This document shows, piece after piece, positions 1-64,000 of a stretch of 64,000 bases of DNA. Each line of letters starts with the position of its first letter. Position 1 is the first letter of the stretch. The translations under genes were made by a program, and so were the position numbers. The notes under the pieces are model-generated. The model made no database searches. It saw only the letters and a program-made list of their open reading frames with translations, and was not told where the DNA came from. The stretch lies in contig KL647309.1 of NCBI GenBank assembly GCA_000727475.1, positions 875,820-939,819 of the forward strand, read 5' to 3'. Origin of the DNA: Sarcocystis neurona (lineage: Eukaryota > Apicomplexa > Conoidasida > Eucoccidiorida > Sarcocystidae).

Positions 1-623
1 GGAAGACTTTCTGCTACGACCTTTACACAACAAGAACGGAGCTGAGATAATGAAACCATAGGGAAGAGCAGCTATTCGCTGTGAAACAAAAAAGCGTGAG
101 AAATGAAAAAAAGAGTGATGCTTGCAGGTGTGTGAAAAACGCCGCAATAGCATGCTACGTCCGACGCTCCCTCTGATCCCTGCACTGCTGCCACTCGCAG
201 AAAATGTACGGGTGGTTGTGGAAGTATATAACTCAGAAGGAGAAGGGAAAAGAAGTAGAAGGAAAACAAAACATTTACAGAACCAAAACTGCAACCGTCG
301 CGGACAGAGGACATTGCCAAGTTGCGTAGCTGGGGAATCAGCGCGACACACTATCACCTTCTGGCAGCCGGGTGCTGCGCCGCAGATCGTACAAAGACAG
401 TGCAGCTGCGACCCTGCTGCAGAGGCAGAAGAAATGTCCATTGGCAACGACGACAGGGGAAGGCAAACGCGAAAATTCAAGGAAAGAAGAAGATTTACAT
501 GGTGGTGCAGCTGCCATACTGTCTTGGGGGAAGTGAGAGGCGGGGGTAAACGACAAAACCTTTCTCTGTGCGGGATGGTGAGCAGAGGAGCGCGCCATCC
601 ACTTCAAACGGGCAGTAACGTGT

Positions 624-783
624 AAGGATAGTACGACTACAAGTTCGTCTGAGGCACAGTCTCCTCTCTGCGCAATGGCGCCAATCAAGTTTTCATAGTG
701 TACAGAGGAAGTATGACTGGAACTTCGTCTCAGACACAGCCTGCCCTCTGCGCAGTGGCACCAAGCAAGTCTTCTGTGTACAA
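624..783. repeat. Two-copy degenerate tandem duplication, period about 80 bases
   Basis: The stretch around CTCTGCGCAATGGCGCCAA near 665-684 recurs as CTCTGCGCAGTGGCACCAA near 745-764. Both copies have matching ACTTCGTCT/AGTTCGTCT and ACACAGYCT blocks upstream and GTGTACA downstream. The two copies differ at many positions, so the duplication is not recent. Confidence 0.75.
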
Positions 784-1574
784 AAGAACAAGGGTAGGGA
801 TCCGGGAATGGCCTCCACAGGAATGCAGTAACTAATGCTCTACATGCCAGCGTGTAACCGGGGCCCAAATGTTTCCACCGTGCTCCTCGCGCAAAATGTG
901 AAAAAGTCTGCATCTGGTTCTCTTGCCTCCAAGCAAGAGCACTTGTCTCGTGATCGTGTGTAAGGGAGGACGCAAACAAGGCTTGCCGGACGGCGCGCGT
1001 CGCATACTCTGGGTCTCAAAGAAATCTGATGTCTTTTTCTAGTTTGGTGGAGAGTATTCGGCAGCCAAGCGGCTAAGGACAGATGCAACAGTTGGGCACA
1101 CTTCAGACGATGTGCAGGACATCGTGATTTTTGGACGTCAAAAGGAAAACTCCGCGACAGTGCGCACACACACACGGCTTGGGAGAAACCGGCAGTCCAG
1201 GGGCACGTGTGGCTGCGGGGGCAGAACACACTCTCTATACGGTAAACGTGAGGATCTGCAACGCAGACGAGGAGCGAATGGACTGAATTGCCTATCTATT
1301 TGCCCAGGGCGCATCGACGTCTTTGACGGGTGGGGAACGGGACAGAAGGGAATCAAGATAGGAAACGACTCAAAATCAGAGGATCACTTCTCCCGTCGTG
1401 TTTTCTGGCGCAACTCTAACTAATCTCCTCCTCGATATAGATTGAGGCGAAAAGGCGGTAAATAGTGGAGAACAGATAGCAACGTATAAGACATCAGCGG
1501 GAAAGAGTACCGGCGTGTGCGTAGTGGTGGATGGAAAGAAAAAGAGGGGACCGCCAGCTAGCTAAGAGATTGCC

Positions 1575-1588
1575 GGTGTGCGTACACC
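1575..1588. promoter_or_regulatory. Palindrome copy GGTGTGCGTACACC (one mismatch)
   Basis: This is the leftmost member of the palindrome family with consensus GGTGTACGTACACC. It lies about 1.6 kb upstream of the CCDC43-like start codon. A regulatory function is an inference from recurrence only. Confidence 0.4.
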
Positions 1589-3175
1589 CCAGTTAGTTTG
1601 ATGGGACGGCTCGTGACTTTTCTGGGAGAGTACGGCACACGCATCGTTCTCCAGGCCGCAAAGGACAGGGCAAAGAAGATTTGAGGAATCTTTTTCAAAC
1701 TCGTTTTCCCCGTGACCTTCAGAGGGACACACAAGGGGACTTCCACACGGAAGAAAATCGTGTGTAGTACGGGTCAGAGCAGGCATGCGCAACAGCCGAC
1801 GTCCGAAACTTGTACTCGAACTACCGCAAGCCAAGACAGACCTACTATATACCCAAGCGAGGTTGTGTAAATAAATACTTATGTACACAGAAGTGTAGGT
1901 AGATATATGCAACAAGAGTTCTGCGTATTCATACACACATCCGTGCGTACGAGCACGGGGAGGTGGCCGACAGTGTCTCGCACTGCACACTAAGAAATGC
2001 CGGCCGCCAAGGGCATCCGAGACGGCGCATGCGAGGAGGATTGACTAAAGCGCCGAACGTGCTGTGCAGAGCCGGGCAAAATAAAACTCGAGGAGAGACT
2101 GTTCGTTCATTGAGGGCTACCGCGTGATTCTTTGGACGAATTTAAGCTATTGACAGGTGACCTCCTGTAAAAGCTTTTTCATTGTTTTAAACAGGAGAGC
2201 CGTTTTCCTCGGCGTACTTTGTCGGCGGCCACTTCATTTTTTCGGAGGCATGCGTGACCCACATTTTACTTTGCGGTACTCCTATCGAGATCATGCCGTA
2301 AAGGCTCTCCCAATTTGCTGTTTCCAGACAAGTGCAGCGTTACTGTAAGGAAAAGGATGTTGTTTTGTTGAAAGCGAGGCCCGTTTGGTGCGTCTCTCTC
2401 AAGTTCAGCATGCGGCCGGCAGTTGGCCTTCGCTCGCGCACATTAACGTTGCGACAGGAGCTACCTTTATGGAGGAGTAATTGCAACCGATGCATTCAAT
2501 CTGCAAACCTTGAGAAATCTCCTGGGCATCCGGCCTGATAATTCTTCGTACCGCTCATAACGTGACCAGCCCCAACCCGTCCGACGCGCAGGAGAGTACA
2601 TACACGCCTGCAACTACACATTTATCTATCAATGCCCTAGTAAGTAACAGTGTGCCTTTCTCTGATTAGTACCGCTGCCGTCATCCACTACTCTGTGAAG
2701 CTGGCTGAAATAGCGTGTCACTACGTGGCCACAACGGCACCCATGGATCCAAGATAGAGCCTTGTAGGCGTTTACAAGATACGGTTTGACTTTTGCGCCG
2801 CTGCGGAAGTGTGCTCCACTATAGCTTTTTTTCCAGTTGTTCTGCCCTGGAAGAATTCCTAGCGGACCAGCTACGTCTTCTGCATCGTGGAGAATTGTTG
2901 TAATAAAAAAAAAAAAGCTTTTTCAACAGCTGCCGAAGATCCACGTCGAGTTGGTGCTCTTGTGGTGGAATTCCGCGCACACACGTGAATACACTTGTAG
3001 TATACGCGTAAGCATACAAACTTTTGACGTCACCGAAGATATTTGCGTACAATCGGCTGTCTGCTTCGAGTAAAAACGGAAGTATGCCCACATCTGTAAT
3101 GCACGCGTCTTGTTCGAACGGCAAACGAAGTGAAAAGGAGGGATTCTCCCAGAGGCAGGATACAAAACACAAATC

Positions 3176-3257
3176 ATGTTCTCCGGTAGCCCCGCCTTCG
3201 AAACTTATCTCTGCGAGCAGCTGGAGAAGCTCAAGCTCGACACGGACATCTTCAAAG
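3176..3257 (+). CDS. CCDC43: CCDC43-like exon 1 (start codon exon)
   Basis: The exon encodes 27 residues from ATG (MFSGSPAFETYLCEQLEKLK to DIFK) plus the first base of an Asp codon completed in exon 2. The donor is AAAG|GTGCGG. The junction residue gives IFKDYVVGIL, matching the family pattern VFGDYIKGIL. Confidence 0.8.
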
Positions 3258-3610
3258 GTGCGGTGCTGTCTAATTGCCACACTCCAGATCCTGGAGGTCT
3301 AGTGTTACACATTTGTGTATTTCTTGATTCGCGTATTTTTTCTCCATAGTGTCTCCTACATGTATCAATTGATGAGCGTTTTTTGTGTTTCTACAGGATT
3401 TACGTAGAGTCGCACTCAACAGACACTCTATCTGTGTCTTTCTTCTTCTGTACCGCATATATATACATACGGACAAGATACATATCAATATATGTATCTA
3501 TATATATACCCGCAGCTAGATCTAGAGAACGCAGAAACGAGCAGAGTTACGCATACGTATAAACACAAATGCGTATATACACATATATGTATGTGTCAAT
3601 AGCGTATATT

Positions 3611-3645
<35 letters not shown>

Positions 3646-6600
3646 GTATATAGCGGTATACGCCCTGATCTCCTGGTGCACCGCCATGTGCATAATGAGC
3701 ACACGTGTGCAAACGTGTCTCTCTCCTGTGCAAGATGTGCACAGTTTCTGCGTCAAGTTCCCCCACTTTCCCGCTTCTTCACACTTTTACCTGTTTATAT
3801 ATATATATATATATATTCCGCTGCAACTCTGTTCTTTCGCTCTCCCTCTCTCGTGTCATCTTATTTGCTTGCGACTGAAGAGTAGATCGACCAAAATGCG
3901 GGTCGTCCTATCTACCCGATTTTGTGGTTCCGCGTCATCCGTTGCATTCTCCTGGCGGCGGTTCATGGAAGAAAACTACGTCTACCCGCCCAATAAATGC
4001 ATTTCTCTTTCCTTCTTCGTGTAGATATATGGGTCACTGACTACGTACGTATATGTGGAAATACTTCTCTACCCTTTGTGTGTACTCTCGCAGTACGTAG
4101 ACGTAACTATTTGTCTAATACGTGTGTATATATATAGGTGCAGTACATAGACGTACCTGTTTGTCTACAATGTGTCTAATTGCTGATACGATATACATGG
4201 GCATATGTGTAGTATGCGTGTAGACGTTGACAACGTGTATGTGCAAAATATGTATATGTACATGTGTATGTGTATAAATTATACATATGTATATACATAT
4301 ATATGCGTACGCGTAGAAGATCTACTCTTGTGTGCGTGTAGTATGTTCTGAGTGTGTAGGCTCTCTCTTTCTCATCTCCCTCTGTCTCTCTCTACGTATA
4401 TGCATATATAATAGATACATACTTGTGTACGTGTACACTACCTATGTAGACATATATATACGGCCTTCACGTCGTGTGTATTTCTTTTTGTAGATATCGG
4501 CAGACACCGCGTTACGGCGGCCCTGGCGGAATAAGTGGAGCCTTGGCTGCGTTGTAGAAGTTCTGAAAACGACACGTGTTGCTGCTCGTATTTTCTGTGA
4601 CGCCTGCAATACCTCTGAATGTCTCGGTTTCTCCTTCTCCTGTTTTCCGGCCTTTCTAGTTTACCTTTCCGGCTCTTTTTGATCTCCTATCATCGCGCAT
4701 GCTTTTTTCGTGTCTTCTTCCTCTCTATTCTCTGTCTCTTCGCTCTTTACTCTGCGCAGGCGCTTACCGGGCGATATGTCCTGGTACGCGCCGAGCCATA
4801 TTTCTTCTTTAAAGGACTTTTCTGCTGTGTACAAGTGAAGTATTATTTCTGGTCTGTTATTTGCCTTTTGCTCCTTTCTCCTGCGTTACCGCCTCTGTCT
4901 TCTTTTCTTGCACGTCTGCTCCTTCGGTCACACCTTACAACCATAAAAACTACTACACAAACATATGTACGCCCTTTCGCCTATACTCGCACGTCACTGG
5001 CATATGAGTCTATCCGTCTCTTATCAAATATACATCTGCATACGTATTTATATATATATATATGTATATAAGCGCACGTATATGCTTATATGTATATATG
5101 TGTACTGTACATGTGCATATATATGTATATATGTGGGTTATATATACATACCCCCTTCTGTCTCTTGCTCTCTCAATGCACATCTTTGTGTATCTGCCCG
5201 TCTCTCTCTGTACATATATATGTGGAAGTATGCAAAGCTATTGCTGAGGAAATGTACGCTTCCATATATGAAGATGGATAAGTACATGTGCCCTTGTTTA
5301 CTTTCCCTTCCTCTCTCTTTGTTCACTGAATCGCGAGGCGGTGTGTGTGCGGTCCCGCACTTCTTTTACTCTGCAGATGTGGAACAAATTTACCAGCAAG
5401 TACTATATCTGGCAACTCGTGCACGTCTGAATATTGACAAAGGCACTGTCTTTTCTTTCCGGACACTGTGGATGGGCGATATGCTGTGTGCGTGTCTTTG
5501 CTTTTCTCTCGTGCACTCCTCGTTCACGTGAGTGGAGGGGCTTCCCGCTGCTGTGTTCTTTATTCTGCCGTCGATACTTGCCTTTTCTGCTTTTTCTCGT
5601 CCCTGTCTGGCTTTCGTTTTCCTGTGTTTTCGGCAGACTACGTGGTGGGTATTTTGCAAGACGAGACGGCATCGGCTGCAGAGAAGGAGAAGACAGTGAG
5701 CGAGAGTTTGCTGCTTGCGGTGTGTGAGGGAGAAGAGGAAGAGGCCGCTGCTGCTGCAGTTGCTGCTGTTGCTGCTGCGTGCGTCGAAAAGTGGGAAGCC
5801 GACTATCAGGAGTTTCTCTCTTCCAGAAGAGCAGAACGGGCTGTTGGTGCTGCCTCTTCGACTTTTCGCCGCCCTGGTGCTGCTGGTGCTTCTCCGGCGG
5901 CAGCGACATCCGCGTCAGCAGCAGCAGCAGGAGAAGAAAAGGCGCACGCTGCAGCAGGCGGACGGAAAGGAAGAGGAGGAGCGGCAGCAAACTCCTCTGC
6001 TCTCGACCAGAGTGTGAAGCAGGTAGACAGCTGCGACTGCGGGAGGCGCACATCCATCTGCAGCAGCAGGGTGACGGGGACGCCCGTACTCGACAACAGA
6101 GAAGAGAAAAAGCAGAATAAGAAGGAGAAAAGGAAGAGGAGTATGGGTGTGCGTGGGGGAAGTGTCGTCAGCAGGGGTTTGCATGCAGATATAAAAGAAG
6201 AAAAAGAAGAACTTTGTTGTCGCCGGGACATGTCCACTGGGGAATTAAGAATAAGAAGAGAGGGAAGACTTTTTCTCTCTTGTAGCAGGAGACGCAGAGA
6301 CAGCCCGTTGTATATTTTGTACCCACTAAGAGCCTCAATTTTTCGGATGAATCGAAGAAGAAAAACTGGAGAAGAAGGAGAAGCAGGAGGAGAACACGCG
6401 TTTCCCTCTTTTCCCAAGTCTCCGGCAAAATTACACAAAAATTGCCGCAGTTTCGTCGAATGCAATGCGCATGCGTTTGAAGACTTCTACCATTTCTGTG
6501 TATACATACAGAAATAGTGAACACATATATATTATATATATATGTGTAGTGGTGTACACATAAATATATATGTATTTATTATACAGAGTAGCTTGTGTGT

Positions 6601-9600
6601 TTACGATGTTATGGAGATGTGCAGAAGTATGGATACGTATCCGTCAGGGGGGACTGTGTCAGTATAAATTTACTTCGGCAGCGTTGCCGTTCATCGATGA
6701 GAAGGAGATTTTGTAGGAGGGAGTGACTGATGGTGAAGGACCTGCTGGTACTTCTGTTGCTGTTGTTGCAGCTGTTGGTCTGGCTGCTGCTGCAGTTGCC
6801 GTGGTCGTCTTTGAATTATTATTTTGGTGTTGTTCTCGCCGTCTTTTCCTCTCGTCGACCCGCATCTGTTATGTCTGTTCCATTGTGCTGCTGTTGTGTT
6901 GCTGACACTCCCCTGGTGCTGCTCCTGCTGCTGCTGCTGGCCATCTGCCGCAGAGGCTGATCGAAGAATTTGCCTGGCAGATAGATGAGACGGTCGACTT
7001 TGATGAGGACAGCGGCGCCCTGCAGCTGCAGCAGAGCGGCAAAAAAAAGGCTGTCGATGACGAAGACGCAGCTGTTTCACACTTGTGGAAGAATGAAAAC
7101 CGCGCCCGAGTGAGTTGTCCCCTCTCTATCTTTTTTTCTATTTCTTTCTCTCTCTTCCGCGTCCCTTACATGGACGTTTCCGCTCTTCTTTTCTGCGGTT
7201 GTTCTGGTGAGTGGTGTCTCGCCTCGCTTTTCGTCCGACGTTGGGGTGAGTGGCCTTCGACTTCTTCTTCAGCGTCACCGTCAAAAGCAATTTTCTTCTT
7301 CGTCGCGTTCCCTTCTCTGTCTCTCTTCTTCTTAATATTTGACTGTCTGGGTCGAAGTTCCTCCTTCTTCTTTCCTGGTCGTCGCTTCTCCTTCTCCACC
7401 GCTCGTCTTCTTCTTCCTCCTCTTTGTTGCAATTCTGTCGTCGAGGAGGACGCGCTCCCGGCCTGCGCCTCCTGCCGTCTGCAGACGGTTGCTGCTGTTG
7501 ATTCCCTTCACAGACTGCGCTTCGGCGACCTACCTTTACCTTTCTAATTGTATATCTTGGCGCCTGCACGCGTATACATGCATATATATATATATGTGCA
7601 CAGGTAGATAGATTTGTCTACGCGTATATATGTGTATATGCATATACATATATATATATATATACATGCGTATATGTATATATGCGTATGTGTGTGTGTC
7701 TGCATGCATACGAGCACGAATGTACGTATGTACGTGTTCTGATGTGTGTTCGGGTTTGTGTATATTTGTGTCTATGTCTCCGTGGGCGTGTGTCTGTGTG
7801 TGTCGATGTGCGTCTCTCTCTTTCTTTTTCTCTTTCTCTCTCTGTCTCTCTCTCAAAAGATATATATGTATATATGTGTGTGTATATATATAAATATATA
7901 TGTAGCTGAATATAGTAGAAACTTGAATTTACGTTTCATTCGTATCTGTACGTAGAGAGGTCTCTTCTCTCACGTGTGTGTGTGTGTGTGAAGCGCCGTA
8001 AGAAACATCTCTAGGAGCCATATGTGTGTGTATATATATATATGTATGTATAGGGGTGTGCACGTGCAGGTACATGCAAATGCAACGAATATGTTTGTTT
8101 CTCTCACTTGACGCAGCGATGATGAAAAGGTCGTATTTTCCTGTCTACCTCTTCTTCTCTTCAACATTTCGAGTATCTCCATGCAAATGCATGGGTACAT
8201 ATATATATATATATACATATATATATCTGAGTGTTTGTGTGTGTCTGTGTGTGTGTGTGTGTGTCTACTGCGGCTTCAGGTGCAGGCTGCGCAGCAGCTG
8301 CAGCGACAGCTAGCGAAAGCCCAACATGAGGAGTAAGTGGACTTTCTTTTTCCGGAGTAGAACAAGGTTTCTTTTCCAAGAGGGACGTATTCCCTCGTTT
8401 TTTAGCACGAAAGGATGTGTCTCTGTTTGTCAGTCCATCTCTTCGTCCGTCTGCTTGTCTTTCTTCTTCTAGCGGTACGGCATCACAAATCACCTGCGTG
8501 CATGTTATGTGTGTGTGAGCAAACGACGAAGCCTTTTTTTCGGTCAGCACTGTGAGGCGCGAGGAAGTTAAAATATGTACGCACATACATATTCACAGGT
8601 GACAAAATTTTGTCATACACACGCACATTATATACATGCATACATCCTGATGTTCGCATATATATATATATATATATATCTATGGAGGTGTTGTGTGTAG
8701 GTGTCTGCATACAGGGGATACAGAGAGCAAGAGAAAAAGGCGTACACATACGTATGCAGCTCTTTATAAGTTGTTCTTCACACACATGGACACGTGTACA
8801 TATTGATGTATATACATATATATATAGACGTGTTGTGTGCGCGTCTATATACAGAGAGAGAAAGAGACAGAGAGAGAGAGGGAAATACTTCTGCAGAGGA
8901 ACGGTCGGCCTGTGTGGGCTGTGTGTGTCACTGCGGCGTGTGGCAGTACGTGAACTCTCCCCGCATTACCCCTCGGCCGTCATCCACAAGGCGAGCAGAT
9001 ATTTTCTTCTTGCAGGACTTTCCACAGTTTCCTTCCACAGATACAACTTTCCAGCCGTATCTCTCTCTCCGTCTTCTGGTCCTACTCTCTCTCTATATAT
9101 ATATATACATATATACATATATATCCATACGCGTGCGTTGTTGTGGCGGGCCTGAGTTATGTTCAACATATATATACACATGTGTATCCATATATATAGA
9201 GATACACAGAGAGAGAGGGATGGGCAGCTATAGATAGATATTGGCGAATGGGTTTATAGATGTAGATGCAGACTCGTGAGAGGTGCACGTCTCTGCGCGT
9301 CTGTTTGTCTCTCTTCTTCTACGTTTTCTCTTTCGCTTCATACACGTGAACATAGATTCAACATATGCTTGTAGGTGGTGCATTGCCTATGCTGACAGTA
9401 AACGCATGTATTACGTACACGTGCGTCTGGGCGTGTTTGTGTGAGCCGTCCAGCTTCTGTAGAGACGCAGTATCAAGACAAGGACGTCTTTGTGTATATG
9501 CCGCTTCACTGCGACACCCTGGTGCTGCAAGCCAGGAAAAGCTGGCCGTTATGCCGTGCTCATACAGATCTTTAAACGTGACTGTCGACCTGCACGTGCT

Positions 9601-9642
9601 GCACATATATAGAATGTGTACACCCATTTATATATAATATAT

Positions 9643-9680
<38 letters not shown>

Positions 9681-10782
9681 TAAGTGGCGCCGTAGGTGTA
9701 TCTTGGGGGCTGGTAAACGCGTGAGGTCTACACGCTGAATCGTACGTGTTAACACTGAAGGACACCGTGGCTCAAAAATTTGTACTCACGTCATACGGAT
9801 GAATTTTGTTAGTCTTATAGGCTTGCACAGATGTAGACAGATAGGTGGATATATATAGATATGCGTGACGAGTGTGTGTTCATCTGTGAAAGTCGAAGTA
9901 TTTGTTTGCATACACGTGCGTCGGTCGGCTGCCTCCTAGCCACGTTGACATTCCTTTACACGACTGCTCGCACACGTTCCCAAGTTTCTGTGTGTGCGTT
10001 GCTGTATCTGTACGTGGGTAAGGAATGTATATACCTATGTGTATACATTACATATATATCTATGTATGTATGTATACGGCCGCGAAAGTACATGCATCTA
10101 TATATATATATATGCATGGAGTTCGCTTCCGACGTCTTTTTCTGCAGAGAAAGGGCTGCAGAGGCAGAGAAAAGGACCGATATAAGAGACGCGCTTCTGT
10201 AGCAGCGCCAGTCATACCGTCTTGCATCTGGTTGTGTGTTCCTGCGTATGTACGTGCTTTCTTCAATTCTACACGAGCTAGCGGGTTGCATGTGTCTCAT
10301 GCGCCTGTCTTCGCGAGACGAAGAAGTAGAGAGCTGTAGAAGATTTATTTGATGACAGCTGTGGGTCCGCTGCGCGAGGTGACCTCTGCTCGAGTCCACG
10401 CAAAGATGTCGCGCATGCAGGAAGTTGATTTTCCTTCGTGTCGAAATAAACTGATGTAGTCACCAAATCTCGTGTGTGCAGCTGTCGTGAGCTGCGGGCA
10501 GGGCTAGGGGTGCAGTCCGGCAAGGAAAAAGAAGACGAGAACGAGAGAGAAATCGCAAGAGATCCTGCAGCAGTAGCAGCAGCAGGAGCCTTCGCAGCGT
10601 GGAGTAGTGGTTCTGCAGCTAGAGCACCTTGTTGCGAGGGCATGTGTATGTGGGGCGTCACTGTGTGTGTGACTGTCGGCAGAGAAATGAAGAAGAGAGC
10701 GGAACAGAAAAAGCAAGAACTTCTAAAGAAGGAGAAAGAAAAGGTCCGCGTCTCTAAAAAGGAAAGACGCACCGGTCGCTAG
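3176..10782 (+). CDS. CCDC43: CCDC43-like protein, five exons, 258 residues
   Basis: The gene is assembled from exons 3176-3257, 5637-6022, 6954-7109, 8280-8332 and 10683-10782. These sum to 777 bases with phase kept at every junction. The product matches the layout of the coiled-coil domain-containing protein 43 family: an N-terminal helical domain (LDTDIFK joined to DYVVGILQDE, then VEKWEADYQE), an acidic middle (LIEEFAWQIDETVDFDEDSG, then LWKNENRAR) and a Lys/Glu-rich coiled-coil tail ending KKERRTGR. The human protein is about 224 residues; this one is longer because of an Ala-rich insert in exon 2. The cellular role of the family is poorly known. The assignment rests on motif order, not on a database search. 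Introns are 0.9-2.4 kb and full of TA and GT microsatellites. Start choice: the ATG at 3176 immediately precedes the conserved N-terminal helix. Confidence 0.8.
3430..5290. repeat. TA/CT microsatellites inside CCDC43-like intron 1
   Basis: Repeated (TA)n, TATATG and (CT)n arrays alternate with T/C-rich unique sequence. Open frames here translate to Tyr/Ile or Leu/Phe strings and are not credible proteins. No exon is needed between exons 1 and 2, since the protein motif reads straight across. Confidence 0.8.
5637..6022 (+). CDS. CCDC43: CCDC43-like exon 2
   Basis: The acceptor is TTTTCGGCAG before 5637 and the donor CAG|GTAGAC after 6022. The first third carries the conserved helical domain (DYVVGILQDE, then KWEADYQE). 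The last two thirds are Ala/Gly/Arg-rich and built on GCA/CAG-type repeats, a homopolymeric amino-acid insertion typical of Eimeria proteins. The exact 3' end is less certain because the low-complexity part stays open in three frames. Confidence 0.75.
6954..7109 (+). CDS. CCDC43: CCDC43-like exon 3
   Basis: The exon is 52 codons, phase 0 at both ends. The acceptor is CTGCCGCAG and the donor CGA|GTGAGT, a near-consensus site. It encodes RLIEEFAWQIDETVDFDEDS, then KKKAVDDEDAAVSHLWKNEN. This corresponds to the family segment with an acidic stretch followed by a FKNTNVEEV-like motif. Confidence 0.85.
7560..9700. repeat. TA, GT and GA microsatellites in CCDC43-like introns 3 and 4
   Basis: Arrays of (TA)n, (GT)n and (GA)n occur at about 7580-7720, 7790-7900, 8030-8260, 8655-8685, 8810-8880, 9090-9240 and 9635-9680. 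The 53-base exon 4 at 8280 sits between them. No further exon was recognised. Confidence 0.75.
8280..8332 (+). CDS. CCDC43: CCDC43-like exon 4
   Basis: This short exon runs from acceptor GGCTTCAG to donor GA|GTAAGT and encodes VQAAQQLQRQLAKAQHE plus two bases of a Glu codon. Using the AG three codons in would drop only V-Q. It starts the charged coiled coil. Confidence 0.8.
10148..10202 (+). CDS. Possible alternative terminal exon of the CCDC43-like gene
   Basis: The acceptor TTTTTCTGCAG is followed by one base and then 17 in-phase codons (ERAAEAEKRTDIRDALL) ending in TAG. The phase is compatible with the exon 4 donor, as with the real exon 5. Use of it would replace the Lys-rich tail with a shorter charged tail. 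It may equally be a chance match. RNA reads are needed to tell. Confidence 0.25.
10683..10782 (+). CDS. CCDC43: CCDC43-like exon 5 (terminal, stop TAG)
   Basis: The acceptor is ACTGTCGGCAG. One base completes the Glu codon from exon 4, then comes EMKKRAEQKKQELLKKEKEK and a Lys/Arg-rich end KKERRTGR before TAG. The basic coiled-coil terminus is the best conserved part of the family after the N-terminal domain. Confidence 0.85.
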
Positions 10783-11215
10783 CGTCTCGACTTCGCACTC
10801 GTTTTGTTCTCTCTCTGTTTCTCCTCCCTTCCTCTCTTTTTTTCTCTCTGCGGGTCACCTCTCTGTGCAGTAGCGCCTATACGGACGTAGGATATTGTCG
10901 GGTAAGGAGGACACGCGTTTGGTTTAGAAAGTAGGCGCGGCTACTGCGGCCGGTGCTGTCTTTCTCTCGAAACTGCTGCCGCATTCTGGTGTACACTTAG
11001 AGTCCACAGCCGCTCCTTGTCCTCGCCAGACACGTGGGTGCGGGCGGGCGTGCACCCTTGCGTCCTCAATATATTTGTATATTCTATACAGATCTGTCGA
11101 TTTGCAGCTGCAGGTTTTAACCTGCGGAAATAGAGGGAACCGCGGCACACGGTGAGAGTGTGCTGCTGAAAAAAACGCTTTTTCTCTTCCCTGCGTGAAG
11201 ATGATGTTTCGGTGT

Positions 11216-12043
11216 GGTGTACGTACGCCACACGGGACGTCTCTGTTCCACGTGTGTTAAGACGGTGTATGTACACCTCCTTGCCCTGCCTGCGTGAAAC
11301 GCGTGTGGGTGTGGATGTAGACTTCTTTTTTCGTCTCCAGTAGTTTTCACTGTGATGGGTGCGGCACATTTTCACCCCCGCTTTTTTACTTTTTTACCGC
11401 TTTACTGTCGATACGTACGCGACCTGCGCCCCCTGTGTGTGCGGCGCATTGCTCCTTTCTGCATTCGTCGGTGTGCGTTCTTCGCCGCTTCTCTCTTAAA
11501 GAACAGGGTGATACCGTTCGGTCCCTGCCCCCGTTGTGTGTCTTTTTGTGACTGCGGTGTACGTACACTCCGTTGCTGTTGAGACTCACCACACGTCTCT
11601 CCGTATTGCGACGCGGCTGTAGGTTGCAATCCAGCATTTCACGTCTACACTGTAGTTTCTCTTTCTTATCTGGGGTGTACGTACACCGGGTGGCCGCTGT
11701 ACTTGCAGAGCCTTCGCTTTCCGTCTTTGCTGCATTATCTCTGCACTATTTGGAAACGTCGATCTACTTCGTTTTCGCCTCTCGTTCACTCGTTTAGTTG
11801 AAGGAACTCGCAAGGTTTCTGTTTTGTGGACGTGTACACAATGTGGTCTGTTACGTGCATATACCTAGATGTTTACCTTCGAAAAGACCGCTCCACAAGG
11901 ACGCTTCGTGCTTGTCGTCACACACGTCTGAGTCCTCCCCGTCTGCGGTGTACGTACACCGCAGGTGGTCGTGGCACCTCATTGAAACCAACTGAATTTT
12001 CAGGAACTTGTAGGAAAGAAGAAACGTACGGTGTACGTACACT
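11216..12043. promoter_or_regulatory. Cluster of six GGTGTACGTACACC palindromes
   Basis: Copies lie at 11216-11229 (GGTGTACGTACGCC), 11264-11277 (GGTGTATGTACACC), 11556-11569 (last base T), 11674-11687 (perfect), 11947-11960 (perfect, extended to the 20-base palindrome TGCGGTGTACGTACACCGCA) and 12030-12043 (last base T). This density is far above chance for a 14-base word. A transcription-factor site, a cruciform or a mobile-element remnant are all possible. The function is unknown. Confidence 0.55.
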
Positions 12044-12098
12044 GCAGGTGGTCGTGGCACTGGCACCTTACTAAAATCAGTTGAATTTTCAGCAACTT
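11947..12098. repeat. 83-base tandem duplication containing the palindrome
   Basis: Copy 1 (11947 to about 12013) and copy 2 (12030 to about 12098) share the palindrome, then GCAGGTGGTCGTGGCAC, then a CTGAATTTTCAGGAACTTG/TTGAATTTTCAGCAACTTG block. Copy 2 has a small insertion (a second TGGCAC). Confidence 0.8.
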
Positions 12099-12899
12099 GT
12101 TCTGCCTACAACGTGGCGGCAGTGTGCGTGAGAGAAGAAGTTTCGATATCAAGCATCCGCGTGCGTCCAGCGCTCTCCATTGCGTTTCTGCGTTTCCGGA
12201 GAAACAATTTACAGAAAAGCGAGGAGGAAGAAATGTTGTTATTTTTTTTCTTCTCCTCGTCTGTCTCCTTTATCGCTGTGCGAGCTCCTCATTCGGTTTG
12301 AAGTACATCTCTTTTTGACATGGACTTAAAGAACAGAGGCATAATAGGTAACCCCTGGCTTGCAGGCATCTTCCTCAGACACACAGTCGCGCATGCTTGA
12401 ATAGATGCTTTGAAATACAAATATTTGCTGACGCATATATATATGTATATACATACATATATGTATATATATATGTCCATATGTGTATGTATTTTCTTGT
12501 AATCAATACACGTAGATATAAATATATTTGCTTATAGCGCTTATACATATGAGAATGTCTCTAACTGTAAATAGGAGCCCAAGGGCACACGTATACACTC
12601 AGGCATGTAACTACATATACCTATATTCAAGCCGGCGCGTGTAGCTGGGTACCGGTGTACTGATAAATATATAGATGTCCACACGCGTTTCCTGTTCAGG
12701 AATAAATGCATGTAGCTCCAGACATGCAGCCCTACACACGTGTCTGCTTCTACGTCGAAGAAACGTATGTATCTGTACAGACAAATGCATGTATGTATAT
12801 AGTCATGTGACCAGGTGAACACTCACACTCACATATATATATATATATTTCGGCAGAGCACTACTACGTATATAGGTCTGATATTTATAAGTAGAACAA

Positions 12900-13730
12900 T
12901 ACTTGACGTGCTGTTAAACAAATTCAGAGAAACAAGGAGCGGCAGAAATTTTGCGCTGGAGCCCTCTGCACCTTTCTGCAGAGGAAACCGCGTTGCTACT
13001 GAGAAGCACTCGGGCGACGCACACACGTTGCGGCCTGTCACACCCTGTCGTGCTCCCGATGCTGCTGCTGCTGCTGCTCCCCGTGCTGCCGCTGCTACCG
13101 CGCTCTCCCTCTGCTCTTGCTGCTTTTGCTTCCAGCGATGCTGCTATTTGGCCAAGAAAATGAGAAATCGTTCTGCATCCGCACTCGCTGCATCTACACT
13201 GCCCGGAGCGCACTGCGTCCCCGCGCGTCATCTGCGTAGCACCACACGCGCAGTTCTTGGTGTTCCTTCTGCTCTGGTTGGCCTGCCGCTGCTGCTGCTG
13301 CGCGTGCTTCAGTTCCTGACGTGGTGACTCTTGCTTCTGTTACTGCGACTCTTATGTCTAAACTGCCGCTGCCTATCCTTCTACTTACCTTGCTTGGAGC
13401 GCTGCTGCTCTTGCTACACCGAAGGCTTATTGCTGTTCCTGCTGGTGCTGCTCGTGTGCTCCCGGAGGAGATAGTTGTGCGGCTCCGGCCTTTTTTCGCA
13501 AGTGCCGTTGCTGCTGCTGCTGCTGCTCCTATCGTCCCCACGCAGCTGCTGCAGACGCGCTGCTGCTGCAACGTTACTACGCGCGTCGCATTCATGCTGC
13601 TGCGGTCGCTGTTGCTGCCGCTATTGCCCTGCTACTGTCACTGCTGTCCCTGCTGTTGCTGCTCCTGCGTGGGGCGCTCGGCCGAGGAAGAGTCACCAGC
13701 TGCTGCTAAAGGCAGGGAAGAATGAGGAGG
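12900..13730 (+). CDS. Candidate coding region, CTG-rich, unrecognised
   Basis: An open frame reads ETRSGRNFALEPSAPF, then an Ala-rich run. A second segment near 13455-13520 reads RVLPEEIVVRLRPFF, then Ala runs. They look more protein-like than the surrounding repeats. The CTG tracts between them keep all three frames open, so exon limits cannot be set. No family is recognised. It may belong to the gene whose last exon ends at 18040. Confidence 0.3.
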
Positions 13731-13910
13731 ACGCGCAGACATACGCTGCAGCAGCCTCAAGACGAGAAGCTTCGCGGTCGCCGGCGATTGCAGCAGCAGC
13801 TTGTGCGCCCGCACCAGCTGGAGCAGTCTCCCGACGAGGAAGTCTGCGGCACGTGCGTTCCCGTTTCTGCGAGATAAAACGCAGCAGCGGTCGCAGCTGT
13901 CGCATGCAGG
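13730..13910 (+). CDS. Candidate exon, unrecognised
   Basis: One frame reads QQPQDEKLRGRRRLQQQLVR, then HQLEQSPDEEVCGTCVPVSAR before a stop. The Cys-x-x-Cys and the charged composition look like coding sequence. No splice pair could be matched with confidence. Confidence 0.25.
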
Positions 13911-14479
13911 ACATAAGCCCACTTCCACGCGCAGTCGGGGACAGGCACAGAACCTCCAACAAAAAAATACGGATTTTTCCCACGAACACCGAGAGACGCA
14001 GAAGCAACGAAGGCAGAAGTCTAGTTCTGCGTGTAGTTATACATGCAAGCAGGTGCCTATGAATAGGATGCGCATATATATATATATATATGCGCGTATA
14101 AGAAGCCAGTCGTAGACACACACACACACACAGAGCTGCGCAGCGCGGGTCTCTATTACACCCAGAAATTTATACACACACCCACATATACGTCCGCATA
14201 TATTTCTCTACGCGGCAAACAAACGTGTACAAAGGCAGACTCATACATATATGCAGATGCAAGAACGCACGCGTGGAAGACATGCAACAGGTAAGATGTC
14301 TCTACACGAGGAGGTGTACACAAAGAAGCAAAGATTGAGCCCTGTGCGCATGCATTTACATACACAGATAGTTACGTATATATAGGAACACGTGTAGACA
14401 GACACCAGCAAAGACAGACCTCTCTGTATATGTGTGTGTGTGTGTAAATATACCGACACACGTTACCTATATAGGAGCA

Positions 14480-14770
14480 TATTCTACACACACGACCAAA
14501 GGCGTACGTCTGTGTGTAGGTGTATACGTATCTAGACACACGCGTGTATCTATATAGAGTTATTTGTGTCTACAGACGACCAAAGCTATACCTTTGTATC
14601 TATTTGTATACGTATAGGCACACACGTTTACTTATATAGAGTTATTTGTGTATACAGACAACCAAAGCTATACCTTTGTATCTATGTGTATACATATATA
14701 GACACATACGTTTATCTATATAGAGTTATTTGCGTACACAGACGACCGAAGATAGACCTCTGTGCGTGTA
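14480..14770. repeat. Tandem repeat of 82-84 bases, about 3.3 copies
   Basis: The block TATATAGAGTTATTTGTGT, followed by ACAGACGACCAAAGC, recurs with GAGT at 14557, 14639 and 14723. A partial degenerate copy lies to the left. Flanks are TA/CA-rich. The unit translates to Tyr/Val/Ile strings and is unlikely to be coding. Confidence 0.8.
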
Positions 14771-15037
14771 TGTGTGTATATGTGTGTATACATATACATA
14801 CGTAAACGTGCGGAAACGCGTGGACTGCTGTGCCCAGGTGCACGTGTGAACCCCTTCAGAAAGTCCTAAATTTGACGGCGGAGGACTTTCTCTGCACTAG
14901 TAGCTGTACACATGCATACACACAGATGCATGTACCCACTCATTATATATATATATATGTGTAACACATTGACAACACACGTATAGAGTATATAGATTCC
15001 TGGAGTACTAACGAATTCTTTTTGTTCACCCACACAG

Positions 15038-15116
15038 AGATACGGCCGCTACGCGCTAACCACCTCGTATTTTAATGCCTTCGCATGCGCCCGTGGACCG
15101 ACATGCGGGCCTGCAG
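15038..15116 (+). CDS. Candidate internal exon, unrecognised
   Basis: The acceptor CACCCACACAG and donor GCAG|GTTATT bound 26 codons plus one base. They read RYGRYALTTSYFNAFACARG and so on, with high complexity and no repeat. The phase at its end (1) matches the phase required by the terminal exon at 17871, so the two may belong to one gene. No family is recognised. Confidence 0.4.
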
Positions 15117-15470
15117 GTTATTCATCGCGCAGCATATTTCTACCTATGTCTTCTGCTTAAACAAGATTGCCATACATCCGTCTCAAGCAGGTCTCCACAT
15201 GTATACACAGAGAGGTAGACAGACATATACATATTTATATATATATGTACGTATAGGTAGACTGATAGATGCGTATCGCACATACATGTGTAGATAGATG
15301 GGTAGGTGGATAGATACACGTATATATACATATATATAAAGAGAGATAGATAGATAGATAGATAAAGAAATAGATACGTAGAGAGATACACAGATAGACA
15401 GATAGATAGATAGATACAATTCGTCTGGTACGTGGGGAGAGAGAGGTGGATATTATCTGCGTAGTCCCAG

Positions 15471-15517
15471 CGGCATGGACGTGGACGCCCACCTGTCCCA
15501 GTCCTACTCGATTTTAC
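15471..15517 (+). CDS. Candidate short exon with ATG, unrecognised
   Basis: The acceptor GTAGTCCCAG is followed by a frame reading MDVDAHLSQSYSIL from the ATG at 15475 up to donor TTAC|GTAAAA. It could be an internal or initiating exon. The phase does not fit a direct join to the exon at 15038. Confidence 0.25.
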
Positions 15518-15599
15518 GTAAAATCCACGCCTATCTTGTGTGTAGCTCTGTGTACGAATGAACTGCTTGTACGCCTATAATATGTCTATCCACATCCAC

Positions 15600-16390
15600 T
15601 AATACAAGTTACACGCATGTCTACATTTATATACATATATGCATACGTATATTTACGGCGGCGGGCGCGTTACTTATGTTAGTATGTCTATGTGTGGACG
15701 GCTGAATATCGAGAGGCGCTTCGGGTCTTGAAAGCGGCGTGGGTACACACGTGTGGGGCCAAACTCGCAGCAGCAACGCAGTGCAGAGACAGCCCCGCCA
15801 AAGACTTTGGCGAATGTCAAGCAAGTCCCTTGTGCCCCTGGGCGTATATGGGCCTGGACTGCGCAGACACGCATGTCCACAGATTTGTCGCAGAGCCGCT
15901 TTTTCACAGAAAGTCACAACACACACACATCGATCTGCGCTCAACGAAGAAGGCAGAGACAGCGAGCGAAACAGAGAGACAGAGAAAGTGTCAGACAGAA
16001 GAAGGGATAGCCACACGTCTGCTGCCCGCAGGTCGAAATGGCAGACATAAAAAACGGGTTTCATAGAGAACCATCTCTATATACATGTTGGTGTGTATAC
16101 GTGCACGGATGTGGGTATGTACGTATATAGAGACCGCCATGCGGCGCAAATGTATACACACGCGTACACTGACACGGTGCAGAAATGCAGGAGATAAAGA
16201 CAGAGAGAGTCGCTCAAGCAGAAAGTGCCGCCAGGTGTGTTCACGCGGCACTGGGAAACACGTGTGTGTGTAGCAGCACCTGCAGGAGACCATCCATGCA
16301 TATATTCAGAGAGAGAGATAGACATACATATACATATATATATATAAATACAGGCGGAGCATACTGCACGTACAGAAACTTGGCGACAGC
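15600..16390. other. Unassigned stretch between candidate exons
   Basis: An open frame on + around 15690-16060 (start WTAEYREALRVLKAAW) has some protein-like character but no conserved motif. TA arrays occur at 15615-15655 and 16320-16350. Nothing firm can be called. Confidence 0.3.
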
Positions 16391-16494
16391 AGCGGGGTGC
16401 TGCTGCAGTACTCCCAGCGCCATTTCTTCGACTGCTGTTGGCTCTGCTGGGGAAAGGCTCGTGGGCTGACATTACAGAAATCCACATCCACAAC

Positions 16495-16690
16495 AGCAGC
16501 AGCACTTCCCCACACGTTCACACCGCAGCAGCAACAGCACCACTGCCCACACCGCAGCAGCAACAGCAGCACTCCCCCACATCGCAACAGTGACAGCAGC
16601 ACTTCCGCACACCGCAAGAGCAACAGCAGCATTTCATCACGCCGCAGCAGCAACAGCAGCACTGCCTCACACCGCGGCAGCAACAGCAGC
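16495..16690. repeat. 30-base minisatellite of CAG type, about six copies
   Basis: The unit approximates CACCGCAGCAGCAACAGCAGC plus a variable CACTKCCYC segment. In one + frame it reads TPQQQQQH repeats. Base substitutions between copies, including one that creates a stop in one frame, suggest relaxed constraint in at least part of the array. Confidence 0.8.
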
Positions 16691-16699
16691 GTCTTCAAA

Positions 16700-16965
16700 A
16701 GAACAGCGATGGCAGCGCGGCGGCGACAGCACTATACCAGCGGCAGAAAACGAAGCCCAGAGCAGCAGCAGCAGCAGCCGCAGAAGTATCACACGGACGT
16801 GCGGCATCGGCGGCATAGACAGCACAGCAGCAGCATCTTCCAAGGAGCTACAGCCGCGACACACGCGGGAAAGTGGCCTGCGAAATTTCATAAACAGAAC
16901 CCCACAACTGGCCGATGGAAATACATACGCATCTGTCCTAGGAGGGACAAGCACGTGGGTCTGTA
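16700..16965 (+). CDS. Candidate exon(s), Ala/Ser-rich then unique sequence
   Basis: Frames on + read ATALYQRQKTKPRAAAAAA and, further on, RESGLRNFINRTPQLADGNT then YASVLGGTSTWV. The second segment is non-repetitive and protein-like. No family is recognised, and the frame changes between the two segments. Confidence 0.3.
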
Positions 16966-17570
16966 GATCTGTGCGTATAGTCCTCACACTCCTGCGGACA
17001 AAGGAAGAGGGCAAAGGATCAGGAATGCGATGCGATACAAAGGAAGAGAAAAAGAGGACGAGATACAAAAGTAAAGAGAGAAAACGAGAGACAGAGGAAT
17101 CGAGAGAAAGGAATGTTTAGATATGCTCGTGCGCAGTAGAAGGAATACATATCTGTACACAACAAATAGTCCACTAGGTAAACACGCGGACTGTCGAGAT
17201 TAGCCAACCCGATAACAGCTACCACAGTCTACGGGGTGCACTTCGGGACTACGGAAAACATGCACACGGAAAGGGAGAGAAAGAAAATAAGAGACAGAGA
17301 GAAAGGCAAAAGAAGGAGGAGGGGAACACAAAAAAGAATCAAACGAAGAGACGCAGGTCCCACAAAATACACACACATATACATACATATATATGTATAT
17401 ATATAGATATATATACATCGATAGACATACGGAGATAAAAGGACTACGAGCAATATAGACGCCTACCCCTTCCTCTAGGTATCTATATATATAAATATAG
17501 GTAGATTTATTTTTGTGTGTATCCGAAAAGAGAAGAAAAGAGTAAACATTAACTCGGGCATCATGGTCAC

Positions 17571-17870
17571 GTTACCTGCAGCGCGGCACTTCCGCCACTA
17601 AACGCGTCTTTTGCCGCCTGCTGCTCCTGTTCCTGCTGCTGGTGCTGCTCTTGTTCCTGCTGCTGGTGCTGCTCCTGCTGCTGCTGCTGTTGCTCCTGCT
17701 GCTGTTTTGGGTGCCCCCGTTGCGGCTGGTGCTGCTGGTTCGGTGTTTTCTGTCCCTCTGCTTCTGACGACGGCTGCTGCTTCTTCTCCACCTTCTGCTT
17801 CTTTCCCTGCTCCGCTTGCTGCTGCTGTTGCAGCAGAGGACCGCCGCCACCCCTGCCGCGGCTTCTGCAG
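17571..17870. repeat. CTG-rich tract upstream of the terminal exon
   Basis: CTG/GCT repeats keep + frames (Ala) and - frames (Gln-rich, ending AAKDAFSGGSAALQ before a GTAACG) open. I considered whether the - frame is a late gatB exon, because AAKDAF recalls the AKEVF motif of the GatB tail domain. It would overlap a better-supported + exon, so it is left unassigned. Confidence 0.4.
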
Positions 17871-18040
17871 AGCGCTGGCAGCGATTCTTTCACTTCCTAT
17901 CGAAAGGCATGCGACGCGCAGCAGAAGCAGACACATGCACGAGACTTGACAGGGATCTGCTTCTTCAGCGGTTCCGGCTTAATTATTTAGACAAAAGAGA
18001 AATAGAAGAACTAAGCGTCAACATACAAACATTTCTATGA
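17871..18040 (+). CDS. Terminal exon of an unrecognised + strand gene
   Basis: The acceptor is GCGGCTTCTGCAG. Two bases complete a codon, then 55 codons read RWQRFFHFLSKGMRRAAEAD, then RDLLLQRFRLNYLDKREIEE and a final SVNIQTFL before TGA. The segment is non-repetitive, amphipathic and helical in character. It is the clearest protein-like segment between 11 and 22 kb. I do not recognise the family. Upstream exons probably lie at 12.9-17 kb, with 15038-15116 the best phase-compatible candidate. Confidence 0.5.
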
Positions 18041-18129
18041 AACTATGTAAAGCACTCCTTCCATACGCTGCTGTGGGAGAAAAGTGGGTCCCCGAGAAGA
18101 AGCGACGTCCTCGGGCGACCGGGTGAATC

Positions 18130-19290
18130 ACTCAGCCAGCAGTCTCTACACATACATATATATGTGTAAGTACACATATATACATACATATACACACATG
18201 AATACATATAGATAGACAGGAATGCAGTTTCTCTGTGTATATATATAAACATGTATATATACTGACAAGCAGATGCAAAACTCTGTCTTCCTCGTCCCTC
18301 TGCGTTTATAACTGTATCGTTCTATACATACGTACATACATACACATATATAGAGAGAGAAATTGCGATTTTTGTGTATACATGTGAAATGTGTGTATGT
18401 ATTGATACATGGCAGCAAATGGCTGTTTCATCTTCCCTCCCCGTTTATACTTGTATAGCTCCCTTCCTACCAGATCTTTCTGTGTGTCATGCTCCTCTTC
18501 TTAAAGGCTCACTGCAAAGGGAGCTACATACGTGACTGTCCTCCATACATATATATATCTACACATTTATATATATATATATATATATTCCTGTGTCTCT
18601 CGCTAGACCTGCACCACAGTAAGTCGACGCGTTTATTTTGCGAATGACAAAGATGTAGAGGTAGCCAAGAAACAAGCCGCTCTGCGGACAGATAAGTAGA
18701 CGCGCGTACACACGGACAGCTACACATGGACACGTATGAGGAAGTCCTTATGCTGCTATACATGTGTGGTCTATATATGAGCGAATGCTCACATATAAAC
18801 GTATACGTATTGGTTCCATCTGTTTATGGACATGCTTTCTCTATATATATGTATGTGGGACATATGTTCGCTCACACGTAAACGTCTATATATTGCTTCC
18901 GTCTGTGTGTATGGTCACGCTTCTCTCTATCTATCTATTTATCTATGTGTCTCTCTCTCTATATGTATATATATATGGGGGGGAAGATAGAGACGCAGTT
19001 GTACGTATTTGATCTGTATATAATCACTCACGTAGAAAAGGGTACGTACTGCTTATATTGGCGTGTCTCGCTCTCTCTCACGCCCTCTGTGTGTATACAT
19101 ACATATATATATATATGTGTATATATGTACATATAGACATACATACATATACATATATACATATGTGCATATGTGTCGCCTAGGCGTCTGCGCACCTCTC
19201 GCCCTCTCCCTATCTCTCTCTCTGTGTACAGACACATATATATATATATGTAGACAGAGAGAAAGGAGAAGAGGGGAATGCGTAATTCAG
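18130..19290. repeat. TA microsatellite field
   Basis: Dense (TA)n, TACATA and CT arrays, with short unique spacers near 18420-18530 and 18600-18760. No gene is seen. Confidence 0.8.
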
Positions 19291-19324
19291 TAGTTAGAAG
19301 GCTCCCGTGGTCCTTGGCGGTGTT

Positions 19325-19890
19325 GTCGTTGTAACTTTTGCATCTGTTCGTGCGGCTGCTGCTGACGCTGTCGCTGCTGCTGTTGCTGCTCGTGTGCTGT
19401 TGCTGGTCGCTGTCCTTGCTGGTGTTTCTGCTGCCATCGTTGCTGCGCGGTTCTGACTGCTTCTGCTGCTGTTGCTGCTGCTACCTGTGTTGCCCCTGCT
19501 ACTGCTGCCACCTGTGTTGCCCCTGCTGCTGCTGCTACCTAAGCTGCTCTGCTGCTCCTGCTGCAACACGTGTTGCCCCGACTGCTGCTGCTGTTGCCGT
19601 TGGTGTGGCTTTTGCTGCTGCTGCTTTGCTGCCGCCGTCGCTGCGAGGTTAGGACTGCTTCTGTCGCTGCTGCCGCTGTTGCTGCTGCTACCTCTGTTAC
19701 CCACGCTCCTGCTGCTACCCCTACCTGTGTTGCCCTTCCTGCTGCTGCTACCTGTGTTGCATTTCCTCCTGCTGCCGCTTCTGCTCCCGCCGTCGCTGTG
19801 ACGTTCCGAGTGCTTCTGTTGCTCCTTCTGTTACTGCTGCTGCTGTGACGGTCGCTGCTGTCGCAGTTGCTGCTCCTGCTGTAGACAAGC
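19325..19890. repeat. CTG-rich tract
   Basis: GCTGCTGCTAYC-type repeats on + (CAG on -). The - frames are Gln/Ser-rich and reach stops near 19287-19294 (GPREPSNY). If gatB extends this far, its last codons could lie here, but no GatB motif is visible. Confidence 0.5.
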
Positions 19891-19965
19891 GTTCGTTCTT
19901 ACTACGCGGGAGAGAGCTCCGTTTGCAAGACGTAGCAGCAAGTCTGCAAGAACTTTCGGCCTGCC

Positions 19966-20240
19966 ATGTTTGAGACAGAACAGACGATGCAGCAAATGAG
20001 CAAAGCTTCAGCCGTCAGCACAAAACGAAAGAAGCAGAAAAGCGCAGCGGACAAAAAGAAGAAGCAGCAGCAACAACAAAGGAACAACAGCAACTGCAAC
20101 ACGAACAAGCACCACGCAGAAGCAGAAGACGACCCAGCAGCAGAACACGGCCGAAGCAGCAACAACAGCAGCAGCTTCGAAGAAACTGCAGCCGTAGCTG
20201 CAGCTGCAGTACACTTGGAAGTGTTGTCGAAGGCCGGCAG
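19966..20240 (+). CDS. Candidate exon, Lys/Gln/Asn-rich
   Basis: The frame reads MFETEQTMQQMSKASAVST, then a KKKKQQQQQ stretch, and ends AAAVHLEVLSKAG at a GGCAG|GTGAGG donor. The mix of charged and repeat residues resembles Eimeria coding sequence. No family is recognised. The Met may not be the true start, since protein-like frames also precede it (RGRELRLQDVAASLQELS). Confidence 0.35.
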
Positions 20241-20265
20241 GTGAGGAGAGACGGCGGCAGCAACC

Positions 20266-20748
20266 TTGTCGCCCACACAAAAGGAGAAAACACGCGCCAT
20301 TTTCAGCAGCAAGAGTCGAGCAGCACCTGATTCTGCAGCCACGGTAGCAGCAGCAACTGCAGCAGCACCACCGGCATCTGTAACAGCAGCGCCGACGCCA
20401 CAGCAGCAGCTACTGCAGCAGCAATACCGTCGCCAAAAGCAGCACCAGAGCACCAGCAACGGCATCAAGAACAGCAGCGCCGACCCCACACCAGCAGCAA
20501 CTGCAGCTACAGCGTCGACAGCCAAGCACCACCAACTGCAGCAGCAGCACAGACTGCAGCAGCACCAGCAGCACGAACTGCATCAGCAGCAGCAGCAGCA
20601 CGAACTGCAGCAGCAGCCCCAGCTGCAGCAGCAGCACCACCTGCAGCAGCAGCACCACCTGCAGCAGCAGCACCACCTGCAGCAGCAGGAGCGCCGACGG
20701 CACAGTGTCAGAGGTTGCCAAGCCCTGATTCAAAAAGCGTCTGCTTGA
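20266..20748 (+). CDS. Candidate Gln/His/Ala-rich open frame with 18-base repeat
   Basis: The open frame of 160 codons contains CAGCAGCACCACCTGCAG-type 18-base units (about four copies, 20625-20690) reading HHLQQQ, then a short unique end (GCQALIQKASA). It may be part of the same gene as 19966-20240. The low-complexity nature means it could also be an untranslated repeat. Confidence 0.3.
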   Translation: MSPTQKEKTRAIFSSKSRAAPDSAATVAAATAAAPPASVTAAPTPQQQLLQQQYRRQKQHQSTSNGIKNSSADPTPAATAATASTAKHHQLQQQHRLQQHQQHELHQQQQQHELQQQPQLQQQHHLQQQHHLQQQHHLQQQERRRHSVRGCQALIQKASA

Positions 20749-20749
20749 C

Positions 20750-20968
20750 CACCCCCTGGAGAATAGCAACGGCAGCAGCATGCAGGCAGCGGCGATATAT
20801 CAAGAAGGGACGTGTAGTTGCTAAGGCGCCGTTGCGATCTGCTGCTGCTGCCTCTGTCATTCCTGTCTCTCAGGAACTGCACCGGCTGCTCTCCTGCACG
20901 GCGTGCTGCTGCTGCCGTGATTGCTGGGCACTGGGTGCTGCTTCTGCAGTGATTACTGCCCCACACAG
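20750..20968 (+). CDS. Candidate exon, unrecognised
   Basis: The frame reads TTPWRIATAAACRQRRYIKK, then VIPVSQELHRLLSC, and ends at a CACAG|GTGAAC donor. It is protein-like in parts, but no motif is known. Confidence 0.25.
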
Positions 20969-21339
20969 GTGAACATAAAAATACACGTAGAAAGAGAGAG
21001 GCATACGAGAATTTGTAGAAGCTTAATCACAGAGAGGCAAACACTTTCTCAGTAGCCGCCTTCTTCTGGTTGCTTTGTCTAGCGTAGAAAGACTGTCCTC
21101 CCTGCTGCTGCAACGTTAAGGCCCACTGCTGCTTCCCTGATGACTGAGCGTCTTGGGGCTCCTGCAGTACTTGTTGGTGTGCGGGAGGGTTTTACGCTGT
21201 CCCTTCTCTTGCTGCTGCTCTTGCCGCTGCTCTTTCTGCTGCTCTTGCTGTTGCTATTGCTGTGGCGCTTGCTCTTGCGGCTGCTGTTGCAGCGGGTGTT
21301 GCTGCCTCTCTGACGCCTGGCGCTCTTGTTGTCGGTGCT

Positions 21340-21480
21340 TCTCTCACAGTTGCTGCTGCTGTCGCTGTTCGTACTGCTGCTGTCGCTGTTCGTACTGCTG
21401 CTGTCGCTGTTCGTACTGCTGCTGTCACTGTTGGTACTGCTGCTGTCACTGTTCGTACTGCTGCTGCAGTTGCTGCTGCT
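21340..21480. repeat. 21-base tandem repeat, about five copies
   Basis: The unit CTGCTGCTGTCGCTGTTCGTA recurs with single changes (TCACTG, GTTGGTA) inside the CTG-rich stretch 21.1-22.5 kb. Confidence 0.85.
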
Positions 21481-22520
21481 GCTGTCGCGGCTCCCATCGC
21501 GGCAGCAACTGCCGAAGGAGTGACCCGCTGCAGTGCCTCTTGGTGCTGCTGCTGTTGTTGCTGATGCTATAGTAGCAGCCCCGTGGCTGCCGCGGCTGCT
21601 GCTGCTGTATATGTTGCTGCTCTCGGTGTGGGGGAGGCGCTGCTGCTGCTCGTGTCGTTGCTGCTGCTGTTCCTCCTACTAGTGCTGCTGCTGTGACGCC
21701 TGTTGCTGTTGCTATTGTTCTTGCTGCGTTGCTGCATGCGTCCTACGTTCATGCGCTTACGTCAAGTTCGAGCACCAGAGCCGTAGTACCCAATTTCCTC
21801 GTGGAGCACCCAGCAGATTTTCTTCATCCACTTTCTCCTCCTCTTCTGCGTCCACTTCTTCTTCTTCCTGCTGCCGCTGTCGCTTCTCCTGCAATCGCTG
21901 CTCCTCTTGCTGCAGCCTGTCAACCACTTGCTGCTGCATCTGCTGCTGCTGCTGCGTCTGCTGCTGCGTCTGCTGCTGCTGCTGCTGCGTCTGCTGCTGC
22001 ACCTGCTGCTGCTGCTGCGTCTGCTGCTGCATCTGCTGCTGCACCTGCTGCTGCTGCTGCATCTGCTGCTGCTGCGTCTGCTGCTGCGTCTGCTGCATCT
22101 GCTGCGTCTGCTGCTGCATCTGCTGCTGCTGCTGCGTCTGCTGCTGCGTCTGCTGCATCTGCCGTGTCTGGTGCATCTGCGTCTGCTGCATCTGCGTCTG
22201 CTGCGTCTGCGTCTGCTGCTGCGTCTGCTCCGCTTTTCTGCATGTGGCTGCTGTCGCACCTCTTCCCGCTGCTGCTGCTGCTGTGCGTCTTTTTCGGGGT
22301 GCTGCTGCGTCTCGCTCTTCTCTTCCTGCTGCTGCTGGTTCTTCATCCGCTGTCGCTGAGACTGACGCCCGTGGCCCTCTGCTGCTCCTATCACTTCATC
22401 GGAGACGACGAGAGAGGAAGGCAATGGTGCTTCACTACTGTTCCTGCTGCTGTTCCTGCTGCTGAGTTTCGGGCGATCGCCACTGCTGCTGCTGCAGCCC
22501 CCACCGGAGAATTTTTTTTT

Positions 22521-22613
22521 GTTGAAGCAGCCAGCGACTTCGTTGAGAAGCCAACGTGCAGCCGCAGCAGGCGGCGCTCCGCACGTCACCGTCGCTTCAA
22601 AATAGGCCAGCAG
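22521..22613 (-). CDS. gatB: gatB exon 10 (3' limit uncertain)
   Basis: After acceptor CGCTGGTGCAG the frame reads [20 protein letters not shown] then [11 protein letters not shown], matching ADYFEEAVAAGADPKxAANWxMGELxxLLN. Only this homologous part is bounded. The frame stays open to about 21762 through Ser/Arg/Gln repeat sequence. Possible donors occur just after (FS then GTGGGG) and further on (GATGAA|GTGATA). Confidence 0.85.
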
Positions 22614-24044
22614 CTGCACCAGCGGCGCACCAGCAGCAGCCGCGTAACAGCAGTCGCAGCAGCAAAAGCAGCAGAAGCAGCAGCAAATGCAGCAGCAGCA
22701 GCAGCAAATGCGGCAGCAGCAGTTCTAACAGCGGCAGTAGCAGGTCCAACAGCAGTGGCAGCATCAGCAGCAGCAGAAGTTCCAACAGGAGTAGCAGCAG
22801 CGTCAGCAGCAGCTGCCTCGCAGGCCGGCCCCGAGCAGAAGAGGCGCAGCGGCTCAAAGATCCCCAGCAGGACCAGCCGGTGCTGCTGCAGTCGGAAAAG
22901 CACCTCTCAGGCAGCACCAGCAGCAGCCGCCCCCCTCCCCCACGTGCAGCGGGAAGAACCGCAGCAGCAGAGGGAGCAGAAGTCGGAGCCGCGGCAGCAG
23001 CACGAGCAGCAGCAACACTTGTAGAGAGCAGGAGGTCGTACAGGAAAACTGGAAGCAGGACAACTCAGAGGCGATGTAGCAGCAGCGGGGGAGGTAAAAA
23101 AAAAAGCAGGAGCCGCACTAGCAGCAGCAAGAAGAAGTAGGCAGTGCCTTTCCTGGCAGGTCAGCAGCAACGAGTGAGGCACTTCAGCGAAAGAGCTGCA
23201 GCAGACGATTCGAACAGGAAACAAGATGCAGCAGAAGCAGCGCACCAGCAACTGGGTGAAAAGGCAGCAGAAGAAGCTGTGGCAGAGACGCCTGAGGCAG
23301 AATCTGGAGGAGCAGCAGAAAGAGGAACACTAAACAAAGCGGGAAGGCAGCACTACTGAAGCAGCAGGAGCAGCAGGAGCGAAATATGCGGCAACACGGA
23401 AAGCAGCAGCAGCAGCAACTGGAGGCACAGAAGAGGAGCAGCAAAGAGTCCGGGCGGCAGCGAGGAAACCGCAGCAGCAGCAGCAGAAGACGCAGCAGCA
23501 GCAGCAGGAGAAACAGGAGCAGCAACAGAAACAGCAGCAGCAGGAGCAACAGCAGCAGGGGGCGGGAGAGAAGTCCCGCGGCAGCAGGAGGCTCAGCAAA
23601 CGGAGGGGCGGCAGCGCCAGAGGAAGCGACAGCACACGCAGGAGCAGCAGCCGCAGCGATGAGAAGCCTCGTGGAAGCAGATACAGCACGAGCAGCCTAT
23701 TAACAGCAGCGGCCCAGCGACAGCCAGCAGCAAGTGAAATCCACTGTCTTGTGTAGCGAGAAGGAAGTGAAGAAGAAGAAGAGGAGCAAATATACTTGTG
23801 TAAAGGGACCCTATATATACACATACACATTGATGTAAATAGAGAAGAAGAAAGACGGAAGAAGACGGAAGACATAGAACTTCGAGACACACATATATAT
23901 ACAATCAAATATATTAGGGAAGACAGATAGAGAGAGATAAAGAGAGACACACGTAGAGACAGAACGACGTATATGTGCGTCAAGACAAATATATATATTT
24001 ATATAGAGAGAGAACGACGTATATGTGCGTCAAGTTATATATAC

Positions 24045-24078
<34 letters not shown>

Positions 24079-27000
24079 GTAGGTGTATGTGACGAGAGAG
24101 AAGTAGACCGGTGGCGCAAGGCAGTGGGACTAGACAAGTGCTGTACTTAGAAGAAAAAATTTGTCTCTGCATATATCTCTCTTTATATCAACATACATAT
24201 ATATACATATGTATAAGTATGTACACACATATGTATACGCATATATATATATATATATATGTAGAGAGAGAAAGCGGGAGAGAGCAGCAAAGCGAAAGAA
24301 GGCACGGCTGTGGGCACCGGGGCGGGGAAGTTTAACGCAGCAGCAAAGCATCTACTCACTTGTCGATTTGCAGCGAGTCGCCGCGCGGTTTCTTCGTTCA
24401 GAAAAAAAGTTCTTCGCAGATCCTCCCTCCGCTGCTGCGGCGTCCGCAGTTGCTCCCTTCGACAACGCAGCACGAGCACCATCACCCTCACCCAACAAAC
24501 GCATTTATTCTACACACCTATGCATGCATGCATTTCTTCAAAGAATATGTGATACATACATTCATACACATTCACACATATACATATATATATATATATA
24601 TATATTTCGACTATACATACTTGCATCTCCCTCTGTCTCTCTCTCAATATGCATATATATATACATGTATATATGTCCACAGAGTGCAGCAAGTCACACT
24701 AACGTGTGTAGATATATTATATAGAACGACACATCAATATTGGGGTAATATGAATGGAAGCGATGTACGACACCTGAAGCAGAATAGTGAGGGAAATAGG
24801 GCGTGCAGAGATTCGGCAGGCGCAGACGCCTGCGAAGATACACACACACACACATATGATAGAAAGTGCTTGTTGCTCGATCTCTTTCTCTGGGAGAATA
24901 GATAAGCCTATCCGTACAAACGTAGATAAACAAACGTGCGTACATACACATGTACATATATATATATGATATTTGTATACGTCTGGACAGAAGGAAGAGT
25001 CCATTCTCCACACATATATTTATATATACACACATATATATGGGGAAAGACGGAGAAAAACAGAGAGAAATAGCCCACGATGTAAATTTAGAGACAGATT
25101 TTTGCATAGATATATATATACACACAAATGTATACGTATGTGTATACGAATACATATATATATTGTAGAGAGATGGATGATACGTAAAGATTGCGTAGCG
25201 CACACAGAAGCTTGTACATACTCGTCCGTGTGATGCAGTGACAGAAAAGAGGACGGTGGTGCGAATATGCAGCCATCCGAGTGTATGTACACCTGAGACG
25301 CATGCACGGGGGGGAGCTTTTCTGCGTATCACATTCAAGGGTGTATACACCTGAGACGCATGCACGGGAGGAGCTTTTCCGCGTAGTACAATCGAGTGTA
25401 TGTACACCTGAGAGAGTCCAGAGCCTGTTTGCCGGGCAAGGCGATGGGGGGCAGCAAATTCTCTCGCACGACAAAGTACTCTTGAGACGCAAACTTCCGG
25501 CGCATCCGCAGGGTCGTCTGCAGGGAAATAAAGTGCAGGGAAGTGCAAAAAGGAGGATCTGGAAGAGAAGGCTGCGCGGGGAAAAAAGTAGTACAGATGA
25601 AAGAGAAGATAGAGGCAAAGGCCAGTGAGGGGAAGAAAAGAGAGGAAAACCGGCGGCGCTTCTCACGCAAGCCCAACAGGTTCGACACAAATCGCAGGAG
25701 CCACAGCAGCAGGAGCAACAGCAACAGCAGCAGCAGCAACAGCAGCAGCAGCAACAGCAGCAGCAGCAACAGCAGCAGCAGCAATAGCAGCAGCAACATC
25801 AGCAGCAGCAGCGTCAGCAGCAACAACAGCAGCAAGAGCAAGAACAGTAGCAAGGGAAAGCAGCAACAGTCCCAGCAGCAGGAGCAGTAGCGACAGCAGC
25901 AATCAGAGCAGCGGCAGCAGCGACAGGGAAGTGGGCGGCAGGGAGCGGAGGAGGAGAATGCGGTTGTCCAGGTGACGCACAGAGTAAGTAGCAGCAGCAG
26001 CAGCAGCTGGTTCGTAGTTGCGCGAGGCGTGGAGGCAGGCAACTTTGCTGGACGTGTATCGCAGAAAAAATTTTGAATCCTGGGACTGCCCCCGGGTGGG
26101 GACGTCTCCCTGCATGCACGCGTGTGTTTAAAGGAAAAAGTGCCATATGACTCAACAGCGCACGTCTTCCTACACTTTTGCTGCACATACAGAGAGAAAG
26201 CAAAGCGGGAGAGCAGTCCACACAGAAAACGAAAGAGAAAGACAGAGAGGAAGACAGCGGAGACAAAAGCGACAAGAAAAAAAAGGAAGGAAAGGTAGAG
26301 GAAGATTCCCAGTGAGAGACAGACATATATATATATATATATTTATATATATGTGTATATATATATATACACGTGTATATATATATATGTGTATATGTAT
26401 GTATGCATATACATGTGTATATATACACATATACGCGTATATATGTAGAGAGAGAGAAAGGAAGAGAGACACGGATACAGAAAGACGGGAAGGAGAAGAT
26501 ATCCCCGATATACGTGTGTGTGCTTCTTCGTTTTATATGGCCCAAGCGACCGCGTAGTTTGTTGTTCGACGAAGACTGCTGATGAACGTTTTGTGAAACT
26601 TCCTCGTTTCTCCAAACGGGGAATATGAAGGGACGAAGAAAAGCATGTAAACCAACGGTACCTTTTTGTCTTCGCACCACATGCGAGTCTCTTCAGCAAG
26701 TTCCTCTTCCTCGTCTTCTTTTGCTTCCTCTTCTTCTTCCTCTTCTGTCTTCTTTTCTGCGACGTTCTTTGCTGCTGCTGCTGCTGTTGTTGCTGCGTCG
26801 TCCTCTTCTCGTTTGCCTCGCCTGCTGCCTTGCAGTGACGCGGCTCCTGCAGCAGGCACTGGCGACGCTGCAGAGGCAGTGCGGCTATCATCAACAGCAG
26901 CAGCACGTGCCTGCTGTTTCAACTGCGCGTTAGTAGTGGAACGTTGGCCGCTGTATTGCTGATGCTGCCCCTGCGGCTGCTGGTGGGAAGGCCGCAAAAT

Positions 27001-30000
27001 ACGCGCCTCCTCCTCCTCTTCCTGCTGCAATTGCTGCTGCCAAGGCGGAAGGGGAAGGAGTTGCTGCGCCTGTGTTTTTTCCTCCTGCCGCAGCAACTGC
27101 TGCTGCTGTTGGTGCTGTTGCCCCTGCTGCTGCTCCTTCTGCAGCGGTAGCTGCTGCTTCGGTATTGTCTGCTTGGGGTGCTGCTGCTCCTGCTGGTGCT
27201 GCTCGTGCTGCTGCTGCTGCTCCTGCTGCTGCTGCTCCCGCTGTTGCTGCTGCCGCTTCCACTTGTAGGCGGGCAGGAGGGCACGCTGTCGGGCTGCCTC
27301 CACTTGAACGACTTTTCGAACCGCTCGCAGCGATCCCACATTTTTTACTTCGGTCTGTCCAGCAGCAGGACAATCGACGGCAGAAGAGAGAAGCGCAGAA
27401 GGGAGAAGATGAAAGACAGACAGACAGAGGGGAACAAGAAAAGTGCAGAAGAGAAGAAAAAAAAAGAAGGGCTGGAAAGAGCAGCAGAGGGAGCAAGGGC
27501 CTAGCAGCAGCAGCAACACGTACACAGGTGACAGCTGGGGAAGAAGCCGCAGCAGCAGCAAGTGTAGAGGCGATCACCGCAGGTAGCAGCAGGGGTACTG
27601 ACAAGGCAGCAGAAGAGGGAAACAAACGACCAAGCGACCCGTCGATAAGTCCAGCTGCTGCAGCAGAAGAGGAGCCAGCAGCAGGGGCAGGAGTCACCTG
27701 CATCGGCAGCAGCTGCAGCAGCAGCAGCAGTTGAAGAACATCCTAAGGGTAGCACAACACCAGAAAAAATAAGAGAGGCCGCCGGACTCGTCGAAGAAGA
27801 AGGAGAAGCAGCAGAGTTAATTTCTCCGCCTCTTCCGCCTCAAGAGCCAAAACGCGTGGCGCACTCTTTGTCTCGGCCTTTGCACCTTCATGCAACAAGC
27901 GAAGAAGCAGCAGCAGCAGCAAAACGGTGAAGAAGAGGCAGCAACTAGTAATCCTCAGCGGCCCAAGACAAGCAGCAGCAGGAGGCAAAGACGGCTGCTG
28001 CAGCTCAGAAACGAAGCGTCGTGTAGCAGTGGAGCTGCGCGCAGCCCCAGCAACTTTTTCTTACGTAGCTGCTGCCCGCACGTGACGGCTCTGCTGCTGC
28101 TCCTGCTCGCGAGTGACGGCGCTGCTGCTGCTGCTGCTGCTCGCACGTGACGGCTCTGCCGCTGCTGCTGCTTCCGAATTGCCGCGGCTTCACCTGCGTC
28201 TGTCCATCTGCTGGGCAGTCTGTGTCGCCACACGTTGACACCCTCGCTGCCGCGGCTGCGCTGCTGCTCCTTTTCCACCCCTTGCTGCGGGTCGCGCCTT
28301 GCCTTCTCTTTCTCTGCCGCCTTTCCAGGCGGTCACAACACTGCTGCTGCTGCGCTGCTTTCGTGCTGCTGCTGCCGCCCACGGCCGTTCCCCGGCGCTG
28401 TTGCCCCGAGACTGCAATGCTGCAGCGCGATCGCCTACCTCCTGCTGCAGTGTGTGCTGTTTCTGCGGCTGCGATGACGCTGCTGCTGCTGCCGCATGCT
28501 GCTGCTGCTGCTTTTTGGCAGTGCTGCTGCTTTTCCTACCCGAGGGAAATTCTCTCGTGTGCGCGCGCAGCGCAAAGAAACGTTGACGTCGCATCGCAGC
28601 GCTCCATCGGGCATCGAGCAGGTGGATACGCCTGAGAACAGGGCCAACTTTTTAGCAGCAATGATTCCCAAAAAAAATCTGCCTCTTCTCCACAGCAACA
28701 CTCTCAAAATACACAACGTTTCTACTTATAAAGCGTTCTACGCAATCCCACTCATTGATATACATACATATATACATGCATGCATGCATGTGTAGTGAGA
28801 CACGTAGAGAGACATACACGTATATTTACATACACATACATATATATATATGTATGCATGTATGTGTTTGTATCCACCTGCCTATTTATCTATTTATTTG
28901 TATATATTCATATACGTAGTTAGATCATATATATACACATACTTATGTGCGTTTCTCTCTGTAGAAAAGCAAGAATATCCCCTTCGATAAACACGGCAAT
29001 TTCGAGAGTTCCTCGGTAGTCCACATCCGCATGCACCCGCGGTGGTTCCTCCTCTTCCCCTTCTTCTCTCGAAGCAGGCGAAACAAATACCCACACACAA
29101 AGAGAAACATATACATATATACATATACACATATATACACATATACACATACACATATATACATATATACGTATATACATACACATATATACATACACAT
29201 ATATACATATACATAGATACATGTACACATATACATATACACATATACGTATACATATATACATATACATACGTACATCCACATTGTACTAGGGAAACGC
29301 CATACATATATATATATATATATTCAGATTCTATTGATATATGATATGCACTAATGATATACGTGTGTATCCATATATATATGTATATACAGCTCGCACT
29401 GCAGAAACGATATACGTGTGTATATATATCTGTTTGTATGTGCGTATGTATACATTTGGTATTGACCCCGCAATACCACACACATCGCTTTGAAAATGCG
29501 GAGAGATACCTTTACGTATGTGTACATACGTATGTATACATACACATACATATATACATACATATATATGGATATGCAGCTTGTATTGAAGAAACGATGC
29601 ACACACATATATATATTTGCTGGTGACCCAGACAAAGAAGCTTTCTTTGAGAATGGGCAGAGGTATGTGTACACGAATATATATAAATGTATGTGCCGCT
29701 TGAAGTAGAGAAAAAGGACGTACATATGTATATAAACCGAGGAGGAGACTTCTCCCTATAGAGATGCAAGAGACACGTGTATGCATGTGGCGGTGGGAGA
29801 AGAAGGGCAGCAGTCGAAGAAGGGCCGTTCAGTCGTGGGACGGAAAAACTCTGGGATGGGGGCCTCTGTCTTTTTCATCTCAAAAGATCTGAAGAAGAGA
29901 AGTGCTGGTCAGCCCCGCCCTTTTTCGTGAATCGAAGAGACGCAGAAACGCACCAAACGACTGCTTCACAGGCAGCTGCCACCAAGGACTGTCCGCCCTA

Positions 30001-32951
30001 ACCGGCAGCAGCAACGCAACTCCCTCTCTTCTTCAGAGAACACATACATCTACACATAGCGAGAGACAAAGAAAGGAAGAGAAAGATATATACATATATA
30101 TATATGTGTATACATATACATATATAGATAGATAGATCGATGAAGAGATATACATGTATATATAAGTGGACATGCAGATATTGGCGGGGATGTGTTAGAG
30201 TGAAGGGAGAAAAGAGAATACGCTCAAAGAAATGAAGGCACATCTGACGATGTATCTGCTCCTTTGTTAGTCTCTCGTCATTCACACATACAACCTCCTT
30301 TGAACATCCATATCTGTACAAATATATGTGACTACATGCAACATTACACCCACCCCACACCCACACAAAAGAAACAATATACACATACATACATATATAT
30401 ATATATATATGTACATATGTAGGTATATATGTGGAGAGACAGACATATATATATATGTATCTTAGAGAGAGAGACACACATATACGTCTATATATAGATA
30501 TATATATATAGAGAGAGGTGAAGATATGTATATACGTATATATAGGTGTATGGACTCTCATACAGAGAAGAGAAGGGAGCGCGTTGGAGAGACCGAGAAA
30601 AAGAAGGAGAAAAAGAAATGCATGCAGAGAAGACGAGAGAAACGGAGATAGCAGAAGAGAAGGAGAGCGACAGAAAGGCAGACGAAAACACGAAGAAACT
30701 CCAGACAGACCCACCAGCGCACGTGTATTATCTCTGCTCGGTATATACACGAACACAAACATTTGTACTGCGTCTTCAGCTTCACAAGCTGTTATCCCTA
30801 TATATATGTGTACGTATGGATATAGGTACATATGTATGTGGATACAGATAGTACTCGGACCAGCAGGAGCCGCGGTGGTCTGCAGCAGAAGTATGCGACA
30901 AAAAGAGGAGATCCCACAACAACACTTCAGATGAAGCTGCTGCTGCTCCGTTATTGTCCACCACTGCTGCACTGCTGTTGCTGTTGCTACTCCTGGGGCT
31001 GTTGTTGCTGCTACTCTTGTTGTTGCTGTTGTTGCTGCCGTTGCTGCTCCTGCTGCTGCTGCTATGCGTCCTGCAGCTGCCTGGCCTGTTGTTCTGCACC
31101 AGTTGCTGCTGCTCTGCTTCAGACGAGGCGGCTCACCGGCAAAGCGCAGCAGCTGCGACAATTCCCTCAGAAATTCTACGACCTCCTCTTCCGAATACAA
31201 GTCAGGCTGCAAGAGATAAACAGCAACGTGACCGTCAACGCAGCAGCAATGCCGGCGGCGGTAGCGACGACAGGGCAGGATGAACCGCAGCAGTTAATCA
31301 GCAGCAGCAGCGACAGCCAGAGCCTCCAGCAGCAGCAGAAGCAGAGACAGCTTCTGCGTCGCAACGACAGCGGTTACAGCAACAGCAGCAGAAGGAGGAG
31401 GAGCACGAGCAGACAAGCAGCAAAAGCAAGAGAAACAAAAGTGAGAGCTGCAGCAGGCAGGATAGCAGGAGACACCTGCAGCAAAAGAGAAGCAGGCACG
31501 GCCAACAGCCGAAGGGAAGAGAGACGGACAGCCTGCTTCTCCAGCGGAACAGCAGCAAACAGAAGACGCGTGAGATGTCAAGCAGCTGCAGCAGCTACAG
31601 CGCATTCCAGCCGATCAGCAAAAATTGCTGCAGAACAGCAGCAGCAAAGGAAGCCGCTGCAGCACTCCCGGCAGTCCCAGGAGCAGCAGCAGGTGCAGCG
31701 GGGGCTGCTGTGAAGCAAGAAGTGTATGACAAAAACCTGCAGCAACAGCGGACGGGCAACAGCAGCTGCAGCGGAATCAGCGGCAAGCGACAGACAACAG
31801 CAACCAGCCACGGCAAACGTAGCAGCAGCACGTCAAAGCAGCAGTCGTAGAGCAGCAACAGCGCGAACAGCAGCAGTACCGCCGCAGCGGGAGTGGCGAG
31901 AGAAGCCGCAGCAGCAGCGCTGTGTGATATATGCAGCAGCGCGGCAGCAGCAGCAGCGTCAGAGACAGGCGGCGGATTGTGGGCGCAGACTGCGACGCAG
32001 CGTTCCACCGACAAATATGTGAGGCCCATGAGAAGGCGGGGCGCTGCGGAAATTTGGTTTTTTCGCCAGAGAAAAATCTAGAGGATAGAAAAGGAGAACA
32101 GCGATATGAAATAATTCTCGGGATTGCAGCGAAGGAACTGGCGAGGGAAGTCAAAAATGCGCATGCAAGTCCCTCAAGCAGCTCTCTGTCTTCGTATCCA
32201 CAGAGCAATGCGGCTGACACTCCGCTGGGAAAAGAAACTGCTCATAATCTCCATGACATCACTTTTTGCCTTCCTTTACATATACTCTATTTTATTACTA
32301 TTACACGTGTATTCTCTATATCTAACTATCTCATGTGTACTATATACATATATATANNNNNNNNNNNNNNNNNNNNNNNNNNNNNNNNNNNNNNNNNNNN
32401 NNNNNNNNNNNNNNNNNNNNNNNNNNNNNNNNNNNNNNNNNNNNNNNNNNNNNNNNNNNNNNNNNNNNNNNNNNNNNNNNNNNNNNNNNNNNNNNNNNNN
32501 NNNNNNNNNNNNNNNNNNNNNNNNNNNNNNNNNNNNNNNNNNNNNNNNNNNNNNNNNNNNNNNNNNNNNNNNNNNNNNNNNNNNNNNNNNNNNNNNNNNN
32601 NNNNNNNNNNNNNNNNNNNNNNNNNNNNNNNNNNNNNNNNNNNNNNNNNNNNNNNNNNNNNNNNNNNNNNNNNNNNNNNNNNNNNNNNNNNNNNNNNNNN
32701 NNNNNNNNNNNNNNNNNNNNNNNNNNNNNNNNNNNNNNNNNNNNNNNNNNNNNNNNNNNNNNNNNNNNNNNNNNNNNNNNNNNNNNNNNNNNNNNNNNNN
32801 NNNNNNNNNNNNNNNNNNNNNNNNNNNNNNNNNNNNNNNNNNNNNNNNNNNNNNNNNNNNNNNNNNNNNNNNNNNNNNNNNNNNNNNNNNNNNNNNNNNN
32901 NNNNNNNNNNNNNNNNNNNNNNNNTGTATATATATATACATATATATATAC

Positions 32952-32982
<31 letters not shown>

Positions 32983-33514
32983 GTGAAGTCGCATATATCT
33001 CATATATCAAGACGTCGCATATATTACTTTTCTCATTATCTGAGGTACATTATATATATGTACCGCTATCTTCGTAAGATTACACGTATATCTTATCTAT
33101 TATGTATCTATCAGTACGTGATTTCTACTATATATATCTCTGTATTTCTGCCATATTACATAAATATATCCGTACGTCCGGTATATTATATAAAGCAGGA
33201 CTTCACATATATATATCGCACTACGTCAGGAATATAACATATAAATCTACCGGTACGTTAACTACATTATATATCACTATCTCATGTATACTATATATGT
33301 AGCAAAGCATCACATATATTGTAGGTCTCACCACCCCAGGTACATATGTATAGATATATTTATGAGTACGTCAGTTGTATAAAATGTTTGAGTACGCCAG
33401 GTCTATTTTCGTATGTGAGAATATCAAGGAGAGAACAAAGAAGACTACGCCGGGCCTATTTTATCTTATGATATCATCTACATAATATACATATACATAC
33501 ATATATGCGTATGC

Positions 33515-33546
<32 letters not shown>

Positions 33547-36500
33547 CAGTCATTTTAAATACTTCAGTAAGTCACTTCTGTTATTATGACCCACTATATC
33601 ATAGATATATATATGTATGGGGATTTCATTTATATTGTTATACCTCAGTATCTCATATATATATATAGGTGCTGCTCGCCTGGTCTTTCCCATAGCGTCG
33701 ATACGCGATACGTACAGACACATATACGTATATTTATACATATATACATGTGTTTGATGTCTCTCAATATGTCAGTTACATTATGTGAATATATCAGGCA
33801 TATGAGATCCTAGTATATCAGGTATGACACATACCTCAGCACGTAACATATATAGCATATACATATGTATGGACGTTAGCTAATACTGAATATCAAACTG
33901 TATAAGTTCTCTTTTATATATCAGCACCTAACTTGTATCACAAATAAAGATAGACACACATATATATATATATGTACGTACATATGTGTATGTGTGTATG
34001 TATGTTGTACGGACACTGTGGGGAAGATAGGGCGACAATCACATACAGAAATACGTCCATATACATATATGTATATATGTTAGATGAATAGTTTATGTAA
34101 AGCAGAGCGACGCGCCTCTATATAATTATGGACATATGTTGATATTTGTGTGTATAGATGTACACGTATATATAGATATATACAAGTCCACTTATATGTA
34201 TATATATATATGTATATTTATAGATGTACGTATGGGTATACACAGGCACACAGTTACGTGAAAAAAGAGAGACGGGGTTTGTTGGGGGTTTGTTGCAGCC
34301 CGAGAGAAGAGGAAGCAACGCGGAAGTAGACGCAGTGGTGATGTATCTTCTGTCCTCGGCATGCATATACATATATAAATGTACGCATATATTTATATAT
34401 ATGTATTCCTTGACGACAGTACGGGCGAGACCCGAGGTGAAGGAAGAGAAGGCGCGAGAAAGATAGAAGGAGGAAGGAGATATATGAAAGCAGCAGCAGC
34501 AGCAGTCTACCTCAGTGACAATTTCGACGAGGGGAACCGAGGCCCTGTTGAAGTCGAGCAGCGTCCTCCTGTTCTCTGCTGCTGTTGCTGCTGCTGCTTC
34601 TTCGCTCTTGCTGCTGCGTCTGCTCCACGAAGCCTGGGCGTGGCCACCACTCGCATCGTCTTCCGCACGCAGCAAATATTATCATTCAAGAAACGTCTTT
34701 TCTCTGTTTCGTTCTGTCCCTCATCCTCTCTGCTAACCACCTGTACTCCCCTCAACCTATATATCTGCACGAATCTATCTGTATTTGTCTACCTCTACCC
34801 ACCAATACCTATACGTCCATCTATCTTATCTATCTGCCAATGTCTATCTATCTATAAGTGTATATATACATATATTTACTTGCAGATATCACGCATTTAT
34901 ATATATACATATGCGTATATATGTATATGGAGACTCACCTATAGTCTTGTTTACATATGCAGGTAAGATGTGTAGTGTCTTACAGTTCCGTCTACACTTT
35001 ATATACACCTATATGTGGACATATATGCAGTTGCTGCTATCTATCACATACACGTGTATATGTAAAGTTACTTACATTCCCGCGCGTATAAATGTATTTC
35101 TCTTTCGACCAAAAAATACATATATATACTAACACTTCAGTTCCTATTGCCGCAGAGGTACTTTCTGCCTATATACATACACATATATATTTATGTATGC
35201 GTGTAAATATAGCAACATCACCCTACCTCTTTCTCTCTATCTATCTACATATATATATATATGCAGACGCGTCGGTCTTCCTTTCTTTCTCCTCTTCTGT
35301 TTTTCGTTCTCTTTGTCTATCTCTCCATACACACATATGTACGCATATATATATATATATATACACAGATTACTGTTCCTTTCCCTATTAGTCTTTGTCT
35401 TCTCTTCTCTCTCTCTATATGTGTATTTATGTGGGAATGATATTTTTTTCCTTTCTATTTCCCTTTGGTGCTCCACTCCTCCCGCAGGCGTGAATTTGCA
35501 TGCGCATGCCTTCTTGGGGAAATGCCACGGAACTCTTGATATACAAAGTCAGAAGGCAATAAACAGGAAGCGAGACAGAGAGAGAGAAGGAGGAGAAACG
35601 AAAGGAAGGAAGGGAAGAGAGCGAAGGAGAGGAGATGAGACAGAGGAAGATGGAGAGGACAAGAAATCGAAGAAAAGGGCAAAAGAGACGAAGAGAAGGG
35701 AAGGGAAAAGGAAAAGACAGAGAGAGAAAGGAAGAGGGGGAGAAAAGAGATATGCAGACAAAGAAAGACACACACAGAAAGAGGAAGAGACGGGAAGGCA
35801 GGGAAAAAGAGGAGAAGAGAGACAGCGAGAGGAAAAGACGGGAAGAGAATGAAGGGGGGGGAGACACAGAGGCAGGGAGACGGGGAGAGATAGGGAGGCA
35901 GGGAGAGAGATAGGCGGACAGGGGGAGAGAGACAGGCAGGGGACAGATGACAGAGAGACACAGAGACAGGGAGACAGGGGGACGCAGAGAAGACACAGAG
36001 ACAGGGAGACGGGGGGACAGGGAGACAGAGAGGCAGGGAGACATGGAGATAGGGAGAGAGAGGGGCAGGGAGACGGGGAGACAGGGAGACGGGGAGACAG
36101 AGAGGCGGGGAGACACAGAGAGAGGAAGGCACAGAGACGGGGAGACAGAGAGACGCAAAGACAGGGAGACGGGGGGACAGAGAGACAGGGAAACAGAGAG
36201 GTAGGGAGACAGAGAGAAGGACAGGGGACAGAGAGACGGGGAGACAGGAAGACACAGAGTAGACACAGAGACAGGGAGACAGAAAGGCAGGGAGACATGG
36301 AGATAGGGAGACAGGGAGACAGGGAGAGAGAGACAGACAGGGGACAGCGTGACAGAGAGAGAAAGGGAGACGGGGAGACACGGAGACAGGGAGACTGGTG
36401 CTGGGATGCACATGTGTGTGTGCAGGGACACAGAGTTCCTGGCTTGGGGAGAGTGAAGTGGACCGAGAAGAAGAAGGAGAAGAAGAAGAGAAGAAGCAGA

Positions 36501-39278
36501 AGAATTACTTCTTCGTGCAACATTTTAGCCGTGTCCTCTTCCAGGTGAATGCTGCGAATGCGAACGGTGCGGCCGCACGCCGGCAGCGTCAGCTGCCCCT
36601 GCCTTCCTATGGGACTGCAGCAGCAGAAGAAAAACGGCAGCAGAACAGCAGCAACAGCAATAGCAGACGCAGCGGCAGCAACAAGAGCAGCAGCGGCAGC
36701 AGCAACTGCAGCAGGAGCAGTAGCAACCAAAGCAGCACAGTGCCAGCAGCACACGCGGCAGCAGCAGAGGCAGGAGCAACAGCAAAAGCAGCGGAAACAC
36801 CGGCAGCAGCGGGCGCGCCGAAGAAGCAGCGGCAGCTACACAGCAACACAAAGAAAAGCGCAGCAAAACACACAGACAGCAGATGCAATACCGAAGGCCC
36901 AGCAGGGCCCGTTGTTTTGACGAGAGGAGAATCTCAAGTGCAGCAGGAGAGCAGGGGAAAGACGAGAAGAGAGAAGGAAGAGAAGCAGAAACAACGGGCA
37001 GGAGCAGCAAAGGGAGAGAGACCCCCCCATGCAGTAACAGCAGCAGCGGCGGCAGGAAAAAGAGCGGGAAGCACAGAGGGAAGGTAGACGACTGCACTCC
37101 GGTGACACCAGCAACGGCAACAGAGACAACGGCAGCCCAGCAGCAAAGCAGCAGCACCAGCACCAGAGAGGCGCAGCAGCAGCAGCAGACCACGGAACCC
37201 AGACGCAGCTGCATCCGTAGAGCAGCGCAGCTGCAGCAGCAGAGGAGGACGAGGAGGAGGAGACTCCAAAAGAAGCAGCAGGTGATGGAACAGCGGCAGC
37301 AGAGGGGAGGAGGGGAGAAGTGACGAGCAGCAGGAGAACCGAAGTGGCGCGGGAGCGACCGGAGCATGCGCCGCGCCAGCAGCAGCTGAGGGACAGCAGC
37401 TGCAGCAGCAAGACGGAGAAGAAACGGAGGACAGGAAATTGATGAAGCAGGGAACTGCAGGGAGACGAACAGCAGACAAATAAGGAGAAGGAGAAGAAGG
37501 AGAAGAGAAGGCAGAGAAAGAAGAAGAAATAAACGAAGACGAACAAGAAGGCAGGACGACAAAGCGGAGCAGAACGATAGACAACAAAGGGTCAGGAAGA
37601 AACGAAGACAAAGAAGAAGAAGAAGAAGAAAGTGAGAAGAAGCAGGAAATGAGACGCTTACTAGCGCACTTGAGAAATTTGGTAATTTCTCCCGAGGTCT
37701 GGGTAAAAATAGCATTTGCGATCAAACTCAAGAACCTCCGCTGCAGACAGGAGAAACCCACTTCCTCCAACCCACACTTCCGGTGTACGTACACCCCAAG
37801 ATGCGTCCACACAAATACACACCTATATGTCCGCACATATTATAAGTACACAAATACATGTATATATATGTGCATGAAACGGCGAAGGTTTGTGAGAAGG
37901 CCTGGATGTGGACAGGCACACAGGCAGGGGAAAGAAGAACATACGAAGAAAAAGGAAGAGAACATAAATGTACGGGAGGGGGATATATACGCGAAAGTCG
38001 AAGTGTACAGAAATTCCCCCCCCAGTGTCACTTGGAGTGGCCAGCTCCACGCACAGAGACACACACGCACATATCCTGCGCGAGCCACCCCCTGTCTCGT
38101 CTCTGCGTTCTTCTTCACTTGATGGTGACCCGAAATTCATCATCCACGCCAAAATGTCTGCCCCTTCCATCCTTCTAAATTTGCTTTCTTTTCTCCTTCG
38201 TACATGCAGCAGCACCCTCATACGTGCCTATTTCTCTGAGTTCTCTGCGGCTCTCTACACTTCTTCCCATTCTCTCTTCGATGAAGTCCCTCGTCTTCCC
38301 AGTTTCGTATTCGTCTGTCTTTATCTATCAATCGATCTATCTATGTAGACCTTCCCATATACATATATATGTCTGTGTGCTTTCCTCCCTCCCTATCTCT
38401 TCCTCTATACATATATATCTATGCCTCTCTGCCCCGGACGAGGCTACGTATGTGTATTGATATATACTTGCACATATATATATGTGCAAGTATACTTTAT
38501 TATCCACTTCAATATATGCAGATTTGTTTGCCTATTTATATTTATCTATCCACATTTATATGTACGTACACCCAGGAGATACATGCGAACTTTTCTTTCA
38601 TTGTCGCTTCTTCGCTCTCTCTGTCTTTCTCCCTTCACATCTGTGGAGGTCAACCTACAAGCAGATTTCCCTATATCTGTATCGACCGGTATACTTCCCC
38701 ATTTAATACATATATATGTGATATGTATATGTACGTCTCTTCATGTGTCTGTATCTGTGTTTACCTCTCACTCTATACATATATACACGTGCACATATAT
38801 ATATATATATCTTTGTCTATCTATTGATATGTATACTTCTATCTTGCGGCCTTCCTATGTTCCGCTCTCCTATATATACATATGTGTATGTGTCTCCATC
38901 TCTGTCTTTCTCTAGATATGTATATATGGGCCTTTCTTTATCAAAGTTTCTACTTGACTGTTTGCTTTTCTGCTGTTTTGTAACTTCAAGTGAAGAACCT
39001 GCGGAGGGAGAGTTCGCGACGAACGGAGGCGTCTGCTTGCGGTCCCTCACTTCTTCCTTCACTAATAAATATATCCCCCGCAAGAAATCACATCTTGCAC
39101 TTTATCTGCTCTCTTCATCTTCTCCTTTTTTCTTCCTCTTTTGCTCTCGATGGATCCCCGTATACCCATATATATATACATGCCTTATACAAATAGGTCC
39201 CTACGTGACTTGCAATATATATGTACATGTATGTAGCAATTTTATTTATATATATATATGTGTACATTAATATGTACA

Positions 39279-39311
<33 letters not shown>

Positions 39312-41484
39312 TGCTTTTCGTTATAGTTGTGGTGTGCCTACATACGTATGTTCATATATCTATGTTCATGTGTGATTTGATGCCTCTTCTGTGTATACAT
39401 CAAAAGGTCTTTTGATTGCCCGCTGAGGAAAAGAGAAGAAATGTTCGGTGGACTAAAGAGAAAGGAGATACAGACAGACACACACATACGTGGAGACGAG
39501 AAGAGAGAGACGGAGAGATAGGGAGTGCGATGGACAGAAAGCTAGCAACTGCAGAGGTAGTTCAGCAAGCAGCAAGAAAAGAAGTCGCTACGAAGCTGCT
39601 GCTGCTGCTGTTTCGTCTCCTTGTGAAAATAAGAAGAAGAAGCGGAGGCGTACGAATTCTACGACACTGCAGGAGCAGCGATGTGTGGAGAGCCTGAGCA
39701 GCAGCAGCGGCGTTGAGAGAGAGCGCCGCCCCGGGCCAGCCCAAGCAGCAGGGACAGATGAGGGTGTTCGGCAGCAGCTGCGGCACCGCTGCATGCTGGG
39801 AGTAGTCCTCCTTTGCTGGCGGAGGGAAAGCAGCGGCAGCAGCAGGACCGGCAGGGGGAAGGAGGCAAGAAGGAGAAGAAGACGCGAGAGGAGCGGCAGC
39901 AGGAGCAGCAGCAGGCGGAGGGACAGGAGAAGGTGGAGGTGGAGAAGGAGGAGGAGAAGTGGCGGCCGTAGGAACGGCAGGAGGAGGAGCAGCAGCAGAC
40001 GATGAAGAGTGAGCTGCTGCAGCGGCAGGAGCACCAACATCAGCAGCGGGGAGGGGGTAGGAAGCAGCAGCTCGACGTGCCCGAGCAGCGGCAGCAGGCG
40101 AGACAGTGACAGCAGCAGAAGAAAGTGCCGCAGGAGAGATGCAGCAGCAGAAGAGCTTCGACGAAGTCAAAAGCTGCACGTGCGCTTCCAGCCCTATTAC
40201 CACTTCGACTTCATCCTGCAAGGCAGCGCCAGATGAAAAAGAAGAAGAAAAAGAAGAGGAAGAAGGGTCAGCAGCAGCAGCAGCACCAGAAGGAGAGGTA
40301 GTTGGTGCAGGAGACGAAGAATCAGCAGTAGCGGGAAGAAGAGAAGGAAGAGCAGCAGCAGCAGCAGGAGCAACAGAAGAACTAGCAGCAGCAAGAGGAA
40401 GAGAAGTGCGAGCAGCAGCAGGAGAGATTGTACCGAAGAAACGTCTGAGAGAGGCAGCAGCAAGCAAAGGCGGGACGAAAGAAGAAGAAGTAGCGAAGGC
40501 AGCAGCAGGGGAAGAAGGAAGAGAGGCAGGAGGGGAAACAGCAGCAACAGTGGGCGGAGAGGTAGACGCAGCAGCAGCTGCTGCAGCAGCAGAGAAGCAA
40601 CTGAGATAGGCATCAGCAGGAAAAGTAGAGAAGAAGACGGCAGATTGTCGAAGACGGGAAGAAGACCCTGCAGCAGGTGAACAGCGATAGCCCGTCTTCC
40701 GCAGGCTCCCAGGGTCTGCCAATGCTGCTTGTGCTGCTGCTGTGACTGTCTTTGCGACTCTTCTTGCTGCTGCTGTTGACGGCAGCACGGCTGCTGTTGC
40801 TGAAGTTGCTGTTGCGGCAGAGAAGGGGGAGGCCGCAGCTGCTGCTATGGGGGTTGAAAATGCTGTTGCCGTTGGCGTTGTTGCTGCTGGCGCTGCCGTC
40901 AGCGCGGTCGCCGCAGCAGTTGCTGTCTGCGCAACCGAAGACGCTGCTGCTGCAGCAGAGAGCCCCCCCCCGCGGCTTCTGCTGCTGAAGGACGTGATTG
41001 CCTTGAAAAACCGGCGCGCAGCAGTCGCACGCAAACCCGCCCCACCAGCAGCCGGAGAGGCCGCAGAAGCACCCGAAGCAACTCGCGAGGCAGGAGAGGC
41101 AGTGAGAACAGCAGCAGCAGGAGACGCAAGAAGAGGATCAGCAGCAGCACACGCTGCAGAAACCGCCCCGTACGCCACTGCTGGGGAAGACAACGGCAGA
41201 AGCAGAAGAGAAGCACCAGCAGGACGTGGCAAACGAAGAGCAGCAGCAGAGGAATGGAAATGCAGCGCTACGCAGCACTTGCTTCGTTGGCGCCTATCGA
41301 ACGACCCTGCTGCTGTGTGCGCCGTTGTTGGCATGTAGAGCCTCTCTTGGGCTGCTGCTGCTGCTGCTTCCACATGGGCTGCTGCCGGCCGTGTCGTCGC
41401 TGCTGCTGCCATCCAGAAGAGAAGGAAGAGGAAGAAGACACAGCAGCAGCAACACGCCAGTTTCTCTGGGCGCGCATGTGCCAT
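22521..41484 (-). CDS. gatB: Aspartyl/glutamyl-tRNA(Asn/Gln) amidotransferase subunit B, probably apicoplast-targeted
   Basis: GatB works with GatA to convert misacylated Glu-tRNA(Gln) (or Asp-tRNA(Asn)) to the amide form. In apicomplexans this is the apicoplast route to Gln-tRNA. Ten exons, placed by GatB motifs in order: 41484-39654, 37740-37662, 36614-36509, 34633-34511, 31206-31137, 28631-28540, 27354-26662, 25517-25408, 24456-24360 and 22613-22521. The first nine sum to 3201 bases (1067 codons) with phase kept at each junction. Motifs: [43 protein letters not shown] then [128 protein letters not shown] then [10 protein letters not shown]. Bacterial GatB is about 475-480 residues, so this one is more than twice as long, because of the leader and low-complexity inserts. 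The usual C-terminal YqeY-like domain was not found. Confidence 0.88.
22620..23720. repeat. CAG-rich tract (+ sense) in a gatB intron
   Basis: Almost continuous CAG/AGC/GCA repeats with interruptions. All three + frames are partly open (Ser, Gln or Ala runs). It lies in the gatB intron between exons 9 and 10, so coding on + is not required. A + frame at 23144-23359 ([20 protein letters not shown]) is the most protein-like part. Confidence 0.7.
23760..24300. repeat. TA/GA microsatellites in a gatB intron
   Basis: (GA)n and (TA)n arrays, with a short direct repeat AGAACGACGTATATGTGCGT at about 23963 and 24011. Confidence 0.75.
24360..24456 (-). CDS. gatB: gatB exon 9
   Basis: It encodes [20 protein letters not shown] then [12 protein letters not shown] before a consensus donor CAA|GTGAGT. 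This aligns with LPELPxARRERYVEEYGLSEYDARVLTADKE. The acceptor CGAAG is not pyrimidine-rich, but it is the only one giving the right phase and spacing with exon 8. Confidence 0.82.
25279..25412. repeat. 59-base tandem repeat carrying a palindrome, 2.3 copies, overlapping a gatB splice donor
   Basis: The unit begins GTGTATGTACACCTGAGACG, then CATGCACGGG-GGAGCTTTTC, then GCGTA. Copy 1 starts at about 25281, copy 2 (GTGTATACAC, shortened palindrome) at 25341 and a partial copy 3 at 25396. In the gatB sense (-) strand the third palindrome is the first 12 bases of the intron after exon 8. The unit also holds GCATGC, a word bound by some apicomplexan AP2 factors in other species. Confidence 0.85.
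25408..25517 (-). CDS. gatB: gatB exon 8
   Basis: The acceptor TATTTCCCTGCAG is excellent. It encodes [20 protein letters not shown] then [16 protein letters not shown], matching TVxMRSKEEAxDYRYFPEPDLPPL. The DYRYFPEPD core is diverged (QEYFVVREN). The donor AG|GTGTACATACAC lies inside a copy of the dispersed palindrome. Confidence 0.85.
25690..25965. repeat. CAG-rich tract (+ sense)
   Basis: Near-perfect CAGCAGCAGCAACAG repeats lie in the gatB intron between exons 7 and 8. The - strand reads Leu or Cys/Ala runs. No gene is called. Confidence 0.8.
26310..26460. repeat. TA microsatellite in a gatB intron
   Basis: (TA)n, TATATG and TACACG arrays, followed by a GA-rich segment. Confidence 0.8.
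26662..27354 (-). CDS. gatB: gatB exon 7 with a giant Gln/Ala/Glu-rich insertion
   Basis: 231 codons. It starts [20 protein letters not shown] then ARQRALL (family: [25 protein letters not shown]). About 190 residues of Gln-rich, then Ala- and Glu-rich, low-complexity sequence follow. It resumes with [12 protein letters not shown] (family: VQETRGWDE) before donor AAG|GTACCG. The insert is a clear example of a homopolymeric amino-acid repeat placed between two conserved blocks that are adjacent in bacterial GatB. Confidence 0.88.
27500..28530. repeat. CAG then CTG tracts in the gatB intron between exons 6 and 7
   Basis: CAG-sense repeats at 27.5-28.0 kb switch to CTG-sense at 28.08-28.53 kb. 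Two CTGCTCGCACGTGACGGCTC-like blocks (about 28074-28100 and 28138-28160) form a local direct repeat. Confidence 0.65.
28540..28631 (-). CDS. gatB: gatB exon 6
   Basis: The acceptor is CTGTTCTCAG. It encodes [20 protein letters not shown] then [10 protein letters not shown] before donor CGG|GTAGGA, matching the family [21 protein letters not shown]. Confidence 0.9.
28740..30560. repeat. TA/CA microsatellite field in the gatB intron between exons 5 and 6
   Basis: Long alternating TACATA, TATACA and (TA)n arrays with unique islands near 28960-29060, 29460-29500, 29610-29660 and 29780-30060. The last island has a + open frame ([20 protein letters not shown]) of unknown meaning. Confidence 0.75.
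31137..31206 (-). CDS. gatB: gatB exon 5
   Basis: The acceptor TTATCTCTTGCAG and donor G|GTGAGC are both strong. It encodes [20 protein letters not shown] then RFA and the first base of Gly, matching [25 protein letters not shown]. Confidence 0.93.
31250..31990. repeat. CAG-rich tract (+ sense) in the gatB intron between exons 4 and 5
   Basis: CAG/AGC repeats with several open frames on +. It ends next to the unusually protein-like unique segment at 31940-32270. Confidence 0.6.
31940..32270 (+). CDS. Candidate nested/antisense open frame, unrecognised
   Basis: The + frame reads [20 protein letters not shown], then [20 protein letters not shown] and [17 protein letters not shown]: non-repetitive, charged and protein-like over about 95 residues. 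It lies antisense inside a gatB intron, next to an assembly gap. The opposite strand is also open, so coding status is unproven. Confidence 0.3.
32357..32924. other. Assembly gap (568 N)
   Basis: A run of N flanked on both sides by TA microsatellite. It lies in the gatB intron between exons 4 and 5. GatB motifs run on directly from exon 4 to exon 5, so no gatB exon is expected to be missing here. Confidence 0.98.
33000..33900. repeat. AT-rich degenerate repeat with TACGTCAGG-like core
   Basis: A core resembling GTACGTCAGGTATATTATAT recurs in varied form near 33115, 33171, 33223, 33252, 33364, 33391 and 33444, in a region that is markedly more AT-rich than its neighbours. Spacing is irregular (about 27-110 bases). 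Confidence 0.5.
33930..34500. repeat. TA microsatellites downstream of gatB exon 4
   Basis: (TA)n and TATACA arrays with a unique island at 34260-34360. No coding evidence. Confidence 0.65.
34511..34633 (-). CDS. gatB: gatB exon 4
   Basis: 41 codons, phase 0. The conserved end reads [20 protein letters not shown] then E, before donor GAG|GTAGAC. The family motif is SLVDFNRAGxPLLEIVSEPD, and the P-D follows in exon 5. The start is uncertain: GCCCAG at 34634-34639 is the only CAG acceptor in phase, giving a Ser/Arg/Glu/Ala insert before the motif. AAG or GAG acceptors nearer the motif cannot be excluded. Confidence 0.85.
34740..35450. repeat. CTAT/TA microsatellites in the gatB intron between exons 3 and 4
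   Basis: ATCTATC and TATATA arrays, with T/C-rich sequence. Confidence 0.7.
35570..36400. repeat. Polypurine minisatellite, GGGAGACAG-type units
   Basis: About 830 bases are almost pure purine on + (AGAGAGA, GGGAGACAGGGAGACGGGG and similar), so the gatB-sense transcript carries a pyrimidine tract. Open frames on - translate to [14 protein letters not shown] strings and are artefacts. The tract lies in the gatB intron between exons 3 and 4. Confidence 0.9.
36509..36614 (-). CDS. gatB: gatB exon 3
   Basis: Acceptor CTGCTGCAG, donor GAA|GTAATT. It encodes [20 protein letters not shown] then [15 protein letters not shown], which is the highly conserved RxHLEEDAGK motif. The exon lies next to a CAG tract that keeps several false frames open. 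Confidence 0.92.
36610..37640. repeat. CAG then purine-rich tract in the gatB intron between exons 2 and 3
   Basis: CAG-sense repeats from 36.61 to 37.25 kb, then GAAGAAG-rich sequence to 37.64 kb. It directly abuts the exon 3 acceptor, whose CTGCTGCAG is part of the repeat. Confidence 0.75.
37662..37740 (-). CDS. gatB: gatB exon 2
   Basis: Acceptor TCTGCAG, donor TA|GTAAGC. It encodes [20 protein letters not shown] then ISQVR, with the last codon split. The family motif is FDRKNYFYPDLPKxYQISQFDKPIG. Joining to exon 3 gives ISQ-VRY-PIGRQG, the exact family spacing. An intron-like GT one codon after ISQ would give a wrong phase and was rejected. Confidence 0.9.
37782..37795. promoter_or_regulatory. 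Perfect palindrome GGTGTACGTACACC in a gatB intron
   Basis: It lies 41 bases upstream (in gatB sense) of the exon 2 acceptor. It is identical to the copies at 11674 and 11947, more than 25 kb away. Confidence 0.5.
37850..39420. repeat. TA/CT microsatellites in gatB intron 1
   Basis: (TA)n arrays at 37850-37870, 38350-38520, 38700-38900 and 39160-39320, with unique islands. No exon is needed between exons 1 and 2. Confidence 0.7.
39654..41484 (-). CDS. gatB: gatB exon 1: leader, transit-like region, N-terminal catalytic motifs
   Basis: 610 codons plus one base. The ATG at 41484 is followed by a Cys/Phe/Leu hydrophobic segment at about residues 11-24 ([14 protein letters not shown]), then some 390 residues rich in Ala, Ser, Thr and Arg. 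This arrangement fits a signal peptide plus an (oversized) apicoplast transit region, which is an inference. Conserved GatB begins near residue 418 ([20 protein letters not shown]). A Pro/Ala/Ser insert of about 120 residues then interrupts it before [14 protein letters not shown] near residue 570. Donor chosen: C|GTACGC. Using GTAGAA seven bases earlier is the alternative, but only the former joins exon 2 in phase with a natural spacing. Confidence 0.85.
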
Positions 41485-41520
41485 GTTTCTATATCACAGC
41501 TGCTATAGTTGGTCTTGCTG

Positions 41521-41660
41521 CTGCCGTGGCTGCTGCCGTTGCTGCTGCCGTTGCTGCTGCTGTTGGCGCTGCTGCTGTTGCACCTGCTGCTGCCGTTGCT
41601 GCTGCTGCTGCCGTTGCTGCTGCTGCTGCCGTTGCTGCTGCTGCTGCCGATGCTGCTGCT
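41521..41660. repeat. 15-base CTG-type minisatellite upstream of gatB
   Basis: The unit CGTTGCTGCTGCTGC recurs about six times, immediately upstream of the gatB start codon (41484 on -). It would fall in the gatB promoter or 5' UTR. Confidence 0.75.
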
Positions 41661-41692
41661 GCTCTGCCACTGCTGCTGCTGCTGCTGAGCAA

Positions 41693-41968
41693 CTAGTCCC
41701 CTCTCCTCTTTTTCTTCTCCTTTCTCTTCTTCTTCGCTTTTTCCTTCTTCTTCATGTGCTCCTTCTCCTCCTTTTCCGTCAGGCAGTGCCAGGGCCCCGG
41801 TGAAAACTTATGGACGCTGCCACCAGGGCATTGCTTCTCGTTTCCGTCTGTTGCTGCTGCTGGTCCTGCTGTGGACGTGCGTGCGTTCTTGGCTGTCGAC
41901 GCCCGTTGCTGCGGCGAAGCGACACCGCTTCCCACCCTGCTTGCTGCTGCTGAGTTTGTGCCGCTCAT
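41693..41968 (-). CDS. Candidate small ORF, Lys-rich C terminus
   Basis: 91 codons from ATG at 41968: Ala/Ser/Thr-rich start, then KQCPGGSVHKFSPGPWHCLT, then a charged EKEEKEHMKKKEKAKKKRKE tail, stop TAG. It ends 209 bases upstream of the gatB start on the same strand. The middle and tail look coding, but it could be a last exon with upstream exons in the 42 kb repeats. No family is recognised. Confidence 0.35.
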   Translation of the reverse strand: MSGTNSAAASRVGSGVASPQQRASTAKNARTSTAGPAAATDGNEKQCPGGSVHKFSPGPWHCLTEKEEKEHMKKKEKAKKKRKEKKKRRGD

Positions 41969-41969
41969 C

Positions 41970-42690
41970 CCTCTGCGCCGCCCTCTGCATCTTCCCCGTC
42001 CCAGTGCTGCTGCTGCTGATAATATCTTTCACCGCTTGAAGCAGCTGCTGCACCTGCTGCTGCCAGGGCTTTCGTTGCTGCTGCTGCTCCCTCGCGCGTG
42101 CCCGGCTGCTTATGATATTGCCGCTGCTGCTGCCAACGACGCTGCTGCTTTCTTCACAACAGATCCCGCTGCTACACGCTGCCGGTGCTTTCGTTGCTCT
42201 TGCCGGTCCCTCGCGCATGCGCGGCTGCTCTTCACAGTCGCGCTGTTGCTGCTTCTCGAAGCGCTGTTGCTGCCTCGCAGTCGTCCCCTGGAACTGCTGC
42301 TCTCGGTGCTCCTTCTGCTGCTGCTTCTGTTGCTGGCCCTCCAGAGTGCCCCTGCCGCAGCTGCCGCTCCTGCTACTGGTGTTGCGTCTGCTGCTGCTGC
42401 TGCACTTGCTGCAGTTGCTCCTGCTGCTGCTGTTGCTCTTCTCCTGCGACTCTTTCTGCCACTGCTCCTTCCCCTGCTTTTGCTCGATTCCCTGCCGCTG
42501 CTCGTTCTGCGGATGCTCTCTCCGCTGTTGTTGCTGCTTCTGCTGCTGTTCTGCTCCTCGCCGGAGCTGCTGCGTCTACCGCGGCGGCTTCTGTGCACCG
42601 TTGTTGCCGCTGCCACCTGCCGCTGCTACTGCAGTCGCGCTGCTGCAGTTTTGCCACCTTATTTCTTCTTCGAAGAGAAGACATAAAGTT
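41970..42690. repeat. CTG-rich tract
   Basis: CTG/TGC repeats keep + and - frames open. A - frame (WQQQVQQLLQAVKDIISSSS then KMQRAAQRDERHKL, about 42000-42090) is the most protein-like. Nothing is assigned. Confidence 0.55.
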
Positions 42691-42759
42691 CTCATTTTTG
42701 AACACGAGTTACTCGTTAATATATCGTTACCCAAGAAAACCGTATCTGCTGCTGCTGCG

Positions 42760-43320
42760 ATTGAAACAGCAGCAAACCCTGCCTCCACAGCAGCAGCAGC
42801 AGCTCTCGCCTTAGCGCTGCAGCAGCAGCGACCCACTCCCGGCGGTACTGCTGCAGCAGCAGCAGCACTGCCTGCAGCAACCGGGAGGCAGCACGGAAGC
42901 TGAATTTCTAGCGCCACCATCAGCAGAGACGACAAGCAGCGTTGCAGAAAGCAACTGCTGCAGTAGCAGCTGCTGCTGTGGGGCAGTGACACGACTGAAG
43001 CAGAGGAAGAGCAGCTGCGGCGGCAGAGAGTGACAGAGGCAGCAGCAGCGGTAGCAGCAGCAGCAGCGGTAGCAGCAGCAGCAGCGGTAGCAGCAGCAGC
43101 AGTGGTAGCACCAGCAGCAGCGGTAGTAGCAGCAGCAGCGGCAGCACCAGCAGCAACAGCGGCTTGAAGATGGGAGTGAGCGAGCAGCAGTAGCGGCAGT
43201 AGCAGCGGCAATAGCAGCGGCAGTACCAGCGGCAGCAGCACCGGTAGCAGCAGCGGCAGCAGCAGCGGCAGCAGCAGCGGTAGCAGCAGCGGCAGGTGTA
43301 GCATCCGGCCTTCTTCACAC
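42760..43320. repeat. CAG-rich tract with 15-base AGCAGCAGCAGCGGT units
   Basis: CAG-sense repeats; 43035-43170 and 43195-43290 are near-regular 15-base arrays. The + frames read Ser/Gly or Ala/Val, the - frames Leu/Pro. Confidence 0.75.
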
Positions 43321-44290
43321 ACTCACAGCAGGAGCAGCAGGAGGAAGTGCCGTAAGAGTATCAGCAGGAGCACAGGAAGCGGCGCACAGGAGCAACAGCA
43401 GCAGGAGGAGCGACACGAAGAGAGCAGCAGCAGCAGCACAGAATTCACCGGAGACGTAGAACAAGTCGCGCCTCCTCCTGCGTCCACACGAGCCACACAG
43501 CAACAGCAGCAGAAGCACCGACGCTGTGGGTGGGCGGCAGAACCCCACACAGCAGCAGCAGCATCAGTTACGCTCTGCACCTGCATGCGTAGTGTGTCAG
43601 AAGCAGCACAGTCGTATTTTCCGCGACGCCAACTGCTGCTGCAGCAAGAACCTCCACTCCCGGAGGGCAACATTACCACTAGGGAGGCGCGGCGATGCTG
43701 CGCGGCTCTTGTCCTCCTGCTGCTGTTGTTCCTCCTGGTGCTGCTGCGACTGCTGTAGCTGCTTTTCTCCAGCTGCTGCTGCTGCTGTTGCCGCAGCTAT
43801 TGTCACCGCGGCTGCTGCTGGTGCTGCTGCTGTTGGATGCGTTGTTCTGCAGTTGGTGTTGTTGCTGCTGCTCATGTCGGTCCTGCTGCTGGTAGTTCTC
43901 CAGCTGGTGCGACACGTGCTGCGGCATCTGCTGCTATTACCCCGCTTTAACGCGGCTGCTGTGTGTGGACGATGCCGCCGCTGCTGTGTCTGATGCTGCT
44001 GCTGCTGCTCCTGCAGCGGCTGCTGCTATTGACGATGTTGCTCTTTTCTCTCATGCTTCGGGCGCTGCATGTGGGGAGGCTCACGTTCCTGCTGCTGCTG
44101 CTGTCGTTGCAGGAGTTACCAGCGGAAATGCAGAGGGCCCCGGGGACGCCGGGCTGCCCTACGGTCGCGGCAGCGTCTTTTGCTTGTGTGCTGCCGCGCG
44201 TGTAAAAAAGCTCGTGCGCCAGAATCCTTGCTGCTGCTGCGGCTGTTCAAGAGGGGGCTGCCTTTGCTGCTGCTTTACCAGCCGCTTCTG
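43320..44290. other. Repeat-rich stretch with unresolved open frames
   Basis: On -, 43323-43679 reads RRGKYDCAASDTLRMQVQSV then TDAAAAVWGSAAHPQRRC. On +, 43965-44220 reads VTSGNAEGPGDAGLPYGRGS then VFCLCAAARVKKLVRQN. Both are partly protein-like, and they do not overlap. Strand and exon limits are undecided. Confidence 0.3.
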
Positions 44291-44296
44291 CTGCCG

Positions 44297-44400
44297 CAGA
44301 GGAAGCCGCTGTTGCCGCTGCAGAGAGAACTGCCGCTGCTGCTGCAGAGAAACCTGCTGGTGCTGCTGTAGAGAGAACTGCTGGTGCTGCTGTAGAGCGG
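44297..44400. repeat. 24-base tandem repeat, about four copies
   Basis: The unit AGAGAGAACTGCTGGTGCTG plus CTGT; on - the unit reads SLQQHQQV/F. Copies begin near 44297, 44321, 44346 and 44370. The regular length, a multiple of three, fits a translated array on - (QFSLQQHQQVSLQQQRQFSL), but this is not proof. Confidence 0.75.
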
Positions 44401-44529
44401 GGTGGTAGGGCTGCTGCTTTGCCCGTATCACTGCAGCCCGGCGGGTGTGGCTCCTCCTGCTGCTGCCGCGCTGTAGCTGCTCCCTTCTCTGCTGCTGCTG
44501 CCTTTTCTGTTGCTGCTGCCTTCTCTGCT

Positions 44530-44917
44530 GCTGCTGTTGCTGTGGACGCCGCTGCCTGCATCAGCTACAGCAGAGGCATGGCCCCGAGGTAGTGGAATGC
44601 GAAGCAGCCGGGCGGACGCCGCAGACGCGGCTCTGCCAGCTCGAGCAGCAGCAGCCCCAAGGGCAGCAGCAGCAGCAGCCGCGGCAAGAGCCGCAGGAGC
44701 AGCAGTCGGAGCAAGCAGGGAGCAGCAGCAAGAGCAGCCGGGGGGGAGCAGCAGCAATCGAGGTGGGACAGGAATGTGGAAGGAGCAGCCTCAGCAACAG
44801 CAAATCGGCCAGCTGCTGCGCACCTTCTACGTGCACTCTGCGGCGGAAGCAGCAAAAAAAGTAGTAGTGACTGCTGCGGTGGCCAGCTGCCGCACACACG
44901 TGCTCGCGAGCAGCTGA
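44530..44917 (+). CDS. Candidate terminal exon, Ala/Gln-rich then conserved-looking tail
   Basis: An open frame on + passes through [20 protein letters not shown] into GGTGMWKEQPQQQQIGQLLR, TFYVHSAAEAAKKVVV and TAAVASCRTHVLASS, then a stop at 44915-44917. The last 45 residues are non-repetitive and look like a folded-protein end. No family is recognised. Its upstream exons are probably in the 43-44.5 kb stretch. Confidence 0.4.
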
Positions 44918-44924
44918 AGCAGCT

Positions 44925-46400
44925 ACAGCAGCAGCAGTAGTGACGACAGCCGCCGCAGCAGCAGCGACGGCAGCAGCAGCAACAGCAGCGGCGACAGCAG
45001 CAGACACACAAGGGAGCAGGGAGGCGGGCATGCGCGGTAGACAAAGAGCAACAACAGCAGCAGGAGCGGGATCCGCATGCACTAGGGAGTAGTAGACACA
45101 CAACTTTCAAAGTAGAAAGCCCTGCAGTTTTTTTTCTTTTCTTTCTCCCCTTCCCTTCCTCTCCTCCTTTTCCTCCCTTTTTCTTGAGCAGTGGCCTGTA
45201 GGCCCAACTCCCAGCAGCAGCGCGTGTCGCAGGTCCGTGTGTCGCGTCCCGTGCTCCACTTCGGCGACGGCGAGTCTTCCCAACTTCGGCTTTTCTCTTC
45301 TGTCTGTCTCTTTTTCTTCCTCTGGATTCTGTGTTCACGCCTTCTCCTCCCTTATCTTCGGCTTTTTAGAACATATTTCCGTTTTCCCGGAGGAAACGAC
45401 CCGTCCCTCTCGACTTCCTCTTCTCTCGCCTGCCGCCCTCGCCCGTGCGACGATCGACGGCGACGACGGAGTGGAAAAGTGCCGCAACGCGAGGAGAAGG
45501 GAAAGTCGGGAGAAGGCGAGAGGGAAAGTAACTTTTCGGCCCGTTGAAATTGCGGGTAAGGCAGCCGTGAAAGTGGCAGAAACGCCATGCATTGCCCGCA
45601 GTAGCAACCGCAGCAGCAGCAGCAGCGGCGACGCTTCACGCAGATGGTAAGGGTAGTAGTCTCCGACCCGTGCGAGGTGGCCACGTAGCAGGCAACCAGC
45701 GGGTGACTTTTTCGCCAATTTCGCGGTCGTTTTGAGGAGAATTAACTGCTGAGGAGATGTGTGTAGCGACGTGGTAATCGTCTTTCTGCTGTGCCGGCCG
45801 CAGGACTCACGCCGCAGCAAATTTTTGCAGGGGCACGCGTCGCCTGGTGAGATGGTGCCCGACGAAATTCCCAAGTTGAAGAGGAGAGCGAGACGAAAAT
45901 AGACTCCCAGCAGCAGGGTGGGAAATACAGGAGGAACGTACACGTTGATGACAGCGCTGCTGCAGGCTTTCGACATGAGAGGAAGAAGGAGACTGCAGCA
46001 GCAGCAGCAATCTCAAGAAGTACGGAAGAGGTGATGGTAGTCGTGCCGTCTGGCGTGGGGAGAAGAACTCCACATCCGGCTGCTGCGTCCACGGAAGGGA
46101 AAAGGAGAGGGACGCAGCAGCTGCCGCGTTCCTTTACAGAGAATTTCCTCTTGCGGAAAAACAGCAACGAGGTGGCCGAAAGGGTAGGCGGGGAAAGCGG
46201 GAGAGAGGCGCCGGGACAGCAGAACAGCCAGAACAAGCCACAGGCACATGTCCAAAGAAGGAGGGGGGACGCGCAGACACAATATTTGCCGCATGCATGC
46301 ACGTGGACAGCAGCAAAAGGTGGCGGCCCAGGAGACGCACAGAAAAGGTGGAGAAGCGCACCCAGCGAGAAAGGGGAGAAGAAGAGGCCGCGGGGGAGTG
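44925..46400. other. Unassigned stretch
   Basis: CAG repeats to 45.08 kb, then mixed sequence. A + segment at 45237-45310 (RVSRPVLHFGDGESSQLRLF) and another ending EKARGKVTFRPVEIAG at a G|GTAAGG donor (45554) look like exons. The - strand is also open (45335-45976). No family is recognised on either strand. Confidence 0.3.
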
Positions 46401-46975
46401 CGGGGGAGTGCGGGGGCTGCTGACCAGGTGAAGGATGAACAGCAGAGTATAAACGAAGGAGCGGCGGAGGAAGGTTGAAAGAAAGGGAAGGGAAACGGAA
46501 AACTCAAGAGAAGAGACGGAACAAGAGGATACATGCGATGAAGATTTGAAGAGAAGAAAAGGACGAAGAGGATATATGTGGAGATTTAAAGAGAAGAGGA
46601 CGTGAAGAGGGGCAGCAGAGGAGACGTCCCAAGGAGGGGAGCGCAGTGGAAGGGAGGGGGTGCTGCAGGGAAGAAGAGAAACACGGAGCACAGCAACACA
46701 CGGAGCAGCGCAGCAAAGACGAGAGAGAGGCGGACAGACAGGAGGGGACAGAAGGGGAGGCGATGAAGAGGAGTTTCCAGAAGAAGAACAAAAAGAAGAA
46801 GGGGGGGGGGGACTGATTTAAAGAAAAAAAAAGTGGAAAGGGAAGTGGAAAGGCGGAGAGGAAGGGAGAGGACGAAGAGGACGAAGAAGAGCAGAGAGGG
46901 AAGAGAGCAGCAGACAGAGAGGCGCAGACGCGAGGAAGGGGCAGAGCCACGAGGCGGAAGTACAGGCGCAGCAGC
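46400..46975. repeat. Purine-rich tract
   Basis: GAAGAGAAGAGG-type sequence on + over about 570 bases, followed directly by the CAG/GACGTA array. The - strand frames read Ser/Pro/Leu. Confidence 0.7.
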
Positions 46976-47215
46976 AAGACGTACAGCAGCAGCAGCAGCA
47001 AGACGTAAAGCAGCAGCAGCAAGACGTAAAGCAGCAGCAGCAAGACGTACAGCAGCAGCAGCAAGACGTACAGCAGCAGCAGCAGCAAGACGTACAGCAG
47101 CAGCAGCAGCAAGACGTACAGCAGCAGCAAGACGTACAGGCGCAGCAGCAAGACGTACAGCAGCAACAGCAGCAAGACGTAAAGCAGCAGCAGCAAGACG
47201 TACAGGAGACACACG
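46975..47215. repeat. Tandem array of 21- and 24-base units CAGCAGCAGCAAGACGTA-MAG
   Basis: About eleven units differ by a CAG insertion or by C/A in GTACAG/GTAAAG. One + frame reads (QQQQDV)n, another (RRTAAAA)n; - reads LLLYVLL. All unit lengths are multiples of three, as expected if translated. The correct frame is unknown. Confidence 0.85.
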
Positions 47216-47470
47216 CACAGAGAGGCAGAGACAGAGGAGGAGAAGAGACGTTGAGAAGGGGACGGGGGAGAAGTACGGAGAAGAAGAGAAGGAAGTGACC
47301 TCCGCCGGGAGGCTGGAGGTATGTGGGGAGAGCAGAGTAGGGGCTGAAGAAGTGCAGGGAGACCCCATCTCTTCTGTGTTTCGTTGTTGCCCACTTTTTC
47401 CCCTCCTTCGCGTGCATTTGCTTCTCCTGCTGCTCTCCTGTCTTCTGTTGCTGCTTCCGTTTCCCTTCAG

Positions 47471-47556
47471 CTGCGACCCGGGTCTCCGCAGGAGCAGCTG
47501 GAGACGCAGCAGCAGCAGCAACAGCGGTGGCAGCAGCAGGAGCAGCGGGAGGAGGC
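47471..47556 (+). CDS. Candidate exon, Gln-rich
   Basis: After the good acceptor TTTCCCTTCAG the frame reads LRPGSPQEQLETQQQQQQRW then QQQEQREEA. A GTGACA donor follows just before an in-frame TGA. It is typical of Eimeria repeat-bearing exons, but no family is recognised. Confidence 0.3.
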
Positions 47557-47639
47557 GTGACAGCGGGGAAAAGGGGAACCAAGAGGAAGGCGAGGTGGAC
47601 AAGGAGAGGGAGAAGAAGGAGAAGCAGCAGGAGGGAACC

Positions 47640-49010
47640 AGCGGCAGCAGCAGCAGCAAGAGAAACAGAGAGATTCGCAGCGAAAAGAAAAGCAGTAGGA
47701 ACAGCAGCAGCAGGACAGTTGCATCAGCACCAGCAGCAGAAGGGGAGGAGGAGGAACAGCAACAGCAGCAGCAGTAGCAGCAGCAGCAATAGCAGCAGCA
47801 GCAGGAGCAGCAGCAGCAGCAACAGAGACAGAGAGTCAGGAAGATCAACGACTGCAGGGCTGTCAGAGCAGCACCGTCAGCAGCGGCAACAGAAGAAGAG
47901 GGCGGGTCAGGAGCAGCAGCGGCAGAAAGGACTGCAGCAGCAGCAGGGCCAGTAGCAGACTCGCAGCAGGAGGAGCAGCAGCAGCCGGAACGCCCGCGGC
48001 AGCAGCAAAGCAGGAAAAACGGAAGGAGGAAGCAGAGCAACTGCAGAGGGGGAGGCAGCAACGGCCGAAGAAGAAGAGGTGCCCCACCAAAAATTCCAGC
48101 GGCAGAAGAAGGAGAGCAGCAGCTGCAGAAGAGCAGCTGCAGAAGAACAGCAGCAGGGGAGAGAAGAACTGCTGCAGAAGAAGAAGAGCAACAGCTGCAA
48201 GAGAAGCGCAGCAGCAGGACTTTGCAATGGCACGCGGACGAGGAAGAGGAGGCGGAGGAAGAGGAGGGGGAGGAAGAAGAGGGGGGGGGTCGTATCGTCA
48301 AACTTTTGAAGAGCAGGTGCGTGACACGTAGTCGTAGCAGCAGAACAGCAGCAGCAGCAGCGACAGCAGCGGCAGCAACAGCAGGGCACCAAGAGAAGCA
48401 GCAGCAACATCAGCAACAGGACAACGGGAGAAGCAGCAAGAGAAACAGCATCAGGAGAACAAGAAGAGCAGGAGCAGGCCAGCAAAGGGAGAGTGTAAGA
48501 CACGAAAACAGCAAGTAGACGACAAGGGGCAGCAGCAGCAGCATCATCGATAGCGGCAACGGCAGAGCCAGCAGAGCTGCAGGAGGTACCCAGCAGGTCG
48601 TGTGTGGTAGGCGTCGCAGCAGCAACCGCAGAACAGGAGCGGCGGGCGAAAAGGAAGCGCAGGAGCAGCGGGACGGCAGCAACAGCAGCAGAACAGGAGC
48701 CGCAGCAAAGTAGGTGCAGGAGGAGAAGAAGCGACCTGCGGCGAGAGAAGGCTGAAAGGGTAGCAAGGCCGCAGGAGAAGCAGTGGCAGCAGCGACAGCA
48801 GCATAGACGGAAACGAACAAGAGTGCAGCAGCACCAGCAACAAGAAGACAGCAGCAGCAGCAGCAGTTATTAAGCAGCAGGAAGGCAGCAACAGCAGCAA
48901 GGAGACAACAACAGCAGGAGGGAAACAGCAGCAGCAGCAGCCAGAAGACAGCAGCACCAGCAAGACGACAGCAACAGCAGCAGCAAGGCAGTAGCAATAC
49001 CACGGGTCTA
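47640..49010. repeat. CAG-rich tract (+ sense) with unresolved frames
   Basis: Continuous CAG/AGC/GCA repeats. Within it, 48020-48310 has acidic or RGG-like readings: TAEGEAATAEEEEVPHQKFQ in one frame; [20 protein letters not shown] in a second; ARGRGRGGGGRGGGGRRGGG then SYRQTFEEQ before a GTGCGT in a third. These show the tract is coding-like on +, but the frame cannot be decided. Confidence 0.5.
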
Positions 49011-49014
49011 GTCT

Positions 49015-49017
49015 TGC

Positions 49018-49048
<31 letters not shown>

Positions 49049-49459
49049 CGTGTAGTAATAATTTCATCTCCTCGGCTTCAAAAGCAGCAGCACCGTTCAG
49101 GAAGCAGCAGCAAAGGCGTAGAGTGGATTCTGCTGCTACACGCGCGCCTGTATATGTATGTACGTGTGTGTATATCTGTATATACGTATGCATGTCAATA
49201 TGTACATAAATATATCCACGAATATGTATCTGTCAAGGTATTTACATATGTACGCGTACAACTGCAGATTTATTGGTATACATATATACAAGTGTGCGTA
49301 TACGTAAATACATATATAAATGGATGCGTATATACAAGTATACGTATGTATACAGATATATAACTGTATATGTCTACATATATATATGTATGTGTATGTG
49401 TATATATATATATACGTGTATATATATATGTATGTGTATGTGTGTGTATATATATATAC

Positions 49460-49490
<31 letters not shown>

Positions 49491-49720
49491 TATGTGTATG
49501 TGTGTGCGTATATATATATATATATGTATGTATACATATGTGTATATATATATATGTATACACACATAGATACATATGTGTGTGTAATATGTATATAAAT
49601 GTAGGTGTGTGTGTACGTATATGTTAATGTACACGCATTTACGTATATGTATGTGTGAAGATGTATAGGCACACTTATGTATATGTCTACGTATATATAG
49701 AGAGGGAGATTCATAGAGGG
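49015..49720. repeat. GT and TA microsatellites
   Basis: (GT)n at 49016-49045, then (TA)n/TATG arrays from 49150 to 49700. A short unique island at 49060-49140. Confidence 0.8.
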
Positions 49721-50040
49721 AAGTACGTGCCCATGCTGGTGTTGTTGAGAGCCAATGAGATGTGCTGCGTTGTTGCTGGTGACTCCTTCACGTCCCGCGT
49801 CGGTATTTCCTGCAGATGAAAATGGAGAAGTGCGGATTTGTTTGGTGAATTTCTTCTTTTGAGAGTGTTGCATGCGATGTGAGAGAGAGCGGAACAGAAC
49901 GAATCGGAAAGTTTACTTGAGTTCCCTCCGCTCTTCTCAGCGATATTGTGAAGCTGCTGCAGCAAATAAATCGACGACCGGAGGAGCAACATGCTCTTTT
50001 CACCTTAAGAAGAACTTGCATATATTGCTGTTGGTGCTAT
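49720..50040. other. Unique segment upstream of the TAN1-type gene
   Basis: Non-repetitive; the - strand is open for 94 codons (LLQQLHNIAEKSGGNSSKLS) with no motif. The + strand may hold the promoter and first exon of the TAN1-type gene; an ATG follows a TTTCCTGCAG at 49816. Nothing firm can be called. Confidence 0.3.
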
Positions 50041-50049
50041 GACGTTGCT

Positions 50050-51416
50050 GCTCTATTTGGATTCTGCTGCTGCGGTTTCTGAGGCTTGCTGCTGCTGCTC
50101 TTCACTTTTGCTGCTGCTGTTATTCTCTTTTTGATGCTGCTTTTCTTGAGACTCTGCGCTGCTGCGTTCCTTGATTTTACTGCTGCAACTTGCAGCTGCT
50201 TCTATTTACTTTGGTGCTGCCTTCGTAGATTCTGCTGCTGCCGCCCTTGCTGGTGGTGGTGCTTTTCTCGACATGCTGCTTCTGCGTCTCCCTCGTTTAG
50301 TGCCTTCTTTGCCTCAATTTTGCTGCTGCCTTTCGTTAGTGCTGCGTTTGTTGACGCTGCTGCTGCAGTTCCTGATTTTGCTGCTGCCTTTTTCGATTTT
50401 GCTGCTGCTGTTGCTGGTCGCTTGCCAGCGTCGACGACTGCAGCTCCGAGGAGGAGAAGGGAGCTGCAAAGGAGTCCTCATTACCTGCTGCGGCAACTGC
50501 AGTCGCCAAGCCACACAGGAATTCCTGAGTCTCCTGCAGCAGGTGACACTTCTGGTGCTGCTGCTTCTTCAGCCGGAGCCGTCCTGCTGTTGCTGCTGTT
50601 CGCGCCCGTAACTTGCTGCTGCTGCTGCTACGCATCTGCGACGCACGTGCGCGCCCTCCTGTTCTCCGTTATGCGAAGGATGCTGTTGCTGCCGACTTCG
50701 AAAAATGTGCTGCCGCTGCTCTTCCTGCTGCAGCTGCTTTTCTTCCTCCTGCTGCCGCTGCAGCTCTTCCTCCTGTTCGGCAGCCCTTCTTCCTGCTGCT
50801 GCTCTTCCTCCTGCTGCTGCTCTTCCTTCTGCAGCTGCAGCTCTGCCATCTGCTGCGGCTCTTCCTGCTGCTAGCAGCAGCCGCGCTGCTGGTCGTTTGA
50901 CTGCTGCTGCTGATGCAGCACCTTCTGCTGTTGCTGCTTCTGCGAGTTCACTCTCCCTCAGGGCGAGCTGTCGGCCGCTGCTGCTGCTGCTGCACCTGCG
51001 ACGTCTCGACCGCGTCGCTCCTGCTGTCACCGTTTGGGTTCGTGTAGCTGCTGTTGTTGTCGCTGCTCGTGGACTGCTGCGGCTGTAACTGCGGCTGCTG
51101 TTGTCCGCAAGGCTCTTACAAACTGCTGTTGCTGTTGCTGCAACTCCTGTGCTGTTGCTACTGCTGCTGCTTGTGACGCTGCTGCTGTAGTTGGTACCCC
51201 GGCTGTAGTTGCTGCTGCACTTACTCTCGCTGTTGCTCCTGCTGCTGCTGTTGCTGCTCCTACTGCAGCTGTTACTGCTCCTGCTGCTGCCTTTGCTGCT
51301 ACTGATGCTGCCTCTGTTGCTCCTACTGCTGCTGTTGCTGCGCCTACTGCTGCTGTTGCTGCGCCTACTGCTGCTGTTGCTGCTCCTGCTGCTGCTGTTG
51401 CTGCGCCTACTGCTGC
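50050..51416. repeat. CTG-rich tract around TAN1 first placed exon
   Basis: CTG/GCT repeats flank and follow the exon at 50429-50542. From 51230 they become regular 18-21 base units (GCTCCTACTGCTGCTGTT) that run into the assembly gap. Confidence 0.8.
50429..50542 (+). CDS. TAN1: TAN1-type exon: GVLITC motif
   Basis: The acceptor is GTCGCTTGCCAG; 38 codons follow, with a basic start ([14 protein letters not shown]), then [18 protein letters not shown] and SLLQQ, before donor CAG|GTGACA. Human THUMPD1 has GILITCNMNERKCVEEAYSL here. Upstream in-frame sequence is a Leu-rich CTG reading and is not accepted as coding. Confidence 0.8.
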
Positions 51417-54400
51417 NNNNNNNNNNNNNNNNNNNNNNNNNNNNNNNNNNNNNNNNNNNNNNNNNNNNNNNNNNNNNNNNNNNNNNNNNNNNNNNNNNNN
51501 NNNNNNNNNNNNNNNNNNNNNNNNNNNNNNNNNNNNNNNNNNNNNNNNNNNNNNNNNNNNNNNNNNNNNNNNNNNNNNNNNNNNNNNNNNNNNNNNNNNN
51601 NNNNNNNNNNNNNNNNNNNNNNNNNNNNNNNNNNNNNNNNNNNNNNNNNNNNNNNNNNNNNNNNNNNNNNNNNNNNNNNNNNNNNNNNNNNNNNNNNNNN
51701 NNNNNNNNNNNNNNNNNNNNNNNNNNNNNNNNNNNNNNNNNNNNNNNNNNNNNNNNNNNNNNNNNNNNNNNNNNNNNNNNNNNNNNNNNNNNNNNNNNNN
51801 NNNNNNNNNNNNNNNNNNCTGCTGCTGTTGCTGCTCCTGCTGCTGCTGTTGCTGCTCGTGTTGCTATTGTTGCGACTCCCTTGCAGCTGCCGTCGCTGTG
51901 GGGGTTGCTTTTGCTGCTGCTGCCGGGTCGCTGCCTCTGCTGTTGCTGTTTCGACTGCCTGCCGAGGTGCTTCTTTATCTATCACACGCTTTCTCTTCTT
52001 CGTCCCAATCTCTCTCCTTTCTTCTTGTCTTTCCCTCATCTGCTGCACTTGTCCCTCTTCGCTGCATGCGTCCCTGGTTTCTTTTTTTTTTTAGTGCTGC
52101 CAGGGGAACGACGAGGAGAACTTCTGCTTGCCGTGAGTTCTCTCTTTTCGCCTTCAGTTCGATCTTCCGTCTCTTCAACTTCTTGCTGCTGCACCCCCCT
52201 GTTCTTCTTCTTTGCTCTCGTCGATTTCGTCCCTCTTCTTGTCTTCCACGAACTTCTATTTGGCTCTCATTTCCCTCCTTTTCTTCTTCTTCACGTTCGC
52301 TGTCATTCTTCCTTTCCACTTCGTCCACACTTCTTCTGCGTCTTCCTTTTCATGTGTGTTGGTGCTGCTTTTTTAAGTTGCCCTCATCGCTTTTACTTCC
52401 AGCGGCCCTCTCGTGCTGCTCCTGTTTCGTCGACCGAGTCTTCTTCCTGCTGCTGTGCTGCTGCTCCTGCTGTGACTGGTGCTGCTGCGGCGGCGTTGCT
52501 CCTGCTGCTGCTGTGGCGGCGTTGCTCCTGCTGCTGCTGCTGGGGTATCGGCCACATATATGGGTACTTGCAGCAGCTGCTATTGCCGACTGCTCGTTGT
52601 CGTTTGCTACCGCTGTCTTGCTGCTGTTGCTGCTACGCCTGCTGCGACAAGCGCGTGTATTTCTTTGTGTGCTGCTGTTGGGCAAAAGCTGCTGTGCCTC
52701 CTGTCGCTTCTGCTTGTTTCTCTCTTGCTGGTGCTCTTGAAAAGGTGGGACAGCAAGAACCCTTTTGCCTGCTGCTGCTGCTGTTGTCAAGTAACGGCTC
52801 CGGCTGCTGATGCCCTTGTAAGAAGCGTGGAAGCTGCTGTTGCTGCTGCAGGGCTGCCTCGTCTTTTCCTGTGCTGCCGAGGCTGCTGCACGGCTCCCAT
52901 CTGCTGCTGCTGCCCCACCTCACCGTCCCTGCTGCTGCTGCTGCTGCGACTGCCCCGCGCTGTCGTCGTCACTGAAGAGAAATGTCCTTCTGCGGCTGGT
53001 GTTGCTGTCTCTGCTGCTGCTGCCTATACGTATAGCATGTAAGTGTGTACATATACGTGTATATATATATGTATATGCGTTCTTGTGCGTTATCTGCAAC
53101 TCTTGCTCCTATATATGTATATATATATAGGCGTTCCTGTGCGTCACCTGCAACTCTTGCTGCTTTACAAATATATATATATATGCATATATGTATATAG
53201 AGATATATAGGTATATAGATATAGATATCTGTATAGTGCGTATGTGTGTATATATACGTGTAAATATATATGTATATATATACATATATATACGTACATA
53301 CCTATATGCGTTCCTGTGCGTTATCTGCAACTCCTGCTGTTATACATACATATGTATATATACATATATATACATATATATACACATATATACATATATA
53401 TACATAAATATATACGTATATAAGTGTCTAAATGTCCCGTATGTATATGTGTATATATGCGTGTATATATATATATAAATATATGCGTTAGTGTGCGTTA
53501 TCTCCAACTCCTGCTGCTACACAGATATGTATCTATATACATATAGAGAGAGAGAGATATGTAGTATGTATGTAACTATATATATATATACGTATATTCA
53601 TATGTATATTTTTATGTATGTGTGTGGGGTGGGATACGTGTATAGTGTGCAACAAGCAGATCGAAGTGAGTGTATCGCACATTTCCGTGGCTTTCCTTTC
53701 CTCTCCTCTTTCTCTCTACATATATACGTCTCTCTCTATATATATACATATATATATATATATTATGAATAGTCATAAATAGTTGTAGTATTTATCAATA
53801 TCCTTCAAATACATCCATGTAATAGTAGAAGGCAGGCCAACATACGAATAGGACGAATTATATATATATATATATATGTGTATGGATATAGACGTATGTG
53901 TGTATATCATATGAGTATATATATATATATATATATATGTATAGAAGTATGTGTAAGATATATATATATATATGTATATATATTATATGTATGTCAGTTT
54001 CGTGTATAGGCATATGTGTGTACATGACATTGAGTGCATATATATATATATGTACATGCATGTGTATGTGTACATACGTATATATATATATATATGTATG
54101 TCTGTATAGGTATATTCCTGTACATGTATATATCTATATATATATGTATATATATATATATATTATATGTGTAGGTATGTCAGTTTGTGTATACTTGGGA
54201 TGAACGACGCCTTGTAGGATTTGTTGGTTGAGAGGTGTATGTGATATTTGCAGAGAGGGAGAGGCAGCAGTGGCAGCGGCAGGAGGAGGAGCGGCAGGAA
54301 GGGAAGAGAAGAGTAAACGAGGAAGAGACGGGGAAATAGCAGCAACAGCTGCCAGAGAAGAAACGGATGAGAAGGAACTGGCCGCAGCAGGAAGAAGCAG

Positions 54401-57400
54401 AAATGAAAAAGAAGAAGAAACATGTGCAGCAGATTTGATGGCCGAGGCTTTACAGGCAGAGGCACGCCAACTGCGGCAGCAACAGCAACGTTTCATCCCT
54501 GTCAAAGATATCGCCCAGGTATTACAAATGCTGCTGCTGCTGCTCCGCCTTCTGCTTGTGTTTCTCCTGCTAATGCTTCGGCGGCTGCTCCCGCCGCTGC
54601 TTCTGCTGCTGCTGCCTTTGCTCGTGCTTCTGCTGCTGCCTCTGCTGCTGCTGTTGCTGCTCCTGCTGCTGCCTTTGCTGCTCCTGCTGCTGTCTTTGCT
54701 GCTGCTGCTGTGTTCGCTGCTGCTGCCGCGTCTGCTGCTGCTTGTGCTACTGCCTCTGTGCTGGCTTCTCCAACACAGGCTGGTGCTAAGGTGTTGCCGC
54801 TGTGTGAGGCTGTGGCAGTGGAGGACTGTTGCCGCTCTTCTGCATTTCCTCGTCGTTGGTGCCGCATGCAGGGGCAGCTAGTATGCACACAGCTGCTGCG
54901 AGACGCCAAAGCGGTTGTAGCTGTGGTCATTGTTTAGTCCTGCTGCTCCCCGTGTTGCTGCTGCAGTGATTTATCAATTCTGCTCTCTTATTACACGTGT
55001 GCTGCTACACGCAGTCACTCTCGGCTGGTGCAGCCATTGCTGTATGCTGCTGCTGCTGTTGCTGGTGCTGCGGCCAGCCGCTGCGTATGTTTTCACTACA
55101 CCTGCTGCAGTGTGTTTCTGCTACCGACCAACCCTGCTGCTGCCCTTGTCGTTTGCTGCTGCTGCTTCTTCGACTATTCCTGCTCCTGCTGCTGCTCCTG
55201 CTGTTGCTCTTGGGTGTCACTGCTGCTGCAGCCTGTGGTGTATTGTTGCCGCTCTTCGCACATATTCCTGGGTCCCCCTACTACGCTGGGCTCCTCTCCA
55301 CGTTGCCGTGTGCTGCTGCTGCAGCCGCTGTTATCGGCGGCTGCTGCTGCTGCTGTGCGCCGGGCTGTGTCCGCTCTTTTGAGTAGCTGCTGCTGCTGCT
55401 AACAGTTCGGCGTCTGGGCTTTCTGCTGCTGTTGGGCTGCTGCAGGGCGTCACTTTTATTCAATTCACCCAGCCCCAAGATATTCCCTCCCACGTCGTCC
55501 ACGCGATGCTGCAGCAAATAGCCTCTTCCCCGGGCTCCTACTCCTGCAGGTAATATTGGCTATCACCCGTGTACATATATATATATATATACAGAGAAAG
55601 AGAGACACATAGATAGATAGATGTAGATAGATGGATATATAAATATCTGTAGACATGTAGTTATATAAATATGTAGATATATATATATATAGATATATAG
55701 ATGTATGTGTATAAGTATGTATGCCCGTGTGTACGCACTTGTGAGTCCATGCATGTTACTTCGTAGTGAAAACTTCCTTTATATTCTCTCCAGGAGATGA
55801 AACGTATATATACATATATGTATATGTGTATGTGATATATATATATATATGTATGTGATATATATGTGGGTAATATATATACGTTTGCATGCATATATGT
55901 GTTTGCTCACACAGGAAAGGGTGTTTACGTAGGTATGTCTGTGTATTGTACTTCTGTCTACGGAAGCAAACATATATATATACATAGAGAAGGAATAGAT
56001 ACACACGTTTCTGCATGTGTAGATGTGTGCGGGTTGCTGTGGTAGGGCGCAGGCATCTATCGACGTCCCAGGCGGGTCTCCTACGTAGGCAAATTCTTGG
56101 ACGTAAATTTGTTCTCCTACGTATATGTATGGCTGTGTGTAGCTACTGTTGTAGAGATGAAGAAGTACTTTTGTGTATAGAAAGATAGGAAGTGATACAT
56201 GTGAAGATAAGAAGGGGAAGGCGGCGTGCGCGAAGAGTCGCATACGGGCAGAGAACGTTGCTGTCGTTGCTTGAAAGGCGTGACGGGTCACCCCCAAGTA
56301 GGGTATTTGCTGCTGTTTTTCTCCGGCTGCCGCTGCTGCAGGAGTCGCCGCGTGCCGCTGCTTCTTAGTATTTTGACTGCGTTACGCGTTTTCTGCTGCT
56401 GCTGCTGCTGAGGCGACGTCCCACGTGCTGCTCCATGACCCCGCAGCACTGCTGCTGCTGCTCGTCTCCGCGCTGTGCGGCTGCTGCTACGACCGGCGGC
56501 TCTTGGCGGCTGCGCGGCTGGACGCCTTCCGGCTTCTTTTTCTGTGCTGCTGTTGCTGCTGCCAGCGACCGTCCTTGCTGCTTTCACTTTTGCTTTTCCT
56601 GCCGCAGCCCGTCCTGCTGCTGCTGCCGTGGCTGCTCTTGCTCCGGGTTATACGAAGGCTGCTATGAGTTCTTCTCCTGCTGCTGCGAAGCCTCTTGCCG
56701 CTGCTGCTTCTGCTTCGCTTGCAGTGCTTCCTCGTTGCTCGTTGACTTTTAATTTTTGCTGCGCTGGAACTGCTGCTTCTGTTGCGGCGTCTCTTGTGCT
56801 GCTGCTGCTTCTGTTGTGACGTCTCTTGTGCTGCTGCTCCTTCTGCCGCGACTTGCTGCCGCTGCTGCTCCACACTCGTTTGACGTGGGTTGCAGGATCG
56901 TTGTCGGTCGTGCTCAAGAACTGATGCAGAAGGAAAGTGCTGTCCTGGTGCTGCTACTGCTCCTAGACTTGCTGGCGTGGTCTTTGCCGGAAAAAAACAC
57001 CACTTACTACGACAGCAGTGGTCTACCGTAGAGCGATGCACGGGTCGATTTTGACGAAGACTGCCGTGCGCACTTGCTGCTGAAACAAATGTCCTGCTAG
57101 TCTGCTGCGGCCGCTGCTGTCGTCGGCTTTGCTGCTGCCGCCGCTGCGTATTCGCCTTGCTGCTGTCCGTGTTATTGCCCCAGACTCTGCTGACGCAGAG
57201 AAGCTGCTGCTGCCTTTCTGCTGTCACATTTGCTGCTGCTGCTGCTACGACAGAGAAGTGTGCTGGTGCGGCTCTACGGCTACCTGCTGCTGCTGTTGTT
57301 TCAACTTTCGGAGCCGCAAGTTCTTCCCAGGAGCTGCACTGCTGCTGGCCGATCCACTGCTGCTGCTGCTCAACTGCTGCTGCTGCTTCCGCTTGGTAGC

Positions 57401-60400
57401 TGCTGCTTGACTGCTGCTACTTCCGCTTGGTAGCTGCTGCTTGACTGCTGCTGCTTCCGCTCGATAGCTGCTGCTCGGCTGCTGCATGGCTGCTGCACGC
57501 GCTGCTTGGCTGCTGCAGCTGCTGCTGAGCTGCTGCAGCTGCTGCTGAGCTGCTGCAGCTGCTGCTTAGCTGCTGCTTGGCTGCTGCAGCTGCTGCTTGG
57601 CTGCTGCATGACTGCTGCTGCTACTGCGTGAGTGTTGGTGCTGCGATTGCAGTGTTGCACGTGGTGGTGGGGAGGGGGGATTTCTACGCTTTTACACTGC
57701 TGCTGCTGCTGTATCATTTCACGTACTGCTGGTTGTTCGGCTGCTGCTTTTGCTGCCGCCCCTCATTGCCGTTCGTATCTGTGGCACTACTGCTGCTGCT
57801 GTTGCTGCATGTAGCGCAGCACTTGCTTTCCTTCTGCTGCTGCTGGTTGCCTACGTAGTCGTATATATACGTGTACATATTTTGGTATCTTCACACGCTC
57901 GCACAATCGCAGAATTACATAGATATTTCCCTATACAGACCAAGACGTATCTCTATGCCCCATTCTCTCTCCTTCTCTTCATCCATACGGATACACATAT
58001 ATATATATGTATATATATGTATATATGTGTATATCTATCCGTATATATAATATATATATATGGATGCGTAAATTTGCGTATGTGTTTGCCATAATGCACT
58101 TCAGAATGCAGTTTTGTGTCTGTTGTGTGGCTTGATATCACTGCTGCTGGTGCGACGTGGCTGCTGCTGCCGGTGGTGGTGCAGGTACGTGTCACGGGTA
58201 TTGCCAGTCGACAGAACTGCTGCTCCTCGCTTGGACGCTCTTCGGGCGCTTGTGGAGCCGCTGGTAGCGGCCTGCATGCCTTTGTCGGCCGCTGCAGCAG
58301 CAGCAGAAGCGCGACGTAAGGGGGACGCCGCGCAACAAGACCAGCAGCAGCAGAAGCCTGTGGACGCTGCGGCTCCTACAGCAACAGGAACGGCAGCAGC
58401 AGCAATACTAAGGAGGGAAGGCCCCGGCAGTTCTCCCTGTTTTCCCTCTTCTCAGAAGCGACAGCTGGAGAACCATTCTGCACGCGAAGCAGGTGCAGCA
58501 GCAGGGGAAGCGGGAGGGGCAGAAGACGCACCTTCCCCGAAGCGGAAGAAGACGCCGCAGCAAGCGGCATCGGAGCAAGCAGCAGCAGCAGCAGAAAACA
58601 CAGAAAGAGAGCCTTTGCCCTCCTGTTCTTCCCCAAGCGTGTTCGTCGCAGCACGAGAAGAAGGACGAGCAGCAGCAGCTGACACAGAAGCAATGATACA
58701 ATCGAGAAGAACAGCGGCAGGAGAAGGTGAAGCAGCAGCAGCAGGAGAGGAGACAGCAGCAGCGACAGGAGAGGAGAAAGCAGCAGCGGCCGGAGAAGAT
58801 GCAGCAGCAGCGGCCGGAGAAGATGCAGCAGCAGCGAGAGATGAAAAGGAAGTGGCGGGGAACAGAGCAGCACGTGAAGGAGGAGGAAGATGCGGAGAAG
58901 TGTTTGGGGAGAGGGACCCGCAAGAGATGAGGGGAGACGACGAAGAACTGCAAAGAAGAGAAATGTCGAAGAAAGGACGGACAGAAGAGAAGAAGGTGGA
59001 AGAGAACAAGAAGAAAGAAAAGAGAAAAACAGAAGAAACGTGGGCTTGTCATTACAGCAGCAGGGGCTTCGAGACAATCAAGAGAAAGGACGTGCTCGAT
59101 ATGTTAACCTCTCTCGTCGGGTGTAACTACACCGTAGATATTCTTCATGCCACGCACACTCTCATCATAGAGTGTAATCCCGTAAGTCTGCTCTCTTCTT
59201 CTTTTCTACCCGTCTCTCCTCTCCGCGGATATTTGCTTCCCTAACGTATACACAAATGTGTCTACGTACCTATCTATGTATTACTAGACACACGTACATC
59301 TGTACAAAGATATACATATGTAGATGTATTTCGCTGTCTATGTGTGTGAGAGACAATATATATATATATATATACATCGGTGTACAATATTTATATCGGT
59401 GTGTGTGTGTGTGTGACACTGCATATATATGTGTATATATGCATATGTATATATATATATGTATGTTCATATATATAGTTGCAAAAAAGGAAGTTCTGTG
59501 TGAGGCGTACGTCTCGGACAAATCCATCTCTCTCTCTCTCTGTGTCCCCCTGCCTTTCTTTTAAAATTTCACCCGTTCGTCTCACTTTAAAAATTGCGCC
59601 CATCCCCTGCATGCATGCGTACATATATGAGTGTCTTCTGTGTATATGCGTGTGTTGTAGGTACCCGGACACCGTACAAATATGAACAGATATGGTTAGA
59701 TAGATGCATGTGGACAGATTAATATAGAGATATAGAGACGTACACGTACACAAACTAGTGTGAATAGATACTGGTGTACTTGCCTGTAGATATGAATAGA
59801 TATAAATGTAGGTGAAAAAGTATAGATGTGTCTTCTCTGTATACATGTATGTGAACATGGATATGGTGTAGATATGAATAGACACCATGGATAGATAGAT
59901 GTAGGTAGACAGATTGCTATAGGTAGGTAGACACGTGTAGACACACATACTCTCACACACACACACATATCGCTATAGATAGATATTGATATACTGATGA
60001 ATAGCCAGAAGCAGATCTAGATATAGAGGGTAAACAAGTATATAGAATAGATGTTAGATCTATAGACATTGATCTAGAAAGATACACATATATGTGCAAA
60101 AGTATAGATATAAATGCATTATGATATAGGGAAGTAGATATTAACAGACAGGTATATGCGGCTCTTGATATAGAAAGATATTTTGACATGCGCACGATAA
60201 ACAACAGGTAAAATATATATGGACACTGATATAGATATATACTGCTCTAGGTAGATATTGATGTAGAGGGATATTGATAGTGAATGAATAGAGAGATAGA
60301 GCGTCTGGCATAGACACTACTATAGATAGATATTCATGTACGTACAGATAGAAATAGGTCGATACTGCTGTAGATAGATGCCGATCGACGTACACACCCA

Positions 60401-62355
60401 TATAGATAAATGCTGATGAAGGTGGATACATATAAGTAACCAGGTATAGATAGGTGTTGGCGTGTGGATAGATAGGGATAAGGAGATATGGATATAAACG
60501 GGTGTGGATGTATATAGATATGGATATACACAGGGGTGTGGATATAGATGAATAAATATAGATTGATCAGATAGGTACTGTACTCATGCGTACACATATA
60601 TATATGTGTACGTGGCTTCGATGTATATCTGTTTAGCTGCGCTCGAAGTATATTTGCTATGGTTCCTAAGTATATATAAATATATGTGTTGGTTCATACG
60701 TATATATATATGTGTATATATTTACAAAGTTTTTGATCACGTATGCGTGTCTGGTGAAGGGGAAGAGTCTGTGCGGCATGTGTGTGTGTGTGTGTGATGC
60801 TGCCGACGATATCGATGCAACGCAGAGCGGGGGGCCGCCGATGTCCAGCCTGCCAGCACCTGGGTGTGGCACTGCTGCATTGCCCCGCTGCGTCCTTTTT
60901 TTCAAAAAGACGTATATACAAGTGCCTAATTTATTTGCAGGAAGTACGTAGGGTCCTGCCACATCCTTATAGACAAGTGTGTGATTCATTCGCAAGAAGT
61001 GTACAACGTCCTGCCACATATTCATGCACGTCACTTTCTGTGAAGCAGCAGACAAACGTACGCGTGATCCGCGATAACAAACGACGGTGTTAAGCGGGTT
61101 ACACGTGGGTGGGTGGGTGGATCGGTGGGTGTATATTCCATCTTTTATAAATGCCCATGTATACGTGTGTCTGTGCGTGGCGGCTTCTCTATGCATCTCT
61201 GCTGTCGCTTCTTCAAAGAGAGAAAGATGCCATGGTAGTGGCAGCAGTGGACCTTCGCGTGTCTTCGTCAAGAGCGCGGTCGCGACGATTTGCCAGGTTC
61301 AGGAAAAGAAAATGCGTGGAGAAATGTTTCGTTCATTTCCCTCTGCACTTCCTCTGTCTACACGTACGCGTGACCCTCTCTTCAACTCTGCAGCAAGTGG
61401 TTCTCTACATATCTACACATGCGAGTATGCCCATTACTTTGGTAGGTAAGCCTAGATGTATGTGTGTATATATATCAAACTCTTTGATAGTTATGTTTAC
61501 GTAGAAATAATACGCAGATGAACACCGAGACATATGTAAATCCTTTTACGTGCATATATATATATGTATACTTACGTGTTTGTGATAGATCGAATCAAGT
61601 GCATAGATATGCCTCCAACCGTATATAGATGTATGTAAACTGATGGGCCGCATGCACTACATATACGCATACGTGTTCACAGACATTCCTTTCTGCAACC
61701 GTAGTGTATGTAGTGCTGCACTGTTTCTGCTGCTGCTTCTCTGTGGGCGCTGCCTCTTTGCTGCTACTTCGCTGTGCGCGCTGCTTCTTTGCTGCTGCTC
61801 CACTGGGCCCTGCTTTTCTGGGCGTTGCTTCTTTGCTCGTGGCAGGTGTTTTGTGGTGTAGCCATTGCGAAAGACTTTGGCCGATTCTTTCGATACAACC
61901 TGCATCGGTGCTGCCACCCTGAAGAGGAGCAGCAGCAGCAGATGAAGGCGAAGGAAAAGGACGAAGAAGAAAACGAAAGAAGAAAAGATAAGGAGGAAAG
62001 AGAGGAAGAGAAAGTAAGGGGTAGCAGAGAAAAAAGTGAAGAAGCAGAAGCAACAATAGCAGAAGGACAAAAGAAGGATGTGCCAGAAGCAAATGCACAT
62101 GCGGTAGTCTCGCGGGACGCACCACCAGTAGGAGCAGAATCAGCAAAATCGGTCCCAGCAGAAGAAAAACAAGCAGCAGCAACACCAGCAGTGACAACAG
62201 CACCGTTGGCAGGAGCAGCAGCAGCAGAAGAAGAGAAGAAACCGCTGTTTCTTGTTACGGGTACTGACGCTTTGAACAAAACGCAGCGGATTACTGCGGC
62301 GGAGTCCGTCGGCAGCAGCAGCAGCAACGGCAACGGCAGCAGCAGCAGTAATTGA
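50429..62355 (+). CDS. TAN1: THUMPD1/TAN1-type THUMP-domain tRNA acetylation adaptor
   Basis: The family (yeast Tan1, human THUMPD1) binds tRNA through a THUMP domain and guides the acetyltransferase Kre33/NAT10 to form N4-acetylcytidine at position 12 of tRNA-Ser and tRNA-Leu. Exons placed by motif order: 50429-50542 ([20 protein letters not shown]), 54258-54518 ([14 protein letters not shown] then [10 protein letters not shown]), 55446-55549 ([20 protein letters not shown]), 58185-59181 ([20 protein letters not shown], a long charged insert, then the first half of THUMP) and 61846-62355 (second half of [25 protein letters not shown]). The family order is GILITCN, VVFIRT, RxVLRMLPIS, then THUMP ending CCLSVVKDYxLFRKYNL, and all five blocks are present. 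The first exon with the start codon was not found, and the join between the first two listed exons needs a non-CAG acceptor or an unseen small exon. Confidence 0.85.
51417..51818. other. Assembly gap (402 N) inside a CTG array
   Basis: Flanked on both sides by the same CTG-type repeat. It lies in the TAN1 intron where a small exon may be missing. The true length is probably unresolved by the assembly. Confidence 0.98.
51819..53040. other. CTG and T/C-rich intronic sequence of the TAN1-type gene
   Basis: CTG repeats to 51.95 kb, a pyrimidine-rich stretch at 51.97-52.35 kb, then more CTG repeats to 53.02 kb. No exon was recognised; + frames are Leu/Cys-rich. Confidence 0.6.
53077..53520. repeat. 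Four copies of a 33-base element separated by TA arrays
   Basis: GCGTTCYTGTGCGTYAYCTG followed by CAACTCYTGCTGC occurs at 53077-53110, 53131-53163, 53308-53340 and 53485-53520 (the last diverged: GCGTTAGTG, TCTCCAACTCC). Each is embedded in TATATA sequence. All lie in one TAN1 intron. Confidence 0.85.
53540..54190. repeat. TA microsatellite field in a TAN1 intron
   Basis: (TA)n and TATG arrays with a unique island at 53630-53700 and 53780-53850. Confidence 0.8.
54258..54518 (+). CDS. TAN1: TAN1-type exon: acidic/basic linker and RFxPV motif
   Basis: It ends [20 protein letters not shown] then FIPVKDIAQ at donor CAG|GTATTA. This corresponds to the family segment ALKKEVxxIKxxxxxRFQSVxxG. The visible good acceptor is TTTGCAG before 54254, but it leaves one extra base relative to the previous exon. 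AG at 54256-54257 gives the right phase, so the 5' limit is uncertain by four bases. Confidence 0.75.
54530..55440. repeat. CTG-rich intron between TAN1 exons
   Basis: CTG/GCT repeats with interruptions. Frames are Leu or Ala. Homology runs directly from the exon ending at 54518 to the one starting at 55446. Confidence 0.75.
55446..55549 (+). CDS. TAN1: TAN1-type exon: VTFIQF motif
   Basis: The acceptor is GGGCTGCTGCAG. It encodes [20 protein letters not shown] then [14 protein letters not shown] plus two bases, before donor AG|GTAATA. It matches NVVFIRTLGIEPEKLVHHILQDMY in the family. Confidence 0.88.
55560..56280. repeat. GATA/TA microsatellites in a TAN1 intron
   Basis: (GATA)n at 55600-55700 and (TA)n at 55800-55880 and 55970-55985, with a unique island at 56010-56250. 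Confidence 0.7.
56300..57860. repeat. CTG-rich tract with 36- and 21-base tandem units
   Basis: At 57370-57480 a unit of about 36 bases (GCTGCTGCTTGACTGCTGCT, then RCTTCCGCTYGRTA) is repeated three times. At 57505-57575 a 21-base unit GCTGCTGCAGCTGCTGCTGAG is repeated three times. The - strand is open for about 245 codons (Gln/Ser/Arg-rich, 56487-57227), but without an ATG at its start. Confidence 0.75.
58185..59181 (+). CDS. TAN1: TAN1-type exon: RYVSRVLPV motif, long insert and first half of THUMP
   Basis: 332 codons plus one base. It begins [20 protein letters not shown] then RALVEPLV (family: TRVILRMLPISGTCKAFLEDM). About 260 residues of Ala/Glu/Lys/Gln-rich, probably disordered sequence follow, including [15 protein letters not shown] repeats. 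It ends [20 protein letters not shown] then [20 protein letters not shown] and LIIECNP, the first part of THUMP. The donor CCC|GTAAGT is consensus. Bacterial-size THUMP proteins lack the insert, and human THUMPD1 has only a few residues there. Confidence 0.9.
59240..59500. repeat. TA/GT microsatellites in the last TAN1 intron
   Basis: (TA)n and (GT)n arrays at 59350-59470. Confidence 0.75.
59690..60600. repeat. Degenerate GATA satellite
   Basis: ATAGATAGATATTGATRTAG-like words recur throughout about 900 bases with many substitutions. It lies in the last TAN1 intron. Translations on - are Tyr/Leu/Ser/Ile strings and are artefacts. Confidence 0.75.
60600..61845. other. Remainder of the last TAN1 intron
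   Basis: Contains two copies of a segment with GCCTAATTTATTTGCAGGAA/GTGATTCATTCGCAAGAA, then GTACGTAGGGTCCTGCCACA/GTACAACGTCCTGCCACA (60935-60963 and 60990-61020), a 58-base duplication. A + segment around 61200-61330 is weakly protein-like. No exon is required. Confidence 0.45.
61846..62355 (+). CDS. TAN1: TAN1-type exon: second half of THUMP and C-terminal tail
   Basis: The acceptor TGCTCGTGGCAG is followed by [20 protein letters not shown] then RCCHPEEEQ (family: AVCCLSVVKDYMLFRKYNLQEV). A Glu/Lys/Ala-rich tail runs to TGA at 62353-62355. The tail ends in a Ser/Asn repeat. Another frame there ([19 protein letters not shown]) looks equally coding, so the real 3' end may differ by splicing or by an indel in the CAG array. 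Confidence 0.85.
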   Translation: MFCGVAIAKDFGRFFRYNLHRCCHPEEEQQQQMKAKEKDEEENERRKDKEEREEEKVRGSREKSEEAEATIAEGQKKDVPEANAHAVVSRDAPPVGAESAKSVPAEEKQAAATPAVTTAPLAGAAAAEEEKKPLFLVTGTDALNKTQRITAAESVGSSSSNGNGSSSSN

Positions 62356-62416
62356 AAAGGTCTGCCAAGAGGAGCAATACCACCGTCGACAGCAGCTGCA
62401 GCTGTAACGAAAGAGA

Positions 62417-62704
62417 ATGCAACAGCAGCAGGAGAATCGCCAGGTGCGACGACGTGGTGGACCTGCGTGGGTGGACGAATTCACCAGCAGCGGCAGCAGC
62501 AGCAAACAGCAGTCCCGTCAAAACAGAGGAACAACAGCGGCCGAAGCAGGAACAGACACACCAGTAGAGCTAGAGCAGGAGCAGCAGCATGCCTTACACC
62601 AGCAGCAGTGTTATAGCAGTGTCGGCACAAAGGAGGAGGAGGAGCGCCAGCTGCAGCAGAAGTTAGAGAGCAGGAGAAGACGTGAGGATGCTGTTGAATG
62701 AAGT
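62417..62704 (+). CDS. Candidate coding segment downstream of the TAN1-type stop
   Basis: The + frame reads MQQQQENRQVRRRGGPAWVD, then EFTSSGSSSKQQSRQ, TPVELEQEQQHALHQQQ and EEEERQLQQKLESRRRREDA before TGA at 62699-62701. It looks coding. It may be the true C-terminal tail of the TAN1-type protein reached by splicing out about 60-100 bases, or a separate short gene. Confidence 0.4.
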
Positions 62705-63020
62705 GAAGCGTAAAATTGGCTGACTGAAAGGCGAATGCGTTTTCAGAAATTTATTGTTAGTTAGAAAAGTGCTCCTTCACTGATTTCATCTCACGTCTCT
62801 ACATATCGAGGAAGCTGTTCAAAATTTTCTTCTGTATTAGTTCGTGTTGCGATGTGTACGGGAGAACAATGGTGCAAATATCGAAAAGAAAGGTTCGGAG
62901 ATACGTGGATTCACACAGAGAAGAATAGCACTCTACATGTGTTTGTATGCATATGTACATGTATTAGCGTATGTCCATACTAAATAAATACACACGTCTG
63001 TCTGTCTAAGTGTCTGCCAG

Positions 63021-63101
63021 CCGTCCTCTACAGTTCTGCTAGATCGACCGCGATGCGTCTACAAGGAAGAACGGAACAATTTGCCGAAACTGATGTACGA
63101 A
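63021..63101 (+). CDS. Candidate exon, unrecognised gene at the right edge
   Basis: The acceptor GTGTCTGCCAG and donor GAA|GTGAGT bound exactly 27 codons: PSSTVLLDRPRCVYKEERNN then LPKLMYE. The sequence is non-repetitive. It joins in phase to the 24-base exon at 63229. No family is recognised. Confidence 0.45.
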
Positions 63102-63228
63102 GTGAGTCCTCTACAGACTTGATTCTTTTGGCTGTTTCCTGTCCCGTGAAGTGGCTCGCGGTGAAAGGTTATTTGAAGAGCGAGAGAGAGAGTCACACGT
63201 CGATTTTTTCTTCACTTTTTTTCTTCAG

Positions 63229-63252
63229 GACCTTGATTCTCATCTGAAACCG
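63229..63252 (+). CDS. Candidate micro-exon following 63021-63101
   Basis: It lies between TTTTTTTCTTCAG and CCG|GTAATT and encodes DLDSHLKP in phase. Without splicing the frame continues VILVPSLID to TAA at 63280-63282, so it could instead be the last exon. Confidence 0.4.
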
Positions 63253-63439
63253 GTAATTCTTGTTCCTTCCTTAATTGATTAACAGAAAGTGTGAATTACC
63301 TCGGCACCAATGTCCCTAGAAAATAACCATGTCAGCCAAAGGGAAGAACCAGACTGGTTTGTACTGGTTGACTTCTCTTTCTGCGTATATTACTTTCGTG
63401 GAGTAGGTGGAAACGCAGCAGGGACTGAAAAGGCACAAA

Positions 63440-63832
63440 TGACAGGACGAAGGTGTCCTTGTCTTTAATTGGAGAAGCAACACTGATGCAGCTTGCACAG
63501 GCACTGACGCACATATTTCTCCAATTTTTCACTATGCACGTGGTGACTTACGAGGGAGTGCGCCGTATGGAACAACTCAGAGAGAGATGTCCATGTGAAA
63601 AATTCACCGTTTCCAAATCAACTTGGTAGTTTGCAGTCCTTCAGAACACGAGTACAGCTCATCTTTTATTCGTTGGGCAATCCTGCTCACCACTTCCTTA
63701 TTTTTGTTAGTTACGGCGGTAGAAGCAGGCGTGGGCGTTAGTTATCGCGCACATGTACTTAGAAATCACCCATCTGAAGAGGAAAGATTTGCTTCTTTAT
63801 TGCTCACAATCTTCAGGCAGTTCCGCTAAAAC
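63440..63832 (+). CDS. Candidate exons of a possible membrane protein
   Basis: One + frame reads SLSLIGEATLMQLAQALTHI then YEGVRRMEQLRERC (63450-63600). After the acceptor GTAGTTTGCAG (63634) another reads PSEHEYSSSFIRWAILLTTS then LFLLVTAVEAGVGVSYRAHV and a charged tail to a stop near 63829. The hydrophobic stretch would be a single membrane span near the C terminus. No family could be fixed; a p24-type cargo receptor was considered, but the motif does not fit well. Confidence 0.3.
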
Positions 63833-64000
63833 GCAATGATAATAGATGCCGTTTGCTGTTCGTCGTGCGAGCGGACGTCTGTATCGAAATCGTACAGCTG
63901 AACAGAAAGAGGCGGGTGGTTTTTTCTCTCCTGCACTTCCACTTCCGCAATGAGTCGCTGCCGGAGAGAAAAGGCTACCGGGTTCCCTGTAATGCTGAGG

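Follow-up and report, generated by a model that had tools for sequence, protein, structure and literature searches.

A clustered 20-bp palindrome dispersed through the genome of Sarcocystis neurona is a candidate binding site for a dimeric transcription factor

Why would a 14-base palindrome recur, exactly or nearly so, in 64,000 nucleotides of Sarcocystis neurona DNA, and what might read it? Within this stretch (the window), the 14-mer GGTGTACGTACACC has three perfect copies, five copies with one mismatch, and four copies with two mismatches. An initial annotation had placed perfect copies at 11674, 11947, and 37782 and one-mismatch copies at 1575, 11216, 11264, 11556, and 12030, and we found all eight at those positions. 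It had also reported a related sequence, GTGTATGTACAC, at 25281 and 25396; both are present and have two mismatches to the 14-mer. As it supposed, chance would give less than one match: the window holds 12 matches with up to two mismatches, and 100 dinucleotide shuffles of it average 0.11. (We also scanned the window for Rfam families and tRNAs, with no match.) The copies are:

1575..1588, strand., GGTGTGCGTACACC, a one-mismatch copy (window motif count)
11216..11229, strand., a copy with a T3>C-type variant, a class with 163 members genome-wide (window motif count and class count)
11264..11277, strand., a copy with the C7>T variant, a class with 787 members genome-wide (window motif count and class count)
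11556..11569, strand., a copy with an outer-base variant, a class with 971 members genome-wide (window motif count and class count)
11674..11687, strand., a perfect 14-mer (window motif count)
11943..11964, strand., CTGCGGTGTACGTACACCGCAG, a 22-bp perfect palindrome (CTGC...GCAG) that encloses the perfect 14-mer at 11947-11960
12030..12043, strand., an outer-base variant inside a local duplicated unit, 83 bp from the 11947 copy
25280..25293, strand., AGTGTATGTACACC, a two-mismatch copy in which both changes are of tolerated kinds
25395..25408, strand., AGTGTATGTACACC, a two-mismatch copy (window motif count)
37782..37795, strand., a perfect 14-mer whose flanks, TCC...CCA, match the extended 20-bp consensus
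38559..38572, strand., a two-mismatch copy, possibly a weak site (window motif count)
59120..59133, strand., a two-mismatch copy with an altered centre, which may be due to chance (window motif count)

The site at 11216..11229 opens a module of six sites in 830 bp. The perfect palindrome that had been noted around 11947 is indeed there, but it is 22 bp long (11943-11964) and not 20 bp.

The initial annotation had proposed counting the motif genome-wide against controls. We counted it in 123.0 Mb of sequence (74 contigs, with some stretches of N), and as a control we used the same pattern letters read backwards. The perfect 14-mer occurs 2018 times and the reversed control 3 times, so the count is far above the control level; base composition predicts about 0.5 copies in the whole genome. 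With up to one mismatch there are 5292 sites (89 in the reversed control), and with up to two mismatches there are 10043 (1380 in the reversed control). The 12-base core, GTGTACGTACAC, is found 3815 times (150 in the control).

The sequence preference extends beyond the 14-mer. We examined the 37 copies, out of a sample of 38 perfect ones, that have both flanks, reading both strands to give 74 half-sites. At flank position -3, 50 of the 74 half-sites have T and another 19 have C; at -2, 66 have G or C; and at -1, 32 have C and 23 have G. Farther out, from -4 to -13, every position in these 74 half-sites carries at most 0.08 bits. Furthermore, TSS...SSA is present on both sides of 291 of the 2018 perfect copies (control 0), or about 34 times the 8.5 predicted by base composition. 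Because the three outer flank positions are non-random and TSS...SSA is in excess, we estimate that the site is about 20 bp long. The complete site would be a palindrome of approximately YSSGGTGTACGTACACCSSR or YSSRGTGTACGTACACYSSR, and the degenerate pattern for 20-bp sites is YSSRGTGTAYGTACACYSSR.

The two halves of the palindrome keep a fixed spacing. GGTGTAC and GTACACC adjoin directly 2018 times, while all spacers from 1 to 25 bp together account for 106 pairs (18 in the control). Of the 50 such spaced places that were listed, 22 hold a complete abutting 12-mer core. Because spaced pairs are rare across 1-25 bp, the half-sites must abut. The palindrome therefore combines a two-fold symmetric consensus with fixed spacing.

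We also asked which substitutions are tolerated. The change from G to A at the outer base is found at 971 sites genome-wide (467 + 504; control 5), C7>T at 787 sites (383 + 404; control 4), T3>C at 163 sites (87 + 76; control 6), and G4>A at just 23 sites (11 + 12; control 1). These are the four one-mismatch classes that we tallied, and they make up 1944 of the 3274 one-mismatch sites. The counts include tandem arrays, of which the array at C1:60 kb supplies 8 of the 971 outer G>A sites. In a local sample of 27 one-mismatch sites (35 minus the 8 sites of the L003 array), 12 differ at position 1, 8 at position 7, and 7 at the remaining five positions. Faster mutation may contribute to the C7>T class, as this position is part of the central CpG. 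Copies left over from a repeat would be expected to carry a given kind of substitution about equally often at every position. However, the same G>A change is 42-fold more common at the outer base than at the fourth base, so the bases are recognised rather than decaying. A contrast of this size (971 versus 23) also means that the sequence alone can flag a likely binding site, with no need for expression data.

The sites cluster. Perfect sites over the first 2.9 Mb of C1 are separated by 56 gaps, of which 13 are shorter than 1 kb, as compared to 1.1 expected. When the first 100 core sites of C1 are paired, the number of pairs per kb of distance falls from 437 at 20-100 bp through 320, 110, and 45 to 12.5 at 600-1000 bp; it is 1.0 at 1-2 kb and 3-7 beyond that. 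If three tandem groups are removed (81 sites), the values become 62, 90, 45, 40, 12.5, and 1.0, and then 2-5. The density still collapses past 1 kb, so the clustering is weaker without the tandem groups but persists. Variant sites join these clusters: 4 of 18 C7>T variants lie within 1 kb of a perfect site (0.59 expected), as do 8 of 26 G1>A variants, in five modules (0.87 expected). Merging sites within 2 kb reduces the 57 perfect sites in the first 2.9 Mb of C1 to 43 groups, most of which are single perfect sites. A module can hold up to eight copies in about 1 kb, and tandem arrays hold more. On average there is one module per ~68 kb in this part of the contig, and the gaps between modules are approximately random (CV 1.07). 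Scaling from the C1 groups, there are perhaps ~1,500 modules in the genome. Regulatory modules are commonly marked by homotypic clusters whose sites were placed independently.

The initial annotation had offered four roles for the palindrome: a site for a dimeric DNA-binding protein, a cruciform, an RNA hairpin, or a terminal repeat of a small element. The dimeric site has good support from base-specific constraint, strict spacing, independent halves, and homotypic clusters, and it is the one we retain. A DNA cruciform or RNA hairpin would act as a structural signal (for splicing, termination, or processing), and the perfect self-complementarity invites this reading, as does the copy at 11943-11964, which RNA folding predicts to form a long hairpin (z = -2.2). 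However, the other four window copies that we folded gave z from -1.19 to 0.18. A hairpin should also show compensatory changes. The symmetric double outer variant occurs 105 times (control 2), and if the halves vary independently we expect ~117 doubles (971 squared / (4 x 2018)); the doubles match independence, which implies that there is no hairpin compensation at the outer position pair, the one pair tested. Spacers, which would give a better loop, are hardly tolerated, and the flanks beyond the 14-mer are loosely G/C rather than strictly paired bases. With no compensatory excess, rare spacers, and mostly ordinary folding, we reject the hairpin and cruciform roles as highly improbable. If the palindrome were instead the best-preserved part of a transposon or MITE (its terminal repeats, for example), or had spread by tandem duplication, its copies should share more than the motif. 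There are indeed 22-bp tandem units in L003 and duplicated units or arrays in L035, L037, L047, and the window (11947/12030). But when the motif was masked at 47 representative sites, just 7 of 1081 pairs had similar flanks, as compared to 57 of 1081 in a random-position set, which is inflated by CAG-type repeats; and apart from local duplications, we found no sequence common to these 47 copies beyond the motif. Even within modules (74 pairs of sites 60-1000 bp apart), the flank likeness of 68 pairs is at or below the 99th percentile of unrelated pairs. Nor are the substitutions neutral, given the dependence of G>A on position (971 versus 23). Because the flanks are mostly unrelated, the palindrome does not appear to be a mobile repeat, and a MITE or transposon origin, including the terminal-repeat role, is largely refuted; we consider it very unlikely.

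Two broader explanations also need to be weighed. The abundance of simple repeats in this genome might raise the suspicion of a mutational or compositional artefact, or of chance within repeat-rich DNA, but the controls are lower than the observed counts by ~110-fold (window shuffles) to 670-fold (reversed 14-mer), and by 25-fold for the 12-mer. These shuffle and reversed-pattern controls refute the artefact, to which we assign practically no probability. Alternatively, a protein might bind the palindrome to organise chromatin or replication, as an architectural, insulator, or replication-origin site, instead of controlling single genes. Genes are expected to be denser than the observed one module per ~68 kb on C1, insulator factors typically have long recognition sequences in thousands of copies, and some sites lie within open frames, all of which is compatible with such a role. 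On the other side, the random rather than regular gaps between modules and a weak 5' bias relative to open reading frames (ORFs) argue against it. We regard an architectural function as rather unlikely, although it deserves more weight than the structural, repeat, and artefact explanations.

We consider it reasonably likely that the palindrome is a dimeric transcription-factor site, most probably bound by an ApiAP2 protein, that it works in modules, and that it regulates a neighbouring gene. A sequence-specific protein would bind the palindrome as a symmetric dimer, or via two identical domains. Each subunit would read a ten-base half-site, YSSRGTGTAC, with the halves adjoining and no spacer, and the transcription factor, by filling several sites of a module together, would regulate the adjacent gene. 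Every part of this proposal (binding by a protein, its dimeric state, its ApiAP2 identity, and the control of transcription) is a prediction from the sequence. ApiAP2 is the most likely class of binder because the genome encodes AP2 domains (47 matches, of which 34 are above the Pfam cut-off) and because GTGTAC, which by inspection is present in each half, fits the motif GnGTAC.

The initial annotation had suggested a comparison with AP2 motifs, and the likeness of GTGTAC to the AP2-G motif provides a lead. For Plasmodium, the published AP2-G motif is GnGTAC, and a GTGTACAC probe is shifted by the AP2-G domain (PMC12190761, preprint); TaAP2.g of Theileria binds GTGTACAC (PMC4537280); eight copies of the AP2-G motif, in the form (Gx)GTACNC, lie upstream of ap2-g (PMC6631176); and AP2-G binding depends little on context beyond GTAC, and AP2-LT binds a doubled motif (PMC11417369). 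The core GTAC of these AP2-G motifs (GnGTAC or GxGTACxC, in Plasmodium and in TaAP2.g of Theileria) appears twice in our palindrome. However, the AP2-G motifs are ~6-8 bp with, reportedly, little context dependence, whereas the palindrome is 20 bp, strictly paired, and spacerless. Some ApiAP2 motifs are likewise palindromic, such as GCTAGC for TgAP2XI-5 and TGCATGCA for AP2-EXP, whose AP2 domain forms a domain-swapped dimer; these motifs have another sequence and are much shorter than the palindrome. As a separate observation, the palindrome needs ~20 bp and AP2-G reportedly needs little beyond GTAC, which speaks against a binder of the AP2-G type.

Outside of the Apicomplexa, CTCF and NRSF have long, strict recognition sequences with thousands of dispersed copies, and their sites are not palindromic. 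By analogy, the palindrome may resemble them in its length, strictness, and thousands of scattered copies; it differs in its symmetry. HIP1 of cyanobacteria is a highly repeated, dispersed palindrome that is short and dense. The palindrome of S. neurona is longer and much sparser, and it clusters in modules of up to ~1 kb.

A more specific proposal, which we offer as a long shot, is that one AP2-G-like master regulator reads the two abutting GTGTAC halves and drives a large stage-specific programme via the ~1,500 modules. If so, commitment to, for example, the sexual or bradyzoite stage could be read genome-wide from the modules. More generally, a 20-bp palindrome with ~2,000 exact 14-mers in homotypic clusters would be an unusually strong regulatory motif for an apicomplexan, as such motifs are mostly 4-8 bp in the literature that we consulted. 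To our knowledge, few links between factors and sites are known in this group of parasites. The palindrome could serve as a specific bait for the binding protein, and its copies mark candidate targets throughout the genome. A literature search with the 14-mer string did not find it among the matches listed, although it might be mentioned elsewhere; for the 12-mer string, the matches listed include at least one paper, on aptamers. Further searches led to papers on AP2-G and to general ones, and none of the other titles listed concerned this palindrome.

How are the sites placed relative to genes? The placement is at best weakly 5'-biased. We compared the 13 modules in C1:300-500 kb to a home-made set of ORFs. 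At a distance of 2 kb, 6 of the 13 modules are 5' of an ORF (2.0 expected, p = 0.009), but the distance was picked after viewing the data and the ORF set includes two weaker frames. Without those two frames, 5 modules of the 13 remain on that side (p = 0.027, again for the post-hoc distance of 2 kb). Shortening the distance to 1 kb removes the excess (2 modules versus 1.2 expected), and extending it to 5 kb gives p = 0.10-0.13. On the 3' side, 1 of 13 modules is within 2 kb of an ORF (1.9 expected). For nine further clusters with weak ORFs, judged by eye, the module is 5' in five, 3' in three, and unclear in one.

The initial annotation had stated that no copy lies in a recognised exon. In the window this holds, as none of the 8 sites with up to one mismatch is in a strong ORF (by our home-made ORF model), but it is not general: in C1:300-500 kb, the perfect copy at C1:452236 is inside a likely coding exon. 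Another perfect copy, at C1:311794, is inside an open frame that may or may not be coding, and two one-mismatch copies in this region are inside strong ORFs. Overall, 4 of the 13 modules in C1:300-500 kb lie inside ORFs, where 4.3 are expected, which gives no clear sign that coding DNA is avoided.

A Pfam scan of 50 ORFs identified domains in 5 of them: RCC1 twice (once below the cut-off), CEP44, Saf4/Yju2, and GatB_N. The two RCC1 ORFs (C1:429-444 kb) may be one gene, in which case the sites there would be intronic; a protein search with one of these ORFs found no relatives. The start codon of the Saf4/Yju2 gene is secure (MSSLEA, as in Toxoplasma), and a one-mismatch site, C1:473003, is ~1.4 kb upstream of this gene. 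The best hits for the Yju2 protein are from Besnoitia, Toxoplasma, and Neospora (197-193 bits), as compared to 144 and 130 bits for two Eimeria species, so this one gene places the genome nearer to the Sarcocystidae than to Eimeria and makes the initial annotation's choice of Eimeria doubtful.

Finally, we searched for other words near the sites. TGCATGC and GAGACG, which we take to be coccidian promoter motifs, are not enriched there (ratios of 0.51 and 1.01), which counts against the transcription-factor reading. Of the words that we tried, CTCCGGA is the most prominent, with 11 occurrences near the sites and 5 in a background five times as large (p = 2.5e-8, uncorrected for the number of words), and its places come from several loci, not from a single array. 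GCTAGC shows a weaker association (9 versus 14, p = 0.003).

A 22-bp tandem array lies at one palindrome-bearing locus, L003 (L003:1650-1980; about 60.27-60.60 kb of contig C1). Eight consecutive units of this array contain the palindrome with the outer G>A change (position 1), and the array is a potential high-density binding array. Two other loci contain diverged local repeats whose copies are separated by tens to about 190 bp:

L035, contig C1, about 10.086 Mb: a perfect or near-perfect palindrome in each repeat
L037, contig C2, about 101 kb: a perfect or near-perfect palindrome in each repeat

The word CTCCGGA was about 10 times more common near the palindromes (within 400 bp) than in other non-coding sequence (11 versus 5 occurrences, with a five-fold larger background and before correction for the words tested). 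It is found near palindromes at L010, L014, L022, L026, L028, and L044 and at position 12195 of the window. CTCCGGA is a possible partner motif.

The whole genome has 47 matches to the AP2 domain, of which 21 lie in open frames of over 2000 codons; several matches share one frame. The match at C6:2521796 is interrupted by two stop codons and the match at C2:3361826 by one.

Within the window, positions 32001-36000 are AT-rich (GC 0.33, with 0.45-0.60 in the remaining 4-kb blocks), and the palindrome copy at 37782 comes shortly after this segment. Among 20 open frames scanned in the window, the sole Pfam match was GatB_N:

39565-41493, minus strand: open frame matching the GatB_N catalytic domain (amidotransferase subunit B)

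CAG-type repeats (AGCAGCAACAGC and similar) are very plentiful in C1:300001-500000 and in the window, and are accompanied by alanine, glutamine, and serine runs in open frames. Together these resemble the homopolymer repeats described in Eimeria. Despite this resemblance, the Yju2 gene (a Saf4/Yju2 frame on C1) is closer to those of Sarcocystidae than to those of Eimeria.
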